Assembly (NCBI RefSeq): GCF_002234535.1
Contig: NZ_CP022521.1
Coordinates: 2,294,001-2,358,000, forward strand
Reading direction: 5' to 3'
Source: Actinoalloteichus hoggarensis
GTDB lineage: Bacteria > Actinomycetota > Actinomycetes > Mycobacteriales > Pseudonocardiaceae
DNA length: 64,000 nucleotides
Shown in pieces: positions 1 through 64,000 of the stretch (positions are counted from its first letter, which is position 1; the number at the start of each line of letters is the position of its first letter). The notes beneath the pieces were generated by a model that saw only the letters and a program-made list of their open reading frames with translations, did no database searches and was not told the DNA's origin. The translations under genes and the position numbers were made by a program.

Positions 1-2
1 GC

Positions 3-338
3 AGGCCGGACCAGCGCAGCCTCGGCGGCGTCGACATGGTGGTGCGACGCAATGCCTTCGGGCGGCAGGTCGACTCCTTCGAGGCCGACCTCGACGTCAC
101 GGGCCTGCCGGGCGGCGCCCTGCGGGCGGTGTTCATCCGGGCGCCCTGGGTGGAATCGGCCGGTTCGGACGTCGAGGTGCTGGCGCGCGTGCCCGAGGTG
201 CCCGAGGCGGGGGCCGCCGCCGGTAGGATCGTCGCGGTTCGGCAGGGGGCGGTGATCGCGACCGCGTTCCATCCTGAGCTGCTGGCTGGTGATCGGCGGG
301 TGCACGAGATGTTCGTCCACGCCGTGCGCGAGCGGTGA
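3..338 (+). CDS. pdxT: Pyridoxal 5'-phosphate synthase glutaminase subunit PdxT, C-terminal part
   Basis: The 5' end lies outside the window; 111 residues remain. PdxT hydrolyses glutamine and channels ammonia to PdxS for PLP synthesis in the cytoplasm. The visible part has the class I glutaminase signature: the [13 protein letters not shown] block conserved in PdxT and, near the end, the FHPEL motif that carries the catalytic His and Glu. The catalytic Cys would be upstream of the window. PdxT next to yebC is a common actinobacterial arrangement. The open frame continues to base 3 without a stop. Confidence 0.93.
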
Positions 339-437
339 GCACACCCTGCCGAGTGCGTCGCCGCAGCAGGCACGGGTGCGATCGGGTCCGCCCGTGCGAC
401 GCGGCGCGATGATGAGGACGTCGACGATGGAGGAGAC

Positions 438-1190
438 ATGAGCGGCCACTCCAAATGGGCCACCACGAAGCACAAGAAGGCCGTCGTCGATGCCAAGCGA
501 GGCAAGCTCTTCGCCAAGCTGATCAAGAACATCGAGGTGGCGGCCAGAACCGGTGGCGGTGATCCCGACGGCAATCCCACCCTCTACGACGCCATGCAGA
601 AGGCGAGGAAGAACTCCGTCCCGCTGGACAACATCGAGCGGGCCCGTAAGCGGGGCGGTGGCGAGGAGGCGGGTGGTGCCGACTGGCAGACCATCATGTA
701 CGAGGGCTACGGACCCAACGGAGTCGCGATCCTGGTCGAGTGTCTGACCGACAACCGCAACCGGGCCGCGTCCGAGGTTCGCACGGCCATGACACGCAAC
801 GGCGGTTCGATGGCCGACCCCGGCTCGGTCTCCTACCTCTTCTCCCGTAAGGGCGTCGTGCTGCTGCCCAAGAACGGGCTGAGCGAGGACGACGTGCTCG
901 GCGCGGTGCTGGAGTCCGGCGCCGAGGAGGTCAACGACCACGGGGAGAACTTCGAGGTCGTCTCCGAGGCGGCCGACCTGGTGGCGGTGCGTTCGGCGCT
1001 GCGCGAGGCGGGCATCGAGTACGACTCGGCGGAGGCCGACTTCGTGCCCTCCGGGACGGTGGAGTTGGACGTCGACACGGCGCGGAAGGTCTTCCGGCTG
1101 ATCGACGCGCTGGAGGACTGCGACGACGTGCAGAACGTCTTCTCCAACATCGACGTGTCCGATGAGGTCATGCAGGCCGTCGAGGCCTGA
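438..1190 (+). CDS. yebC: YebC/PmpR family protein
   Basis: 250 residues, the normal family length, starting [14 protein letters not shown], the invariant family N-terminus. An ATG start is preceded by a GGAGGAG ribosome site. The family is annotated as DNA-binding transcriptional regulators; recent work also links some members to ribosome rescue at proline stretches. All three structural domains appear intact (helical N-terminus, then two alpha/beta domains). It usually sits directly before ruvC. Here ruvC is 56 kb away, which marks the left edge of the inserted cluster. Confidence 0.95.
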
Positions 1191-1223
1191 TCCACCCGCC
1201 GCCGACTCGAAAGGGCTGCTCGG

Positions 1224-1721
1224 ATGCTTCCTGGGGACGAGGAGGCCCGCAGGCGACTGCTGGCCGACGCGGAGGAGCACGGTGCCGCGGTCGTACATGT
1301 CGGGGGTGACCGGAACGGGCCACCGTTCGCCTTCACCGTCGGGTTGTGGCGGCGATGCGGCAGCCCGGAGGCGGTGGCGGTGGGCATGCCGCCGAAGGTC
1401 GCACACGCTGTGTTGAACCAGTTCGTCCAGCGCGTGCTGGGCGGAGAGACCTTCGGGATCGGGCAGTGCTATGACGGATTCATCCAGGACTGTCCGATCA
1501 CCTTCGAACGAGTGGCCAGGGGTTACTACGCCGAGTACTTCGGACATGCACTCCTGATCTATCGCAAGGGTGACTTTCCGGCCGTGCAATTGATCGCGGC
1601 CAGCCCGGACGGCGCCTGGCCCTGGGAGCCGGACGCGCCCAGCGGCCTCGTCCGATGGCAACGCATCCTCACGGACAGTGGCCGGCCGGAGAGTTGGATC
1701 CCCGGCGACACCGGGCCTTGA
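1224..1721 (+). CDS. DUF4262 domain protein
   Basis: 165 residues. The pattern HVGGDRNGPPFAFTVGLW near the N-terminus and the GYYAEYFGHALLIYRKGDFPAVQLI region are typical of DUF4262, a small soluble family of unknown function. It begins 33 bp after yebC and may be co-transcribed with it. ATG start at 1224; the ribosome site is weak. It is the last gene before the polyketide region and probably belongs to the core chromosome or the junction. No signal peptide or membrane segment. Confidence 0.75.
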   Translation: MLPGDEEARRRLLADAEEHGAAVVHVGGDRNGPPFAFTVGLWRRCGSPEAVAVGMPPKVAHAVLNQFVQRVLGGETFGIGQCYDGFIQDCPITFERVARGYYAEYFGHALLIYRKGDFPAVQLIAASPDGAWPWEPDAPSGLVRWQRILTDSGRPESWIPGDTGP

Positions 1722-2118
1722 CGGCCCCGGCGGCGTAGCGCGCGACCGTGCGTGACGGCGCGCTTCCCCGCCGCTCGCGTCGCGACCTGGTCTGCCCTGA
1801 CAGGGCGTCCCCTCGCGCGCGTCGGGGTGCTCCGCCGGGTGGGTGCACTGTCGGTCGACCAGCCTGGTGAATATCACGCTGAGCAGTGAACTGAGCAGGA
1901 CGTTGGGTCTTCTGGGTGTATTCGGCGTCGTTTTCCTGGGCCATGGGACTAAACGGCGCAATGGAGTAGGCTGGCTCCGCCCGAGTCGGATTAGTGGATT
2001 CCTGGAATGGTGACCTCTCGGTGGGCTTTTGTTCGTCTTCTCAGCCGACAGGGCGGTCCCTTGTCGATCACCTTCGCCGGGTGCCTTGGTCCGTTCGGGC
2101 GACGACTGGGGAGGATGC
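1722..2118. other. Intergenic region, left cluster boundary
   Basis: About 400 bp with no convincing gene. GC drops around 1860-2000. It should contain the promoter of the SARP gene that follows, but I cannot assign boxes. No tRNA end, integrase site or terminal inverted repeat was found that would explain insertion of the cluster here. Confidence 0.5.
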
Positions 2119-4128
2119 ATGGCTGTACGGTTCAACACGCTCGGTCCGCTGGAAGTCCTCGTTGACGATCAAGATCTGACCCCGACGGCACCCAAGACCC
2201 GACAGGTTCTCGCACTACTGGTCTCCCGGCACAATACCCTCGTTCACACCAGCGAACTGGTGGATGAATTGTGGGGGGAGCGGCCGCCGTCGAGCGCATT
2301 GGCGACACTGCAGACATACATTTACAAGCTGCGCAAGCTCCTGTTCGCGGCACTGGCCGACGAGACACAGGTCAGCCTCCGGACACGCTACTTCGGCTAT
2401 GTGATCACCACTCCGGTCGAGAGCGTCGACCAGTATCGATTCGAGCGGCTCTCCCGGGAGGGCCGCAGCGCGCTGGACGTGGGAGAGGCGGAGGTCGCCG
2501 CCGAGCGGCTTCGCGACGCGCTCGCGCTGTGGCGTGGACCCGCGCTCGGAGGCATCGACGTCGGCACCCTCTTGAGCGCGCACCTGACCAGGCTCGAAGA
2601 GAGCCGACTACGCACGCTGCAGTCCCGGATCGAGGCGGACCTCCGACTGGGCAGGCATCGTGAACTGATCAGCGAACTGAAGGAGCTCACCGTCGCCCGC
2701 TCGCTCGACGAGGGCTTCCACGGGCAGCTCATGACCGCGTTGAACCGATCCGGCAGGCAGCACGAGGCCCTGGACGTCTATCGGCGCTTCCGGCAGAACG
2801 TGATCGACCAGCTGGGGCTCGAGCCGTCGCCCGCGTTGCAGCGCGTCCACAACGACCTGCTCGCGGGCGAGACCGAGGAGGGTGGGACGCCGACTGACCG
2901 GCTGGTGCTCGGCAGACGTCCGACCGAGGGAACCGAGATCGGCACGCCCGCGCAGCTGCCACACGACATCGCCGACTTCGTCGGCCGGGAGGACAGACTG
3001 ACGGAGGCGCTGCACCGGATCGCCCCCGCCGAGTCCGATGCGACGACCGGCCCGGGACTCCGCGTCCTGGCGGTCAGCGGGATGCCGGGCATCGGCAAGA
3101 CGGCCTTCGCGGTCCGGGTGGCTCATCGGCTGCGGGATCGGTTCCACGACGGACAGCTCTTCTGTGACCTCGGCGGTTCCGGCACGCCGCGCACCCCGCT
3201 CTCGGTATTACGCGGGTTCCTGCGTGCGGCGGGCTTCGCCGCCGAACAGCTGTCCGGTGAACTGGACGAGCTGGCGACGCTGTTCCGCACCTGGAGCGCC
3301 GAACGGCGGCTGCTCGTCGTGCTCGACGACGCCGCGAGCGTCGAGCAGATCCGACCGCTGCTGCCCGGCGGCTCGCGCTGCGCCGTCCTGATCACCGCGA
3401 GGGTCGGCGTGCAGAGTCTGCCCGGCGCCAGGGTGACCGCCCTGGAACCCCTGTCGGCCGGGGAGAGCCTCGAACTGCTCGCCGGGATGATCGGTGCGGA
3501 GCGCGTGGAGCGGGAGCGTGTCGAGGCACAGCGGCTCGTCGAGCTCTGCGGTCACCTGCCGCTCGCCGTGCGCTGCGTCGGAGCCCGGCTCAGCGCGGCC
3601 GTCGGATGGCCGATCTCCAGCATGGCCAGACACCTCGGCGAGAGTGACCGGCCGCTGGATCTGCTGCGCTTCGACGGCATCGACGTACGGCGCAGCCTCG
3701 TCAGCGGGACACGAGGCCTCCCGGTCGCCGTCTGGCAGACCTTCCGCGATCTCTCCACGCTGTCCGCGCGATTCACCGCTCCCGACGCGGCCCGTCGGCT
3801 CGGCTGCGATCCGGAGCAGGCGGAGGCGACCCTGGCACAGCTGGTGGGACGCGGGCTGCTGCGCATCGCCGAGCGCACCAGCGAGGAGGAGATGCGCTTC
3901 GAGTTTCATCCGGTCAATCGCTGGTTCGCCCGCGAGCAGTGGGAGGTGTCGGTGCGGCGTCGGTCCGGTGCCGCGCCGCACCTGCCCGGCTGCTGCGATC
4001 AGCGCGGCGGAGAGGCCGGAGACTGCCCGCAGGGACACGGGCAGCTCCCCGGAGACCTCACGCCTCGCTGGCGGCCGAACGAGGGGCCCACCGCGGGCTC
4101 GCTGCCCGTTGTGCTGGCGGGCCGCTGA
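2119..4128 (+). CDS. SARP family transcriptional activator with NB-ARC domain (regulator 1)
   Basis: 669 residues. Domain order: winged-helix DNA-binding domain of the OmpR/SARP type (residues ~1-95, with PKTRQVLALLV and the TLQTYIYKLRKLL region), bacterial transcriptional activation domain BTAD (~100-250), then an NB-ARC ATPase module with Walker A GMPGIGKT (~320) and Walker B LLVVLDDA (~397). No TPR repeats follow, so it is shorter than AfsR. Start ATG 2119 is chosen because GGGGAGGA sits 4 bp upstream and the SARP homology begins there; the open frame extends further 5' without homology. Likely pathway activator. Its last 71 bp overlap the 3' end of the opposing SARP gene. Confidence 0.9.
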   Translation: MAVRFNTLGPLEVLVDDQDLTPTAPKTRQVLALLVSRHNTLVHTSELVDELWGERPPSSALATLQTYIYKLRKLLFAALADETQVSLRTRYFGYVITTPVESVDQYRFERLSREGRSALDVGEAEVAAERLRDALALWRGPALGGIDVGTLLSAHLTRLEESRLRTLQSRIEADLRLGRHRELISELKELTVARSLDEGFHGQLMTALNRSGRQHEALDVYRRFRQNVIDQLGLEPSPALQRVHNDLLAGETEEGGTPTDRLVLGRRPTEGTEIGTPAQLPHDIADFVGREDRLTEALHRIAPAESDATTGPGLRVLAVSGMPGIGKTAFAVRVAHRLRDRFHDGQLFCDLGGSGTPRTPLSVLRGFLRAAGFAAEQLSGELDELATLFRTWSAERRLLVVLDDAASVEQIRPLLPGGSRCAVLITARVGVQSLPGARVTALEPLSAGESLELLAGMIGAERVERERVEAQRLVELCGHLPLAVRCVGARLSAAVGWPISSMARHLGESDRPLDLLRFDGIDVRRSLVSGTRGLPVAVWQTFRDLSTLSARFTAPDAARRLGCDPEQAEATLAQLVGRGLLRIAERTSEEEMRFEFHPVNRWFAREQWEVSVRRRSGAAPHLPGCCDQRGGEAGDCPQGHGQLPGDLTPRWRPNEGPTAGSLPVVLAGR

Positions 4129-5989
4129 CCGAGGGCACGAAGACCTCGTCGTGTTCCGGCGCCAGTTCGAGCAGGCCCGCTGCGGCGCGCAGGTGAGTGG
4201 GGAAGCGATAGCGAAAGCCTCCCGGCTCCTCGGCGGCGGGCTCCGCGTCGCACAGCCGGAACTCGACGAGTTCCTCCAACAGTGATTCGGCCGAGAACTC
4301 CGTGCAGCGCAGCACCGCCGCGGCTGCCTGCGGGGAGACCGGCTGTTCGTGCAGGATCGAGACGAGGCGGAAGGCGGTCCGGACGGCGGGCGAGGCGAGT
4401 CGGTAGGTCTGTTCGATGCTGGCAGACAGCTCCAACGCCTTGACCGCCAGTTCCGGACCGCGCCGCTGTTCACGACGCACCCACTCCACCAGGCGCGTGA
4501 TCGACCAGTGCGGGCGCAGTCGGAGTCTGCTGGCCGAGGCGTGCAGCGCCAGGGGCATCCCCTCGCACAGCTCGACCAGCTCGTGCACGGCGTCGATCTC
4601 GCCCGCGATCCGATGTGCGCCCAGCGTCGACCCGAGCAGCTGCAACGAGTCGCCGACGTTGAGCGGCGTCATCTCCAGAGTGGTCGTGATCATCGGATGG
4701 GAGAGTCGTCTCCTGCTGGCGGCGAGCACCGCGCACCCGCTGCCGGAGGGCTTGAGCCGGAGGAGCTGTTCGGCGCTGACGAGGTCGTCGAGCACGACCA
4801 GGACCCGTCTGCCCGCCGTGCGACCCCGGAACATCTGACTGCGTTCCTCCAACGAGCGAGGCAGCGACGTCGGTGCCACGCCCAGTGCGCGAAGGAAGTG
4901 CGCGAGGACCTCGGAGAGGTCGACCGGCTCGCCCCTCGGGTCGAGCAGCTGCGCGTAGAGCTGGCCATCGGGGTAGTCGGAGCGCACGAGGTGTGCGGCA
5001 TGGACGCAGAAGGCCGACTTACCCGTGCCGGGCGCGCCGACGCCGACGACCACGGGCGGGGCCTTGCGCTCGGGAGAGGTCAGGGCCTGCAGTGCCGTGG
5101 TGAGCGAGGCCTCTCTGCCGACGATGGCCGGCATGTCCGACGGCAGTTCGGCGGGCGGCTCGATCTGCGGGGACGCGCGGACCGTCTCGCGAATCCGCGG
5201 CGCCTCCAGCGCGGGATCGGCCGACAGGACCGCCGCATGCAGCTTCTGCAGTTCGGAGGAGGGGTCGAGTCCGAGTTCGTCGGCGAGCACCTTGCGGGCC
5301 CGCTGATAGACCTGAAGCGCGTCGGATCGTCTGCCCGAGCGGTAGAGCGCCAGCATCAGGCGGGCCTGGAAACCCTCGTGGGTCGGCTCCCTGGTCACGG
5401 CGGTGGTCAGCTCGCCGAGCAGCTCCCGATGTCTGCCCAGGGAGAGCGCGCTGTCGATCCGCCGTTCCAGGGCGTTCTTGCGGATCTCGTCGAGCCGGAC
5501 CACCTCGGCCTGGAGCACCGGGCCCGGACTGACGTCGATCAGCGCCGGTCCCCGCCACAGCTTCAGCGCGGCGCCGAGGGTGTCGGCGGCCTCTGCCAGC
5601 GAGCCTGCCTCGAACTCCGCCCTGCCGCGCTCGGCGAGTTGTTCGAAGCGGTGCGAGTCCATGGCGTCCGGCGGGAGTCCGAGGAGATAGCCGCTGGGCG
5701 AGGTCAGCAGCACGGCCTCGGCGAGGGGCTCGTTGCGGTGGACGGCGGGAGCGCCGGAACCGCTGAGACGGAGAAGTTTTCGTAGTTGGTAGACGTAGGT
5801 CTGCAGCGTCGTGGTGACGCTCTTAGGAGGATGGTCCTCCCACAGCTCCTCGATGATCTGGTCGGTGCGGACGATGCTGTTGGCGTGGGTGACCAGCAAC
5901 GCGAGCACTTGGCGGAGCTTGGGGGCCGACGGCGTGGCGAACCGACCGTCCCGCAGTACCTCGAAGGGTCCCAGTACATGTACCTGCAC
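4058..5989 (-). CDS. SARP family transcriptional activator with NB-ARC domain (regulator 2)
   Basis: 643 residues, same architecture as the converging regulator: SARP winged helix (VLGPFEVL, PKLRQVLALLV, TLQTYVYQLRKLL), BTAD (~100-250), NB-ARC module with Walker A GAPGTGKS (~316) and Walker B VLVVLDDL (~395), no TPR region. GTG at 5989 is preferred over GTG 5998 because the AAGGAG site (6000-6005) is 10 bp from the former and only 1 bp from the latter. The two SARPs look like diverged paralogues. They may bind the heptamer boxes found upstream of several cluster operons. Confidence 0.9.
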   Translation of the reverse strand: MQVHVLGPFEVLRDGRFATPSAPKLRQVLALLVTHANSIVRTDQIIEELWEDHPPKSVTTTLQTYVYQLRKLLRLSGSGAPAVHRNEPLAEAVLLTSPSGYLLGLPPDAMDSHRFEQLAERGRAEFEAGSLAEAADTLGAALKLWRGPALIDVSPGPVLQAEVVRLDEIRKNALERRIDSALSLGRHRELLGELTTAVTREPTHEGFQARLMLALYRSGRRSDALQVYQRARKVLADELGLDPSSELQKLHAAVLSADPALEAPRIRETVRASPQIEPPAELPSDMPAIVGREASLTTALQALTSPERKAPPVVVGVGAPGTGKSAFCVHAAHLVRSDYPDGQLYAQLLDPRGEPVDLSEVLAHFLRALGVAPTSLPRSLEERSQMFRGRTAGRRVLVVLDDLVSAEQLLRLKPSGSGCAVLAASRRRLSHPMITTTLEMTPLNVGDSLQLLGSTLGAHRIAGEIDAVHELVELCEGMPLALHASASRLRLRPHWSITRLVEWVRREQRRGPELAVKALELSASIEQTYRLASPAVRTAFRLVSILHEQPVSPQAAAAVLRCTEFSAESLLEELVEFRLCDAEPAAEEPGGFRYRFPTHLRAAAGLLELAPEHDEVFVPSVSGPPAQRAASPRWAPRSAASEA

Positions 5990-6720
5990 TACTACCACTC
6001 TCCTTCCGGTCGACCTTGTCAGGCGAGCCCGTGCCCGGACCGACGAGTACCGCGCGCGGTGATCATTCCGGCTTGCTGCGATGTCGTCGGGAGGACGAGA
6101 AGAGTTGCTACAGCCTTGACAAGTCCCCTCACAACCTCGGTATCGATGGATCTCAGCTCATTCAGGCGGATTTCCCCTGAGGCTCTGTGCTTCCACCAGT
6201 GGGGACATTCGTCGCCTCGGCTGGAGGCTCGCTGGAGTCTGACTAGAGCAAGTCTAGAAAACGACTGAGCGTCATATTTCTCGGTCGTGGCCGGGACGGC
6301 GGACCGGCGCGGGCATGGCGGTCCTCGCGACGAAGAGAGCGTGGTCATATGCCCGTCGTACCTTATGAATGTTTGGATCTCCGGTGTTCATGGCTGCACG
6401 ATCGAGTGAACGGTGGACACCGCCCATTCTCGTGTGACCTTCGAGTGGGGAATTTTCGGTGAATGTGCAACCAATTGTTCCGATCTTCGTTGAACGCAGG
6501 ACGAATTCCCCGTGTCGGGCCGGCGTGCGAGGGCGCGGAGCGACTCGGCGGCGACCGGAGGCGGCGTGTCTCGGCTTCAGCCGCGGCGTCGGGATGCGTT
6601 CCGCCGTCGTGCGAACCCGACGTCCGCGGCAGGCGTCCGCACAGGTGGCCCGCGCGCGCGGAGGCACCGGCGGCGCGAGTCCGCCGGTGCCCTCTCGTTG
6701 ATCGCGACGTGTGCCGGGCG
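5990..6720. other. Intergenic region upstream of SARP regulator 2
   Basis: About 730 bp without a supported gene, AT-richer than its surroundings between 6080 and 6480. A TTGACA hexamer on the + strand (6116-6121) with TATCGA 19 bp downstream resembles a promoter but has no gene after it on that strand. The region should hold the promoter of SARP 2 on the minus strand and ends in the P450 terminator hairpin (6663-6691). Confidence 0.4.
6663..6691 (-). terminator. Hairpin terminator after P450 gene
   Basis: Perfect 11-bp stem (GGCACCGGCGG / CCGCCGGTGCC) with a 7-nt loop, 30 bp beyond the P450 stop codon on the minus strand. There is no U-tract, as usual in high-GC actinomycetes. Confidence 0.65.
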
Positions 6721-7914
6721 TCAGGCCCAGGCGATCGACGTGGCCAGATTCCGAACGCCGTACAGCCCCCAGCCGTAGGGATCGAACGGAGGCGTCGCGG
6801 TCACCCGCATGCCGCGAAGGCGATCGAACAGGACGTTCATCGCCACTCGGCCCTCCAGTCGTGCCAGCGGCGCCCCCAGACAGAAGTGGATGCCTCGGCC
6901 CAGCCCCAGGTGCGGGTTCGGATCACGTCGGATGTCGAACCGATCCGCCTCGGCGAACTGCCGCTCGTCCAGGTTCGCCGACAGCAGCCAGGGCATGATG
7001 AGCTCGTTCTTCGGCACTCGGACGCCCGCGATCTCGGTGTCCTCCACGGCCACTCGCTTGGTCTGCATGAAGGGCGCGCGGTACCGCAGCACCTCTTCGA
7101 CCGCCGTCGGGATCAGCGACCGATCCGCCCGCAGTTCGGCTTCGGCGCTCGGCTCGTCCCGGAGACACAGCAGTGCGTTGCCCAGCAGGATCGTGGTCGT
7201 CACGTGCCCGGTCATCAGCAGCAGCCCGGCGAAGGTGGCGATCTCCTGATCGTCGAGTCGTTCGCCGTCGACCTCGGCCTGGACCAGCCTGCTCATCAGA
7301 TCGTCCTGCGGGTCCCGTCTGCGTGACTCACAGTGACGGAGCATGTAGTCCCCGGTGTTGCGAACCGAGTCGCCGAAGGAGGTGATGAAGGCCTCATCGC
7401 CCATGTCGGAGTGATCGGCGAGCAGGATGCTGTCGGCCCACTGCTGGAACAGCACTCGGTCGGCGGGCGGGACTCCGAGCAGTTCGGCGATCACGATCAC
7501 CGGCAGCGGATACGAGAAGTCCTGCACGATGTCGATCTCCTCGGCGCCGTCCATCGCGTCGAGCAGGTCATGGCATATTCGATGAATTCGACCCTCCAGC
7601 GCGTTGATCGCCCTGGCGCCGAAGGCCTGACTGACCAGGCCGCGAAGCTTCCGGTGGTACGGGGGATCGACCATCGTGATGTTCCCCGGTCGGAATTGCT
7701 GGTTCTCCGCGTAGGCCTTGCTGTAGTCGGCGGAGAAGATCGAGTAGTCAGTGATCACGCGGCTTACGTCTTCATAACGAAAGACGTGCCATACTCCGAT
7801 GCCGTCCTGCCAGACGGGAGAATGCTCTCGCATCTCCTGGAGCCAGTCGATCAGCTCGGTGCCGCCGTCCGATTCGATGCCGGGTACAGGTCGTAATTCA
7901 CTGCTTCGTGTCAC
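6721..7914 (-). CDS. Cytochrome P450
   Basis: 397 residues, usual for a soluble bacterial P450. The K-helix ExxR is EEVLR (~272-276). The heme loop is GLGRGIHFCLGAPLAR with the Cys ligand at residue 345. The I-helix reads MTGHVTTT where AGHETT is usual, so the acidic residue of the acid-alcohol pair is Val. GTG at 7914 is preferred because GGAGGGG lies 6 bp upstream; an in-frame ATG at 7959 lacks such a site. The frame stays open far upstream but that part has no P450 homology. It lies 155 bp downstream of an SDR gene on the same strand. No ferredoxin gene is adjacent. Likely tailoring oxidation of the polyketide (hydroxylation, coupling or methylenedioxy formation); the exact reaction cannot be told. 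Confidence 0.93.
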   Translation of the reverse strand: MTRSSELRPVPGIESDGGTELIDWLQEMREHSPVWQDGIGVWHVFRYEDVSRVITDYSIFSADYSKAYAENQQFRPGNITMVDPPYHRKLRGLVSQAFGARAINALEGRIHRICHDLLDAMDGAEEIDIVQDFSYPLPVIVIAELLGVPPADRVLFQQWADSILLADHSDMGDEAFITSFGDSVRNTGDYMLRHCESRRRDPQDDLMSRLVQAEVDGERLDDQEIATFAGLLLMTGHVTTTILLGNALLCLRDEPSAEAELRADRSLIPTAVEEVLRYRAPFMQTKRVAVEDTEIAGVRVPKNELIMPWLLSANLDERQFAEADRFDIRRDPNPHLGLGRGIHFCLGAPLARLEGRVAMNVLFDRLRGMRVTATPPFDPYGWGLYGVRNLATSIAWA

Positions 7915-8069
7915 GAGTGGCCCCTCCGGGACGGTGTGGGAACTGGTATCCGCTTCCATGGCGCCGGTGCGGGCGGTCGATCGGCCGACACCGGTCATGC
8001 CAGCCGTCGACGCTACCCTCGGTGATCCCATCTTCACTCGAAATCCGAGCAAGGACGCGTCGGGCGGAG

Positions 8070-9005
8070 TCACTGGAGCGCCGGGGGCGTCGACGGCTCC
8101 GCGAAGCGGACGCCGGTGAGCTCCTCGGACACCGTCCAGAGTCGACGGGCGACCGCCGCGTCGTAGGCCTGCTCCGCGGCACGCACCACGACGGGGGGAC
8201 CGCTCTGCTCTCCTCGTTCGGAAGGCCCGAAATACTGCCCGCCCTCGACGTCCGGCGCGGTGGCCGCGCGCAGCTGGGGCAGCGCGCCCGCCTCGGCAGA
8301 CTGGGCGAAGCGCGGCACCATCACGCGGCCGAAGAAGCCGAACAGCCCGCCCGCCGCCGTGAAGAGGTTCGTCGCGGCGAGCCCGGGATGGGCGGCCACG
8401 CTGACCACGTCGAGGGACGACGCCCGGCAGCGTCGATCGAGTTCGAAGGCGAACAGCAGGTTGGCGAGCTTGGACTGGGAGTAGGCCGCCATCCGGTTGT
8501 ACCGGCGGGTGAAGTCGAGGTCGTCGAAGCGGATGCGCCCCGCGCTGTGCAGCCTGCTGCTGACGGTGACCACGCGCGCCGCCGCGCCTCGGACCAGCGC
8601 GGGGAACAGCAGGCCGGTCAAGGCGAAGTGCCCGAGGTGGTTGGTGCCCCACTGCCGTTCGAATCCGTCGGCGGTGCGCTGGCGTGGGACGGCCATCACT
8701 CCGGCGTTGTTCACCAGGACGTCCAGCGTCGGGTGGTCGGCGTGGAAGCGATCCGCGGCGGCGCGCACGGAGGCGAGGTCGGCCAGGTCCAGCAGGAGCC
8801 GCTCCGGAGCGGGCCCGGTCGCGTCGGCCGCGACGGCCTCGGCGGCGGTCGCCAGCCGGTCCTCGTCTCGGCCTGCGAGGACGACCAGGGCGCCTCGCCG
8901 GGCGAGCTGGGCGGCGGTCTGCCTGCCAAGTCCGCTGTTCGCCCCCGTCACCAGCGCGGTACGGCCGGTCAGATCGGGAATGTCCGCCTCGGTCCACTGT
9001 GTCAT
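8070..9005 (-). CDS. Short-chain dehydrogenase/reductase (retinol-dehydrogenase-like)
   Basis: 311 residues, a classical SDR slightly longer than FabG types. Cofactor motif TGANSGLG (residues ~19-26), NNAG motif (VLVNNAGVM), and catalytic YSQSK. The RFDDLDF stretch between Ser and Tyr resembles the protochlorophyllide-reductase/retinol-dehydrogenase-like subgroup. ATG 9005 has GGAG 6 bp upstream. It precedes the P450 and is probably co-transcribed with it. Substrate unknown; a ketone or quinone reduction in the pathway, or self-protection, is possible. Confidence 0.88.
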   Translation of the reverse strand: MTQWTEADIPDLTGRTALVTGANSGLGRQTAAQLARRGALVVLAGRDEDRLATAAEAVAADATGPAPERLLLDLADLASVRAAADRFHADHPTLDVLVNNAGVMAVPRQRTADGFERQWGTNHLGHFALTGLLFPALVRGAAARVVTVSSRLHSAGRIRFDDLDFTRRYNRMAAYSQSKLANLLFAFELDRRCRASSLDVVSVAAHPGLAATNLFTAAGGLFGFFGRVMVPRFAQSAEAGALPQLRAATAPDVEGGQYFGPSERGEQSGPPVVVRAAEQAYDAAVARRLWTVSEELTGVRFAEPSTPPALQ

Positions 9006-9824
9006 GACGACTCCTCGGTGTCGGTGTGATCGTCGGGCAGGGTGATCGGCCTGATTCGGTCCGTCGTCGTGAGACCTGCCGTCCGGTGCGGGGATCTCGG
9101 GACCAGGCCCGGCCGGAGCGACAGGCGGTCGGACGGAGCGGGTGTCGCCTGCGGTCGTGACGACGCGAGGCGCTCTCGTTCCGACGTCGATCGATCGAGC
9201 CTGCCGGGCGGCCCTCGAACCTGGCAAGGACGACGGGACCCCGACCTGTCGACCGTCGGCGACGACCCGGCCGCCTGCGTCGGGACGCCGCCTGACTCGC
9301 GTGGGCGGCCGTGGATGTACGGGCCGGTTGCAAGGCCGGCCGGGCGAGTCCGGCCGCGGTTCGACATCGTGACGGCTCCCGGGGGTATCGCACAGGTGGA
9401 CACGCTCTGTCGGATGGATCGGCCGATTCGGTGGTGAGGTGTCTCCTCCGAACGGGCTCAGGGCTTGCCCCTGACGATGGGATCGGGGGATTCCCCGGCG
9501 TGGCCCGGAGAGGCCGAGGGTTGACTGGGCGCCGTGCCTGCCGCCGTCGCATGGTCCGGCCTCGCCGGTGTGATCGCCGCCATCCACTGCAAACGCGGAT
9601 ATTTGGTACTTCAGTCCGACAGGTTGACGAGCGGCTGATGCCGTCGTCGGTGGCCGCGGCGGACGAGCCGGGATCGATCTGCCTGGAAAGTCGAGGTCCC
9701 CCGACCGGCCAGGCGGGGCCGTCGTCGAATTCGGACGGGCGTTCAAGTGCGCTGTTCGATGATCTGCCCGAAGCGCGTCCCCCACGTCGGCACCCGGTCG
9801 CGGTCCCGGGGAGTCCACCCGTCG
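9006..9824. other. Intergenic region between divergent SDR and FAD monooxygenase genes
   Basis: About 820 bp with only low-quality, basic, repetitive open frames on both strands, none resembling a protein family. It is large for a divergent promoter region and may hold control sites for the SDR-P450 unit (minus) and the FAD gene (plus). Confidence 0.4.
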
Positions 9825-9902
9825 CCTTGTCTCGCCCAACCCTGAGACACCCCTTGTCTTGCCCCTGATATTGCTCGCCTCGAATGCTCGGTTTCGTATA
9901 AT
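9825..9902 (+). promoter_or_regulatory. Promoter with direct repeats upstream of FAD monooxygenase
   Basis: A perfect -10 box TATAAT (9897-9902) is conspicuous in such GC-rich DNA and lies 17 bp before the start codon, implying a very short leader. TTGCTC (9871-9876) is a possible -35 at 20 bp. Just upstream, CCTTGTCTCGCCC (9825-9837) recurs as CCTTGTCTTGCCC (9852-9864), a 27-bp spaced direct repeat with one mismatch, a plausible activator or repressor site. Confidence 0.5.
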
Positions 9903-9919
9903 CATGCTAGGTTCGCAGC

Positions 9920-11083
9920 ATGACTTCGAGCGAAGGACGACGCAAGCGCGCACTGGTCATCGGCTGTGGCATCGCGGGACCGGTGGTGGCCCTCTACCTG
10001 AAGAAGGCGGGCTTCGACCCGGTCGTACACGAGCGGCGGGCCGCCGACGCCGCCGACGACGGCGGCTCCTTCAACCTGGCGCCCAACGGACTCTCGGTGC
10101 TGCGGACCCTCGGCCTGGCCGACAAGGTCGTCGCCATCGGCCAGGCGACCGAGCGCACCGAGTTCCTCAACCATCGGGGCAGGCGGCTGGCGCTGCTGTC
10201 CGAGTCCACGGTGCTGCTGCACCGAGGCGAACTGCATCGCCTGCTGGTCGCGGAGGTGGAGGCGCAGGGCATTCCCACGACCTTCGGTCATGAGGTGACC
10301 GAGGTCGAGACGACGGACGACGGCGTCCGGGTCCGTTTCGGGGACGGCACCGAGGATCACGGCGATCTGCTGGTCGGCGCCGACGGCATCCGGTCCAGGG
10401 TGCGCCACGCGGTGGTCAAGGGCCTCCCGCAGCCGCGTTACACGGAGATGATCGACTCCGGCGGCGTCGGCTACCTGCCGGGGCTCAAGGCCGACGGCAC
10501 CATGCGGATGACGTTCGGGCTGAAGGGGTTCTTCGGTTACCAGGTCCTGCCCGACGGTCACGTCTTCTGGTTCCAGAACTATCACCAGGCCGACGAGCCC
10601 AGCAGGCATCGACTGCGCGGCATCCCCAACGCCGTCTGGCGCGAGCATCTGATGGAGATGCATCAGGGCGACCGCTCTCCCATCGTGGACATCATCGCGT
10701 CCACCGACGAGATCGACCGCTACCTGCTGTTCGACGCGCCCACCCTGTCGCGGTGGCACACCGACCGCATCGTCCTGCTCGGCGACGCGGCCCACGCGAT
10801 GGGGCCGCACACCGGTCAGGGAGCGTCGATGGCTCTGGAGGACGCGATCGTGCTGGCGCGGAGTCTGCGTGACGCGACCAGCATCCCGGCGGCGTTCGCG
10901 GACTACGAGCGTGTCCGCAGGCCGAGGGTGGACCACGTGATCGAGCAGACCCGACACAACGGCAACTCCAAGGCGGCGCCCGGCCCGATCGGCCGGGTCG
11001 TGCGCGATCTCGTCCTACCGGTCTTCCTCAAGGCGGGCGTGAAGAAGGGCGCCGCGCTGTACACCCACCGGATCCCCTGGTGA
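9920..11083 (+). CDS. FAD-dependent aromatic monooxygenase (PHBH-fold, ~390-residue class)
   Basis: 387 residues. FAD-binding GCGIAG at residues 15-20, the DG motif LLVGADGIRSRVR, and the GD motif LLGDAAHAMGPHTGQG near residue 288. It belongs to the short class of flavin monooxygenases and is a clear paralogue of the gene at 54384 (shared GxGxAGP start, APNG, LKGFFGYQV/LNGFFGYQV, and RDLVLPFFLK-type C-terminus). In xantholipin-type pathways an enzyme of this general class performs the Baeyer-Villiger-like xanthone-forming step; which paralogue, if either, does so here is inference. Flanked by a promoter with a perfect TATAAT. Confidence 0.9.
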   Translation: MTSSEGRRKRALVIGCGIAGPVVALYLKKAGFDPVVHERRAADAADDGGSFNLAPNGLSVLRTLGLADKVVAIGQATERTEFLNHRGRRLALLSESTVLLHRGELHRLLVAEVEAQGIPTTFGHEVTEVETTDDGVRVRFGDGTEDHGDLLVGADGIRSRVRHAVVKGLPQPRYTEMIDSGGVGYLPGLKADGTMRMTFGLKGFFGYQVLPDGHVFWFQNYHQADEPSRHRLRGIPNAVWREHLMEMHQGDRSPIVDIIASTDEIDRYLLFDAPTLSRWHTDRIVLLGDAAHAMGPHTGQGASMALEDAIVLARSLRDATSIPAAFADYERVRRPRVDHVIEQTRHNGNSKAAPGPIGRVVRDLVLPVFLKAGVKKGAALYTHRIPW

Positions 11084-11473
11084 GACTCGTGTGCTGACCG
11101 TCGTCGAGACGCCCGACGGCGGCCGATCGAACCGGGCGCGTCACGGATGAGGCAGACGAATTCGCTCGGTTCGGGACATAGGGTCTCGGGAGAGCGCGGG
11201 TCCTCGGGCGGCGGCCGAACGCGTCACTGCCGCCGTACCTGGTACGAGCCGCCGTCTCGCTGTCCTTCGGCGCGGCTTCAGTCACCGAACGGACTAGTCG
11301 ATCGACGGCGCTGGATTACCCGGTATGTAGTAATCTGCGCTCGGTCTGCCCGGACGCCGGGTGAGATCGAACTGACGAGGTGCGCCCGAGCGCGACGCCC
11401 GCGCCGGGGCAGCGGCGATGACGGCGGGCGGCCCGACGAGAGTCGCCCGGTCTACAGGAGATCGGAGTAGCCG
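11084..11473. other. Intergenic region before DUF6220 gene, with inverted repeat
   Basis: 390 bp without a supported gene. It contains an imperfect operator-like element at 11314-11335 with GATTAC / GTAATC half-sites 10 bp apart in an AT-rich patch, possibly a promoter or operator for the two-gene unit downstream. A weak 6-bp hairpin follows the upstream stop codon (11098-11119). Confidence 0.35.
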
Positions 11474-11938
11474 ATGGCGAACCGGGTGGAACCGGACTCG
11501 GCCGACATGACCACCACGACACCGGACAGGCGGCGTGGACTGCGCCTCGTGATCGCCCTGACCATCCGGGTGCTCGTGGTCCTGTACTTCTTGAGCACCT
11601 TCCTGCAGGCCGTGTTGGCCGGACTCTTCGTCACCGGCGACGTCGGCATGCTCGCGATGCACGAGATCAACGCGCACACCAACCTCTTCCTCGTCTTCCT
11701 GCTGATCATCGCGGCCGTGCTGCTGCGTTGGCCGGTCGGCGGGCCCGGCTGGCCGATCATCGCCTTCGTGCTGCTCGCCGTCCTGGTGTTCACCCAGACG
11801 GAGATGGGCTTCATGCGCGTCGTCGACCTGCACATCCCGACGGGCGTGCTGCTGTTCGGAATCTCCGTCGCACTGCTCATCTGGGCGTTCGGCAAGAGCT
11901 TCGACGTGTCACGGCGGACCGCGAGGAGGCGGGGATGA
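11474..11938 (+). CDS. Four-helix membrane protein (DUF6220-like)
   Basis: 154 residues with a charged N-terminal tail (~25 residues) and four predicted membrane helices (about 26-50, 60-78, 85-105, 112-132). Histidines lie within or near helices (MHEINAH and DLHIP), which could bind heme as in small b-type cytochromes, but no family of known function is certain. Its stop codon overlaps the start of the multicopper oxidase gene (ATGA), so the two are translationally coupled. They may form a membrane redox pair; this is inference from coupling. Confidence 0.7.
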   Translation: MANRVEPDSADMTTTTPDRRRGLRLVIALTIRVLVVLYFLSTFLQAVLAGLFVTGDVGMLAMHEINAHTNLFLVFLLIIAAVLLRWPVGGPGWPIIAFVLLAVLVFTQTEMGFMRVVDLHIPTGVLLFGISVALLIWAFGKSFDVSRRTARRRG

Positions 11939-13521
11939 ACCGTCGATCCGGTCCCGCGGTCTCGCGTCGCGGCTTCCTGGCCCTGACGGGCGGGCTCGGC
12001 CTGGTCGTCCTCGGTGGCAGCGGCTGCGCGAGCGTGTTCGGCGAGAACGCCGGGGCACTGCTGCGCAGCGACCTCCCGCTGCCCGAGCCCTTCCGGGTCG
12101 GGCTGCCGATTCCGGCGATCGCCGAGCCGGTGCGCAGCGAGGACGGCACCGACTATTACGAACTGGTGCAACGCGCGGCGGCGCAGGAGATCGTGCCGGG
12201 CACCACGACCACGATCTGGGGCTTCGACGGGACGTTCCCCGGCCCGACCTTCCGGGTCCGCGCCGGGCAGCGCTCGGTGGTGACCCTGCGCAACGAGCTG
12301 CCCGTGCCGACGTCGACTCATCTGCACGGGGGCGTGACGCCGCCGGACTCCGACGGCTACGCCACCGACCTCGTCGTGCCCGCGGACTACCCGCACGATC
12401 CGCGGCGGCACTCACACGACGTGATGCAGGTGCCGCCGGAGGCCTGGACGCTCCACGAGGAGGTCAAGGAGCACGAGTATCCGCTGGAGCAGCGGGCCGC
12501 GACCCTCTGGTACCACGACCACCGGATGGACTTCAGCGCCCCGCAGGTGTGGCGGGGCCTCCTGGGCGCCTTCCTGCTGCACGACGACGAGGAGGACGCG
12601 CTGGGCCTCCCCTCGGGCGACAAGGACGTCCCGCTGCTGATCTGCGACCGGGCCTTCGGCGCCGACGGCGAGTTCAAGTACCCGTCGCTGGACGCGACGC
12701 TGACCAGCGTCCCCGGCGTCGAGCCCGACTATCACTCCGGGGTGCAGGGCGACGTCGTCCTGGTCAATGGAGCGCCGTGGCCGGTGCTGGAGGTGGCGAA
12801 CACGAAGTACCGCTTCCGGCTCGTCAACGCCTCCAACGCGCGCCGCTACCGGTTCGGGCTCTCGCCCGCGCCGGAGAACGGCCCGGCGTTCGTGCAGATC
12901 GGCACGGACCAGGGGCTGCTGGCCGCGCCCGTGGATCGCGACGAGTTCGACGCCGCCCCGGCGGAGCGCTTCGACGTCGTGATCGACTTCTCCGCCTACC
13001 CGGTCGGCACCCAGGTGGTCCTGGAGAACCTCCTCGGCGAGGAGGGCACCCGACAGGTCATGCGGTTCGACGTGGTCCGCGAGGAGGCCGACGAGACGGA
13101 GATCCCCGAACGCCTCTCGGAGATCGAACGGCTCACCAGGGACGAGGCCGTCGCCGAACGGGACTTCGACTTCCGGCTCACCACGGTCAACGGCCACCAG
13201 ACGTGGACGATCAACGGCGAGCCCTTCGACCCGATGAGCAACATGGCGACCCCGGCACTGGACACCGTCGAGCTGTGGCGGTTCACCAGCGACTTCCACC
13301 ATCCCGTCCACATTCACCTCGCTCACTTCCAGGTCCTCACTCGCAACGGCGCCGAGCCGGAGCCCGCCGAGCAGGGCTGGAAGGACACGGTCGACGTCCG
13401 GCCGTACGAGGTGCTGGAGGTCTTGGTGCGCTTCAGCGGCTTCCGGGGCCGGTACCTGGTGCACTGCCACAACCTCGAGCACGAGGACATGGCCATGATG
13501 GTCAACTTCGAGGTGGTCTGA
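11935..13521 (+). CDS. Multicopper oxidase, Tat-exported lipoprotein (CotA/bilirubin oxidase-like)
   Basis: 528 residues. The N-terminus has a twin-arginine motif SRRGF, a hydrophobic stretch and a lipobox-like GGSGCAS, so the protein is probably exported folded and lipid-anchored outside the membrane. All copper ligands are visible: HLH (~129-131), HDH (~194-196), HPVHIH (~456-461) and HCHNLEHEDM (~510-519) with the type 1 Met. Such laccase-like enzymes oxidise phenols and couple aryl radicals. ATG 11935 overlaps the upstream stop. An extracytoplasmic phenol oxidase is uncommon in type II PKS clusters; late quinone formation or dimerisation of the exported product are possibilities. Confidence 0.9.
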   Translation: MNRRSGPAVSRRGFLALTGGLGLVVLGGSGCASVFGENAGALLRSDLPLPEPFRVGLPIPAIAEPVRSEDGTDYYELVQRAAAQEIVPGTTTTIWGFDGTFPGPTFRVRAGQRSVVTLRNELPVPTSTHLHGGVTPPDSDGYATDLVVPADYPHDPRRHSHDVMQVPPEAWTLHEEVKEHEYPLEQRAATLWYHDHRMDFSAPQVWRGLLGAFLLHDDEEDALGLPSGDKDVPLLICDRAFGADGEFKYPSLDATLTSVPGVEPDYHSGVQGDVVLVNGAPWPVLEVANTKYRFRLVNASNARRYRFGLSPAPENGPAFVQIGTDQGLLAAPVDRDEFDAAPAERFDVVIDFSAYPVGTQVVLENLLGEEGTRQVMRFDVVREEADETEIPERLSEIERLTRDEAVAERDFDFRLTTVNGHQTWTINGEPFDPMSNMATPALDTVELWRFTSDFHHPVHIHLAHFQVLTRNGAEPEPAEQGWKDTVDVRPYEVLEVLVRFSGFRGRYLVHCHNLEHEDMAMMVNFEVV

Positions 13522-13832
13522 CCACTGTCGTGTCCGGGCGTCGATCCGCTGATCGGCGCCCGGGCGGCGGTGCCGTTCCTCCGCGGCGCCCTCGAATCGA
13601 GGCGGACACCGGCACCGCACCGCCGCCATGGCACCACCACGACACCGACACGGCAGGGTAGGCACGAGCACATCCGCCGACGTGTCGAGGCCGTGTGCCG
13701 AACGCCGGTTCCCGAGGACCTCGCCGCTCCGATCGCTCCGAGTCCCGACGCGGGCGCCGAGCTGGGCCGTAGCGCCTGTCGGGCGATGTGAGCCGCACCC
13801 TCCTTCGCCGTCACGGCCTGTCCCAGATCGAC
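13522..13832. other. Intergenic region upstream of halogenase operon
   Basis: No supported gene. Only GC-rich spurious frames on both strands. It leads into the heptamer box at 13833-13861. Confidence 0.4.
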
Positions 13833-13861
13833 TTGAGTCGTTCTCGATGGACCGTTGCCAG
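13833..13861 (+). promoter_or_regulatory. Candidate SARP box (three heptamers, 11-bp period) before halogenase operon
   Basis: TTGAGTC (13833), TCGATGG (13844) and TTGCCAG (13855) begin exactly 11 bp apart, the spacing bound by SARP activators on one face of the helix. The box lies 80 bp upstream of the halogenase start. Similar triplets occur at 26068 and 43673. The third heptamer departs from the TYGA core. Confidence 0.5.
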
Positions 13862-13941
13862 TCTGGGCCCGACGAACGGACGACCCTGGCCGTGGCGACG
13901 CCTCGGCATCCGGGTTTCCGCAGGCCGGAGTGGAGACGCCC

Positions 13942-15357
13942 ATGCGTGCTGCGACCCAGATCCTTGTCATCGGAGGTGGGCCCGGCGGGTCCACCGCCGC
14001 GGGACTGCTTGCCCAACAGGGTTTCCAGGTCACGTTGTTAGAGCGTGACCGGTTCCCGCGTTACCACATCGGCGAGTCGATCCTGCCGTCGTGCAAACCG
14101 ATCTTCGAACTGCTCGGGGTCTGGGACAAGGTCGACCAGCACGGCTTCCAGCCCAAGGGCGGCGCCTACTTCCTCTGGGGGCCCGAGGAGTGGGAGGTCG
14201 TCTTCAACGATCTCGGCAGCGACGGGACCAACGCCTTCCAGGTGATCCGCTCCGAGTTCGACGAGCTGCTGCTCAACCATGCCCGCGAACTGGGCGTCGA
14301 GGTCGTCGAGGGCACCTCGGTGAAGGAGCTGCACTTCGAGGACGGTAGACCGGTCGCGGCCACCTGGGCCGAGACGAAGAACGCCGACGTGTCCGGGCGG
14401 ATCTCCTTCGACTACCTCGTCGACGCCTCGGGCCGAGGCGGGGTGATGGCGACGAAGTACCTGAAGTCGCGGCGCTTCCACGACGTGTTCCGCAATGTCG
14501 CGGCCTGGTCGTACTGGAAGGGAGCGAAGCGGCTGGACCGGGGTTCCGAGGGCTCGATCGTGGTGGCCTCCGTCCCGGACGGCTGGTTCTGGGCGATCCC
14601 GCTGCACGACGGGACCATGAGCGTCGGCCTGGTGACCGGGCGCGACGACTTCAACCGGCGCCGCAACGAGCTGGGCAGCATCGAGGCGGTGTACCGGCAG
14701 TCGCTGGAGCAGTGCCCCGGCGTGCTCGGCCTGCTCTCCGACGCGGAGAAGGTCAGCGAGATGAAGGTGGAGCAGGACTACTCCTACGCCGCCGAATCCT
14801 TCCAGGGCCCCGGCTATCTGCTCGTCGGCGACGCGGCCTGCTTCCTCGACCCCTTGTTGTCCACGGGCGTTCATCTGGCCACCTACAGCGCCATGCTCGG
14901 CGCGGCGAGCATCGGCAGCGTGCTGCGTGGCGAGACGACCGAGGCCGAGGCGTGGGGCTTCTTCGACACCGTCTACCGCCAGGCCTACGAGCGGATGCTC
15001 GTGCTGGTCTCGGTCTTCTACGACAGCTACAAGGGCAAGGAGCACCACTTCTACAACGCGCAGCGGCTGTCCAGCAAGGACCACCAGGAGTTGAACATCC
15101 AGGCGGCTTTCGATCGGATCATCACCGGGATCGAGGACATGGACGACGCCCAGTCGGTCTACCGGAAGGTGCACGAGCACCTGACCGGCGCGGAGAGCGG
15201 GAACCCCAACCCACTGGCGAACCTGAACAAGGTTCATGAGCAGAAGAAGGCGCCCATGCACGCCGGGAACGCCGTCGACGGACTCTACCTGTCGTTCCGC
15301 CCGCAGCTCGGCCTCCAGCGCACCTCGGCGGCGACGCCGTCGGTGAACCAGGCCTGA
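13942..15357 (+). CDS. FAD-dependent halogenase
   Basis: 471 residues. FAD site GGGPGGS near residue 11; the halogenase-defining WFWAIP motif (WxWxIP) at ~215-220; PKGG with Lys72 at the position of the proposed catalytic lysine. The RFPRYHIGES segment and C-terminal region are typical of halogenases acting on phenols or carrier-bound aromatics rather than tryptophan. A flavin reductase would be needed in trans; none is adjacent. ATG 13942 is preceded by GGAG/GGAGAC. First gene of a seven-gene plus-strand operon. It predicts a chlorinated (or brominated) product. Confidence 0.93.
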   Translation: MRAATQILVIGGGPGGSTAAGLLAQQGFQVTLLERDRFPRYHIGESILPSCKPIFELLGVWDKVDQHGFQPKGGAYFLWGPEEWEVVFNDLGSDGTNAFQVIRSEFDELLLNHARELGVEVVEGTSVKELHFEDGRPVAATWAETKNADVSGRISFDYLVDASGRGGVMATKYLKSRRFHDVFRNVAAWSYWKGAKRLDRGSEGSIVVASVPDGWFWAIPLHDGTMSVGLVTGRDDFNRRRNELGSIEAVYRQSLEQCPGVLGLLSDAEKVSEMKVEQDYSYAAESFQGPGYLLVGDAACFLDPLLSTGVHLATYSAMLGAASIGSVLRGETTEAEAWGFFDTVYRQAYERMLVLVSVFYDSYKGKEHHFYNAQRLSSKDHQELNIQAAFDRIITGIEDMDDAQSVYRKVHEHLTGAESGNPNPLANLNKVHEQKKAPMHAGNAVDGLYLSFRPQLGLQRTSAATPSVNQA

Positions 15358-15393
15358 CGTCCGCCGCAGCACGACACCCACGGGAGTTGCTCG

Positions 15394-16926
15394 ATGAGTT
15401 CCGCGACACGGGAGTCCTCGGCGGAGTCCGGCCCGACCCGAGCTCTGCCCCGCTGGTATCTGACTCTCTTCTCCACCGACGCCCTGGAGCGCTTCGGCTT
15501 CTTCGGCATGCAGGCGATCCTCGTGCTCTATGCCTCGGCGCCGCGTTCGGAGGGCGGGTTGGGCCTGCCGATCGGCGAGTCCGCCGCGTTGTTCGGCGCC
15601 TGGATCGGCTTGATGTTCATGCTGTCGCACCCCGGAGGCTGGGTCGGCGACCGAGTCCTCGGCCAGCGTCCCACCCTGGTGCTGTCCTCCTTCCTCGGCA
15701 TGACGGCGTATCTCCTCCTCGCCGTGCCCGCGGGCTGGAGCACGGCGGTCGGCCTGAGCATCCTGGCGATCTCCGGCGGCCTCTTCAAGCCGAACCACCA
15801 GGGCATGATCAACCTGATGTACCCGGACGCCAGACGTCGGGAGTCGGGCATCTCCCTGATGTACGTCGGCATCCAGGTCAGCGCGCTGCTGGCCCCACTG
15901 GTCACCGGCTACCTCGGGGAACGGGTGAACTGGGGGCTCGGCTTCTCCGTAGCCGCGCTCTCCATGTTCCTGTGCGGACTCCAGATCGCCCTGAGCGGCA
16001 GGCAGTTCGGCGGCGTCGGCGCCGGCCCGAGTCGACCGCTCGATCAGCAGGAGCGCACCAGGGCGCTGCGGATCGTCCTGAGCCTGGCGGGCACCATCAC
16101 CGCCCTGCTGCTGGGACTCTGGGCGTCGGGCCTGCTCAGCCTGATGGTCGTGATCGCGATCGCCGGGATCAGCGCCGTGATCGCGCCGATCTTCGGCTAC
16201 ACCCTGCTCTACCGGAACAAGGAGCTGGGCGGCGGCGACCGACGGCGGCTGCGGGCCTTCCTGGGCGTCTTCCTCGGCGCGACGCTGTTCTGGATGATGA
16301 ACGCCCATGCATCGTCGCTGCTGAACCTCTTCGCCCGAGACCACACCGACCGGGTCATCCTCGGCTGGGAGATCCCGGCCAGCTGGCTCCAGTCGGCGAC
16401 CCCGATGTTCATCCTCGTCCTGGCGCCGGTCATCGCCATGTCGATGCCCCGGATCGGCGGGAAGAACAACCTCGCGGTGAAGTTCTCCATCGGCCTGGTC
16501 CTGATGGGCGGCAGCTTCCTGCTGATGTCGGTCGCGACGACCCTGGCCGCCGACGGCACGCTCGTCTCGCCGATGTGGCTGCTGATCGTCTACCTCGCCC
16601 ACGCCTGCGGTGAGGTCGTGGTCGCCGCCGTGACCATCGCCGCCGCCGCGGACGTGCTGCCCCGGCAGTACACCTCCCGCGTCCTCGGCCTGCTCTGGTT
16701 GTTCGCGGGCATGGGCGGCGGCTTAGGCAGCGGGGTCGTGCAGCTCGCGACCGTCATGCCCGAACCGCTCTACTACCTGATGCTCGGTTCCGTCGCCACC
16801 TCGGTCGGCCTGTTCTTCGCGCTGCGGCGACGGGCGCTGACCAGGGCGTTGGGCCCGGATGGGCCTGACGAGAGCGGCCCGGGAAGGGTCGAAGAGCCCC
16901 CGGCCCCGATCGCCTCCGCCCCCTGA
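15394..16926 (+). CDS. POT/PTR-family proton-coupled transporter
   Basis: 510 residues, multi-pass membrane protein (about 12-14 helices). The N-terminal DALERFGFFGMQAILVLY matches the POT ExxERFxYY-type motif, and GLFKPNHQGMINLMYP matches the second family signature. POT carriers import di- and tripeptides with protons, but members in antibiotic clusters are often assumed to move the product. It starts 36 bp after the halogenase stop with a good GGAG site. The C-terminal tail is Pro/Gly-rich and probably cytoplasmic. Confidence 0.88.
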   Translation: MSSATRESSAESGPTRALPRWYLTLFSTDALERFGFFGMQAILVLYASAPRSEGGLGLPIGESAALFGAWIGLMFMLSHPGGWVGDRVLGQRPTLVLSSFLGMTAYLLLAVPAGWSTAVGLSILAISGGLFKPNHQGMINLMYPDARRRESGISLMYVGIQVSALLAPLVTGYLGERVNWGLGFSVAALSMFLCGLQIALSGRQFGGVGAGPSRPLDQQERTRALRIVLSLAGTITALLLGLWASGLLSLMVVIAIAGISAVIAPIFGYTLLYRNKELGGGDRRRLRAFLGVFLGATLFWMMNAHASSLLNLFARDHTDRVILGWEIPASWLQSATPMFILVLAPVIAMSMPRIGGKNNLAVKFSIGLVLMGGSFLLMSVATTLAADGTLVSPMWLLIVYLAHACGEVVVAAVTIAAAADVLPRQYTSRVLGLLWLFAGMGGGLGSGVVQLATVMPEPLYYLMLGSVATSVGLFFALRRRALTRALGPDGPDESGPGRVEEPPAPIASAP

Positions 16927-17047
16927 CGCCTGCGCGGTCGGTCAGCCCCGCGTGCTCGGCGGCACACCAGGGGAGTTCACACCACGGCAAGCACGCACCG
17001 CGGCCGCGAGAGGACTCGGCTCGGCCGCCCCGATGAGAGGAACTTCG

Positions 17048-17785
17048 GTGGATCAAGGACTGTCCGGCAGGAAGGTCGTCGTCACCGGCGGCACGCGAGG
17101 AATCGGACGCGCGACCGTCCTGGCCTTCGCCCGGGAGGGCGCCCAGCTGATCATCGTCCATCGCAGCCCCGGAGAGGCCGCGGAAGACCTCGGCAGAGAG
17201 CTGAAGGAGCGCGGCGTCACCCACCGGCTCGTTCAGGCCGACGTCACGGTGGCCGCCGACGTGGAACAGCTCGCCGAGGCGGTGCGCGAGACCTTCGGCA
17301 CGGTCGACGTCCTGGTCAACAACGTCGGCGTCGACGGGGCCGTGCCCTTCGGCGAACTGGCGGAGGACGAGTGGCGTCGGGTGCTGGAGCACAACGTCAC
17401 CGCCGCCTACCTGGTGACGCACGCCCTGCACGATCTGCTCGCCGACGGCGCCTCGGTGATCGGCATCGGCTCGTCGGTCGCGCTGCGCGGTCGCTCCGCG
17501 GGCGTGCACTACACGGCCTCCAAGGCCGCGCTGATCGGTTTCACCCGTGCGTTGTGCAAGGAACTCGGCCCGAGGGGTATCCGGGTCAACGTGGTCGCCC
17601 CCGGTCTCACCGAGACGACCGAGGGCGCCGGGCTGCCGCCGCAGGCGGTCGAGCGCATCGTCGGAATGACGGCGCTGGGCCGGATCTGCCAGCCCGACGA
17701 CGTAGCGGGTGCCGTGATCTTCCTGGCAGGCGACACGTCCCGCTACATCACCGGAGCGACCCTGAACGTGGATGGAGGAGTCTGA
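17048..17785 (+). CDS. SDR family ketoreductase-like enzyme (FabG type)
   Basis: 245 residues. TGGTRGIG cofactor motif (~13-20), NNVG in place of NNAG, catalytic Tyr155 and Lys159 in YTASK, and the C-terminal ITGATLNVDGG typical of FabG-like SDRs. GTG 17048 is chosen because AGAGGA is 6 bp upstream; an ATG 15 bp earlier overlaps that site. Its stop overlaps the next start (TGATG). Likely reduces a polyketide keto group or quinone. A paralogue sits in the core operon at 48376, also coupled to a small alpha/beta-barrel protein. Confidence 0.88.
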   Translation: MDQGLSGRKVVVTGGTRGIGRATVLAFAREGAQLIIVHRSPGEAAEDLGRELKERGVTHRLVQADVTVAADVEQLAEAVRETFGTVDVLVNNVGVDGAVPFGELAEDEWRRVLEHNVTAAYLVTHALHDLLADGASVIGIGSSVALRGRSAGVHYTASKAALIGFTRALCKELGPRGIRVNVVAPGLTETTEGAGLPPQAVERIVGMTALGRICQPDDVAGAVIFLAGDTSRYITGATLNVDGGV

Positions 17786-18165
17786 TGCCGTACGCCGCGA
17801 TCACCTACAAGGTGCAGCCGGGCCACGAGGACGAGATCGCCGAGATCTTCGCCGGCTTCCAGCGGGTGGACACGCCCGAGTTCCAGTCCGAGGACGGTGC
17901 CCCCGCCGGCAGGCTGCTGGGCACCGCCGTCTTCATCAAGGACGAGTTCATGGTGCGGGTCATCCACTACGAGGGCGACTTCCGTGCCATCGCCCGCCAC
18001 ATGGCCGCGCAGAAGGGCGTGCACCTCATCGAGGATCAGCTGGCGCCCTACCTGGCGGAGCAGCGGGACACCTCGACGGCGGAGGGCTTCGGCGCGTACT
18101 TCAAGAACGCGAGCATGCGCTGCATCTCCCAGCTCTCCGTCGACACACACCCGGTGGGGAGTTGA
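17785..18165 (+). CDS. SchA/CurD-like polyketide-associated protein (copy 1)
   Basis: 126 residues. MPYAAITYKVQPGHEDEIAEIFAGF opens the family signature (here shown in part), and TAVFIKDEFMVRVIHYEGD follows. SchA/CurD proteins occur only beside spore-pigment and related type II PKS genes; their role (cyclisation or complex assembly) is not settled. Translationally coupled to the upstream SDR (TGATG). The second copy is at 36961-37353. Dimeric alpha/beta barrel is the expected fold. Confidence 0.85.
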   Translation: MPYAAITYKVQPGHEDEIAEIFAGFQRVDTPEFQSEDGAPAGRLLGTAVFIKDEFMVRVIHYEGDFRAIARHMAAQKGVHLIEDQLAPYLAEQRDTSTAEGFGAYFKNASMRCISQLSVDTHPVGS

Positions 18166-18170
18166 GCGCC

Positions 18171-19133
18171 GTGGCGGTCCGATCGGTCGCCGTCATCGGC
18201 CTCGGCGGCATGGGCGGCGGGATGGCGCATGCACTGGTGGCCGCGGGCTTCCCCGTGACGGTCTACAACCGCACCAGGGAGAAGGCCCTGCCACTGGTGG
18301 AGGCGGGCGCGACCCTCGCCGAGTCGGCGGGTGACGCCGCGTCGTCGGCCTCGGTGGTGCTGCTGAGCCTGGCCGACGAGGTCGCCGTCGAAGAGGTGCT
18401 CTTCGGCGAGGTCGTCGGGCGGCTCGCCGAGGGCAGCACCGTCGTCGACGCCTCCACCGTGGCCCCGGACTACGCGAGGTCCGCGGCCGAGCGGCTCGCC
18501 GCGCTGGGGATCGCGCGGGTGGAGGGATGCGTCGTCGGCAACCCGCAGATGGCCAGGCTCGGCAAGCTGCGGGTGTTCGCCTCCGGCGACGAGGCGGCGG
18601 TGGAGTCGGTCTCCGACGTGCTCGACGCGGTGGGGCAGGAGGTCCGCTACCTCGGCTCCTGGGGGCGGGCCAGCTCCCTGAAGCTGGCGTTCAACCTGAT
18701 CCTCGGTGTGCAGACCGCGGGCCTGGCCGAGGCGTTGGCCTTCGCCGAGTCGGCCGGGCTGGAGCGGGACATGGTGCTCGACGCGCTGGACGGCAGCGGG
18801 TGGAGGTCGCCGGTCCTCAGCTTCCGAGCGGAGTTCATGCGCAGGCGGGACTACACGCCTGCCGGCTTCCGCACGGAGCTGATGCGCAAGGACCTCCGGC
18901 TGGTGCAGGAGGCGGCGGCGCAGCGGGGCTTCGGGCTGCCCGTCGTCGACGAGACGGCCCGTCGCTACGACGCGCTGATCGCGGCGGGCCGGGGCGATGA
19001 CGACGCCGCGGCGGTCGTCGACGCCGCCGCGGTCGACCTCACCGGCGACGGCGTCGCCGCCCCGAGCGCCCTCGACCCGCCGCCGGGCGGAACGGTCCAT
19101 CGGGCCGCCGTCCCGCAGGAGGCCACCGGCTGA
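18171..19133 (+). CDS. NAD(P)-dependent beta-hydroxyacid-dehydrogenase-like oxidoreductase
   Basis: 320 residues. Rossmann motif GLGGMGGGMA near the N-terminus, NRTREKA after beta-2, and the catalytic lysine in ASSLKLAFN (Lys171). This is the 3-hydroxyisobutyrate/6-phosphogluconate dehydrogenase superfamily, which also includes imine reductases. GTG 18171 has GGGGAG 9 bp upstream. It lies 5 bp after the SchA/CurD gene. A reductase of this family is unusual in type II PKS clusters and its substrate is unclear. The C-terminus is Ala/Asp-rich. Confidence 0.83.
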   Translation: MAVRSVAVIGLGGMGGGMAHALVAAGFPVTVYNRTREKALPLVEAGATLAESAGDAASSASVVLLSLADEVAVEEVLFGEVVGRLAEGSTVVDASTVAPDYARSAAERLAALGIARVEGCVVGNPQMARLGKLRVFASGDEAAVESVSDVLDAVGQEVRYLGSWGRASSLKLAFNLILGVQTAGLAEALAFAESAGLERDMVLDALDGSGWRSPVLSFRAEFMRRRDYTPAGFRTELMRKDLRLVQEAAAQRGFGLPVVDETARRYDALIAAGRGDDDAAAVVDAAAVDLTGDGVAAPSALDPPPGGTVHRAAVPQEATG

Positions 19134-19192
19134 GCGCCTCCTCGGGCAGCGGGGGCGGGGGACACCGACAGGACAGGAAACGGAGAGTCACG

Positions 19193-20050
19193 ATGGACAT
19201 CGGAGTCGGCCTCCCGACGACGGTACCGGGGGCGCGCGGTCGCGATCTGACGGAGTTCGCGCGTCGGGCCGACCAACAGGGTTTCAGCACCCTGGCGGTC
19301 CTGGACCGGTTGGTCTACGACAGTTACGACCCGCTCGTCGCCCTCGCCGCCTCGGCGGCGGCCACCGAGCGGATCCGGCTCGCGAGCACGATCCTGCTGG
19401 CGGCCTATCGTCCGAGCGTCGCCGTGCTGGCCAAGCAGTTGGCCAGCATCGACCGGATCTCGGACGGCAGGCTCGTCGTCGGGCTGGCCGCGGGCGGCCG
19501 AGAGGATGACTTCCTCGCCTCCGGCGTGCGCTACGGCGGTCGTGGTCGCAGACTCGATGAGATGATCAGCGAGTTGACCAGGACCTGGCAGGGCGAGGGG
19601 CCGTTCGCGGGCGTCGGACCTCGACCCGCCGCCGAGGGTCCGCCGTTGCTGTTCGGCGGACACTCGCCCTCGGCCATGCGCCGAGCCGCGGAGCACGGCA
19701 TCGGCTGGATCGCGGGCGGCAGCTCGGCGACCGCGTATCCGGAACTCGTCCGCCAGGCACAGGAGGAGTTCCGTCGGCACGGCCGCGCGGACAAGCCGAA
19801 GATGGTGTCGTTGAGCTACGTCTGCCTCGGCCCAGAGGGCAGGGAACGCGGTGGTGCCTATCTTCGTGACTACTACTCCTACATCGGGCCGAAGGCGGAG
19901 CGGGCTGCCTCGGCGGTCATCGTCGACGAGGATCGACTGCGCAGGACGGTCGACGAGTTCGCCGAGGCGGGCTGCGACGAGCTGCTGCTCTTCCCGTGCA
20001 CCTCGGACCCCGATCAGGTCGACCTGATCTCGAAGGCGGTCCTGGCGTGA
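19193..20050 (+). CDS. LLM-class (F420-dependent-type) oxidoreductase
   Basis: 285 residues, TIM-barrel luciferase-like fold. The start MDIGVGLPTTVPGARG, the LASTILLAAYRPSVAVLAKQLA and SDGRLVVGLAAGGREDDF segments match F420-dependent LLM oxidoreductases. Such enzymes reduce or oxidise intermediates with F420H2 or FMN. GGAGAG precedes the ATG. The stop overlaps the next start (GTGA), indicating coupling. Role in the pathway: a redox tailoring step, not further defined. Confidence 0.85.
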   Translation: MDIGVGLPTTVPGARGRDLTEFARRADQQGFSTLAVLDRLVYDSYDPLVALAASAAATERIRLASTILLAAYRPSVAVLAKQLASIDRISDGRLVVGLAAGGREDDFLASGVRYGGRGRRLDEMISELTRTWQGEGPFAGVGPRPAAEGPPLLFGGHSPSAMRRAAEHGIGWIAGGSSATAYPELVRQAQEEFRRHGRADKPKMVSLSYVCLGPEGRERGGAYLRDYYSYIGPKAERAASAVIVDEDRLRRTVDEFAEAGCDELLLFPCTSDPDQVDLISKAVLA

Positions 20051-20502
20051 CGGCGGCGGTGCTCGGGGTCCTCGCCGTGCTGGGCAGCGGCGTGGTGGCG
20101 GGGGTGCTCTTCGCCGTGGCGTTGAGCGTCCTTCCCGCGTTGACCGCCATGCCGCCGGATCGCTACGTCTACACACACAAGCTGATCGGCCGTAACTGGG
20201 ATCCGACGATGCCGATCATCGTGTTGTCCTCGATGCTGGTCTGCATCGTCCTGGCGGTGCTCGTGCCCGCGGGGACGGGGCGCATGCTCTACATCGTCGG
20301 GGCGGTGCTGCTGCTGGCCGTGTCCGTGGTGTCGCACTTCTGCAACGTGCCGATCAACCGCCGGGTCAAGGGACTGGACCCCGAGTCCATGCCCGCCGAC
20401 TGGTCGGATCCTCGGCCGCTGTGGCGGCGATGGCACACGCTGCGCACCACGCTCGCGCTGCTCGCGGTACTGGTCAACGCGGTGGCGATCAGCCTGGCGT
20501 GA
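20047..20502 (+). CDS. DUF1772/anthrone-oxygenase-like membrane protein (copy 1)
   Basis: 151 residues with four membrane helices. Family hallmarks are LSVLPALTAMPPDRYVYTHKLI and the NVPINRRVKGLDPESMPADW loop between helices 3 and 4. Fungal members act as anthrone oxygenases; bacterial ones in aromatic PKS clusters are presumed to have a similar role. GTG 20047 overlaps the LLM stop. Paralogous to the protein at 47877. Last gene of the halogenase operon, followed by a strong hairpin. Confidence 0.82.
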   Translation: MTAAVLGVLAVLGSGVVAGVLFAVALSVLPALTAMPPDRYVYTHKLIGRNWDPTMPIIVLSSMLVCIVLAVLVPAGTGRMLYIVGAVLLLAVSVVSHFCNVPINRRVKGLDPESMPADWSDPRPLWRRWHTLRTTLALLAVLVNAVAISLA

Positions 20503-20515
20503 GGACGGGACGACC

Positions 20516-20542
20516 AGGGCCGGGCCCGTGTGGCCCGGCCCT
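20516..20542 (+). terminator. Hairpin terminator ending the halogenase operon
   Basis: Perfect 11-bp stem AGGGCCGGGCC / GGCCCGGCCCT with a 5-nt loop, 13 bp after the stop codon of the DUF1772 gene. Confidence 0.8.
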
Positions 20543-20613
20543 GTCGCGTCTGTGCTCGGCGTTCGGCGCCACAGCGTGTCCGGCGCCTGCCGGTCCAGGG
20601 GACGACGGCCACC

Positions 20614-20658
20614 GGCATGTGCGGCTCTGGCATGTGCGGCCCCGGTGTGCGCGGTCCC
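20614..20658 (+). repeat. 15-bp degenerate tandem repeat, three units
   Basis: GGCATGTGCGGCTCT, GGCATGTGCGGCCCC and GGTGTGCGCGGTCCC follow one another directly. Non-coding position between two terminators; no function assigned. Confidence 0.7.
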
Positions 20659-21010
20659 GACGTGGGGGCGTGGTCCGATGTGGCCGCCCGAAGCGAAACG
20701 GCGGGGATCGTGTGCTCGGACCGAGCGGCCCGGCTGCGCGAATCGCACCGAGCGAATCGGACGGAAAAGGCAAGACCTCGGGCCGTGCCGTCGTCCGCCG
20801 AAGTGTCCCCCATGCCTGTTCTGGCCGGAAAGACCCCGGAGCGCAGCCGCCGGAACCGTCGACGGTCACCCGTGCTATGGGCGTGAGCCGCCGTTGTCCG
20901 CTTCGCCGGGGACGCCGTGTGCCGGGGGCCGTGTCGCGGTTGTGTCGCGCTGGTGTTCCGCCGAGTGCGTGTGTCGTGGCGTGACCGTCCACTCCGTGTG
21001 GGACGCCCGT

Positions 21011-21042
21011 CTCCGTGTCTCCGTGTCTCCGTGTCTCCGTGT
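21011..21042 (+). repeat. Tandem octamer CTCCGTGT x4
   Basis: Four perfect head-to-tail copies of CTCCGTGT in intergenic DNA. A simple-sequence tract of this kind is likely to vary in copy number between isolates. No gene overlaps it convincingly. Confidence 0.85.
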
Positions 21043-21426
21043 CTGTCGGAGCCCGTCTCCGTGGTCGACGGCCGCGCCGAGGAGCTGCGTGCCGTTCACC
21101 GGCCCGGGGGGCAAGACTGGAGGGACGAGCGGCGCGGCCCAGCGTCGGTGGAGCGTCGCGTGTGCCGCCACCGGCGATCCGCGGCGTTCCGGTGCCGTGG
21201 GACCGACCTCCTTCCGGGCCCCTCGGCGGCCGAGCAGCCTCGCCCTGATCGATCACCACCTGAGACGACACCGGCCCGCATCGCCGCACCGCCGCCGGCT
21301 CGGGTGGGCACGTCGCCTGCCCGCCCGCGGACAGGCGGGGTACGCCGCGCCGAGAGACGACCGTCGGAACCTCCGCCGATCGGCAGGCCGACCCGGAGAC
21401 CGCGGCGTCCCGCCTCCCGAGACGGC

Positions 21427-21464
21427 GGCGGGGCGGGACCCCGGAATCGGACTCCCGCCCCGCC
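21427..21464 (-). terminator. Hairpin terminator after cation/proton antiporter
   Basis: Perfect 12-bp stem GGCGGGGCGGGA / TCCCGCCCCGCC with a 14-nt loop, 14 bp beyond the antiporter stop codon on the minus strand. Confidence 0.75.
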
Positions 21465-21478
21465 CGCGCGTCGAATGA

Positions 21479-22960
21479 TCAGCCGCCCACGGTCGTGGGA
21501 GGCGTCGCCTCGACCTTGGGCCCGGCGATCAGCCACAGCGAGTCCGGGCCCGTCCGGCGCGGCCGCAACAGCTCCAGCAGCGGGCCGGTGATCGCCGTGG
21601 TGATCAGGGTCATCACCAGGAACGCCGCGAACAGGTCGGGCGAGATCACCCCGAGGGACAGTCCCAGTTGAAGGACGACGATCTCGGTCAGGCCTCGACA
21701 GTTCATCATCGTGCCCAACGCGAGCGCGGATCGTCGATCGACGCCCACAGCCACCGCGGGCAGCACCACCCCGACGAACTTCCCGCCCATGGCCACGATC
21801 AACACCAGCAGCACGACCAGTACGCCCGCGCCGGAGACGGCGTCCCAGATATCGGTGCTCAGCCCGATTCCCGCGAAGAACAACGGCAGCATCAGCCAGT
21901 GCGTCGGGCCCGCCAGCCGGAACGCGAACTCCTCGGCGCCTCGCGACCCTCGGGGAGTGATCACGCCTGCGAGGAACGCGCCGAAGATGGCTTCGACGCC
22001 GATCATCGCGGTGACGCCCGCGGACAGCAGCACAAGCAGCAGGATCGCGATCATCAGCATCGGCGATCGCTCCGGTCGCGCGTCGGCGTACCGGGCGATC
22101 CGCGCCATCAGCGGACGGATTCCCCACCACATCACCGCCGCGTAGATCACCGAGAGCAGAACGGTGGTTCCCGCCCCGCCGAGCGAGTCGCCGCTCACCC
22201 CCGCCACGACGAGCGCGAGCAGACACCACGCCGTGACGTCCTCGATCCCCGCGGTCGCCATGCCGAGGGCGCCGATACCGGTGTCCTTCAGCTTGCGGTC
22301 TTTGAGGATTCTCGCGAGCACCGGGAAGGCGGGGACGCTCAGCGCCACGCCGAGGAACACCGCGTAGGGACCGGTGCCCACACCGTCAGGACGAAGACCC
22401 GCCAGCGGCCACAGCGCGAAGGCGACTCCACAGAGGAAGGGAATCGCGATGCCGGCGTGGCCCACGACCAACGCGGTCCCTGCATTGCCTTTGAGCAGGG
22501 CGAACGGTAGTTCGCGGCCGACCTCGAACATGAAGAAGATGACGCCGAGCTGGCCGATGGCGGTGAGGAAGAACTGGACGTCAGGAGGGAAGAGGAACTC
22601 GGCGACCGTCGGGGCCAGCATCCCCAGCACGGTGGGGCCCAGCAACAGGCCTGCGGTGATCTCCCCGATCACTCTCGGCTGGTTCAGGCGAGCGGCCAAG
22701 GAGCCCGCCAGCTGGGTGACGACCACGACGACCGTGCAGGCGACGAGCACCATGCCGAGCACGTCGTGCAGTGGCGCCACCACATGCCCGACGGACTCCC
22801 CGGCGTCCGCCTGCCTACGTGTCCAATCAGTGTGCTCGTGGATCAGGACGAGCGCGGCGACCGAGGGCGGGACGACGATGAGGAGATAGATCAACGTGCT
22901 TCGCCGATCACGTCGACGTCCGTTCGACGGTCTGTCGTGCCGGCTCTGAACTGTTGACAT
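21479..22960 (-). CDS. Cation:proton antiporter (CPA2 family)
   Basis: 493 residues, about 12-13 membrane helices. The N-terminal basic stretch (RRRDRRS) precedes helix 1. The core NQPRVIGEITAGLLLGPTVLG and IEDVTAWCLLALVV segments match CPA2 Na+(K+)/H+ exchangers; the latter carries the functional Asp. ATG 22960 has AGGAG 11 bp upstream. Antiporters of this kind recur in clusters for aromatic polyketides and polyethers and are thought to protect against ion or pH stress caused by the product. Own transcript: a terminator lies just upstream (23013-23044). Confidence 0.88.
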   Translation of the reverse strand: MSTVQSRHDRPSNGRRRDRRSTLIYLLIVVPPSVAALVLIHEHTDWTRRQADAGESVGHVVAPLHDVLGMVLVACTVVVVVTQLAGSLAARLNQPRVIGEITAGLLLGPTVLGMLAPTVAEFLFPPDVQFFLTAIGQLGVIFFMFEVGRELPFALLKGNAGTALVVGHAGIAIPFLCGVAFALWPLAGLRPDGVGTGPYAVFLGVALSVPAFPVLARILKDRKLKDTGIGALGMATAGIEDVTAWCLLALVVAGVSGDSLGGAGTTVLLSVIYAAVMWWGIRPLMARIARYADARPERSPMLMIAILLLVLLSAGVTAMIGVEAIFGAFLAGVITPRGSRGAEEFAFRLAGPTHWLMLPLFFAGIGLSTDIWDAVSGAGVLVVLLVLIVAMGGKFVGVVLPAVAVGVDRRSALALGTMMNCRGLTEIVVLQLGLSLGVISPDLFAAFLVMTLITTAITGPLLELLRPRRTGPDSLWLIAGPKVEATPPTTVGG

Positions 22961-23012
22961 GTTGACGGTCACTCCTGACTGGATCGTTTCCCAGAACACC
23001 CTGAGACAGAAG

Positions 23013-23044
23013 TCCGGGCTCGCCGATCGCACGGCGAGCCCGGA
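23013..23044 (-). terminator. Hairpin terminator after O-methyltransferase 1
   Basis: Perfect 12-bp stem TCCGGGCTCGCC / GGCGAGCCCGGA, 8-nt loop, 20 bp past the methyltransferase stop on the minus strand. Confidence 0.8.
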
Positions 23045-23064
23045 GTCGGGTAGTGCAGTGTCGG

Positions 23065-24096
23065 TCAGGGCGCCTTGTGCCCGATGACCAGCGTGACATC
23101 GTGGCCGAGCGAGAGGTGCGTGACCGTGGCGAAGCCCGCGTCCGTCAGCCACTCGACGCACTCCTGAAGGCGGTAGCCGGTGCCGTGCGGCGTCATGAGC
23201 TGGAGGTTGAGGCTGGTGACGAGGTTACGCAGGTACCCTTCCTCGCCTTCCACGATGATCGGGTCCCAGATCAGGAAGGCGCCGCCCGGCTTCAGCGCCG
23301 CGAAGGCGTTGGCGAGCAGTCGTCGCCGCTGCGCGTCCTCCCAGTCGATCAGGGAGTGGCCGATCATCATGACCTCGGCCTCGGGGATCGACTCGAAGAA
23401 GTCGCCGCCCTCGAAACGCACGGTCCCCGTGGTGCCGAGGGCGGCCATGTGCTCGTCGAAGGCGGGCCGCAGCTGTGGCAGGTCCAACACGGTCCCGTCC
23501 AGATGCGGGTGCGCCCGCACGAGCTGGGCCAGGACGTTGCCCCGACATCCGCCGAGTTCGACGACGAGGGTGCGGTCCGACCAGTCGAACCGTTCGATCA
23601 GCGCGGGGATCAGCGGCTTGCTGGCCGCCTCCGCCATCCCGATGAAGTCGACGCGCTTCTCGTCGTTCTCGTAGAGCTGCTCGAACATGGTGTCGCCCGT
23701 GTACGTCGCGGCCTGCGGTCTGCCGGTGCGCAGCGCCTCGGCGAGCCTGCCCCACGCCGGATACATCACCCGGTTCGCCATGTGCAGCAGGCCGCCCATG
23801 TACTCGTCATGCGTGGGGACGAGGAAGAACTCGGCGGCCTGACTGTTGCTGAAGACGTCGCCGTCACGGTTGAGCATTCCGAGCGCGGCGAGCGCGTCCA
23901 GGAAGTGCCCGGTGCCACGCGGATGCAGACCGAGTCGCTCTCGGATCACGGACTCGGTGGCGGGCGCCTCGGCCAGCAGGTCGAACAGGCCCACCTCCAG
24001 TCCGGCCAGCACCATCTTCGACGGCTGGAACGCCATCGCCTTGTCCAGGAAGTGCCGCGGATGCGGCCGGGTCACCGGTTCCAGATGAGTCGTCAT
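23065..24096 (-). CDS. SAM-dependent O-methyltransferase 1 (plant-type/TcmO-like)
   Basis: 343 residues. An N-terminal dimerisation domain with a winged-helix fold (~1-110) precedes the Rossmann domain; the SAM motif is VELGGCRGN (~175). The HSLIDWEDAQRRRLL region matches the catalytic His segment (HxxxDW) of the acetylserotonin/TcmO-type family. Likely methylates a phenolic hydroxyl of the polyketide. A related enzyme is encoded at 26169. ATG 24096 has AGGAC 9 bp upstream; the gene is 186 bp downstream of a FAD monooxygenase gene on the same strand, and both may share a transcript. Confidence 0.92.
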   Translation of the reverse strand: MTTHLEPVTRPHPRHFLDKAMAFQPSKMVLAGLEVGLFDLLAEAPATESVIRERLGLHPRGTGHFLDALAALGMLNRDGDVFSNSQAAEFFLVPTHDEYMGGLLHMANRVMYPAWGRLAEALRTGRPQAATYTGDTMFEQLYENDEKRVDFIGMAEAASKPLIPALIERFDWSDRTLVVELGGCRGNVLAQLVRAHPHLDGTVLDLPQLRPAFDEHMAALGTTGTVRFEGGDFFESIPEAEVMMIGHSLIDWEDAQRRRLLANAFAALKPGGAFLIWDPIIVEGEEGYLRNLVTSLNLQLMTPHGTGYRLQECVEWLTDAGFATVTHLSLGHDVTLVIGHKAP

Positions 24097-24282
24097 GTCC
24101 GTCCTTCTCGGTAACTGTCGTCAGCCGGAGTCGTTGTGCGTCGTGGTCGTCGACGCCCCGCCGACCGAGCGGTCTGGCCAGGGATCGGCGGCGGGAGCCG
24201 GATCGCGCGGAGCAGGCGTCGATCCGTCCCCCGCCGGTCAGGTGACGACCTCCGATCGGAGGCCGCGGTGCTGGTCGCCTCC

Positions 24283-25908
24283 TCAGCCGATCACGTCGGG
24301 ATCGAGTCCCGCGGCGGCCGCCACGACGGAAGTCAGCGTCCGGTCCGCGTCCTCGACGGCATCCTGCTGCCGCCAGGCGACGAAGGCGTCCGGTCGGACG
24401 AGCACCGCCCCTTGAGGTCCGACGCCATAGGCCTGTGCCCAGTTCCGCCCGTCCGGCAGCAGATCGCCGTCCGGCCCGATCACCTCGCAGCGCAGCGGGA
24501 CGCCGAGCTGCTTGGCGACCCGGTCGGCCGCCTCGGCCCACCCACTGGTGCGTGAGCCGGTGAGCAGCACGAACTCGTCCCAGAACAGGTCCACAGTGGA
24601 GATGCGCTCGCCGTCGCGCCGAAGCCAGACGTGCGGGGCACGAGTGCCGGGCGCGCCGGTGAGGGTGAGCTTCGGCGAGAGCACCCTGGCGTCGGGCTCG
24701 ACTCCCTGGATCGAGGTGGAGTTGTAGCGGTAGCCCAGGGTGATGATGACGTCGTCGACCATCAGCGCCCGGGTCTCGTCGTCGGCGTATCCGTGCCGGA
24801 TGCGGTTGCGGACCATCGCCTGCTCGGCCATGGCCTCGCCCACCCGGCGCCGCTCGGCGTCGTAGGTCTCCAGCAGCGCGTCCCCGCTGACGCCCTTGAG
24901 CACCGAGGCCAGCTTCCAGGCCAGATTGTGGGCGTCGTGGATGCCGGTGTTGGCTCCGAAGCCGCCCGCGGGCGGGTGCAGGTGCGCCGCATCGCCCGCG
25001 AGGAACACCCGCCCGCGGCGGAAGGTCTCCGCGACCAGCTGCGCGCCCTGCCACGGCACCTTGTCCATGATCTCCACGTGGAGGTCGTCCTTGCCCGCGG
25101 CGGTGCGCACGATGTCGATGCACCGCTCGTCGGTGAAGTCCTCCGGCTTCTCGCCCTGATCCGGGTGGTAGAGCGGCGCGGCGAGCCACGGATCACAGCC
25201 GTGCAGCCGGGACAGACCCATCAGGGTGCCGGGCGCGGCGGTGGCATAGCAGAGGATGAACTTGCGGTCCTTGAGGAGGGCCTCCAGCTCCGGGGCACGG
25301 AAGTAGATGCTCAAGGCGTTGAACACGGTGCCTCGGCCCTCGCGTTCCACGCCGAGCGTGGTCCTCGTCCTGCTGTTCGCCCCGTCGGCGCCGATCAGAT
25401 AGTCGGCCCGGACGGTGGTGCGAGTACCCGTGGCGAGGTCCTCGATGATCGCGGTGACGCCCTCGGCATCCTGCTCGAAGGACTGCAACGAGGTGTTGAA
25501 CCGCACGTCGGAGCCGTTGTCCTTGGCGATGTCGACCAGCACCCGCTCATAGCGGTCCTGACCGCAGCCCATCACCCGTTCCGGGCTGATGTCGGGTCCG
25601 TCGAGCGAAGGAGACTCCAGCACCACCGCGTCGTCGATCTCGGCGAAGGTGTTGACCTGGATGATGCCGCCCTCGAAGTACGGGTGCGAGTCGCCCATCT
25701 CCAGCGCCCGCACGGCCTCGTGGAAACCCGCGGCGCGGAACAGCTCCATGGTCCTGGCCTGGAGGCCGGGCGCACGCGGCAGTCGGGAGGTGCCGTCCCG
25801 CTTTTCGACCAGCATGGTCTTGATGCCATGGCGACCTAAGAAGAGTGCGGACGACAGGCCGACCGGCCCACCGCCCACGATCAGCACCGGGATCTTCACG
25901 TCATACAT
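24283..25908 (-). CDS. FAD-dependent aromatic polyketide hydroxylase (PgaE/RdmE-like)
   Basis: 541 residues, the long class of PHBH-fold monooxygenases with a C-terminal thioredoxin-like domain. GGGPVG at residues 11-16, the DG motif IGADGANSRTR, and the GD motif FLAGDAAHLHPPAGGFGANTG (~302, given in part). The C-terminal part ends AVLVRPDAFVAWR, typical of the family. These enzymes hydroxylate aromatic rings or carry out Baeyer-Villiger reactions in type II PKS pathways. ATG 25908 is preceded by GAGGAAA. Divergent from O-methyltransferase 2. Confidence 0.92.
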   Translation of the reverse strand: MYDVKIPVLIVGGGPVGLSSALFLGRHGIKTMLVEKRDGTSRLPRAPGLQARTMELFRAAGFHEAVRALEMGDSHPYFEGGIIQVNTFAEIDDAVVLESPSLDGPDISPERVMGCGQDRYERVLVDIAKDNGSDVRFNTSLQSFEQDAEGVTAIIEDLATGTRTTVRADYLIGADGANSRTRTTLGVEREGRGTVFNALSIYFRAPELEALLKDRKFILCYATAAPGTLMGLSRLHGCDPWLAAPLYHPDQGEKPEDFTDERCIDIVRTAAGKDDLHVEIMDKVPWQGAQLVAETFRRGRVFLAGDAAHLHPPAGGFGANTGIHDAHNLAWKLASVLKGVSGDALLETYDAERRRVGEAMAEQAMVRNRIRHGYADDETRALMVDDVIITLGYRYNSTSIQGVEPDARVLSPKLTLTGAPGTRAPHVWLRRDGERISTVDLFWDEFVLLTGSRTSGWAEAADRVAKQLGVPLRCEVIGPDGDLLPDGRNWAQAYGVGPQGAVLVRPDAFVAWRQQDAVEDADRTLTSVVAAAAGLDPDVIG

Positions 25909-26067
25909 GCCCGTTTCCTCTGTTCGAGATCCAGCGGGACAGGGTCGAGGGGCCGACCGTGCGGCCCCGAATGAAGCCACACCATCGGGTAACCCTGATG
26001 CAGGATTTACCGGGGTGACCTCGAATATCTCTGAACTCAAGAGCAGGACGGCCGCCCGGCCTGCGAC

Positions 26068-26096
26068 TCGAACGTGTCTTGAGTGTCCCTCCAAGC
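26068..26096 (+). promoter_or_regulatory. Candidate SARP box upstream of O-methyltransferase 2
   Basis: TCGAACG (26068), TTGAGTG (26079) and TCCAAGC (26090) start exactly 11 bp apart, 72 bp before the methyltransferase ATG. The first two match the SARP TYGAxxx heptamer well. It lies between divergent genes, so it could also act on the FAD monooxygenase. Confidence 0.5.
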
Positions 26097-26168
26097 GGTG
26101 ATGTGAGGCTCGACCGCGAAATCGGATCGGCAGCCTCGCCATCCGCCGTCGGAAAAGGAGTCGTGCGA

Positions 26169-27176
26169 ATGACGAGCACAGCCCCGGACACCAGCACTCC
26201 GGCAGGACTCATCCGTCTCGGCAATGCCTTCTGTGACGCGAAGGCGTTATTGACCGCGGTGGACCTCGACCTCTTCAGCCTTCTGCGCAAGGGGCCCGCG
26301 ACCACGGAGGAGATCCGGACGGCACTGGACCTTCACGGTCGCGGGCTGTCCGACTTCCTTCAGCTGTTGGTCGCGCTCGGGCTGCTGGTGCGTGAGGGCG
26401 ACCGTTACAGCAACGCCGAAGGAGCCGATCGGCACCTGGTGCGTGGCGAGAAGGGCTACGTCGGCGGCTTCATGCTGCGTTCGGATCGCAACCTCTACCC
26501 GGCGTGGGGCAAGCTGGCCGAGGGCCTGCGCACCGGGCGACCCCAGTCGGTCGGCGACTTCGACGCGGTGCTGGCGAACCCGAAGTTCCTGGCGCAGTTC
26601 GTGCACATGATGGACGCGCTGACGCACGTCCTGGGCCCGGAGCTGATCGAGCGCATCGACTTCACCCCGTACCAGTCGATCCTGGACATCGGCGGCTGCC
26701 GGGGCAACATGGCCGGTCAGATCGTCAAGGCCAACCCGCATCTGGTCGGGCACGTCTTCGACATGCCGCAGATGGAGCAGTTCTTCGACAAGCACATGGC
26801 CGAGTACGGCGTCACCGGCCGGGTGCACTTCCACGGCGGCAGCTTCTTCGAGCAGGAGCTGCCGAAGGCGGACCTGGTGATGCTGGGCCACGTCCTGCAC
26901 GACTGGGATCGCGACCAGCGGGAGTTCCTGGTCAACGCGGCGTACAAGGCGTTGAACCCGGGAGGGACGCTGCTGGTCTACGACCGGATGCTGGACGACG
27001 ACCCGCGCCATGTCGAGAACCTGGTCATCAGTCTCGACATGCTGCTGGTCACCGACGGCGGTTCGGAGTACCCGGTCTCGGAACTGCGCGGCCACGCCGA
27101 GAAGGCGGGCTTCACGTCGATCACCGACGAGCCGTTCAGCGACTTCGACACGCTGCTCATCGCGAAGAAGCCGTAA
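26169..27176 (+). CDS. SAM-dependent O-methyltransferase 2
   Basis: 335 residues, same two-domain layout as O-methyltransferase 1. SAM motif LDIGGCRGNM (~172), catalytic region HVLHDWDRDQREFLV with the HxxHDW signature. ATG 26169 has AAGGAG 8 bp upstream; a GTG two codons earlier would be only 2 bp from that site. The GGCRG variant of motif I is shared with O-methyltransferase 1, suggesting paralogy. Probably acts on another phenol of the same scaffold. Confidence 0.92.
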   Translation: MTSTAPDTSTPAGLIRLGNAFCDAKALLTAVDLDLFSLLRKGPATTEEIRTALDLHGRGLSDFLQLLVALGLLVREGDRYSNAEGADRHLVRGEKGYVGGFMLRSDRNLYPAWGKLAEGLRTGRPQSVGDFDAVLANPKFLAQFVHMMDALTHVLGPELIERIDFTPYQSILDIGGCRGNMAGQIVKANPHLVGHVFDMPQMEQFFDKHMAEYGVTGRVHFHGGSFFEQELPKADLVMLGHVLHDWDRDQREFLVNAAYKALNPGGTLLVYDRMLDDDPRHVENLVISLDMLLVTDGGSEYPVSELRGHAEKAGFTSITDEPFSDFDTLLIAKKP

Positions 27177-27194
27177 CGGCCTGACCGGCACGCC

Positions 27195-27224
27195 CGCGCC
27201 GCCGTGACCGTGCATGGCGGCGCG
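27195..27224 (+). terminator. Hairpin terminator after O-methyltransferase 2
   Basis: Perfect 9-bp stem CGCGCCGCC / GGCGGCGCG with a 12-nt loop, 18 bp after the stop codon. Confidence 0.55.
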
Positions 27225-27417
27225 TGGTCGTGCGGTCGGCGGGCTGGACAGGGCCGGGCCGATCCGTCCACCCCGCGGAACCCGCCCCGGAACCCGCGGC
27301 GGATCGGCGCCGTTTCCCGAAGAGCCCCGAACCCGGTGGACGCCACGGTGCGGAGGCACTCCGGCCGCCGCGACCCCGATCCGCGGCGGTGACCGCGCCG
27401 ACACGGGCTGACAGGTT

Positions 27418-27448
27418 CGCGGAGCCGTCGTGTCCCGAGGGCTCCGCG
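27418..27448 (+). promoter_or_regulatory. Inverted repeat upstream of FAD monooxygenase
   Basis: CGCGGAGCC / GGCTCCGCG, 9-bp perfect arms separated by 13 bp, ending 35 bp before the start codon at 27484. It could be an operator or a leader hairpin. The rest of the 27177-27483 gap shows nothing else. Confidence 0.35.
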
Positions 27449-27483
27449 TCACCGACGAGTGACTCAGACGAAAGGGAGCTGGC

Positions 27484-29082
27484 ATGACGACACCTGACGA
27501 GCGGGTACCGGTGCTCATCGTGGGCGGGGCGCTGGCCGGCCTGTCGACCGCGGTGTTCCTCGCCTCGCACGGGGTGAAGGCGCTCGTGGTGGAGCGCCAT
27601 CCGGACACCCTGCTGCATCCTCGGGCGCGGGGCATCAATCCCCGCACCGTGGAGGCCTTCCGACAGGTCGGTCTCGAAGCCGCCCTGCGCGCCGAGGCGA
27701 GCATGAACGCCGACTTCGGGTCGCTGCCGATGCTGCGGGCGGAGTCGCTGGCCGGGCGGGAGATCTTCTCCGGGCCCGCCGACCAGCCCGACCCCAGCGG
27801 CGACGTCAGCCCCACCACCTGGGTGCCGATCGACCAGGACCGGCTGGAGCACGTCCTGCGGGCCAAGGCCGTGGAGTCGGGGGTCGAGCTGCGGTTCTCG
27901 ACCGAGGCCGTCTCGCATCATCAGGACGTCGACGGTGTCTCGGTGGTTCTGCTCGACCGCGAGTCCGGACAACGGCGCACCGTCCGCGCCGACTACCTGA
28001 TCGCCGCCGACGGCGGTCGCAGTCCGCTGCGCGAGGCGCTGGGCATCGGCGTGCAGGGGCCGGGCATGTTCGCCACGACGCTGTCGGTGCTGTTCGAGGC
28101 CGATCTCGAACCGGTGTTACGCGGCCGCCGATTCGGCATGTCCTACCTGGATCAGCCGCATCCGCAGACGGTGATCTACCCGCACGACGGCGAGCGGCGG
28201 TGGATCTTCGCGACCAGCATCCCGCAGGGCCGCACCCTCGAGGAGATGACCGACGACGAGTTCCAGGCGCTGATCGCGGCGGCCATCGGCCGGGACGACA
28301 TCGACGTCACGATCCTGGCCCAGCTGCCCGCGGGCGGGGTCAAGGCGCTGCGGTTCGACCTCGGCGCTCAGGTGGCCCAGCAGTACCGCTCCGGCCGGAT
28401 CTTCCTCGTCGGCGACTCGGCGCACCTGGTGCCGCCGACCGGCGGCTTCGGCGCCAGCCTCGGCATCCAGGACGCGCACAACCTGGCCTGGAAGCTGGCC
28501 GCCGTGCTGACCGGCACCGCAGGGCCCGCTCTGCTGGAGACCTACGAGCGGGAGCGGCAGGCCGCCGCGTTCCTCACGTTCCGCACCTCGCTGTCGCTCA
28601 TGCACGACCGGACGGGGTCCGACGCGGACAAGGACCACTCCGCCGACTACGGGGCGACGGTCTTCGGCTACCGCTACGACGGCGGAGCGCCCGTGCCCCC
28701 CGGCGACCTGTGCGGCCAGCCCGGCACGCGGGCTCCGCACGTCGTGCTCACCGACGGTGCGGCGGAGTCGTCCTCGCTCGACCTGTTCGGCGGGTCGTTC
28801 GTCCTGCTCACCTCGGGTTCGGGGGAGTGGGCGGAGGCCGGAGCGAAGGCCGCGGCGCGAACCGATGTCGCGCTCGCGGTGCACGTCGTCGACGGGGCGG
28901 GCTCCGACCTGCGCAGCGTCGCGGGCGGATTCGCCGCCGCGTACGGCATCGAGGGCGGCGGCGCGGTCCTGGTCCGTCCGGACGGATTCGTCGCCTGGCG
29001 GGCCGAGACGCCGAGCGGCACGGCCGAGGACGACGTCGTCGCGGCGTTGCTCGCGGCGACCGCGCGCGCCGAGGCCGGCTGA
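27484..29082 (+). CDS. FAD-dependent aromatic polyketide hydroxylase
   Basis: 532 residues, long PHBH-fold class with C-terminal thioredoxin-like domain. FAD site GGALAG (residues 14-19), DG motif IAADGGRSPLR, GD motif FLVGDSAHLVPPTGGFGA, and the C-terminal VLVRPDGFVAWR. AAAGGGAG lies 6 bp upstream of the ATG. Related in architecture to the protein at 24283 but clearly diverged. Candidate for ring hydroxylation or oxidative rearrangement of the polyketide. Ends before a bidirectional terminator. Confidence 0.92.
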   Translation: MTTPDERVPVLIVGGALAGLSTAVFLASHGVKALVVERHPDTLLHPRARGINPRTVEAFRQVGLEAALRAEASMNADFGSLPMLRAESLAGREIFSGPADQPDPSGDVSPTTWVPIDQDRLEHVLRAKAVESGVELRFSTEAVSHHQDVDGVSVVLLDRESGQRRTVRADYLIAADGGRSPLREALGIGVQGPGMFATTLSVLFEADLEPVLRGRRFGMSYLDQPHPQTVIYPHDGERRWIFATSIPQGRTLEEMTDDEFQALIAAAIGRDDIDVTILAQLPAGGVKALRFDLGAQVAQQYRSGRIFLVGDSAHLVPPTGGFGASLGIQDAHNLAWKLAAVLTGTAGPALLETYERERQAAAFLTFRTSLSLMHDRTGSDADKDHSADYGATVFGYRYDGGAPVPPGDLCGQPGTRAPHVVLTDGAAESSSLDLFGGSFVLLTSGSGEWAEAGAKAAARTDVALAVHVVDGAGSDLRSVAGGFAAAYGIEGGGAVLVRPDGFVAWRAETPSGTAEDDVVAALLAATARAEAG

Positions 29083-29351
29083 GGGGCTTTCGTTCGTCGG
29101 GGCGCCCTGGTCCGAGAGGCCGCGCGACCTCGCCGTGCCGACGGGAATGGCGAGACTCGTCGACGGTGTGGCGCCGATGGGTGTCGCCGGCAGCGGCGGC
29201 GCGGGGTCGAGGCGGCCGAAGACGGTCCGCGGAGCGGCGCACGGCCACGTGCGGGATGAGATCTCGGACTCGCCTGCCGACCGCAGGCAGGTGGGGACCG
29301 ACGGACCCGCAGGGGAAGACGACGCCTCCGTACCCGGCGCGGCCGAGAGAC

Positions 29352-29387
29352 GACGAACGCGGTGGTCGGCGGACCACCGCGTTCGTC
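29352..29387. terminator. Bidirectional hairpin terminator
   Basis: Perfect 16-bp stem GACGAACGCGGTGGTC / GACCACCGCGTTCGTC with a 4-nt loop, placed between the convergent FAD monooxygenase (+) and membrane protein (-). The rest of 29083-29425 contains no gene. Confidence 0.85.
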
Positions 29388-29425
29388 CGGTCCTGGGCAG
29401 GACGCCGTCCCGACGCCGGGAGCGC

Positions 29426-30061
29426 TCAGCGCAGCTTGGCGAGGCGACGACGCTCGAGGTAGGCGGCGAGGGCGTACGCCCCGCCACCCGCGACGGCGAG
29501 GACCCCGAGCGCTCCGGCACCGCTGAAGAACAGCGCACCGGCGCCGACGAGGGTGAGCCAGCTGCCGAGGCTGTAGTGCAGCGTGTTGCGGCGGATGGCG
29601 CCCTCGGCGATGTTGATCATTCCGACGACGAACACGGCGCCGGTGGGCCAGAGCACCGCCTGCGCGTCGGCGGACATCTCCATGGTGCTCGTCATGCCGC
29701 TGATGGCCATGGTGAGCGCGATGAAGACGGTGCCCCACGCGGTGCCGACCAGCTTCTCCCGCGCGACCGAGGCCTCGTCGGCGCCGAACTGGGCGAGCTT
29801 GGCGGCGATGAGGGCGAGGATCACCCCGGGCACGATGCCCAGCCCGAGCAGGACGAACGGCAGCCAGCCGGGCAGCTCCAGCAGGGGGTCCGGCCCGGTG
29901 GACACGGCGAACGCGCCGTGCCCGAACACGAAGGCGAAGGCGAAGGCGGTGTAGCTGGCACGGTTGTCCACCGGAAGGGGATGCTGGTCCCCAGGGGCTG
30001 CGTCGGCGTTGTCGTTCTTGCCTGCGGTGTCGTTCTGCACGGTGGTGTCGGTATCGGTCAT
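29426..30061 (-). CDS. Multispan membrane protein of unknown function
   Basis: 211 residues: an acidic, Asp/Asn/Thr-rich N-terminal tail (~35 residues), then about six hydrophobic segments (around 36-56, 63-88, 104-125, 135-157, 163-182, 184-201) and a short basic C-terminus. GHGAFAVSTGPDPL follows helix 1. I do not recognise a family of known function. GGAG lies 6 bp before the ATG. It is last in a minus-strand run after the GMC oxidoreductase and could take part in product export or in supporting a membrane redox step. Confidence 0.65.
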   Translation of the reverse strand: MTDTDTTVQNDTAGKNDNADAAPGDQHPLPVDNRASYTAFAFAFVFGHGAFAVSTGPDPLLELPGWLPFVLLGLGIVPGVILALIAAKLAQFGADEASVAREKLVGTAWGTVFIALTMAISGMTSTMEMSADAQAVLWPTGAVFVVGMINIAEGAIRRNTLHYSLGSWLTLVGAGALFFSGAGALGVLAVAGGGAYALAAYLERRRLAKLR

Positions 30062-30206
30062 CTGAGTCTCCGGCAGGGGTCTCGTTGATCGGGCGTGGAT
30101 CGATGGCTACAGGGGAGGGCTGATCAGGAGGTCCGCGTACGCTCTCGCGACTTCGATCGACGTCGATCAACGTCGGGACCCGTGTTGCGCGGTGGTCTCC
30201 TCTCGG

Positions 30207-32357
30207 TCAGGAGGCGCGTCGTCGTCGCAGAGCGGAGGTCATGAAGAAGGAGGCGAAGCGGGCGAGCGCGCGCAGCCTGCGGGGGAGGGTGAAGGCCCGG
30301 CCGGTGAGCGACATCCCCAGCCGTGCCAGATCACGGGGGCCGATGGTGATCACGAAGCGCTGAGTCTCCGCAGGGTCGCCGTCGACGGGAGAGATCTCGG
30401 TGCGCAGCGTGGTGAGGCCCGCCAGCAGGTCCATCGGGTGGCGGGACCGGACGACCTTGGTGCCCGAGAGCCGCCAGGGGCGTCCGTGATCGTCGTCGAA
30501 GCGCAGGGCGTAGACCATCGCCTCGGCCCTGCCGTCCGGGAACAGCGACATCGACCCGGAGATCTCCATCTGCGTGGCGACGTCGTCGACGTCGATCACG
30601 CCCCGCATCGGCACCGTGTGCGCCTCGTCGGTGAGGAACGGGTCCATGCCGGGAATCTCCGCGCGCAGCGACACGACCATCCTCGGGTGCTCTCGTGGAC
30701 CCGTGGCCATCTGCTCCTCGAAGACGACGCCGTCGCCCCTGGTGGTGGCGTGCAGCCGGGACTGCGACACGTAGGCGGCGTCCTCGGGGATCTCGCCCGG
30801 CACCACCGAGTCCCATTCGGACGCCCGCCACTCGGGTCTGCCGGATCGACGGATGATCGTCTCCACCGACCGCTCCGCGGTCGCGAGGATCGTGGCGGAG
30901 GGGTTCACGCCGGTCGCCGCCGGAATCACCGAGCCGTCCATGACGAACAGACCCGGATAGCCGTGCACCTCGCCCGCGTCGTCGACCACGCCTGCGGCGG
31001 CGTCCGGCCCGGAACGCACCCCGCCCAGCGCGTGGACGGTGATGGTGCGACGCATCAGCGACCAGGTGAAGGGGTTGTACAGGCGCGCGTCGAGGAGATG
31101 CGCCACCGCCGGACCCACCCGGGTCTGCGACCGGTACAACTGTGCCTGCCACCGGTTGTTCCACGCCAGGGTGGCGTCCCCCCTGGCATCCAGGCGGAGC
31201 GTCCCCTTGCCGGAGTCCTTGCCCATCGCGAGGACCGTGAAGGTCTGGCGCCGGTCGGTGTGCCGCACGCTGCGCTGCCACCAGTCGCGTACCCGGCGAG
31301 CGGGAAGGATGGCGTCGAACAAGGCGTTCAGCGGCGGGGGGAAGGCACCGTCCTGCACCTGATACCACACCGGCCGTCGGCCTTCCGGGACGTCCAGCAC
31401 GGTGTTGGTGGTGATGGTCGGTCCGGTCGTCATGTCCGGCCGCCGGCCGCGGAGCTCCGCCAGCGTGAGGAAGTCACCGTTGCCGGAGAACCCCTTGCCG
31501 AGCTGGTGAGACAGGCGGGGCAGGGTGCGGTGGACGTCGCGGGATCGGAGCAGGAGTTCGTTGGTCGCCACCGCCCCGGCGGCGAGGACGACCTTGGGCG
31601 CGGACCACGCGCGCGGCGGTGCGTCGGGCTCGGAGGGGGTCGAGGCGAACACCCTGTAGCCGTCGCCGTCACGCTCGATGCGCGTGACCTGCGCGTCGGT
31701 GACGGCGCGAGCGCCCGCGTTCTCGGCCGCGGCGAGGTAGGTGTAGTCCAGGGTGTTCTTGGCTCCGTGATTGCAGCCGATGACGCACTCGCCGACGAAG
31801 GCGCACCCTCGGCGCGGGGCACCGTGGATGTTCGGCCGCCAGGTGTCCGGATCGCCGAAGGTCACCGCCAGATTGGGCCGCACGGTGGCCTCGTCCTTGT
31901 CCGTGTTCTTGAGGAGCTGTTCCATGAGCTCCGTGCGAGGCGGGAGCTTTCCGGTCCGGGGATCCTCGCCGACCGGGGAGACTCCCATCATGTGCGCGGC
32001 CAGGTCGTAGTACGGGTCGAGCTGCTCGCGTCGGAGATGGGCGGGCCAGCGGTCGTCCAGCGTCTCGCTGAACGGCCGGGCGAACACGTTCGCGTACACA
32101 AGCGATCCGCCGCCCCAGCCCGCGGCCTGGACACTGCCCATGTTGTCGAGCCACCGGATGTCGAAGAGCCCTCGGTCGAGATCCCACAGCCAGCCGTCCT
32201 TCAGTTCGGGCTTGCGGGGGAAGTCACCGAGTCTCCAGCGGCGGCCGCGTTCGAGGACGACGACCGAGAATCCCGCCTGCGCGAGGCGAGCCGCGGCCAC
32301 GGCACCGCCGAACCCGCTGCCGACGACGATGGCGTCGGCGTCGAATCGTTCAGTCAT
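30207..32357 (-). CDS. GMC-family (cholesterol-oxidase-like) FAD oxidoreductase
   Basis: 716 residues. FAD site GSGFGG near residue 13, the GGGSLVYANV segment, and the GMC C-terminal signature with MDGSVIPAATGVNPSATILA. A further ~170 residues follow the normal GMC end, resembling the C-terminal extension of bacterial cholesterol-oxidase/ester-type GMC proteins. ATG 32357 has GAAGGGAA upstream; the open frame continues 5' without homology. GMC enzymes oxidise alcohols using FAD and oxygen. Several pentangular polyketide clusters contain one; the step is not firmly known. No signal peptide. Confidence 0.85.
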   Translation of the reverse strand: MTERFDADAIVVGSGFGGAVAAARLAQAGFSVVVLERGRRWRLGDFPRKPELKDGWLWDLDRGLFDIRWLDNMGSVQAAGWGGGSLVYANVFARPFSETLDDRWPAHLRREQLDPYYDLAAHMMGVSPVGEDPRTGKLPPRTELMEQLLKNTDKDEATVRPNLAVTFGDPDTWRPNIHGAPRRGCAFVGECVIGCNHGAKNTLDYTYLAAAENAGARAVTDAQVTRIERDGDGYRVFASTPSEPDAPPRAWSAPKVVLAAGAVATNELLLRSRDVHRTLPRLSHQLGKGFSGNGDFLTLAELRGRRPDMTTGPTITTNTVLDVPEGRRPVWYQVQDGAFPPPLNALFDAILPARRVRDWWQRSVRHTDRRQTFTVLAMGKDSGKGTLRLDARGDATLAWNNRWQAQLYRSQTRVGPAVAHLLDARLYNPFTWSLMRRTITVHALGGVRSGPDAAAGVVDDAGEVHGYPGLFVMDGSVIPAATGVNPSATILATAERSVETIIRRSGRPEWRASEWDSVVPGEIPEDAAYVSQSRLHATTRGDGVVFEEQMATGPREHPRMVVSLRAEIPGMDPFLTDEAHTVPMRGVIDVDDVATQMEISGSMSLFPDGRAEAMVYALRFDDDHGRPWRLSGTKVVRSRHPMDLLAGLTTLRTEISPVDGDPAETQRFVITIGPRDLARLGMSLTGRAFTLPRRLRALARFASFFMTSALRRRRAS

Positions 32358-32606
32358 GATCGTTCCCTTCAGTGCGGGTGTCGTCGTGGGTGTAAAGTGA
32401 CGATCCGCCGTAGACGGACGTCGGATCCGCCACCGAGGCACCCGCAGGTGCTGGGTATTCGAGGTGCTCGACGGGCGGCCGCGGCCTCGACACCGGGCGC
32501 ACCGCACCCGTGTTCTTCTGGTTCGACAGGGATCAGGACGACGGCCCTGGTGGGCGCGAGGCATGGACCCGGGTGCGGTGACCAGAGACCTCGCGCTCCT
32601 CGGCGC

Positions 32607-32671
32607 GAGGACGTTCACCTGTCTGCCCGCACGACGTCGCAGGTCAGTGCGTGGCGCAGGCGAACGTCCTC
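32607..32671 (-). terminator. Long-armed inverted repeat after Dabb gene
   Basis: 15-bp arms GAGGACGTTCACCTG / CAGGCGAACGTCCTC with one mismatch and a 35-nt loop, beginning 14 bp past the Dabb stop on the minus strand. Likely terminator or attenuator between the Dabb and GMC genes. No gene was seen in the remainder of 32358-32684. Confidence 0.5.
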
Positions 32672-32684
32672 GTCCCGGTGACGC

Positions 32685-33095
32685 TCAGCTGGTCGCGTGC
32701 CTGCCCGGTGCCGCGCTGCCGATGTACTCCTTGAGGTTGGAGATCAGCTCGACGAGGTCGGGGTGGGCGTCGAATCGGCGCTGGTGGATGGCGGCGATCT
32801 TCTCGCCCATCTCCGGGTCCTTGTCGTCGGTGACGTCGAACGAGGCGAACCGCTCGATCAGAGGCAGCCCCATCCGGTCCACCTGAAGGTGCGCCGGGTC
32901 GTTCATCATCTTCTCGTACTCCTCGAGGTCGGCGACCGAGGAGACGGCGGCGTACTGGTACTCCCCGCCGAAGTCGCGGCCGAAGACCGCGCCCGGGCTG
33001 TCCGCGTTCTGCGCGCCCATCCCGTCGATGATGGCGTCCACCGTCTCCTGCGGGACCTCCGGCTTGATGGTGAAGCGAATGCAGTGGTAGATCAT
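32685..33095 (-). CDS. Dabb-family (stress-responsive A/B barrel) protein
   Basis: 136 residues. MIYHCIRFTIKPEVPQETVD, SVADLEEYEKMMNDPAHLQV and the overall pattern match the dimeric alpha/beta-barrel Dabb family, which includes olivetolic acid cyclase. It may be a cyclase or chaperone for a reactive intermediate. AAGGAAGGGGA precedes the ATG. Sits 74 bp downstream of an NmrA-like gene in a minus-strand group. Confidence 0.78.
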   Translation of the reverse strand: MIYHCIRFTIKPEVPQETVDAIIDGMGAQNADSPGAVFGRDFGGEYQYAAVSSVADLEEYEKMMNDPAHLQVDRMGLPLIERFASFDVTDDKDPEMGEKIAAIHQRRFDAHPDLVELISNLKEYIGSAAPGRHATS

Positions 33096-33169
33096 CGATG
33101 TTCCCCTTCCTTGGTCTTCCTCGGTGGCCGGCCGATCGGCCGGCCGGGCGGTCTGGGCGATGCCGTCGG

Positions 33170-34024
33170 TCAGGCCTGGCCGAAGACGGCGGCGTGATCG
33201 CGGGCGAACTCGTCGATGTCGCGGGCGGGCCTGCCGGTGAGGTCGGCGACGGAGGTGTGCACCTCGGCGGCCTCACCCTTGGCGTAGTGGGAGTAGTCCT
33301 CGACGAGGCCTGCGAGCTGCCACGGCGGAATCACCTGGGCCAGCGCGGCGGTGAACTGCTCGGCGGGCACGTCCTCGAAGGCGATCGCTCGGCCGGTGGC
33401 CGCCGACAGCGCCTGGGCGATCTCCTCATGGGTCACGGCCCGAGGGCCGGTCAGGGTGTACGTCCGACCGGTGTGTCCCTCGCTGGTGAGCACGGCGGCG
33501 GCGGCCTCGGCGATGTCCCGTGTATCGATCAGGCTGACGGCGGCGTCTCCGATCGGTGCGCCGAACGAGCCGTAGGCGATGGTGGGCGCGAAGCCGAGCA
33601 GCGCCTGCATGTAGAGGTTGGGACGCAGCACCGTGTGATCGAGCCCGAGCTCCTCGACGTGGGCCTCCACCTCGGCGTGCCAGCGCAGGAACCGCACCGG
33701 CGAGTTCGTGCGCGCCGCGTACTGCGAGAGCAGCACGAGTCGGTGCACGCCCGCCTTGACGGCGAGGTCGGCGAAGCGCTTCTGCAGCTCGGCTGCCTTC
33801 TCTTCGGAGGGACTGTTCAGGAAGACCGCGTCGACGCCGTCGAGCGCGGCGGAGACCGCGTCCGGGTCCCGCAGGTCGGCGACGACGTTCTCGACTCCGG
33901 AGATCGCCTTGGCGGAGTCGCGGATCATCGCGCGCACGGTGGCGCCGCGGGCCTGGAGCGCGGGGATCAGGGCCGATCCCACGGTTCCGGTCGCTCCGGT
34001 CACGAGCACGGTGGGTGCGTTCAT
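33170..34024 (-). CDS. NmrA-like atypical SDR (NAD(P)H-binding)
   Basis: 284 residues. The N-terminal TGATGTVG replaces the classical SDR glycine motif, and VLRPNLYMQALLGF plus the C-terminal TGRPARDIDEFARDHAAVF match NmrA/quinone-reductase-like proteins. The YxxxK pair of classical SDRs is absent at the usual place. Members can sense or use NAD(P) and some reduce quinones. Downstream of the MFS gene by 112 bp on the same strand. Role in the pathway: possible quinone reductase. Confidence 0.85.
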   Translation of the reverse strand: MNAPTVLVTGATGTVGSALIPALQARGATVRAMIRDSAKAISGVENVVADLRDPDAVSAALDGVDAVFLNSPSEEKAAELQKRFADLAVKAGVHRLVLLSQYAARTNSPVRFLRWHAEVEAHVEELGLDHTVLRPNLYMQALLGFAPTIAYGSFGAPIGDAAVSLIDTRDIAEAAAAVLTSEGHTGRTYTLTGPRAVTHEEIAQALSAATGRAIAFEDVPAEQFTAALAQVIPPWQLAGLVEDYSHYAKGEAAEVHTSVADLTGRPARDIDEFARDHAAVFGQA

Positions 34025-34136
34025 CGGTTCAGTCGTCCTTGTCTCGGTATCCGTCGGGGACGTTCCTCGACGGGGTCGTTCTCACGGTCGTGTCCTGCCG
34101 CGCCGAGGGCTGTTCCTCAGCGGGGTCTGTATCGGC

Positions 34137-35570
34137 TCATCGCGTTCCGACGGTGGTCGCGGCGGTCGGCGACTCGACCCCCGGTGTCCGGCCGAAAGGG
34201 ATGAGCGACACGGCGAAGGCGGCGGCGATCAGCGTCGACTGGGCGAGGAACGCGGTCGTGAACGAGATGTCCTCGCCCGCCGTCGCCGATCCGATGGCGA
34301 TCCCGGCCAGCGCGGCGAGTCCGACCGCGCCGCCCAGCTGTTGGGCGGTGCTGATCACACCGCTGACCAGGCCGGACTCGCCTTCCCTGCTGTCGCGTAC
34401 CGCCATCGTGGTGGTGGTGATGGTGCCGATCCCGAAGCCGGTGCCCAGCAGGAGGAACGCGCCGATGAGGCTGAGGGAGATGCCGCCTGCCGTCGGTTCC
34501 GGTGCCAACAGCAGCAGACCGGCCAGCAACAGGGCCAGTGCGACCTGAAGCGCGCGCTGCGGCCCGATCAGCCTGGCCAGCGTCGGTGCGACGGCGCTAC
34601 CGAGGATGATCATGCCCGCGAACGGCGTCTGGGCGAGGCCGGTCGCCGGCGCACCCATCCCCAGAGCCTCCTGCTGATACAGCGGCAGGAAGAAGAGCAG
34701 GCTCGTCATCGTGGCACCGAGCATCATGATCAGCGATCCGGGAAGGATCACCCGTCGGTCCCGGACGATGCCGAGCGGGACCAGCGGATGCGAGCAGCGG
34801 CGTTCGACGATCACGAAGCTCAGCAGCGAGACGACGCCGAGCCCGAAGCCGATCACGGTGCCGGGGGAGCCCCAGCCGACCTCGGCGGCGAGGATCAGGG
34901 ACACGGCCAGCGCGGAGATCGCGACGGTGATGGTGACGGCGCCGAGCACGTCGAAGCGGCCGGGCCTGCGCGGGGATGCCTGAACCGCGTACCACACCAT
35001 GAACGCGCTGACGACGCCGAAGGGCACCGGTGTCCAGAACACCGCCTGCCAGCCCAGCAGCTCGGTCAGCGTGCCCCCGAAGAAGACGCCGAGCAGGCTG
35101 CCGAGTCCCGTGACCACGCCCCAGACGCCCATGGCGCGGGTGCGTCCCGCCGGGGACGGGTGGAGCGAGAGCAGCAGTGCCAGGGACGAGGGCATCAGGA
35201 CCGCCGCCCCGATTCCCTGGACGACCCGGGCGCTGATCAGCATGAAGCCGTCGGCGGCCAGGGCGCAGAAGACCGAGGCCGCGAGGTAGCCCGTCATGCC
35301 TGCCAGGAAGATCCGGCGTGGCCCGAGCAGGTCGGCGAGGCGGCCGCCGAGGAGCAGCAGGCCCGCCAGGGCCACCAGATACCCGCTCGCGACCATCGTC
35401 AGTTCGGCGGCCGAGAGCCGCAGGCTCTCCCGGATCGCGGGCCCGGCGAGATTGACCATCGCGGTGCTGAACACGACCAGGAACATGGCGACCGCCAGGC
35501 CTGCCATCGCCACACCTCGCGGTACCCGTGGTCGGGTGACCGTCGTGGCGGGTGCGGTGTCGTCGCTCAT
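34137..35570 (-). CDS. MFS drug exporter (DHA2-type)
   Basis: 477 residues, about 14 membrane helices. LGPRRIFLAGMTGYL after helices 2-3 matches MFS motif A, and RVVQGIGAAVLMPSSLALL the drug-exporter motif B region. Expected to export the polyketide with proton antiport. AAGGACGAGG precedes ATG 35570. Its upstream DNA carries a perfect inverted repeat (35679-35698) typical of TetR- or MarR-type repressor sites. Confidence 0.9.
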   Translation of the reverse strand: MSDDTAPATTVTRPRVPRGVAMAGLAVAMFLVVFSTAMVNLAGPAIRESLRLSAAELTMVASGYLVALAGLLLLGGRLADLLGPRRIFLAGMTGYLAASVFCALAADGFMLISARVVQGIGAAVLMPSSLALLLSLHPSPAGRTRAMGVWGVVTGLGSLLGVFFGGTLTELLGWQAVFWTPVPFGVVSAFMVWYAVQASPRRPGRFDVLGAVTITVAISALAVSLILAAEVGWGSPGTVIGFGLGVVSLLSFVIVERRCSHPLVPLGIVRDRRVILPGSLIMMLGATMTSLLFFLPLYQQEALGMGAPATGLAQTPFAGMIILGSAVAPTLARLIGPQRALQVALALLLAGLLLLAPEPTAGGISLSLIGAFLLLGTGFGIGTITTTTMAVRDSREGESGLVSGVISTAQQLGGAVGLAALAGIAIGSATAGEDISFTTAFLAQSTLIAAAFAVSLIPFGRTPGVESPTAATTVGTR

Positions 35571-35678
35571 CGCCTCGTCCTTGTCCGAGTGGGTGTGCCC
35601 GCCATGTCGTGACGCGGGCGCCGACGGCCGTGGCGGCCGGGGTGGTCGAGGCTTCCGGGCCTCGACCTCGGTGCATCC

Positions 35679-35698
35679 GATAGTGATTGATCACTATC
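35679..35698. promoter_or_regulatory. Operator 1: perfect inverted repeat upstream of MFS exporter
   Basis: GATAGTGAT-TG-ATCACTATC, 9-bp perfect arms with a 2-bp centre. Read towards the MFS gene it lies within TTGATA...TATCGG, so it overlaps a probable promoter. Length and symmetry fit a TetR-family repressor. A related site is at 35962. Confidence 0.7.
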
Positions 35699-36880
35699 AA
35701 TAGGCGCGTCAGAGCTCCTGCTTCACGGGTGGATCAGGAGAAGCTCGCGCCCGTGGTCGGGCGTCGGGGTGTGACCCGATGGAGAGACCGGCTGTCCGAC
35801 CTGTGTCGCTCGCAGGCACATCGCCTCGCCGGACGACCTCTCCCTGCCCGACCGCGGCGGTCGGGTGCTCCCGACCTGACCGCCTCCCGCGAGAGCTGCG
35901 CCGAGTCGAGACGCCGCCTCTCGTGGTGGTGCGGCCGGTGCTCACCGCCCGACCATCATGGTTGATAGTTAACAGTCACTACCAAGGCGCTGTCAAATCG
36001 CGTCGTAACGCGCTCGGCGGCCGGGCCTGGTCGGTGACCGCACCCGCGCCGACCTGCTGAGACGGCCTTCAGCCACCAGACGACGGGCGTCCATCGCCCA
36101 GTGGCGGCCGCGAAGACCGGGAGGTCGGCGCGGCATGCGTTGAACTGGCGTTTCCCCCGTCATCGACGTCGGCGGACCGCCATGTGCGCGAGTCGAGGCG
36201 AACCGACACCTCGGCACGTTCGTCATCGCTGTGATCCGCATCGCAACTCTCCGGGCGCCTGGCTGTCTGGAGGCCTGGATTCCCGCGCCGGCAGCGATCG
36301 GTGCCGGTTCTCGCGACACACCGGATCGGAGTGCGTGCGGACTCTCACTCCTGACGGCGGGGACGCGGTGACGGGCCTGACGGGTTCGGACGCGGAGCCG
36401 AGTGACCCGGATGCTTCGGCGGGGCGCACGGCACGTCGCCCGGAGGCGGTTGTCTCGGTGATCGAGCCGAGGCAGCCGGTGCAGCCGGGCCGGGCCAGGT
36501 GTGACGCCCCCGCAGCGGAGATCGGAGAGGGTCCACGCCGAGCATCACGCCGACTCGGCGTACTCCTCGGTCGTGGGGCACCGCCGCCGCACCGGCCACC
36601 GGGGAGCAGAGCCGGCTCCGCCGGGCGCCCGGCGGGCCTGCGTGCGAGGGAGAAGCCGTCGAATCGAGCGTGTGGTGCCCCGTCGAGTCAGGCCGGGAGA
36701 GTGACCGGACACATCCCGCCGCCCGCATCCGGCAGGACCTCGGCGGTCGGGCCGTACGCACCCCGGCGCGCACACTCGGACGCACGGCACCCGGCCACCT
36801 GCCGCAACACCGTGCCTGTCGGGTCGGAACCCGGGCCGGGTTCCGAAGCCAGGCGCCGCCGTGTGCGACGGCGCGAGCGC
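35699..36880. other. Long intergenic region without a supported gene
   Basis: About 1.2 kb. Contains operator 2 (35962-35985) and otherwise only Arg/Pro-rich spurious frames on both strands. A regulator gene would be expected between or beside the two operators but no HTH protein can be read in any frame. The base composition falls around 35940-36010. Confidence 0.45.
35962..35985. promoter_or_regulatory. Operator 2: related imperfect inverted repeat
   Basis: TTGATAGTTAACAGTCACTACCAA has the same 5' half (TTGATAGT) and 3' half (TCACTAYC) as operator 1 read on the opposite strand, with identical spacing. The shared halves suggest one regulator for both sites. Confidence 0.6.
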
Positions 36881-36912
36881 GGCGTGGCCCGTCGTTCGCC
36901 CGGGGCCACGCC
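36881..36912 (-). terminator. Hairpin terminator after SchA/CurD copy 2
   Basis: Perfect 10-bp stem GGCGTGGCCC / GGGCCACGCC, 12-nt loop, 48 bp past the stop codon on the minus strand. It closes the glycosyltransferase-amidotransferase operon. Confidence 0.7.
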
Positions 36913-36960
36913 GCGGCCGGGCCGGTCGCCCCCCGACCGGTCCCGTCGTGCGGTCCGCCG

Positions 36961-37353
36961 TCAGGGCGCCGCGGACGCCGCCTCGGCCTGGCGGGGCACG
37001 GAGATCTGAGTGACCGAGCGCAGCATGCTCTGCTTGAAGGTCTCCACGAAGCCCTCGACGGTGCCCGTGTTGCGAGGATTGTTCAGATACGGCGCGAGTC
37101 TGCGCTCCACCTCACGTACACCGGGCTGCACGGCCATGAACCGCGCGACGGCGTCGAGGTCGCCCTCGTACTCGATGAAGCGGACCAGCAGACCGTCTCG
37201 GATGAAGACGGCCGTGGCCAGGATCTTCGCGGCCTCCCGACCCTCCTCGTCGGGGACGGCCGGGGACTTGACCCGGCGGAAGCCGCTGAAGACCTCGGCG
37301 ACCTCGTCCTCGTGGCCGGGCTTGATGTCGTAGGTGATCGCGACGAACGGCAT
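36961..37353 (-). CDS. SchA/CurD-like polyketide-associated protein (copy 2)
   Basis: 130 residues. MPFVAITYDIKPGHEDEVAE and TAVFIRDGLLVRFIEYEGD align directly with copy 1 at 17785. ATG 37353 is chosen over an ATG six codons earlier because GAGGAGA sits 8 bp upstream and homology begins there. Last gene of a minus-strand operon with glycosyltransferase, amidotransferase and TenA-like genes. The Ala-rich C-terminal tail is extra relative to copy 1. Confidence 0.85.
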   Translation of the reverse strand: MPFVAITYDIKPGHEDEVAEVFSGFRRVKSPAVPDEEGREAAKILATAVFIRDGLLVRFIEYEGDLDAVARFMAVQPGVREVERRLAPYLNNPRNTGTVEGFVETFKQSMLRSVTQISVPRQAEAASAAP

Positions 37354-37542
37354 CGGACTTCTCCTCGTCATCTGTCGAGCTGGGTGTTCTCGGCTGTGTC
37401 ACCGCGGTTCTCGGCTCCGGTGTGCCGCGGGGGAGGCACGAGGAGACGGCAGGCCCGACCGCCGCACCGGACTCGCCTCGCCTCGCTCGGTGAGCCGGAC
37501 GAGCCGGGGTGACGATCCTGCGGGTCTCGCGGCTCTACCCGG

Positions 37543-38208
37543 TCACACCGGCCAGCCCGCGCGAGACCACGCGGTCTCGGCGAACGCCCATTCGTAACGG
37601 ATACTGAGCGAGAACTGCTCGACGAGCTCTCGGCGCTGCCTCTCCGAGGCCTGCTCGGCCACGGCGTCGACCATCGCCAGGAAGCCCTTCACCGCGTAGC
37701 GGTACCCCTCGCCGGGGTGATAGACCTCGATCCAGGGTGCGTACCGCGGCGAGGACCGCCGGGCGAGCAGGTCGTCGGAGACCTGATGGTTGAACCAGAC
37801 CATCGGCAGCAGCGCGCCGACCCCCGCGACGAACGAGGTCGCCGAGGCGGCGGCGAAGAAGGCGGCATGCGCATGGGTGGCGGGGTCGACCGGCGCGTCA
37901 TCCCGCGCCGCCCGCAGACCCAGCTCACCGGCCAGCTCGCCGTAGGCGGTGCGCAGCCGGTCGCGTGCCTCCAGCGAGCTGAACGCCGAGCGGCCGAAGA
38001 GCGCGGTGTGCGCGTCCGACGGGGCCGCCGCCGCCGTCCGGGCCAGCGCTCGAGCGTAGGCGGGCAGCAGATGACCGGTGTCCTGCTCCACGAAGTGACT
38101 CAGACACTCCGGCGGCAGCGTCCCGTCCCGCAGTCCCGACCAGAACGGATGGTCCTTGACCTTCGACAACAGCGGCTCGGCCCGCTCGATGAGCTGCTCG
38201 TGGAACAT
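37543..38208 (-). CDS. TenA-like protein without thiaminase cysteine
   Basis: 221 residues, all-helical heme-oxygenase-like fold of the TenA/thiaminase II family. FVEQDTGHLLPAYARAL corresponds to the QD region of the active site, and the C-terminal SIRYEWAFAETAW keeps the conserved Glu. The motif that holds the nucleophilic Cys in TenA (ALLPCxW) reads ALLPMVW, so thiamin hydrolysis by the usual mechanism is not expected. AGGAGG is 6 bp before the ATG. In the same operon as the amidotransferase. The fold also supports oxygen-activating or scaffold roles; function here is unknown. Confidence 0.8.
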   Translation of the reverse strand: MFHEQLIERAEPLLSKVKDHPFWSGLRDGTLPPECLSHFVEQDTGHLLPAYARALARTAAAAPSDAHTALFGRSAFSSLEARDRLRTAYGELAGELGLRAARDDAPVDPATHAHAAFFAAASATSFVAGVGALLPMVWFNHQVSDDLLARRSSPRYAPWIEVYHPGEGYRYAVKGFLAMVDAVAEQASERQRRELVEQFSLSIRYEWAFAETAWSRAGWPV

Positions 38209-38376
38209 GGTGCATCCTCCTGGACAGACTGTGGACGTGATCGCGTTCGAACGGCGGACCGCACCGTCGTGCTCGCATGAGACGACCGGCGTCGGATCGC
38301 CGCCGCCCGGTGGACCCGCCGCCCCGCCGCGGCCGAGGACGAGTCCTGCCGCGCCGCGGCCGGCCCCGAACCGGGC

Positions 38377-40221
38377 TCACACCTCGAGCCGCACCTGGTA
38401 CTGCCGCAGCCAGCTGTCCAGCTGCAACACCATCTCGACGTCGCGTCGCTCGCCCCAGCCGGTGCTCTCGACAGGACGGCGTGCCCGGAACAGCTCGGTC
38501 GAGGCCTGCTCGTTCAGCAACGGGCGGACCGGACTGGACGGATCGGTCATCACCGCGTCGAACTGCTCCCGCAGCAGCTGCCCGTAGCCGGGGTCCTGCG
38601 TCACCGGGAACGGGCTCTTCTTGCGCTTCAGCACCGACGGCGGCAGCAGGTCCGCCACGGCGGCGCGCAGCACGCTCTTCTCCATCCCGTCGGCGTTCTT
38701 CATCTGCCACGGGATGTTGAACACGTAGTCGACCAGTCGATGATCGCAGTACGGGACCCGCAGCTCCAGCCCGACGGCCATCCCGAGCCGATCGTCGCGC
38801 GCGAGCAGCAGCGGCAGCCAGTGGGTGAGATGCAGGTGGCCGGTCTGCCGCATGAGTCGGGCCTGCTCGTCCTCGCCGTCGAGCCACGGCGTGGCGGCCA
38901 CGGCCGTGGCGTAGTGATCACGAGAGAAGCCGGGCACGTCGACCCGGGTGAGCAGCGACGTGTCGAGGAGCCCCGTGCTGCGTCCCAGCGGCGACTTGCG
39001 CAGCCCCATCGCCACCCAGGGGAAGTTGCCGGAGCTGAGCAGACTCGGATCACGGAAGGACTGATAGCCCCCGAACAGCTCGTCGGCGATCTCGCCCATC
39101 AGCGCGACGGTCGAGCGCTCCCGCACCGACCGCAGCAGCAGATACAGCGACCGGTCCATGTCCGGAATCGGCGTCGGCAGATCCTGGGCGTGCAGCGTGG
39201 CCAGTGCGACGATCGGGTCCACCATGTCGGCGGTTCGCAGCCGCACCGGCTCGTGATCCGTGCCCAGGTGTCCGGCGACCTCCAGCGCGAAGGGCGCGTC
39301 GTTGTCCTGATGCCAGTGGTCACGGCGGAAGGTCGTCTCCTGGCCTTCGAACTCCACCGAGAAGGTCCGTGCCTTCTCCGGCGACGCCATCCCGGCGAAC
39401 GCCGCGATGGCGCTGGAGTCCAGCCCGCCGGAGAGCAGCGTGCACAGGGGGACGTCGGACACCAGCTCGGCGGCGACCGACTCCGACAGCAGGTGGCGCA
39501 CCGTCTCCACCGTCGTCTCGAAGTCGTCCGTGTGCTCCCGACTGGTGACCGACCAGTAGCGCCGCTTCTCCATCGCGTCCCGCCGGACGAGGACGACCTG
39601 GCCCGGCTCGACCTCGGCGATGTCCCGGTAGACGGCCTTGCCGGGCGCGGAGATGTAGGTCAGCAGCTCGGCCAGTCCTTCGGTGTCGACCACCGCGTCG
39701 ATCAACGGGTGGGCGAGCAGCGCCTTGGGCTCCGAGGCGAACGCGATGCCCTCTCCCAGGCGGGAATAGAACAGCGGCTTGATGCCCAGTCGGTCGCGCG
39801 CCAGCATGAGCTGTTCGGCGCGCGGGTCCCAGACGGCGAAGGCGAACATCCCGTCCAGCCGATCCACACAGGCGGGCCCCCACTCCAGATAGGAGCGCAG
39901 GACCACCTCGGTGTCTCCGGCGGTGCGGAAACGATGTCCCCGGCTCGCCAGCTCGGCTCGCAGCTGACGGAAGTTGTACACCTCGCCGTTGTAGACCAGC
40001 ACCGCCAGCGTCCGGCCGTCCTCCTCGGCGCGTGCGGGCTGCCTGCTGCCTGCCAGGTCGATGACGGCGAGCCTGCGAAAGCCGAGCGCGGCGCGCTCGT
40101 CGGCCCACACGTCCTCGTCGTCGGGGCCCCGATTGGCCAGGGTCGCGACCATCGTCCGCACCGTGCTGACCTGTTCTCGTAAGTCGCGCTGGAAGTCGAC
40201 CCAGCCCGCGATTCCGCACAT
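38377..40221 (-). CDS. AsnB-type glutamine-dependent amidotransferase (amide synthetase)
   Basis: 614 residues. Cys2 (MCGIAGW) is the N-terminal nucleophile of the class II glutaminase domain (~1-210, with RGPDDE and VYNGEVYN). The synthetase domain has the PP-loop LSGGLDSSA (~263-271) for ATP. Homologues in aromatic PKS clusters (FdmV in fredericamycin, XanA in xantholipin, OxyD in oxytetracycline) install amide nitrogen, either forming a lactam ring or a malonamate starter. With pentangular-type cyclases, lactam or amide formation on the finished scaffold is the better guess. Between the glycosyltransferase (48 bp upstream) and the TenA-like gene. Confidence 0.92.
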   Translation of the reverse strand: MCGIAGWVDFQRDLREQVSTVRTMVATLANRGPDDEDVWADERAALGFRRLAVIDLAGSRQPARAEEDGRTLAVLVYNGEVYNFRQLRAELASRGHRFRTAGDTEVVLRSYLEWGPACVDRLDGMFAFAVWDPRAEQLMLARDRLGIKPLFYSRLGEGIAFASEPKALLAHPLIDAVVDTEGLAELLTYISAPGKAVYRDIAEVEPGQVVLVRRDAMEKRRYWSVTSREHTDDFETTVETVRHLLSESVAAELVSDVPLCTLLSGGLDSSAIAAFAGMASPEKARTFSVEFEGQETTFRRDHWHQDNDAPFALEVAGHLGTDHEPVRLRTADMVDPIVALATLHAQDLPTPIPDMDRSLYLLLRSVRERSTVALMGEIADELFGGYQSFRDPSLLSSGNFPWVAMGLRKSPLGRSTGLLDTSLLTRVDVPGFSRDHYATAVAATPWLDGEDEQARLMRQTGHLHLTHWLPLLLARDDRLGMAVGLELRVPYCDHRLVDYVFNIPWQMKNADGMEKSVLRAAVADLLPPSVLKRKKSPFPVTQDPGYGQLLREQFDAVMTDPSSPVRPLLNEQASTELFRARRPVESTGWGERRDVEMVLQLDSWLRQYQVRLEV

Positions 40222-40269
40222 CTCGTCGTCAACCCCGTTCCCGGTGGGCGATGGTCATCTCGGTTGTGT

Positions 40270-41439
40270 TCAGCCGACCGACAGCGGCGCGGCGGCCAGC
40301 TCGGCCAGCTGCTCGACGACGTCGGCGGGCGGAGCCGCGGCGCGCATCTCGTCGGCGACGGCACGGGCCCGCTCGGTCGCCGGGCCCGCGAGGACGCGGT
40401 CGACGGACTCGCGCAGGCTCGTCGCTGTCAGGTCGCCGGGATCGAGCACCTCGCCGACGCCCGCGGCGCGGACCTGACCGGAGTGCCCGGCGTGGTCGGG
40501 AAGGCGGGGCACCAGCAGCGCGGGAAGCCCGTGACGCATCGTCGTCAGGATCGTGCCCGCTCCGCCGTGGCCGACGAGCAGGTCACAGCCGGGGAGCAGC
40601 GCGTCCACCGGTGTGTCGACGAAAACGGTGACGTTGTCGGGCACGTCGCCGACCAGCGGGTGCTGCGCCGAGGACACGGCGGCGACCACCTCGACGTCGG
40701 ACTCGCCCAGCGCGGTGACGATCTCGGGCAGCAGGAACAGCGAGGGGTCCAGCTTGGCCATCGTGTGACCCCAGGTGACACAGATGCGAGGGCGGGCGCC
40801 GCGCACGGGCAGCGGCGTGACGGCCGGGCCGGACCCGTTGAACGGCACGTAACGCATCGGGATGCGGTGGTAGTCCGTCGCGACCTGGAGGCTGGTCGGC
40901 GTCGGGTCGACTGTGGCGACGCCGAAGGGCTCCAGGTCCGTCAGCTCGTGTCGTTCGCCGAGCGGAGCGAGCAGCTCCGGCAGGATGCCCCTGGCCCGCA
41001 GCAGCAGGTCGGTGCCGTAGAGATGCCGAACCGAGGGCACCCCGACCGCGGACGCCGCGACGGGCCCGGCTAACGCGGTCGGCTCGTGCACGATCAGGTC
41101 GGGCTTCCAGTCACGGGCGAGCGCGACCAGTCCGTCGACCATGGACTCGGCGTGCGCCAGGAACATCCGCATGGCGCGCGGACCCTTCCCGGTCGACTTC
41201 GCCTGCCCGGTCAGCTCCCCGCTGCGGGCGGAGGGCAGCACATAGCCGCGGACCAGTCCCGCCGCGTCGACGTCGTCGCCCACCGTGGTCGACGGCAGCC
41301 CGGTGCTGATCATCTCGTCCGCCAGCTCCGGCTGGCTGACGATCAGCACCTCGTGTCCCGCCGCCCGGCAGGCCCACGCCAGCGGCACCATCGCGTAGAG
41401 GTGTGACGGCCATGCCCACGTCGTGAACAGCACCCGCAT
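40270..41439 (-). CDS. Family 1 glycosyltransferase (GT-B, macrolide/aromatic type)
   Basis: 389 residues. MRVLFTTWAWPSHLYAMVPLAWA is the GT-B start (N-terminal acceptor domain); the nucleotide-sugar signature GHGGAGTILTTMRHGLPALLVP lies near residue 300 in the C-terminal domain (cited in part). ATG 41439 has GGGAGCAGG just upstream; an ATG four codons earlier is possible. It would attach a sugar, often a deoxysugar, to the polyketide. No deoxysugar biosynthesis genes were found in the window. First gene of the minus-strand operon ending at 36961. Confidence 0.9.
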   Translation of the reverse strand: MRVLFTTWAWPSHLYAMVPLAWACRAAGHEVLIVSQPELADEMISTGLPSTTVGDDVDAAGLVRGYVLPSARSGELTGQAKSTGKGPRAMRMFLAHAESMVDGLVALARDWKPDLIVHEPTALAGPVAASAVGVPSVRHLYGTDLLLRARGILPELLAPLGERHELTDLEPFGVATVDPTPTSLQVATDYHRIPMRYVPFNGSGPAVTPLPVRGARPRICVTWGHTMAKLDPSLFLLPEIVTALGESDVEVVAAVSSAQHPLVGDVPDNVTVFVDTPVDALLPGCDLLVGHGGAGTILTTMRHGLPALLVPRLPDHAGHSGQVRAAGVGEVLDPGDLTATSLRESVDRVLAGPATERARAVADEMRAAAPPADVVEQLAELAAAPLSVG

Positions 41440-41745
41440 GCCTGCTCCCATCCCTGCCCGGTCGGTGGTCGAGTTCGAGCGCGGATCACCGTGACCGACC
41501 CGACTCGCACGGCGCTCGAAGAGCGATGAAGGGCGCGGGACGTTCTCGCGGCGTGGGGGGCGGCGTCCCAGTGATCGTCGAGCGGCGGCGACCACCATCT
41601 GCGTCGACGATCTGTCGGGTGGCGAACCGGCGGGCGTCGTGCCGGCCGCGCGGCGCGACGCGGGCAGGTCACGGGCGTGACTCGTCGGCAGGCGGCGATG
41701 CGCGCCGGACACGACTCGTCGACGGCACCGAGCGAGGAGGATCAG
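41440..41745. promoter_or_regulatory. Divergent promoter region, glycosyltransferase / SDR
   Basis: 306 bp between divergent genes. On the minus strand TCGAGCG, GCGAGTC and CGGTCAC start at 11-bp steps (around 41497-41519), a weak match to the SARP boxes seen elsewhere. No clear -10 boxes. Confidence 0.3.
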
Positions 41746-42429
41746 GTGAGCACTGGACGAACCGCGCTGATCACGGGCGCGAACAGGGGACTCGGTCGGG
41801 CGGTGGCCGCCGTGCTGCACGCGAGGGGCCTGCGAGTGGTGCTCGCCGGACGCGATCGCACGTCGGTGGCGGAGGCGGTGGCCGAGATGGGCGGGCCTGC
41901 TTCGGGATGCGTCCTGGACGTGACCGACGCGGCGAGCGTCGCGGCCGCCCGTGCTCTGATCGGCCCCGTGGACGTGCTGGTGAACAACGCCGGCGTCCTG
42001 CGCGACGGCGGCACCGACCCCCTCACGGTCGACCTGGACCTCGTGCGGGACACCCTCGCCGTCAACGTCCTGGGCTCGTGGCGCGTGTCGCAGGCGTTCG
42101 TTCCGGACATGGTCTCCCGGCGCTGGGGTCGGGTGGTGTTCGTCTCCAGCGGAACGGGTTCGTTCGCCAACGGCCTCTTCACAGGCGCACCGGGATACTC
42201 CGTCTCCAAGACCGCGTTGAACGGACTCACCACGATGCTGGCCGCTCAGACCGAGAACACGGGGGTCCTCGTCAACGCCGTGAATCCCGGCCCGACCAGA
42301 ACCCGGATGATGCCCCGTGCCGAGCGCACGCCCGAGGAGGCGGCCGAGCTGATCGCCGACGCGGCGCTGCTGCCGGACGACGGACCGTCCGGACGGTTCC
42401 TGCGGGGCGACCGGGTGCTTGCGTGGTGA
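41746..42429 (+). CDS. SDR family oxidoreductase
   Basis: 227 residues, compact classical SDR. TGANRGLG near residue 10, VLVNNAGVLRDGG, and catalytic YSVSK. GTG 41746 is chosen because AGGAGG is 5 bp upstream; the frame extends further 5' without homology. The C-terminus is short, ending LRGDRVLAW, so the usual final VDGG strand is replaced. Divergent from the glycosyltransferase. Likely ketone reduction; substrate unknown. Confidence 0.87.
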   Translation: MSTGRTALITGANRGLGRAVAAVLHARGLRVVLAGRDRTSVAEAVAEMGGPASGCVLDVTDAASVAAARALIGPVDVLVNNAGVLRDGGTDPLTVDLDLVRDTLAVNVLGSWRVSQAFVPDMVSRRWGRVVFVSSGTGSFANGLFTGAPGYSVSKTALNGLTTMLAAQTENTGVLVNAVNPGPTRTRMMPRAERTPEEAAELIADAALLPDDGPSGRFLRGDRVLAW

Positions 42430-42642
42430 TCCGCCCTGCTCGTGCCGGCACCAGACGGAGCCGGTGAAGGCGGCTGTGCCGCGTCGTCGATCGATGCGCT
42501 CGCCTGGCGTGGCGGGGCGAAGCAGTCATACGCGGTTCGGCCGATGACGTGGGCGGGAGCCGTCGCGTAACGTATGAGTAGCACGGCTACTTTCAGTTTC
42601 CCCTGGGCATGAGGCCCGGCGCGGGAGGACGGTACCGCTGGT

Positions 42643-43434
42643 ATGGACGGCGACCGGGGCGAGTTCGCTTCTGGCGGGCTGCTGGTGCTGCCGATCACCG
42701 AGAGCCGCTGCCGTGAGTCGCGGTACGCGGGGATGGAGCTCGCCGTGCAGGCGCGCAGCCTCGGGCAGGTCGTCAGTCCCACGACCGTGGTGCTGACCGG
42801 ATTGCTGTCGCGCTGGTGCGCGGGCGGGCCGCTCCGATCGGCCGCACTGGACCACGTCGTCGAGAAGTCGTTCTCCGTGCGCGCCTGGCTGGTGATCGAC
42901 GGCGAGCCGGATCGGCGCGTCGGTCCCGTGCTCAACAATCTCGACGCGGACGTGCTGTCGGAGACGCTCTTCGAACTCGTCATGGTGGCCGCGGGCACGA
43001 CGTCGAGCCCGGAAGCCCGGCTCGTCGTCGCCGTGCAGCGGTTCGTCGACGCGGAGGCCACGGTCCTCGCGGACCTGCGCGAAGGTTCCATCCGGCTGCG
43101 TGCCTGCTGGGGGCTGGCCGAGACGGTGGAGAGTCCGCCGTACTTCGACGAGTTCTGGTTCTCCGCGGACCGCCTGCGGGTGCTGCGGGAGCATGTGATC
43201 GACAAACCGACGGCGACGCGCGCGGCCTTCGGCGGCACCGAGGGTCGGTCCGTGCCGAGAAGCCGGCGCAACCTTCCCGTGTTGGACGCGGCGCGGGCCC
43301 GGTTGATCGCGGGCCTCACCGAGAAGCTCGACGCGGGTGTCCCGATCTCCGTCGAATGGGAGTTCGGACTGCTTTCGCACGAGATCGTCCTATTGTCGTG
43401 TCCCCCTAACGAGTGGTCTTCGCCAATCCGGTGA
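42643..43434 (+). CDS. Diverged PEP-synthase/PPDK N-domain-like protein
   Basis: 263 residues. Residues ~126-165 (VAVQRFVDAEATVL ... LRACWGLAETVE) and ~185-245 (HVIDKPTATR ... VPRSRRNLPVLD ... GVPISVEWEF) follow the order of the PEP/pyruvate-binding domain of PEP synthase and PPDK, where ASWGLGEAV, IGDK and DIEWA occupy these places. The N-terminal part lacks the usual RSSATAED nucleotide-binding arginine motif, and the swivelling His domain and PEP-binding barrel are missing. So it is a reduced or degenerate ATP-grasp-like protein, perhaps a partner or regulator. Start ATG 42643 has only a distant GGGAGGA. The assignment is from motif order alone. Confidence 0.55.
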   Translation: MDGDRGEFASGGLLVLPITESRCRESRYAGMELAVQARSLGQVVSPTTVVLTGLLSRWCAGGPLRSAALDHVVEKSFSVRAWLVIDGEPDRRVGPVLNNLDADVLSETLFELVMVAAGTTSSPEARLVVAVQRFVDAEATVLADLREGSIRLRACWGLAETVESPPYFDEFWFSADRLRVLREHVIDKPTATRAAFGGTEGRSVPRSRRNLPVLDAARARLIAGLTEKLDAGVPISVEWEFGLLSHEIVLLSCPPNEWSSPIR

Positions 43435-43672
43435 TCCTTCGCTCCTGAGCTCCTGAGACCCGCCGTGGGGTCGAGAGACCTGCGGGACGGCGGAGGCATC
43501 CGGTCCGTGTCGACCTGCGCCGCACGGCAGACGTGGTCGACGCGCTGGTGGAAGGGCTGTGGGCGGGTGGGCGGGTCGTGGGCCGCCTGACGACGTCTTT
43601 GCGCTGTTCCGAAGGGGTTTCACGTCGGGCCGCCTGCGGCCCGATCCCGGTCGACCAGGCCTCCAGTTCGGT
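43435..43672. other. Intergenic region upstream of core PKS operon
   Basis: No supported gene; leads to the heptamer box at 43673-43701. Confidence 0.4.
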
Positions 43673-43701
43673 TCGAGGCGCCGTTGAGAGTCGATTGACA
43701 C
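43673..43701 (+). promoter_or_regulatory. SARP box and -35 element of the core PKS operon
   Basis: TCGAGGC (43673), TTGAGAG (43684) and TTGACAC (43695) start exactly 11 bp apart, the best heptamer triplet in the window. The last heptamer contains a consensus -35 TTGACA (43695-43700). It ends 40 bp before the start codon of the TcmI-like cyclase. No good -10 follows, as is common at SARP-dependent promoters. Confidence 0.65.
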
Positions 43702-43741
43702 GCTCGTCTGGTCCGCACCGCGCGACCGCAGGAGGCCGACC

Positions 43742-44077
43742 GTGCATCGCACTCTGATCGTCGCCAAGCTCAAGACCGACGATCCCGCTCATATCGCAGA
43801 GGTGTTCGCCGAATCGGACGCGACCGACCTTCCCAGGATGGTCGGGGTGTCCAGACGCACCCTCTTCAACTTCCACGACCTCTACTTCCATCTGGTCGAG
43901 GCGGATCAGGACATCCAGCCAGACCTTTACCGGGCGCGGTCGCACCCCCTCTATCAGGACATCAACACCCGGCTCACCGAGTTCGTGTCGCCCTACGACC
44001 CGAACTGGAAGGAACCGAGGGACGCGATGGCCTCGCCGTTCTACGTCTGGACTTCTGAGCAGGGGAGGATCGCATGA
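43742..44077 (+). CDS. TcmI-family polyketide cyclase
   Basis: 111 residues, the usual length. [30 protein letters not shown] and PFYVWTSE are TcmI-family signatures of this dimeric ferredoxin-like cyclase, which closes later rings of tetracenomycin- and pentangular-type polyketides. GTG 43742 is preceded by CAGGAGGCCGACC. First gene of the core operon; its stop overlaps the cupin start (ATGA). Confidence 0.93.
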
Positions 44078-44502
44078 CCGCGACGCAGTCACTCAAGATC
44101 AACGCTTCCGACGCCGTCCCGAACCGCAAGCGCGGCGGGGACCTGCGGGTCACGTTGAGCCCGAAGACCGTCGGCTGCACCTCCGGCTTCGGCGGCGTCC
44201 TCTGGCTGGAGCCCGGCGAGTTCGTCACCGAGCACTATCACCCGCACTCCGAGGAGTTCCTGCACGTCGTCGAGGGACAGCTGGAGATGAGCCTGGACGA
44301 CGCCCCCGTCGTGCTCGGGCCGGGCGACTCGCTGCTCGTGCCGATTGGTGTACGCCACCGACTGGTGAACATCGGCGAGGGTCGGGCGCACGCGGTGTTC
44401 CACCTCTCTCCGTTGGCGCCGCGCCCCGAACTGGGTCACGTCGACACCGAGAAGCCCACCACCCCCGACGCGCCGAACCCCGATGTCGGAGGGCCCCGGT
44501 GA
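44074..44502 (+). CDS. Cupin-domain polyketide cyclase (TcmJ/CurC-like)
   Basis: 142 residues, single cupin barrel. Metal-binding motif [16 protein letters not shown] gives the His ligands and Glu, and the second cupin motif is [14 protein letters not shown]. Proteins of this type (TcmJ, PdmL) work with TcmI-like cyclases and small monooxygenases to complete ring closure. Overlaps the upstream stop by ATGA and the KS start by GTGA, so the three genes are tightly coupled. Pro/Asp-rich C-terminal tail. Confidence 0.92.
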
Positions 44503-45767
44503 ATCGCAAGGTCGTCGTCACCGGCATCGGAGTCGTCGCTCCGGGCGGGGTCGGCCGGGAGGCCTTCTGGGACCTCCTCACGGCCGGGCGCACCGCCACC
44601 CGGACGATCACCATGTTCGACCCGTCGAACTTCCGATCGCAGATCGCCGCCGAGGCGGACTTCGACGCGACCGCGGCGGGGCTGAGCGCCCGGGAGATCC
44701 GCCGGATGGACCGCGCCGCACAGTTCGCGGTGGTCAGCGCTCGCGAGGCGCTGGCGGACAGCGGGATCGACCTGTCCGGCGACCCCGGTCGCGTCGGCGT
44801 GAGCGTCGGCAGCGCGGTCGGCTGCACGATGGGGTTGGAGCAGGAGTACGCGGTCCTCTCCGACAACGGTCGCAACTGGCTGGTCGACCACAGCTACGGC
44901 GTGCCGCACCTCTACGGCTACATGGTGCCCAGCACCCTGGCGGTCGAGGTGGCCAGGGACGTGGCCGCGGAAGGCCCGGTGAGCCTCATCTCCACCGGCT
45001 GCACGTCGGGGCTCGACGCGGTCGGCCACGGCGCGTCGCTCATCAGGGAGGGCACCGCCGACATCGTGATCGCCGGTGCCACCGACGCACCGCTCTCCCC
45101 GATCACGTCGGCCTGCTTCGACGCCATCAAGGCCACCTCGCCCCGCAACGACGACGCGGAGCACGCCTCCCGGCCCTTCGACGCCACGCGCAACGGCTTC
45201 GTCCTCGGTGAGGGCAGCGCGATCATGGTGCTGGAGGAGGCCGAGTCGGCCCGACGGCGGGGCGCTCACGTCTACGCCGAGCTGGTCGGCTTCGCCGGGC
45301 GGAGCAACGCCTTTCACATGACGGGCCTGAAGCCCGACGGTCGGGAGATGGCCGAGGCGATCCGCGTCGCGCTGGACCAGGCGCGGATCAACGCCTCGGA
45401 CGTCGACTACATCAACGCGCACGGCTCGGGGACCAAACAGAACGATCGGCACGAGACGGCGGCGTTCAAGCGCAGTCTCGGCGAGCGTGCCTACGAGGTG
45501 CCCGTCAGCTCCATCAAGTCGATGGTCGGCCACTCGCTCGGAGCCATCGGCTCGATCGAGGTCGCCGCCTGCGCGCTGGCTCTCGACCGGCAGGTCGTGC
45601 CGCCCACGGCCAACCTGGAGAACTCCGACCCCGAATGTGACCTGGACTACGTGCCGAAGGTCGCCAGGGACCACGACATGGACGTCGTGCTCAGCGTCGG
45701 CAGCGGTTTCGGCGGCTTCCAGAGCGCCATGCTCCTGGCCCGTCCGGGAGCCGTGGCTTCGCTGTAA
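44499..45767 (+). CDS. Type II PKS ketosynthase alpha subunit
   Basis: 422 residues. KS signatures: active Cys168 in [10 protein letters not shown], His in [11 protein letters not shown], and second His in [11 protein letters not shown]. With KS-beta it forms the heterodimer that extends acetyl (or another) starter with malonyl-ACP to the poly-beta-ketone. GTG 44499 overlaps the cupin stop. Followed after 49 bp by KS-beta. Chain length cannot be read from the sequence alone, but the cyclase set suggests a long (about C24-C30) chain. Confidence 0.97.
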
Positions 45768-45816
45768 GGGCGGAGCCGATCAGCGTCAGGAAAACCTGCA
45801 CGAGGAAGGCCCAGCG

Positions 45817-47058
45817 ATGCCCGCATCCGTTCGCACGACCGGGACCGTCGTCACCGGCATCGGCGTGGTCGCCCCCACGGGCCTCGGCGTCGAGGCGCAC
45901 TGGCAGGCGGTGCTGGCCGGGAAGTCCGGGATCAGCCGGATCAGCCGCTTCGACCCGTCGCCCTACCCGGTCAAACTGGCGGGCCAGGTGCCGGGGTTCG
46001 TGGCCAAGGAGCACGTCCCCGGCAGGCTGATCCCGCAGACCGACCACTGGACACACCTGGGGCTGGCCGCGGCGCAGGCCGCGCTCGACGACGCGAGAGT
46101 GGTGCCCGCCGAGCTGCCCGAGTACGAGATGGCGGTCGTCACGGCGGGCTCCTCCGGCGGCACCGAGTTCGGCCAGCACGAGATGGAACGGCTCTACCAG
46201 AACGGCCCGTCCTGGGTCGGCGCCTATCAGTCCATCGCCTGGTTCTACGCCGCGACCACAGGACAGGTCTCCATCCGACACGGGATGCGCGGCTCCTGCG
46301 GCGTGGTGTGCAACGAGCAGGCGGGCGGCATCGACGCCGTCGGACAGGCACGCAGGCTGCTGCGCTCCGACGCGAGCCTGGTGGTCAGCGGCGGCACCGA
46401 CGCCTCCCTGTGCCCGTACGGCCTCGTCGCGCAGCTCGCCACCGGGCGGCTGTCCAGCAGCGAGGACCCGGACCGGGCCTACCTGCCCTTCGACGTCGAC
46501 GCCGCGGGCTACCTCCCTGGTGAGGGCGGCGCGATCCTGATCATGGAGCGCGCCGAGGCCGCCCGCGGACGCGGCGTCGGCGGCGGATACGGCTCGATCC
46601 TCGGCTACGCGGCCGGCTTCGACCCGCCCCCGGACTCGACCCGGCCGCCCGTCCTGCGTCGCACCATCGAGCGGGCGATCGCCGACGCCGGCCTGACGCC
46701 CGCCGACGTCGACGTGGTCTTCGCCGACGCCGCAGGCGACCGCGAGGCGGATCTGGCCGAGGCCGCCGCCATCACCGCGGTGTTCGGCGCCAAGGCGGTC
46801 CCGGTGACCGCCCCCAAGACGCTGACCGGACGCCTCTACGGCGGCGGCGGATCTCTGGACGTGGCCACCGCCCTGCTCGCCCTGCGCGAAGGGGTCATCC
46901 CCTTCACCGCGGGTCCCAGCAGGCTCGCGCCCGGCATCGACATCGACCTGGTCCTGGGGCAGCCCAGGAGCACGCCGCTGCGGGCCGCGCTGGTCCTCGC
47001 CAGGGGATACGGCGGATTCAATGCCGCGCTCGTGCTCGGCCGCGGCATGGACGACTGA
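45817..47058 (+). CDS. Type II PKS ketosynthase beta subunit (chain length factor)
   Basis: 413 residues. Same fold as KS-alpha, but the active Cys position is Gln168 in VVCNEQAGG, the CLF hallmark associated with malonyl-ACP decarboxylation and priming. The terminal GYGGFNAALVL is typical. ATG 45817 has GAGGAAGG 8 bp upstream; the open frame extends 5' out of phase with homology. It partners the preceding KS-alpha and sets chain length. Confidence 0.97.
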   Translation: MPASVRTTGTVVTGIGVVAPTGLGVEAHWQAVLAGKSGISRISRFDPSPYPVKLAGQVPGFVAKEHVPGRLIPQTDHWTHLGLAAAQAALDDARVVPAELPEYEMAVVTAGSSGGTEFGQHEMERLYQNGPSWVGAYQSIAWFYAATTGQVSIRHGMRGSCGVVCNEQAGGIDAVGQARRLLRSDASLVVSGGTDASLCPYGLVAQLATGRLSSSEDPDRAYLPFDVDAAGYLPGEGGAILIMERAEAARGRGVGGGYGSILGYAAGFDPPPDSTRPPVLRRTIERAIADAGLTPADVDVVFADAAGDREADLAEAAAITAVFGAKAVPVTAPKTLTGRLYGGGGSLDVATALLALREGVIPFTAGPSRLAPGIDIDLVLGQPRSTPLRAALVLARGYGGFNAALVLGRGMDD

Positions 47059-47115
47059 CGCGGGAGCGCACCATCGCGACCGTTTTCGACCAGCACACAC
47101 GGGAAGGAGACCCGG

Positions 47116-47848
<733 letters not shown>

Positions 47849-47876
47849 GTGGATCGAACCTGAGTGGAGGTACGCG

Positions 47877-48338
47877 GTGTTACAGGTGCTCCTGCCGCTG
47901 GTGCTCTTAGCCAACGGCCTGTCGGCGGGCGTGTTGGTCGGAACACAGCTCGGCGGCTGGCCGTTGCTGGCGGCGCTGCCGCCTGGCCGCTACGTCCACG
48001 CGCATGCCTTCTTCTCCACTCGCTACGACCCCTTCATGCCGATATGTCTGGTTCTCACGGTGCTCATCGACGGGGTGCTGCTCGTCGTGGCGCCCACTCC
48101 GGTGCTGCGGCTGCTCTGCGCGCTGGCGGCGTTGCTCGCCCTGGGCACCGTGCTCATCTCGCTGATCAAGAACGTCCCCGTCAACAAGTGGATCCAGCGG
48201 CTCGACCCGGAGAACCTGCCCGCCGACTTCGACCGGGTCGACCCGCGGCGGACCTGGGGCGGCTGGAACCGCACGCGCAGCACGCTGGCGGTCTCCGCGC
48301 TGCTGGTCAACTGCCTTGTCGCCGGGCTGCTCCTCTGA
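47877..48338 (+). CDS. DUF1772/anthrone-oxygenase-like membrane protein (copy 2)
   Basis: 153 residues, four membrane helices. [26 protein letters not shown] and the [20 protein letters not shown] loop align with copy 1 at 20047. GTG 47877 has GTGGAGG 7 bp upstream. Embedded between aromatase and SDR genes in the core operon, which supports a role close to early anthrone/quinone oxidation. Confidence 0.85.
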
Positions 48339-48375
48339 CCACGTCGATCTTCGCGTACACCACGAGAGGAACATG

Positions 48376-49128
48376 ATGGACCTCAATCTCAAGGGCAAGA
48401 AGGCACTGGTGACCGGTGGCACCCGTGGCGTCGGTCGAGGGGTGGTGCTGGCGCTGGCGAAGGCCGGTGTCGACGTGGTCACCTGCCACCGCCAGGAGAG
48501 CGAGGCGGTCGCCTCCCTCGAACGGGAGCTCAAGGAGATCGGCGGCAACCACCGCGTCGTGCTGGCCGACCTCGCCGAGCCCACCCAGATCGCCGAGCTG
48601 CTGGACGAGGCGGGCAAGCACCTCGGGCATCTCGACCTGGTCGTGAACAACGCGGGCGCGATCAGCCACGTCCCCTACGGCGACCTGGACCTCGCCGAAT
48701 GGCGCCGGGTCATCGACACCAACCTCACGGCGTCGCACCTGGTCATCCAGCACGCGCTGCCGCTGCTGAGCGAGGGCGCCTCGGTGATCAGCATCGGCTC
48801 GAAGTCCTCCGAGGTGGGCATCCCCCTGCGGGCGCACTACACGGCGACCAAGGCGGCGCTGCGCGGGCTGAGCCGATCGCTGGCCAAGGAGTTCGGCAAG
48901 AAGGGCTATCGCTTCAACGTCCTGGCACTCGGCGTCATCGAGACCGAGGCACTGCATGCGATGCCCGCCGAGCAGCGCGAGCTGATGGTGCAGCGGTACA
49001 GCGACAAGACCGCCCTCGGCAGGCTCGGCAAGCCCGAGGAGGTCGCGGGGGCAGTCCTCTGGCTGGCAAGCGACCTGTCCCGTTACGTCACCGGCGCCAC
49101 GATCCACGTCGACGGAGGAATCTCCTGA
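48376..49128 (+). CDS. SDR family ketoreductase-like enzyme in core operon
   Basis: 250 residues. TGGTRGVG near residue 12, NNAGAISHV, catalytic YTATK, and [11 protein letters not shown]-type C-terminus (here [11 protein letters not shown]). ATG 48376 is chosen because AGAGGA is 5 bp upstream; the ATG one codon earlier is too close. Similar to the SDR at 17048, including the coupling of its stop to a small alpha/beta-barrel gene (TGATG). In pradimicin-type pathways an SDR here acts as polyketide ketoreductase. Confidence 0.9.
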
Positions 49129-49475
49129 TGTCTGAGTCCACTTTTCGCGTGATGCTTCGGATGCAGATCAAGCCCGGCATGGAGCAGGACTTCGAGCGAG
49201 TCTGGCTCGAGGTCGGGGACTCCGTCACCTCGCATCCCGCCAACCTCGGCCAATGGCTGTCGCGCAGCGACGAGGAGGGCGTCTACTACATCGTCAGCGA
49301 CTGGGTCAGCGAGCCGCGTTTCCGTGAGTTCGAGACCAGCGACCGTCACCTTCAGCACCGGCAGCAACTGCATCCCTACCGGTCCGGAGGCTCCATGACC
49401 ACCATGCACGTCGTGGCCCACCTGGTGGGCGAGGGCGCCGATGTGACACATCGGGAGTGGGAGGCCGCTCGATGA
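49128..49475 (+). CDS. Antibiotic biosynthesis monooxygenase (ABM) 1
   Basis: 115 residues, ferredoxin-like alpha/beta fold. FRVMLRMQIKPGMEQDFERVW and GVYYIVSDWVSEPRFREFE match ABM/PdmH-like cofactor-free monooxygenases that oxidise anthrones to quinones. Start overlaps the SDR stop (TGATG) and its own stop overlaps the next gene (ATGA). In pradimicin biosynthesis such an enzyme works in a complex with cyclases. Confidence 0.87.
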   Translation: MSESTFRVMLRMQIKPGMEQDFERVWLEVGDSVTSHPANLGQWLSRSDEEGVYYIVSDWVSEPRFREFETSDRHLQHRQQLHPYRSGGSMTTMHVVAHLVGEGADVTHREWEAAR

Positions 49476-49774
49476 CAGGGGAGGTGCGGGTCCTCGTCTA
49501 TCACGCAGCCGAGGACCCCGCCGCCATCGAGGAGGCCTATCACCAGGCGAGCAACCGACTTCAGGGCGTTCCCGGACTCCGCGGCAACGAGCTGCTGCGG
49601 TCCGTGCACGACCAGAACGGGTTCGTGGTGGCCAGCTCCTGGGAGAGCCTGGAGGCGTTCCAGGCCTGGGAGCAGGGCGCGACGCATCGAGACAGCACCG
49701 CGCCGCTGCGGCCCTTCCGCGACACCCGACTGCCGGTGCCCTTCGCGATCTATCAGGTGGCGGCGGCGTACTAG
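49472..49774 (+). CDS. Antibiotic biosynthesis monooxygenase (ABM) 2
   Basis: 100 residues. VRVLVYHAAEDPAAIEEAYHQAS, GLRGNELLRSVHDQNGFVVASSWESLEAFQAWE are typical ABM-domain features. ATG 49472 overlaps the stop of ABM 1; an ATG five codons earlier is less likely. Probable partner of ABM 1 in quinone formation. Sequence similarity between the two is low, so they are not a recent duplication. Confidence 0.87.
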   Translation: MTGEVRVLVYHAAEDPAAIEEAYHQASNRLQGVPGLRGNELLRSVHDQNGFVVASSWESLEAFQAWEQGATHRDSTAPLRPFRDTRLPVPFAIYQVAAAY

Positions 49775-49817
49775 TCCGCTCGATCTTCATCGCTGTAGCT
49801 CTTGGGACGGGGGCACG

Positions 49818-51533
49818 ATGACCAGCACCTGGAAGCAGACGACCCGTGCGGCCTCGACGGCCGGGACGGAGTCCGACTGGTTCCACTGCCGAGGCTGTCA
49901 CACGTTGATCTACCGCAGGCGCTTCGACAGACTGGGCCAGGTCTGCCCGGAGTGCGGGCGACACGGCCCGCTCACCGCCCGGCAACGGATCGACCAGCTC
50001 TTCGACGTCGGAACGGTGAAACCCGTCGACCTCCCGGCCACGGTCGACGATCCCCTCACCTTCACCGACCTGGTGCCCTATTCGCAGCGGCTGGCCACCG
50101 CGCGGCGAGACACCGGCCTCGACGACGCGGTGACGGTGGTACACGCCAGTCTGCGGGGGCATCAGGTCGTCGCGGCGATCATGGACTTCCGCTTCCTCGG
50201 CGGAAGCCTGGGCACGGCGGCGGGTGAGGCGATCACCCGTGCCGCCGAGACCGCCCTCGAACAGGGGTGCCCTCTCCTGCTGATCACCGCCTCCGGCGGC
50301 GCCCGCATGCAGGAGGGGGCACTGTCGTTGATGCAGATGGCCAAGACGAGCAACGCCATCGCGGCGCTGGGCGAGGCGGGGCTGCTGACCATCAGCCTGA
50401 TCACCGACCCGACCTACGGCGGCGTGGCGGCGTCCTTCGCCACCCTCTCGGATCTCATCATCGCCGAGCCGGGCGCGCGGATGGGTTTCGCCGGGCCACG
50501 CGTGATCGAGCAGACGATCAGGCAGCGTCTCCCGGAGGGGTTCCAGACGGCCGAGTTCCTCCGATCGCACGGTCTCATCGATGACGTCCGCCCACGCTCC
50601 GAACTGCCGCACGTCTTGGACGTGCTGCTCTCGAGCAGCACGCCGGTCGCGGCCGACTGGGGAGCCGAGCACGTCGACCCGGTCACGACCGACGTCGACC
50701 GGCTGGCGGGCCGGGAGATCGGCGCGCTCGTCGCCACCGCACGCCACCTGCGGCGGCCGACGACCCTCGATCACATGGCGTACTGGATGGACGGATTCAT
50801 CGAGCTCCACGGCGATCGGCGGGGCGCGGACTGCCCGGCCGTCGTCGGCGGCATCGGGCTGCTGGAGGGCCTGCCCGTCGTGGTCATCGGACACCAGAAG
50901 GGCCACACCACGGCCGAGATGGTGCGCCGAGGCTTCGGGATGCCCTCGCCCGCCGGCTATCGCAAGGCGATCCGGCTCATGCGGCTCGCGGCCAGGATGG
51001 GTGTCCCGGTGGTCACGCTCGTGGACACCCCTGGCGCGGACCCCGGCCTGGCGGCCGAGGAGAACAACCAGGCCGGGGCCATCGCCGAGTGCCTCCGGGT
51101 GATCGGCGGCCTGCCCGTCCCCGTGGTCAGCGTGATCACGGGAGAGGGCGGCAGCGGCGGTGCGATCGCCCTCGCCGCGGGCGACCGGGTGCTGCTCAGC
51201 GAGAACGCCATCTATTCGGTGATCAGCCCCGAAGGCTGCGCCGCGATCCTCTGGAAGAGCCCGGAGGCCGCCTCGACGGCGGCGGCCGCCCTCTGGCTCG
51301 ACGCCGCGTCGCTGCTGCGTCTCGGCGTCGTCGACGGGGTCGTCCCCGAGCCGCCGGGCGGGGCCCACCACGACCCGGCCGCCGCGGCGGAGACCGTGCG
51401 GGACGCGGTGATCTGTGCGGTACGCGAGCTGCGCGGACGGGACGGCGCCGAGCTCGTCGCCGAGCGGCGACGGAGGTTCCGGCGCTTCGGAGTCGCCTCG
51501 GCGGCCAACGACGTGAAGGAGATCCGGAAATGA
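49818..51533 (+). CDS. Acetyl-CoA carboxylase carboxyltransferase, fused beta-alpha subunits
   Basis: 571 residues. N-terminal AccD-like part with a zinc ribbon (CRGC ... CPEC, residues ~24-47) and GGARMQEGALSLMQM; C-terminal AccA-like part (from ~300) with LVDTPGADPG and GEGGSGGAIALA. The fusion of beta and alpha subunits is a compact single-chain transferase often found in aromatic PKS clusters. It transfers carboxyl from biotin to acetyl-CoA to give malonyl-CoA extender. Stop overlaps the BCCP start (ATGA). Confidence 0.93.
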   Translation: MTSTWKQTTRAASTAGTESDWFHCRGCHTLIYRRRFDRLGQVCPECGRHGPLTARQRIDQLFDVGTVKPVDLPATVDDPLTFTDLVPYSQRLATARRDTGLDDAVTVVHASLRGHQVVAAIMDFRFLGGSLGTAAGEAITRAAETALEQGCPLLLITASGGARMQEGALSLMQMAKTSNAIAALGEAGLLTISLITDPTYGGVAASFATLSDLIIAEPGARMGFAGPRVIEQTIRQRLPEGFQTAEFLRSHGLIDDVRPRSELPHVLDVLLSSSTPVAADWGAEHVDPVTTDVDRLAGREIGALVATARHLRRPTTLDHMAYWMDGFIELHGDRRGADCPAVVGGIGLLEGLPVVVIGHQKGHTTAEMVRRGFGMPSPAGYRKAIRLMRLAARMGVPVVTLVDTPGADPGLAAEENNQAGAIAECLRVIGGLPVPVVSVITGEGGSGGAIALAAGDRVLLSENAIYSVISPEGCAAILWKSPEAASTAAAALWLDAASLLRLGVVDGVVPEPPGGAHHDPAAAAETVRDAVICAVRELRGRDGAELVAERRRRFRRFGVASAANDVKEIRK

Positions 51534-52078
51534 CCGGCGTAGAGGTCCACCCGCCGAGGAACGGACAGTCGCTCGGCGACGAGAGCCCGATGGACCGGGC
51601 GGTGGCCGCGCTCGGAGCCCAGGACGCGCTGGAGCTCCTGTGCCGCAGCGTGTCCGACGTCGTGCGCACGACCCCGCAGCACCCGATGCGGGTCAACGTC
51701 CGCTTCGGCTGTGCCAGTGTCGAGGTCGAGTGGCCGGGCGCGGGCTCGGCTCCCGCCGAGGGCGGCACAGCACCGGCGGCCTCGGCCCCCGTCGCGCCCA
51801 CGCAGGCCGTCGAGCCCGACGGCGTCGAGCGGCCGGCCGTCTGCGCGCCGCTGGTGGGCACCTTCTATCGAGCCGAGGAGCCCGGCGCCCGACCCTTCGT
51901 CGAGGTCGGCGACGTCGTCGAGCCGGGCCAGCAGGTCGGGATCATGGAGGCGATGAAGCTCATGAACCCGATCCTCACCGAACATCGCGGACGGGTCGTC
52001 GAGGTGGTCGTCGCCGACGGCCAGCCGGTGGAGTACGGCCAGGCCCTGGTGCTCCTGGAGCACTTGGAGGAGGAGTGA
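51530..52078 (+). CDS. Biotin carboxyl carrier protein of acetyl-CoA carboxylase
   Basis: 182 residues. Biotinyl domain at the C-terminus with Lys143 in MEAMKLMN; Ala/Pro/Val-rich linker (~70-105) before it; N-terminal part is helical. It shuttles carboxylated biotin between the biotin carboxylase and the fused transferase encoded on either side. Confidence 0.94.
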   Translation: MTGVEVHPPRNGQSLGDESPMDRAVAALGAQDALELLCRSVSDVVRTTPQHPMRVNVRFGCASVEVEWPGAGSAPAEGGTAPAASAPVAPTQAVEPDGVERPAVCAPLVGTFYRAEEPGARPFVEVGDVVEPGQQVGIMEAMKLMNPILTEHRGRVVEVVVADGQPVEYGQALVLLEHLEEE

Positions 52079-52083
52079 GCAGC

Positions 52084-53502
52084 ATGCCGGACCCGGTTCG
52101 AGAGGTCGCGACGCAGGACAGACCGTTCGACACCGTCCTGATCGCGAACCGGGGGGAGATCGCGCTGCGGGTGGTGCGGACCTGCCGCGAGATGGGCATC
52201 CGATCGGTGGTGGTGCACTCCACGGCGGATCGGGACTCCGCCGCCGTGCTGGCCGCGGACGAGTCGGTGCAGATCGGGCCTGCCGCGCCCAAGCGGAGCT
52301 ACCTGTTCGCCCCGGCGATCATCGAGGCGGCGCTGCAGACGGGGGCGCAGGCGGTGCATCCGGGTTACGGGTTTCTTTCCGAGGACCCGGACTTCGCGGA
52401 GATCTGTGCGCGTAACGACCTGGTCTTCGTCGGCCCGCGACCCGAGGTCGTGTCCCGACTCGGGGACAAGGCGCTGGCCCGATCCCTGATGTCCGACGCG
52501 GGACTGCCGGTGCTGCCCGGCACGATCGAGCCGGTGCGCAGCGCAGGCGAGGTGGTCGAGGAGGCGAACCGGATCGGCCTGCCGCTGATCATCAAGGCGG
52601 CGGCGGGCGGCGGCGGCCGCGGCATGGCGGTGGTGCGGGAGTGGGCGGAGCTGCTGCCGACCTACCGGACGACCAGGGCGGCGGCCCGGGCGGTGTTCGG
52701 CGACGAGCGGGTCTACCTCGAACGCTTCTGGGAGAAGGCCAGGCACGTCGAGGTGCAGATCATCGCCGACGAGCACGGCAACGTGGTGCATCTGGGGGAG
52801 CGGGACTGCTCGGTGCAGCGCAGGCACCAGAAGCTCGTCGAGGAGAGTCCGGCGCCGGGGCTCAGCCGGGATCTGGCTCGCAGGCTCGCCGAGCACGCCG
52901 TGCGGGGAGCGCGTGCCGCCGGGTACACCGGCGCCGGGACCTTCGAGTTCCTGGTGGACGGTGACGAGGCGGCTTTCATCGAGGTCAACTGCCGTATCCA
53001 GGTCGAACATCCGGTGACAGAGGCGGTGACCGGCATCGACCTCGTCCGCGAGCAGCTGCGGGTGGCCGCGGGGATGCCGTTGTCGTTCGCCCAGGACGAC
53101 GTGGAGCTGCGCGGCGTCGCGGTGGAGTGCCGGGTCAACGCCGAGGACCCGGCCCGCGACTTCGCCCCCTGTCCCGGTGAGCTGAGCGAGTTCGTCCCGC
53201 CGGGCGGCCAGTTCGTCCGGGTCGACACCGGGGCCTACCCGGGGTGGCGCGTTCCGCCGGACTACGACTCGCTGCTCGCGAAGGTGATCGCCTGGGCACC
53301 GGATCGGCCGCAGGCGTTGGCCAGGATGGATCGAGCGCTGCAGGAGTTCCGCATCCGGGGTCGCGGGGTGCACACGACCAAGGAGCTGCTCCGTGAGGTC
53401 CTGGTCCATCCGAGCTTTCAGCGTGCCGAGCACACGACGTCGTTCCTGGACGAGGAGCAGTCGGCGTCGACGGAGGCCGCGGTGCACGACCGGGCGAGCT
53501 GA
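52084..53502 (+). CDS. Biotin carboxylase subunit of acetyl-CoA carboxylase
   Basis: 472 residues. LIANRGEIALRVVRT start, ATP-grasp loop KAAAGGGGRGM (~175), EVNCRIQVEHPVTE and the C-terminal domain (VNAEDP). In family members MNTRIQVEH is usual, here VNCRIQVEH. ATG 52084 has GGAGGAG upstream spanning the previous stop. Last gene of the core operon. Together with the preceding two genes it gives the cluster its own malonyl-CoA supply. Confidence 0.95.
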   Translation: MPDPVREVATQDRPFDTVLIANRGEIALRVVRTCREMGIRSVVVHSTADRDSAAVLAADESVQIGPAAPKRSYLFAPAIIEAALQTGAQAVHPGYGFLSEDPDFAEICARNDLVFVGPRPEVVSRLGDKALARSLMSDAGLPVLPGTIEPVRSAGEVVEEANRIGLPLIIKAAAGGGGRGMAVVREWAELLPTYRTTRAAARAVFGDERVYLERFWEKARHVEVQIIADEHGNVVHLGERDCSVQRRHQKLVEESPAPGLSRDLARRLAEHAVRGARAAGYTGAGTFEFLVDGDEAAFIEVNCRIQVEHPVTEAVTGIDLVREQLRVAAGMPLSFAQDDVELRGVAVECRVNAEDPARDFAPCPGELSEFVPPGGQFVRVDTGAYPGWRVPPDYDSLLAKVIAWAPDRPQALARMDRALQEFRIRGRGVHTTKELLREVLVHPSFQRAEHTTSFLDEEQSASTEAAVHDRAS

Positions 53503-53569
53503 GCGCCCTCTCCGCTCGCCTGGGCCGTGCGGCGGAGGTGTGGTCACGCCGTGTTCGGGGACGGCTTCG

Positions 53570-54190
53570 TCACCGGATACGGCGTGCCGCGTGCAGCTCC
53601 CGCCATTCCTCCACACCGTCGAGCGACTGGCTGCTGATGTCCTGGAGCAGGCCGCGGACCCACGTCAGCTCGGTCTCCTTCAGGGCGAGCTGGTATTCGT
53701 CCTCCACCAGGAAGAGCCGGGGCAGCGGCGCGCGGTCCTTGTCGCCTTCGCTGCTGAGCCGCAGCTCTTCGCGATCGCGCTCGACCTCCTTCTCCAGCCG
53801 GTGTGCCCGCAGCGCGAGCTGGGCGGCCACGTCGTCGGGGGAGAGCGCCGTCATGAAGGTGAGGCCCGCCGCGAGCAGCGTGTACTCCTTCATGGGAGTG
53901 CTGAGCAGTTCCCGGAGACGCTGTGCCAGTTCTTCGCGACCGTCCTCGGTGATCTCGTAGATCGTCCGTTCCGGCCGGTTGCCCTGCCTGCCGGTGCTCT
54001 GCACGTCGATCAGCTGGGACTTGCGCAGCGTCTCCACCGCGTTGTACAGCGAGCCAAAGTTGATCTTCACTGCGGAGTCGTGATGCTGATCCCGCATGGT
54101 GGTGGCCATCTCGTAGGGATGCATCGGCCGCTGAGCGAGACAGGCCAACACTGCCAGCGTCAACGGGCTGGACGCCCGTCGCTTCGCCAT
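53570..54190 (-). CDS. PadR family transcriptional repressor
   Basis: 206 residues. N-terminal winged helix (LAVLACLAQRPMHPYEMATTMRD, INFGSLYNAVETLRKSQLID, GNRPERTIYEITEDG) followed by a long helical C-terminal domain (class 1 PadR). GGAGGTCCCCC precedes the ATG, and a -10-like TATATT (54219-54224) is on the same strand. Divergent from the FAD monooxygenase at 54384, whose promoter carries two palindromes, so it probably controls that gene and itself. Convergent with the core operon with only 67 bp between stops. Confidence 0.92.
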   Translation of the reverse strand: MAKRRASSPLTLAVLACLAQRPMHPYEMATTMRDQHHDSAVKINFGSLYNAVETLRKSQLIDVQSTGRQGNRPERTIYEITEDGREELAQRLRELLSTPMKEYTLLAAGLTFMTALSPDDVAAQLALRAHRLEKEVERDREELRLSSEGDKDRAPLPRLFLVEDEYQLALKETELTWVRGLLQDISSQSLDGVEEWRELHAARRIR

Positions 54191-54287
54191 GGGGGACCTC
54201 CTGGTTTATTCGTCTAGGAATATACAGCCATCGTGGTGGTTGTGCACACCCTAAGACATGCCTCCACGGTTCGGCGAACCTCCCGCC

Positions 54288-54304
54288 GTGTCGTGCGATG
54301 ACAC
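54288..54304. promoter_or_regulatory. Inverted repeat between PadR and FAD genes
   Basis: GTGTC / GACAC, 5-bp arms with 7-bp spacer, in the divergent promoter region; possible weak operator. Confidence 0.3.
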
Positions 54305-54318
54305 AACTCTGCCGTCAG

Positions 54319-54376
54319 AATGACGTCATTGATGACACTATTCGCTGTTGACTGGGCCGAGTGCTTTAATTAAAGT
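54319..54376 (+). promoter_or_regulatory. Palindromic, probably leaderless promoter of FAD monooxygenase
   Basis: -35 TTGACT (54348-54353), 17-bp spacer, -10 TAAAGT (54371-54376). Transcription should begin at about the ATG (54384), implying a leaderless mRNA; no ribosome site is present. Two perfect 12-bp palindromes occur: AATGACGTCATT (54319-54330) and CTTTAATTAAAG (54364-54375), the latter covering the -10. Likely PadR operators. Confidence 0.6.
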
Positions 54377-54383
54377 ATTTGAT

Positions 54384-55583
54384 ATGGCTAGCGAGACGAG
54401 TTCTGCGCGTAAGCGGGCTATGATCATCGGTTGCGGTGTCGCGGGTCCGGTATTGGCGATGTTCCTTCAGCGAGCCGGCATCGAGGCCGTCGTCTACGAA
54501 GGGCGACCCGAGGCGCGCGACGAGGTCGGCGCTTTCCTGGGAATAGCACCCAACGGTCGAGACGTGCTCGAGACACTGGGAATTCGGGAGGAGGTCGAGG
54601 CCGTCGGCATCCCCAGTCCGAGGATCGCCTTCCTGAATCACAAGGCCCGGGTCCTCGGCCGGAATCCCCAGCCGGTGGTCACCCTCAAGAGAGGCATGCT
54701 CACCAAGGCCGTCCGGGAGGCGGCCGAGCGTCGAGGCATCCAGATCGAGTGGAACAAGCGGTTGGTGGACCTGTCCGAGACCGATCGGGACACCGTCATC
54801 GCGCGGTTCGCCGACGGAAGCTCCGCGGAGGCGGACTTCCTCGTGGGCTGCGACGGAATCCACTCCGAGGTACGGCGGCGGATCCTGCCCGAGGCGCCGC
54901 TGCCCACGTTCACCGGCACGGTCGGCACCGGCGCCTACACTCGCGTTCCCGGCCTCGCCTCGACCGAGGGCACCATGTACATGACCTTCTGCCTCAACGG
55001 TTTCTTCGGCTACCAGGTGACGGACTCCGGCGAGGTGTGCTGGTTCGAGAACTTCCACCAGAAGACCGAGCCCAGCGCGGCCGAGCTGGCGGGGATCTCC
55101 GACGAGTCCTGGCAGCGGAGGCTGCTCGAACTGCATCGGCGCGACCACGACCCGATCCCCGCGATCATCGCGGCGAAGCAGGAGACGATGGTCCGGTACA
55201 CGGTCTCGGAGATGCCGGTGCTGCCCACCTGGCACCGAGGCCGCGTCTGCCTGCTCGGCGACTCGGCCCATGCGATGGGGCCGCACTCGGGACAGGGCGG
55301 CTCGATGGCCCTGGAGGACTGCATCGTGCTGGCCAAGTGCCTGCGCGACATCCCGGACCTCTCCCGGGCCTTCGCGACCTACCAGTCCATCCGCAAGGAG
55401 CGGGTGGAGCACGTCGTCAAGGAGACCCGACGCAACGGCGACCGGAAGGCTCCGCCCGGGTTCTTCGGCAGGATCGGCCGCGACCTCGTGCTGCCCTTCT
55501 TTCTCAAGAACGGCGTCGACCTGTTCACCGAGATCTACCAGCACCACATCGAGTGGGACGAGAAGGTGCTCGTCAACAGCTGA
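54384..55583 (+). CDS. FAD-dependent aromatic monooxygenase, ~400-residue class (paralogue)
   Basis: 399 residues. GCGVAG near residue 15, DG motif LVGCDGIHSEVR, GD motif CLLGDSAHAMGPHSGQGGS. Paralogue of the protein at 9920 with the same C-terminal RDLVLPFFLKNG segment. The start lies at the predicted transcription start. This short flavin monooxygenase class includes candidates for oxidative ring cleavage/rearrangement in xanthone pathways. Control by a dedicated PadR repressor is unusual for a biosynthetic gene and could mean an inducible, ligand-gated step. Confidence 0.9.
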   Translation: MASETSSARKRAMIIGCGVAGPVLAMFLQRAGIEAVVYEGRPEARDEVGAFLGIAPNGRDVLETLGIREEVEAVGIPSPRIAFLNHKARVLGRNPQPVVTLKRGMLTKAVREAAERRGIQIEWNKRLVDLSETDRDTVIARFADGSSAEADFLVGCDGIHSEVRRRILPEAPLPTFTGTVGTGAYTRVPGLASTEGTMYMTFCLNGFFGYQVTDSGEVCWFENFHQKTEPSAAELAGISDESWQRRLLELHRRDHDPIPAIIAAKQETMVRYTVSEMPVLPTWHRGRVCLLGDSAHAMGPHSGQGGSMALEDCIVLAKCLRDIPDLSRAFATYQSIRKERVEHVVKETRRNGDRKAPPGFFGRIGRDLVLPFFLKNGVDLFTEIYQHHIEWDEKVLVNS

Positions 55584-55601
55584 CACGGGCAGTCGCCCCA
55601 G

Positions 55602-55642
55602 AGCCGCCGGTCCTCGCGTCGGGCACGCGGGGCCCGGCGGCT
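55602..55642 (+). terminator. Hairpin terminator after FAD monooxygenase
   Basis: 9-bp perfect arms AGCCGCCGG / CCGGCGGCT with a 23-nt loop, 18 bp after the stop codon. Confidence 0.5.
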
Positions 55643-56361
55643 TCGGCGCGGACGAGCCGGTGAGACGCCCGCGAAGCGGGAGCTCCGGCGGTCCCGGGGC
55701 GACGGGGCGAGGGACGGGTGTCGGCCTGCGGGGGCGAGGCCGGCGACGAACGGGCCGGGCGAACGCCGACGGACTCCAGGGACGGCGGGGACTCGAGTCC
55801 GGCCGGTGAAGTCCGAGCGCGCGAAAGAGGTCGCGGGAATCGTCGAGTCGAGCAGCTGCCGGGCCGAGGACGAGCGGCGGGATCGATCCGGCCGCCTCCG
55901 GCCCGCCGGTGCGGCGGTCGGAAGCGGTATGCGCGGCTCCGGGAGACTCAACCTGCGGGCTCTCTCCGCACGGGTGGCCGCGCCGATGGCGATCGGCCCG
56001 CGGCGAGGACGGCGCCGGGCACACCGCGACGAGAGCCGTACCGGCTCCGTTCGAAACCGGCCCTGCCAGAAGTCCACCGGGGAGATCGGGCGGCCGCGTC
56101 CGGGCATCGGCGGCGACGTCGACCGGCCTGCCGTGCGGTGTGGGCGGGCAGGGTGCGTGCGGACCCGCCGCCGAGGCACGTGCGGCACGACCATCCCCGT
56201 TCGAGGGGTGGGGTACCCGCCCGGTCGGTGCTGTCGCGGGCGGCGATCTCGGCGCCGGCGAGGTGTCACCAGCCGCGGCGTCGAGACGTCCGGTACCGGG
56301 GCGTCACTCGACGCCACACGAGAATCGTCCCGAGGCCGCGTGTCCGGTATCTCCGACGGGA
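55643..56361. other. Intergenic region near right cluster edge
   Basis: About 720 bp without a supported gene; high-GC spurious frames only. Confidence 0.45.
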
Positions 56362-56398
56362 CCCGCCGACACGTGTGGCCTGAACAGGTGTCGGCGGG
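56362..56398 (-). terminator. Hairpin terminator after VOC gene 1
   Basis: Perfect 11-bp stem CCCGCCGACAC / GTGTCGGCGGG, 15-nt loop, 15 bp past the stop codon on the minus strand. Confidence 0.75.
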
Positions 56399-56412
56399 AC
56401 GTCGAATGACGG

Positions 56413-56958
56413 CTATTCGTGGTGCGTGGAGATGTGCACGTAGTTCCCCGCGGGATCGGAGACGAAGCCGCCGCGCTCACCCCACCAGAAGTCCTTCGGC
56501 CGCAGCACCGGCCGTCCGCCCGCGCGGACCGCGGCCCGCCAGGTCTTGTCCACGTCCTCCACGAGGACCGTGAGATCGTTGCTTCGCCGCTTGCCCGACA
56601 GTGGACCGAATTCGAGCCCGGTGGCGTCGCTCAGCTCGTCGGCGCTGGCCAGCGCGAGGAAGAAGGTGTCGTTCTGGAGAGTCGCGAAGACCGGCGGTCC
56701 CTCGCCGTCCTCCGGCATGCGGTACAGCTCCTCGAAACCGAGAGACTCGTAGAAGGTGATCATCGGAACCAGATCGTGGCCGTACAGGGTCGGCTGGCCG
56801 TACCGCGCCACCTCCTGCGTCGGCGCGGGTGAATTCGTCGCCGTGTCGGGAGCGGCGGCGCTCGGATCCTGGGGTGCCGCCGTGGCCGTGAGACCGAGGG
56901 TCAGTACGGCAGCCGTCGCTAACCCGGAAATCCATTGCGAGGCGACTAAGGTTCTCAT
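56413..56958 (-). CDS. Secreted VOC/glyoxalase-fold protein
   Basis: 181 residues. The N-terminus (MRTLVASQWISGLATAAVLTL..., ending near TATAAPQ) is a Sec signal peptide; a Thr/Pro/Ala linker follows; then a single VOC domain (~65-181) with GHDLVPMITFYESLGFEEL and FVSDPAGNYVHI. AAGGAGTGACGGA precedes ATG 56958. Export is unusual for this fold, which in clusters often binds and sequesters drugs or catalyses metal-dependent chemistry. Adjacent to a second VOC gene on the same strand. Confidence 0.8.
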   Translation of the reverse strand: MRTLVASQWISGLATAAVLTLGLTATAAPQDPSAAAPDTATNSPAPTQEVARYGQPTLYGHDLVPMITFYESLGFEELYRMPEDGEGPPVFATLQNDTFFLALASADELSDATGLEFGPLSGKRRSNDLTVLVEDVDKTWRAAVRAGGRPVLRPKDFWWGERGGFVSDPAGNYVHISTHHE

Positions 56959-57192
56959 TCCGTCACTCCTTGCCTGCTGATTCCGTTCGGATGGTGCGGA
57001 ATCGATTTCGGTGCCGCATTCATGGGACTCGCTCACGATATCCAGAGCGGTCTCGCGTTTCACTCGAATGCATCTTGCGCACCGAGCGGCACCGGAGTTC
57101 TGGCGGAGAGTGACTTCGACGATGAAGAGAGACGGACCGCCCGGCCGTCGACGGCCGCGATGCCGGGCCTGCCCGTCGCTCATTCGACTCGA

Positions 57193-57567
57193 TCAGCCCC
57201 AGCTGGGCGGCGGAGTGGTGAGGCCGATGACGTTGCCGTCCGGGTCGGTGATGTCGGCCTGCCTTCCCCAGGGCTGATCGTGCGGACCGTCCACGGGCAC
57301 GCCCGCCTCCGACAGCCGGGCACAGTCGGCGTCGATGTCCGAGGTCAGCAGCATGAGGCCGCGAACGCTGCCGGGGACCAGGCTCGGATACCAGGTGACC
57401 AGCACGATGCTGGTGGCCGAGTCCTTGGGGGCGACCTGAAGCCACCGCCGCCCGCCCAGGTCTTGATCGAGGATCAACTCGAATCCGAGCTTGTCGACGT
57501 AGAACTCCAGTGCCTTGTCCTGGTCGGACACTGGAACCGAGAACAGCTGCACACCCGTAATACTCAT
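57193..57567 (-). CDS. Cytoplasmic VOC/glyoxalase-fold protein
   Basis: 124 residues. [27 protein letters not shown] and [11 protein letters not shown] are typical of the glyoxalase/bleomycin-resistance superfamily. ATG 57567; the upstream AT-rich stretch AGGAATATTA could hold a promoter. No signal peptide, in contrast to the neighbouring VOC protein (234 bp downstream). Resistance/drug binding or an unrelated housekeeping role are both possible. Confidence 0.83.
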
Positions 57568-57869
57568 AGTAGGAATATTACGGACGGTGTGTCAGGGCGT
57601 CAACGAATCGCCGTCGACGGGCTTGGCCGAACGGTCGTCGAGACGACGGAGGGATTCCGGCGGCGTCGGCGGCAGCGGCTCCGGTGCCGGACCGCGGTCC
57701 TCGGTCGCCCCCGAGGAGCGCCGTGGCGAGACGCGGCGGGCCGCCGGCCCTCGCCCCCTGCCCGCGGCTCGCGCGCCACGCCGACGCCTGCGTGCGTGTG
57801 GTGCCGGGGCGCGGCATGGTCAACCGGTAGCCTCACTCGAACTGATGTTCGCGGGGCGGGAGGCGGCGG
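57568..57869. other. Intergenic region, right cluster boundary
   Basis: About 300 bp with no supported gene. Marks the return to the core chromosome. It must contain the ruvC promoter; no boxes can be assigned and no att-like repeat with the left boundary was seen. Confidence 0.4.
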
Positions 57870-58865
57870 GTGCGGGTGCTCGGTGTGGACCCGGGGCTGA
57901 CCCGGTGCGGCCTCGGCGTGGTGGACGGCGGGTCGGGCCGGACGATCACCTGCGTCTCGGTCGGCGTCGTCCGCTCGCCCCCGGACGCCGAGCTGCCCGT
58001 GCGCCTGGGACTGATCGCCGATGGAGTCGAGCGATGGCTCGACGAGTTCCGCCCGGACGTCGTCGCCGTCGAGCGGGTCTTCAGCCAGCACAACGTGCGG
58101 TCGGCCATGGGCACAGCGCAGGCGGGCGGCGTGGTCGCGCTGCTCGCCGGGCGGCGGGGCCTTCCGGTGCGTTTTCACACGCCCAGCGAGGTCAAGGCCG
58201 CCGTGACGGGCTCCGGCCGGGCCGACAAGGCCCAGGTGACCGCCATGGTGACCCGCCTCCTCCGGCTGGCCGAGCCGCCGAAGCCCGCCGACGCCGCCGA
58301 CGCGCTCGCGCTGGCCGTCTGTCATCTCTGGCGGGCTCCGGTGATGGACCGGATGGCCAGGGCCAAGGCGGAGTCCGAGCGGCTCGCCAAGGCACACCGG
58401 GCCCGGCTCAGCGAGGCGGGCGGCCTGCCCGACCGTTCGGCCTCGGCTCCAGGGCGCTCGGCGTCGACGACGTCGGGAGCAGGCGGTCGACCCGCGCGGG
58501 CGTCGAGCGCTTCGGCGGCGGGAGGCGCGGCGGGACGGGGCGACCCCCGACGATCCGGCAGTACGTCGAGCGGCCCGACGGCGTCGCATGCCGCCTCGGC
58601 GACCCCCGCCGAGGCCGAGGCGGGCGGCGTCCCGGAGCAGGCCGCCGATCCTCCTTCGTCTGTCCGGGCTCCGATGTCCGCCTACGGGAGGAACGTGGAC
58701 GGAGTCGGGGCCGGGGAGGGAGCCGAGATCGGAGAGCGGGGCGGGTACGCCACCGGGACGCGGCAGCCGACCACGTCGACGATCATGGCGCGAGACCTCG
58801 GCGCGGCGATGCGGGCGACCGCGAACGAATCGGTGTCGAAGACGACGAGAGAGGTGCGGGAATGA
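57870..58865 (+). CDS. ruvC: Holliday junction resolvase RuvC with long disordered tail
   Basis: 331 residues. Residues ~1-165 are a normal Ruv[13 protein letters not shown] with the first catalytic Asp, VAVERVF with Glu, and [10 protein letters not shown] with the terminal Asp pair. After ~185 residues a Ser/Ala/Gly/Arg-rich low-complexity tail of about 145 residues is added, which other RuvC proteins lack. GTG 57870 fits the homology; GGGAGG is 7 bp upstream. Stop overlaps ruvA (ATGA). Cuts Holliday junctions together with RuvAB. Confidence 0.95.
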
Positions 58866-59461
58866 TCGCGTCGGTACGCGGCCGGGTGCAGGCGGTCGCC
58901 CTCGACCATGTCGTGGTGGACGTCTCCGGCATCGGGCTGGCGGTGCGCACGACGCCCGCGACGCTGGCCACGCTGCGCCGGGGCGACGAGGCCGAGCTGA
59001 TGACCAGCCTGGTGATCAGGGAGGACTCCTGGACGCTGTACGGCTTCGTCGACGCCGACGCCCGGACGCTCTTCGAACTGGTGCAGACGGTCTCGGGCAT
59101 CGGGCCGCGGATCGCGCTGGCCATGCTGGCGGTCCTGGAGCCCGATCAGCTGCGGCACGCGGTGTCCGAGGGCGACCTCACGGCCCTGACCCAGGTGCCG
59201 GGGATCGGGAGGAAGGGCGCGGAACGGCTCGTCGTCGAGCTGCGCGACAAGGTCGGCCCGGCCGGGTCCTCGGCCGCGGGCACGGCGGGCTCGGGTGCCT
59301 CGCAGGTCCGCCCGAGCGTGGTCGACGCGCTGATCGGACTGGGCTTCACCGGCAAACAGGCCGAGCAGGCGGTGGACGCCGTGCTCGCCGAAGCCGACGG
59401 TCCCGACGACATGGCGGGAGTGCTGCGGAGGTCGCTGGCGATACTGGGACGCAAGAGATGA
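58862..59461 (+). CDS. ruvA: Holliday junction branch migration protein RuvA
   Basis: 199 residues, normal length. N-terminal OB fold ([12 protein letters not shown]), two helix-hairpin-helix motifs ([13 protein letters not shown] and [13 protein letters not shown]), and the C-terminal RuvB-binding domain (~150-199) after an acidic/Gly-Ser linker. Binds the four-way junction and loads RuvB. Starts inside the ruvC stop. Confidence 0.97.
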
Positions 59462-59597
59462 CGCCCGCCGCGCGTCGCCGTGCACCGTGCGCGGCGTGAC
59501 CGCGCCCCGCCCCCGGCGATCCGCCGGAACGCGGTGACGCGGGCGGCGCCACAGGGGCCGAGAGCACGAGAGAACCAGGGAAGGCGGGGAACAGCCG

Positions 59598-60698
59598 GTG
59601 GCCGACGAACGGCACGCTGCCGAGGAGGACTGGGCGGGGCAGGCCGCCCGGGCGCTCGACGCCGTCGAGCTGTCCCCGCACGCCGAGCCCGCGGAGCAGG
59701 ACGTCGAGTCCACCCTGCGCCCGCGTGACCTACGCGAGTTCATCGGTCAGCCGCGCGTCCGCGAACAGCTCGAACTGGTGCTCTCGGGGGCGCTGCGTCG
59801 CGGCAGGCCGCCGGACCACGTCCTGCTCTCCGGGCCGCCGGGCCTCGGCAAGACCAGCCTGTCGATGATCATCGCGGCCGAGCTGGGCTCGGCGCTGCGG
59901 GTCACCTCGGGGCCTGCCATGGAACGCGCGGGCGACCTGGCCGCGATGCTGTCCAACCTCGTCGAGGGCGATGTGCTGTTCATCGACGAGATCCACCGCA
60001 TCGCCCGACCGGCCGAGGAGATGCTGTACCTGGCGATGGAGGATCTCCGCGTCGACGTGGTGGTCGGCAAGGGGCCGGGGGCGACCAGCATCCCGCTGGA
60101 GATCGCCCCCTTCACCCTCGTCGGGGCGACCACGCGGGCGGGCTCGCTGACCGGCCCGCTGCGGGACCGGTTCGGCTTCACCGCCCACATGGAGTTCTAC
60201 AGCCCGGCCGAGCTGGAGCAGGTGCTGCGGCGGTCGGCCGCCATCCTGGGGGTGGCCCTGGACCCGGCGGGCGCGGATGAGATCGCCCGCCGCTCGCGCG
60301 GCACACCGCGGATCGCCAACCGGCTGCTGCGTCGGGTCCGGGACTTCGCCGAGGTGCGGGCCGACGGCACGGTGACGCGGTCGGTGGCCAGGGCGGCGTT
60401 GGAGGTCTACGAGGTCGACGAGCTGGGGCTGGACCGGCTCGACCTCGCGGTCCTGGGGGCGCTGGTCCGGTCCTTCGGCGGCGGCCCGGTGGGCGTGTCG
60501 ACCCTGGCGGTGGCGGTCGGTGAGCAGCCGGCCACGGTGGAGGAGGTCTGCGAGCCGTTCCTGGTCCGGGCCGGGATGCTCGCCAGGACTCCCAGGGGTC
60601 GGGTCGCCACCGCCGCGGCCTGGTCTCACCTCGGCCTCACACCGCCGCCGGAGGCCGTCGGCGGCACCGGATCACTCTTCGCGGTGGATCAGGACTAG
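59598..60698 (+). CDS. ruvB: Holliday junction branch migration helicase RuvB
   Basis: 366 residues. AAA+ ATPase: Walker [10 protein letters not shown] (~77-85), Walker B LFIDEIHR, sensor 1 GATTRAG, arginine finger region GPLRDRFGF, then winged helix. GTG 59598 has AAGGCGGGGA upstream. The hexamer drives branch migration. Located 136 bp after ruvA. Confidence 0.97.
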
Positions 60699-60863
60699 AC
60701 TCGGTGTCTGACCTGACGTCTCAGTGCGCTCACCGGAGTCGGGGAGTGTCCCGCAGACACGGGTGGTGGGTCATCAGCACAGCAGGCCTGGCACACTGGG
60801 CAGTCGATACCCGAACAACCGGACGAACCGTGCGTCGAGCAGGCGTCCGCTGAACGGAGAACG

Positions 60864-61301
60864 ATGGAATCCTTCATCTTTCCGCTGCTCCTGCTCCTGC
60901 TGGTGCTGCCGCTGTTCCTGGCCAGCCGTAAGCAGAAGCGCGCGATGCAGGAGATGCAGCAGCTGCAGAGCTCCCTTGCTCCCGGCGACCGCGTGATGAC
61001 CAGCTCCGGCCTGTACGGAACCGTCACCGAGACCGCCGAGGACACCGTCGACGTCGAGATCGCGCCCGGCGTGAACACGACGTGGGTCCGCGCGGCCATC
61101 CGGGAGAAGGTCGTCGTCGCCGACGAGCTTCCGGAGGGCATCGACGAGTCCGACGACGACGCCGCCGAGCGCTCGTTGGAGGCCGACGCCGACACCACGA
61201 AGAGCGCCGACTCCGAGACCGTGACCGAGGACACGGCCGACGGCGAGAAGGTCACCTCCGGTGCGGGCGCCAAGTCCGCCGAGGCGAGCAAGAACGCCTG
61301 A
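60864..61301 (+). CDS. yajC: Preprotein translocase accessory subunit YajC
   Basis: 145 residues: one N-terminal membrane helix (~4-22), RKQKRAMQEMQQLQSSLAPGDRVMTSSGLYGTV family signature (cited in part), and an acidic, low-complexity C-terminus. It normally precedes secD and secF in the Sec accessory operon; here hairpins and then rel follow directly. GGAGAACG lies 5-8 bp before the ATG. Confidence 0.93.
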   Translation: MESFIFPLLLLLLVLPLFLASRKQKRAMQEMQQLQSSLAPGDRVMTSSGLYGTVTETAEDTVDVEIAPGVNTTWVRAAIREKVVVADELPEGIDESDDDAAERSLEADADTTKSADSETVTEDTADGEKVTSGAGAKSAEASKNA

Positions 61302-61323
61302 CGACGCCGAGCACGGCCGGTCA

Positions 61324-61384
61324 CGATCGCCCGCCGTTCCGCCTGCTCCCTACAGGGGAGTCGGGTCGAACAGGCGGGCGATCG
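61324..61384 (+). terminator. Long hairpin between yajC and rel
   Basis: 12-bp perfect arms CGATCGCCCGCC (61324-61335) and GGCGGGCGATCG (61373-61384) around a 37-nt loop that can fold into a CTCCC/GGGAG hairpin. The right arm also pairs with downstream sequence: GGCGATCGTC (61377-61386) with GACGATCGCC (61395-61404), giving mutually exclusive stems. Terminator or attenuator in front of rel. Confidence 0.55.
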
Positions 61385-61544
61385 TCGTCCGCAGGACGAT
61401 CGCCGGATGAAGCCCGAGCCGGCGGCTTCACCCTGACGGAACACGGCGGTCGGGATCGGCGTTATCCTCGTCATCCGGGTCGCCCGGAGACGGACTCGGG
61501 TCGTGCCCCTCGCGGGGCCACGAACAACGCGATGAGTCTGGAGC

Positions 61545-63854
61545 ATGCCGGTGAGTCAGGACGTCGAACACGCCCCGCCGGGACAGGCTGAGACGCCGAG
61601 GCAGCCGTCGGCCACTCGTCGCGTCCGTGCCCGGCTCGCCCGCCGCATCACGGCTCAGCGGTCCTCCTCGGTCAAACAGGTCCTCGAACCGCTGGCGGCG
61701 GTGCATCGTCAGCTGCATCCCAAGGCCGACCTCGCGCTCCTGCAGGGCGCCTACGACGTCGCCGAAGAGAAACATCGCAGCCAGCGACGCAAGTCCGGCG
61801 ACCCGTACATCACTCACCCGCTCGCGGTGGCGACCATCCTCGCTGAGCTGGGCATGGACACCACGACGCTGGTCGCGGCCCTGCTCCACGACACGGTCGA
61901 GGACACCGACTACTCGCTCGACCGGCTGCGCACCGACTTCAGCGACGAGATCGCCCACCTCGTGGACGGCGTGACCAAGCTCGACAAGGTCAAGCTCGGC
62001 GCCGCCGCCGAGGCCGAGACGATCCGCAAGATGGTCATCGCGATGGCCCGCGATCCTCGAGTCCTGGTCATCAAGCTCGCCGACCGGCTGCACAACATGC
62101 GCACGATGCGCTTCCTGCCGCCGGAGAAGCAGGCCCGCAAGGCACGCGAGACCCTGGAGGTGCTGGCCCCGCTCGCGCACCGGCTGGGCATGGCGACCGT
62201 CAAATGGGAGCTGGAGGACCTGGCCTTCGCGATCCTTCAGCCCAAGAAGTACGACGAGATCGTCCGGCTGGTCGCCAACCGTGCCCCCTCGCGCGACACC
62301 TACCTCCGAGGCGTCGTCAGCCAGCTCACCGACAACCTGAACAGCGCTCGGCTGGTCGCCAGGGTCGAGGGCAGGCCGAAGCACTACTACTCGATCCACC
62401 AGAAGATGATCGTCCGGGGCCGTGACTTCGACGACATCCACGATCTGGTCGGGGTGCGCATCCTGGTCGACGAGGTGCGGGACTGCTACGCGGCGATGGG
62501 CGTCGTCCATGCCCTCTGGCAGCCGATGCCCGGCCGGTTCAAGGACTACATCGCCCAGCCCCGGTTCGGCGTCTACCAGTCCTTGCACACGACGGTGATC
62601 GGTCCGGACGGCAAGCCGCTCGAGGTGCAGATCCGGACTCACGAGATGCACCGCACCGCCGAGTACGGCATCGCCGCGCACTGGCGGTACAAGGAGACCA
62701 AGGGCCACAACGGCGGCGGCTCCGTGGAGGTCGACGAGATGGCGTGGATGCGCCAGCTTCTCGACTGGCAGCGGGAGGCGGCCGACCCCGGCGACTTCCT
62801 GGAGTCGTTGCGGTACGACCTCGCGACCCGTGAGATCTTCGTCTTCACCCCCAAGGGCGATGTGATCACGCTGCCCACGGGGTCGACCCCCGTCGACTTC
62901 GCCTACGCCGTGCACACCGAGGTCGGGCACCGGTGCATCGGCGCGCGCGTCAACGGCAGGCTCGTCGCCCTGGAGCGGGAGCTGGAGAACGGCGAGGTCG
63001 TCGAGATCTTCACCTCGAAGGCCGAGGGCGCGGGGCCCAGCCGCGACTGGCTGTCCTTCGCCGCCTCGCCTCGGGCGCGGGCCAAGATCAAGCAGTGGTT
63101 CGCCAAGGAGCGCCGCGAGGAGGCCATCGAGAGCGGCAAGGAGGCCATCGCCCGCGAGCTGCGCCGCGTCGGCCTGCCGCTCCAGCGGCTCGTCTCGGCG
63201 GACTCTCTGGGCGCGGTCGCCCGCGAGCTGCACTACACCGACATCAGCACGCTGTACGCGGCGGTCGGTGAGCACCAGTCCTCGGCCAAGCACGTCGTCA
63301 CCCGGCTGATGGCGCTGGTCGGCGGCGAGGAGCACGCCGAGGAGGAGCTGGCCGAGCGGTCCACCCCCTCCACGATGCACCATCGCAGGCGGGCGACCGC
63401 CGACGCGGGCGTCATCGTGAAGGGCGCGGGCGACGTCTGGATCAAGCTTGCCCGGTGCTGCACCCCCGTGCCCGGCGACGAGATCCTGGGCTTCGTCACC
63501 AGGGGCGGCGGGGTCAGCGTGCACCGCACCGACTGCACGAACGCCGACGAGCTGCGGGCCACGCCGGAGCGGCTGCTGCGGGTGGAGTGGGCCCCGTCCT
63601 CCTCCTCGGTGTTCCTGGTGGCCATCCAGGTGGAGGCGCTCGACCGGCACCGACTGCTCTCCGATGTCACGAAGATCCTTGCCGACGAGCGGGTGAACAT
63701 CCTGTCGGCCTCGGTCACCACGACACGGGACCGGGTGGCGGTCAGTCGCTTCTCCTTCGAGATGGGCGACCCGAAGCATCTCGGACACGTCCTGAAGGCC
63801 GTCCGCAATATCGAGGGCGTCTACGACGTCTACCGGGTGACCTCCACCGGCTAG
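61545..63854 (+). CDS. rel: Bifunctional (p)ppGpp synthetase/hydrolase Rel
   Basis: 769 residues, normal for actinobacterial Rel. Hydrolase HD domain (LLHDTVEDT, ~105-113), synthetase domain ([12 protein letters not shown], ~283-294), TGS domain (~435-495) and C-terminal ACT domain (from ~690). Intact motifs in both catalytic domains, so it should be bifunctional. ATG 61545 precedes the conserved N-terminus. Controls the stringent response and in actinomycetes influences antibiotic production. Usually separated from yajC by secD, secF and apt. Confidence 0.96.
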
Positions 63855-64000
63855 GCCTCCGCCGGCCAGGCAGCGGCCGGGGTGGGCTCTGTTCGGGGCG
63901 CGGCGCCTGGGAAGGAGAGGCGTCGGCCGACACGCCGGGGTGGTCCGAGCGTTCACCGGGCGTGTCTGTCACGAGTCGACAACCCGGGGGTCTTCGAGCA

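What the first reader, a model, noticed from the sequence alone, without database searches (positions are those of the whole stretch)
9920..55583. Gene set predicts a chlorinated, amidated, methylated and perhaps glycosylated pentangular polyketide
TcmI-like, cupin and monodomain aromatase cyclases with ABM monooxygenases indicate pentangular folding. An AsnB amidotransferase, FAD halogenase, two O-methyltransferases, a P450, four flavin monooxygenases and a glycosyltransferase are all present. The halogenase + amidotransferase + short FAD monooxygenase combination recalls xantholipin/lysolipin/kibdelone-type xanthones, but the MCO, TenA-like and F420-type genes go beyond the genes I recall for those.
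Basis: partly seen in the sequence, partly recalled or inferred. Interest (0 to 1): 0.8.

Follow-up and report, generated by a model that had tools for sequence, protein, structure and literature searches.

The report
Known chlorinated xanthone antibiotic cluster

Summary
The gene set is real: Pfam confirms a type II PKS island with halogenase, AsnB, two O-methyltransferases, four FAD monooxygenases, MCO, TenA-like, LLM and glycosyltransferase genes; only the P450 (6721-7932) lies outside the stated span. The prediction is largely right but not new. I count 43 genes from 6721 to 55583; 43 of 43 have a counterpart (59-98% aa, 38 of 43 at 85% or more) in the same order between yebC and ruvC in a genome whose length, 7,120,854 bp, equals that published for Actinoalloteichus fjordicus. 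Its 43-gene cluster was reported in 2025 for MBL-AB01, C27H18ClNO10: Cl, amide, two OMe, COOH, no sugar. The window's genome (6,606,717 bp) fits A. hoggarensis, listed in 2017 as carrying a type II PKS 'xanthone' cluster. Less expected: the third genome (size of A. hymeniacidonis) keeps 17 of the 43 genes at the same site and lacks 26, including halogenase, xanthone-forming oxygenase, AsnB and both methyltransferases, against its 'xanthone +' entry. Open: the roles of an apparently exported MCO and of an intact glycosyltransferase.

The parts
2029..4128 (+). SARP1: BTAD/NB-ARC transcriptional activator, outside the published cluster boundary
   Evidence: Pfam BTAD 1.1e-44; G001 87%, G002 66%
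4058..5998 (-). SARP2: BTAD/NB-ARC activator, likely pathway regulator
   Evidence: Pfam BTAD 7.9e-48; G001 94%, G002 86%; 46-55% homologues in other pentangular loci L002-L004, L007, G213
6721..7932 (-). Cytochrome P450 (RS10920 position, XanO2 homologue)
   Evidence: Pfam p450 2e-27; G001 94%
8070..9005 (-). SDR oxidoreductase (RS10925 position)
   Evidence: Pfam adh_short; G001 84%
9920..11083 (+). FAD monooxygenase FMO1 (RS10930 position, XanO3 homologue)
   Evidence: FAD_binding_3 1.5e-29; G001 93%
11474..11938 (+). Small membrane protein, DUF6220 below cut-off; overlaps MCO start by 4 nt
   Evidence: G001 92%
11935..13521 (+). Multicopper oxidase with twin-arginine and lipobox-like N-terminus (probably exported, CotA-like)
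   Evidence: Cu-oxidase domains; CotA laccase best solved relatives; motifs; G001 95%, omega 0.079
13942..15357 (+). FAD-dependent halogenase (RS10945 position)
   Evidence: Trp_halogenase 5.5e-35; RadH and CmlS among best solved relatives; G001 96%
15394..16926 (+). POT/PTR2-family transporter
   Evidence: G001 91%, G002 69%
17048..17785 (+). SDR ketoreductase (RS10955 position)
   Evidence: G001 97%, G002 77%
17785..18165 (+). SchA/CurD-like protein 1
   Evidence: PF04486 4.8e-50; G001 98%, G002 79%
18171..19133 (+). Hydroxyisobutyrate-dehydrogenase-like oxidoreductase (RS10965 position, XanS1 homologue)
   Evidence: G001 85%, G002 79%
19193..20050 (+). LLM/F420-type oxidoreductase (RS10970 position, XanZ1 homologue)
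   Evidence: Bac_luciferase 4.2e-39; G001 94%
20047..20502 (+). Anthrone-oxygenase-like protein 1 (RS10975 position)
   Evidence: PF08592 2.2e-12; G001 94%, G002 77%
21479..22894 (-). Na+/H+ exchanger family transporter
   Evidence: G001 86%, G002 72%
23065..24096 (-). O-methyltransferase 1 (RS10985 position, XanM2-like)
   Evidence: PF00891 5e-30; G001 94%
24283..25908 (-). FAD monooxygenase FMO2, the xanthone-forming Baeyer-Villiger type (RS10990 position)
   Evidence: best solved relatives RubL and GrhO5; G001 97% over residues 1-516, 95% over 1-538; omega 0.053
26169..27176 (+). O-methyltransferase 2 (RS10995 position, XanM3-like)
   Evidence: PF00891 1.2e-36; G001 98%
27484..29082 (+). 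FAD monooxygenase FMO3 (RS11000 position, XanO5 homologue)
   Evidence: G001 90%
29426..30061 (-). MEMB: membrane protein (RS11005 position, called ABC permease in print), fast-evolving
   Evidence: no Pfam family; G001 59%, omega 0.68
30207..32357 (-). GMC oxidoreductase (start uncertain)
   Evidence: G001 86%; no match in the 80 CLF-neighbour loci
32685..33095 (-). Dabb alpha/beta-barrel protein
   Evidence: PF07876; G001 79%, omega 0.52
33170..34024 (-). NmrA-like NAD(P)-binding protein
   Evidence: G001 86%
34137..35507 (-). MFS exporter (RS11025 position)
   Evidence: MFS_1 2.7e-47; G001 75%
36961..37353 (-). SchA/CurD-like protein 2 (RS11035 position, XanT homologue)
   Evidence: PF04486 4e-49; G001 94%, G002 83%
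37543..38208 (-). TenA/PqqC-like protein
   Evidence: PF03070 1.3e-17; G001 93%; also in L035, L041, G213, G221
38377..40221 (-). AsnB-type amide synthetase (RS11045 position)
   Evidence: Asn_synthase 4.4e-84; Cys2; G001 92%
40270..41439 (-). Glycosyltransferase, both domains present (likely start 41439)
   Evidence: EryCIII-like N and C domains; upstream start seen; G001 87%, omega 0.24
41746..42429 (+). SDR oxidoreductase (RS11055 position, XanS2 homologue)
   Evidence: G001 89%
42643..43434 (+). Protein with PPDK_N similarity below cut-off
   Evidence: G001 74%, where the frame ends a few codons earlier
43742..44077 (+). TcmI-type cyclase
   Evidence: PF04673 6.5e-42; G001 98%, G002 87%
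44074..44502 (+). Cupin cyclase
   Evidence: PF07883; G001 91%, G002 81%
44499..45767 (+). Ketosynthase alpha
   Evidence: ketoacyl-synt 2.4e-49; CTSG; G001 96%, G002 91%
45817..47058 (+). Chain-length factor
   Evidence: ketoacyl-synt 4.2e-31; NEQAG; G001 95%, G002 85%
47116..47376 (+). Acyl carrier protein
   Evidence: PF00550; G001 98%, G002 91%
47381..47848 (+). Monodomain aromatase/cyclase
   Evidence: PF03364; G001 95%, G002 84%
47877..48338 (+). Anthrone-oxygenase-like protein 2 (RS11095 position)
   Evidence: PF08592; G001 93%; in G002 only a 36% cross-hit on protein 1
48373..49128 (+). Ketoreductase
   Evidence: G001 98%, G002 82%
49161..49774 (+). Two ABM monooxygenases (49161-49475, 49472-49774)
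   Evidence: PF03992; G001 97% and 95%, G002 81% and 79%
49818..53502 (+). Acetyl-CoA carboxylase set: carboxyltransferase, BCCP, biotin carboxylase
   Evidence: Pfam; G001 95%, 87%, 93%
53570..54190 (-). PadR regulator
   Evidence: PF03551; G001 95%, G002 86%
54348..55583 (+). FAD monooxygenase FMO4 (RS11135 position, XanO3 homologue)
   Evidence: G001 94%

Best explanation
The island is the Actinoalloteichus polycyclic-xanthone cluster, the orthologue of the A. fjordicus MBL-AB01 cluster, in a genome that fits A. hoggarensis. A dedicated acetyl-CoA carboxylase set supplies malonyl-CoA; KS alpha, CLF and ACP build a chain from 13 malonyl units; ketoreductases and three cyclases fold it to a pentangular core; ABM, anthrone-oxygenase-like and SchA/CurD proteins oxidise it; a first methylation is followed by Baeyer-Villiger-type conversion by FMO2 to the xanthone; AsnB forms the cyclic amide; the halogenase chlorinates; a second methylation and late oxidation of a methyl to a carboxylic acid finish it; MFS and other transporters export it. 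Shown here: gene content, order, intact motifs, 43 of 43 orthology. Published for the orthologue: formula and structure of the compound, and a pathway proposed by homology to xantholipin. Inferred: that this species makes MBL-AB01 or a very close congener, and each enzyme-step assignment.
For: Pfam gene content. 43 of 43 genes from P450 to FMO4 matched in order in G001, nt blocks 74-91%. G001 length 7,120,854 bp equals that published for A. fjordicus DSM 46855T. The 31 cluster locus tags named in the passages read, counted in steps of five from KS alpha = RS11075, fall on genes whose type does not conflict with the printed role; one (RS11005, 'ABC transporter permease') is supported by position only, and one tag number (RS11030) falls in a gap where I found no credible ORF. 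MBL-AB01 = C27H18ClNO10, one N, Cl on the ring shared with xantholipin, two OCH3, COOH. Between the two species omega is 0.2 or less for 35 of the 42 genes with a value.
Against: No metabolite data for this species. The MBL-AB01 cluster assignment rests on homology and on being the only type II PKS cluster found, not on gene inactivation, in the sections read. The block MEMB-MFS diverges faster (omega 0.19-0.68), so a late step or transport could differ. I had no xan or llp protein sequences, so XanO4, XanA and XanH kinship is taken from the paper.
Confidence: 0.93

Rival explanations
1. The cluster makes a glycosylated xanthone (arixanthomycin or FD-594 type), with the glycosyltransferase at 40270-41439 adding a sugar from general metabolism.
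For: The GT has both EryCIII-like domains, is constrained (omega 0.24), and GT homologues of 49-59% recur in related loci L001, L007, G213, G221.
Against: MBL-AB01 from the orthologous cluster has 27 carbons and no sugar in its structure; no sugar-nucleotide genes among the proteins scanned; the albofungin cluster also carries two GTs although albofungin lacks a sugar.
Confidence: 0.12
2. The cluster makes a chlorinated pentangular polyketide that is not a xanthone (for example fasamycin- or benastatin-like).
For: The core cyclase and ABM set is shared by many pentangular loci; FMO2's best named solved relatives are the rubromycin-type enzymes RubL and GrhO5, and I could not compare it with XanO4 directly.
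Against: FMO2 is 95-97% identical to the gene at the position of the one the MBL-AB01 paper calls the Baeyer-Villiger monooxygenase, and the product assigned to that cluster is a xanthone.
Confidence: 0.03
3. The span holds two merged pathways, one being the fast-evolving block 29.4-35.5 kb (MEMB, GMC, Dabb, NmrA, MFS).
For: MEMB, GMC and Dabb have no match in the 80 CLF-neighbour loci and the block has higher omega (0.19-0.68).
Against: The block keeps its place in G001 and is missing together with the other tailoring genes in G002; the MBL-AB01 paper counts RS11005 and RS11025 as likely transport genes of the pathway.
Confidence: 0.15

Closest known systems
MBL-AB01 cluster, Actinoalloteichus fjordicus ADI127-7 / MP127-IG17 (UA74_RS10920-RS11135)
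   Same: 43 of 43 genes, same order, same yebC-ruvC site; halogenase 96%, AsnB 92%, FMO2 97%, CLF 95%
   Different: A few genes diverge more (MEMB 59%, 42643 ORF 74%, MFS 75%, Dabb 79%, SDR1 84%); product in this species untested
Xantholipin cluster (BGC0000279)
   Same: By the published comparison 37 of the 43 MBL-AB01 genes have similar function
   Different: MBL-AB01 has no methylenedioxy bridge although a XanO2-type P450 is present, its cluster has two methyltransferases rather than three, and it carries a carboxylic acid; no direct sequence comparison made here
Lysolipin cluster (BGC0000242)
   Same: 32 of 43 genes of similar function by the published comparison
   Different: not compared directly here
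Clusters in unnamed Pseudonocardiaceae G213 and G221
   Same: Halogenase 76% and 73%, AsnB 51% and 68%, TenA-like, GT, OMTs, FMO2 75% and 69%, and the pentangular core
   Different: Gene order reshuffled; no MCO, GMC, Dabb or MEMB hit in the 100 kb examined of each; products unknown to me

Membership tests
Polycyclic xanthone (xantholipin/lysolipin-type) cluster | Type II minimal PKS with TcmI-like, cupin and monodomain cyclases and ABM oxygenases | tested here: met
   homologues in pentangular loci
Polycyclic xanthone (xantholipin/lysolipin-type) cluster | XanO4-type Baeyer-Villiger monooxygenase | tested here: inconclusive
   FMO2 is 95-97% identical to the A. fjordicus gene at the position of the one named as the BVMO; XanO4 itself was not available for comparison, and no activity can be tested
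Polycyclic xanthone (xantholipin/lysolipin-type) cluster | AsnB-type amide synthetase and FAD halogenase | tested here: met
Polycyclic xanthone (xantholipin/lysolipin-type) cluster | Xanthone product with cyclic amide | not testable with these tools
   shown in print for the orthologue's product
MBL-AB01 cluster | Same 43 genes in same order | tested here: met
   43 of 43; published gene table itself not seen, only tags and roles in the text
MBL-AB01 cluster | Production of C27H18ClNO10 | not testable with these tools
   no product of this cluster named in the passages I read of three (PMC5676828, PMC5168871, PMC6963827) of the 8 papers that name A. hoggarensis; MBL-AB01 occurs in one held paper, which does not name A. 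hoggarensis
Glycosylated xanthones (arixanthomycin, FD-594) | Deoxysugar biosynthesis genes in the cluster | tested here: not met
   no sugar-nucleotide genes recognised among the proteins scanned; genes elsewhere in the genome not searched

The most novel reading that the evidence does not exclude
The multicopper oxidase is an exported, Tat-type lipoprotein laccase that oxidises the hydroquinone ring of the released xanthone to its quinone outside the cell, so the antibiotic leaves in a reduced form and is activated (or matured) extracytoplasmically, with the conserved glycosyltransferase as an internal safeguard.
Probability: 0.15. Interest if true: 0.5.

Novelty: already known. Interest (0 to 1): 0.25.

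Why it matters
It shows that a sequence-only prediction of chemistry (Cl, amide, methyls, xanthone-type pentangular core) was right, and gives a second species in which the MBL-AB01 pathway can be studied. The three-species comparison is the useful part: this genome keeps the full set, one is the published producer, and one keeps only 17 of 43 genes at the same site, without signs of decay. That helps separate core from tailoring genes, points to two SARP regulators left outside the published boundary, and suggests that A. hymeniacidonis makes a simpler, still unknown pentangular compound rather than a xanthone.

Tried and rejected
Considered a kibdelone-type or wholly new compound: dropped once the MBL-AB01 paper and the G001 alignment were seen. 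Considered the TenA-like and LLM genes as novel features: dropped. Looked for a gene at 35.5-36.9 kb (expected tag RS11030): no credible ORF in the window or in G001 by my codon score; two frames there gave no Pfam match. ORFs 11147-11470, 20528-21478, 35779-36060, 36101-37009 and 55718-56383 gave no Pfam match at E 0.01 and look non-coding. Tested whether G002 has the missing enzymes elsewhere, for four of the 26: no halogenase match at E 1e-20, best FMO2 relative 41%, best AsnB relative 36%, best OMT2 relative 34%; the other 22 were sought only in the 77 kb fetched around its cluster. The G147 halogenase (69%) sits in a region where only weak KS/CLF cross-hits (32-36%) were found, so this halogenase family is not specific to the pathway. 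A paper search for multicopper oxidase or laccase with type II polyketide, pentangular or xanthone terms listed 15 of 23 papers; from titles and abstract starts none describes such a role in a bacterial pentangular pathway.


Full report
What is there. A codon-usage gene call and Pfam scans of 60 translated ORFs (59 distinct genes or frames, the glycosyltransferase twice with different starts) give one contiguous type II polyketide island between yebC (438-1190) and ruvC (57870-58865), both confirmed by Pfam. Every class in the finding is present. The one slip is that the P450 (6721-7932) lies outside the stated span, so the cluster starts earlier; two SARP-type activators at 2029-5998 adjoin it.

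Whose genome. The window is 2294001-2358000 of a single 6,606,717-bp contig. A paper (PMC5676828, passages) gives 6607 kbp for A. hoggarensis DSM 45943T, 7,120,854 bp for A. fjordicus DSM 46855T and 6306 kbp for A. hymeniacidonis. The two congeners held here have contigs of 7,120,854 (G001) and 6,306,207 bp (G002). The names are inferred from these lengths. The same paper's Table 5 lists a type II PKS cluster with putative product 'xanthone' in A. fjordicus and marks it + in A. hoggarensis and A. hymeniacidonis.

The match that settles it. A 2025 paper (PMC12838262; I read the abstract, sections 8 and 9, part 1 of 2 of section 11, and found passages) reports MBL-AB01 from A. fjordicus and a 43-gene cluster UA74_RS10920-RS11135. 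I count 43 genes from P450 to FMO4, leaving out a non-coding-looking ORF at 11147. All 43 have a match in the same order at the same site in G001, with local identities of 59-98%, 38 of 43 at 85% or more; the five below are SDR1 84%, Dabb 79%, MFS 75%, the 42643 ORF 74% and MEMB 59%. The 31 cluster tags named in the text fit the window's order. MBL-AB01 is C27H18ClNO10 with one N, Cl, two OCH3 and a carboxylic acid, and no sugar. So chlorinated, amidated and methylated are supported; glycosylated is not.

How it most likely works. By the published comparison with xantholipin (review PMC9327801, section 9): malonyl supply by the carboxylase set, chain from 13 malonyl units, cyclases and ketoreductases, oxidation by ABM, anthrone-oxygenase-like and XanT-like proteins, methylation, BVMO-type xanthone formation, amide formation by AsnB, chlorination, second methylation. 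The late hydroxylation and methyl-to-acid steps are unassigned in print. The P450 is a XanO2 homologue although MBL-AB01 has no methylenedioxy bridge; I think it a good candidate for the methyl oxidation (inference; the paper suggests hydroxylation of other carbons).

Distribution. Of 390 genomes of the family, 23 (G000 and G001 among them) have a halogenase match at E 1e-130 or better; of the other 21 I examined three, and two (G213, G221) have halogenase, AsnB, TenA-like, GT and pentangular core together while one (G147) does not. A 2026 paper reports 193 xantholipin/lysolipin-like clusters in GenBank (PMC13200232, passages). The kind is therefore common.

The stripped sister. G002 keeps SARP1, SARP2 and 17 of the 43 genes in the same order at the same yebC-ruvC site: POT transporter, SDR2, both SchA/CurD, HIBADH-like, anthrone-oxygenase-like 1, exchanger, TcmI, cupin, KS alpha, CLF, ACP, cyclase, ketoreductase, both ABM, PadR. 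It lacks 26, in seven separate blocks. The 17 show omega 0.085-0.300 against the window and no internal stops in the aligned parts; for comparison yebC is 0.051 and ruvC 0.164, so they look in use, though less constrained than yebC. These omega values are simple pairwise estimates at dS 0.4-1.5. No halogenase and no close FMO2, AsnB or OMT2 relative was found in that whole genome. By the known route it cannot make a xanthone, which argues against the 2017 table entry. Loss rather than gain is favoured because several tailoring genes in G213 and G221 are about as divergent from the window as the core genes (halogenase 73-76%, FMO2 69-75%, CLF 68-76%), but others are more divergent (AsnB 51% in G213, OMT1-like 26-50%) and transfer is not excluded.

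The site. YebC was sought in 40 family genomes and found in 39; among the 29 other loci held (1.5 kb of flank each) 10 have ruvC within that flank; the other 19 cannot be judged. This is consistent with insertion of the cluster between two normally close genes.

What stays open. The MCO has twin-arginine and lipobox-like features and four copper motifs, CotA-type solved relatives, 95% identity and omega 0.079 to G001, yet no close homologue in the 80 loci: a conserved, probably exported oxidase to which I can assign no step. MCO homologues of 31-38% with a twin-arginine-like start occur in some Streptomyces pentangular loci, so the theme may be wider. The GT is intact and constrained although no sugar is reported. 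The words multicopper and glycosyltransferase do not occur in the held main text of the MBL-AB01 paper; its supplement was not open to me.

Noticed in passing
G002 (A. hymeniacidonis-size genome) C1 about 4,065,000-4,086,000: Reduced version of the cluster at the same site with 17 of 43 genes, without halogenase, AsnB, xanthone-forming oxygenase or methyltransferases; a 273-aa methyltransferase-like ORF (by eye) beside ruvC is not seen in the window.
   Followed up: partly
window 2029-5998: Two convergent, slightly overlapping SARP-type regulators conserved in all three Actinoalloteichus genomes but outside the published 43-gene boundary.
   Followed up: partly
window 56413-57567: Two glyoxalase-family proteins between FMO4 and ruvC, present in G001 (92-93%) and absent from the G002 region fetched; possible resistance proteins of the cluster.
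   Followed up: no
window 57870-58865: RuvC has a low-complexity C-terminal tail of roughly 140 residues beyond the Pfam domain that differs strongly among the three species.
   Followed up: partly
window 60864-63854: YajC is followed directly by RelA; secD and secF, which I recall as usually lying between them, are not there. SecD_SecF_C matches lie elsewhere, the best two within one 798-aa frame near 2.72 Mb of the genome.
   Followed up: partly
window 29426-35507: Block of MEMB, GMC, Dabb, NmrA and MFS genes evolves faster (omega 0.19-0.68) than most of the cluster.
   Followed up: partly
G147 C1 about 6,499,634: A 68-69% halogenase relative recurs in seven genomes of one genus (g10), each with one TGA in the aligned stretch; the one copy examined lies without the pentangular core genes.
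   Followed up: partly
PMC12838262, introduction: The paper calls xanthobaccin A from A. hymeniacidonis a macrolactam xanthone; I recall xanthobaccin as a polycyclic tetramate macrolactam, so this is probably no evidence for a xanthone in that species.
   Followed up: no
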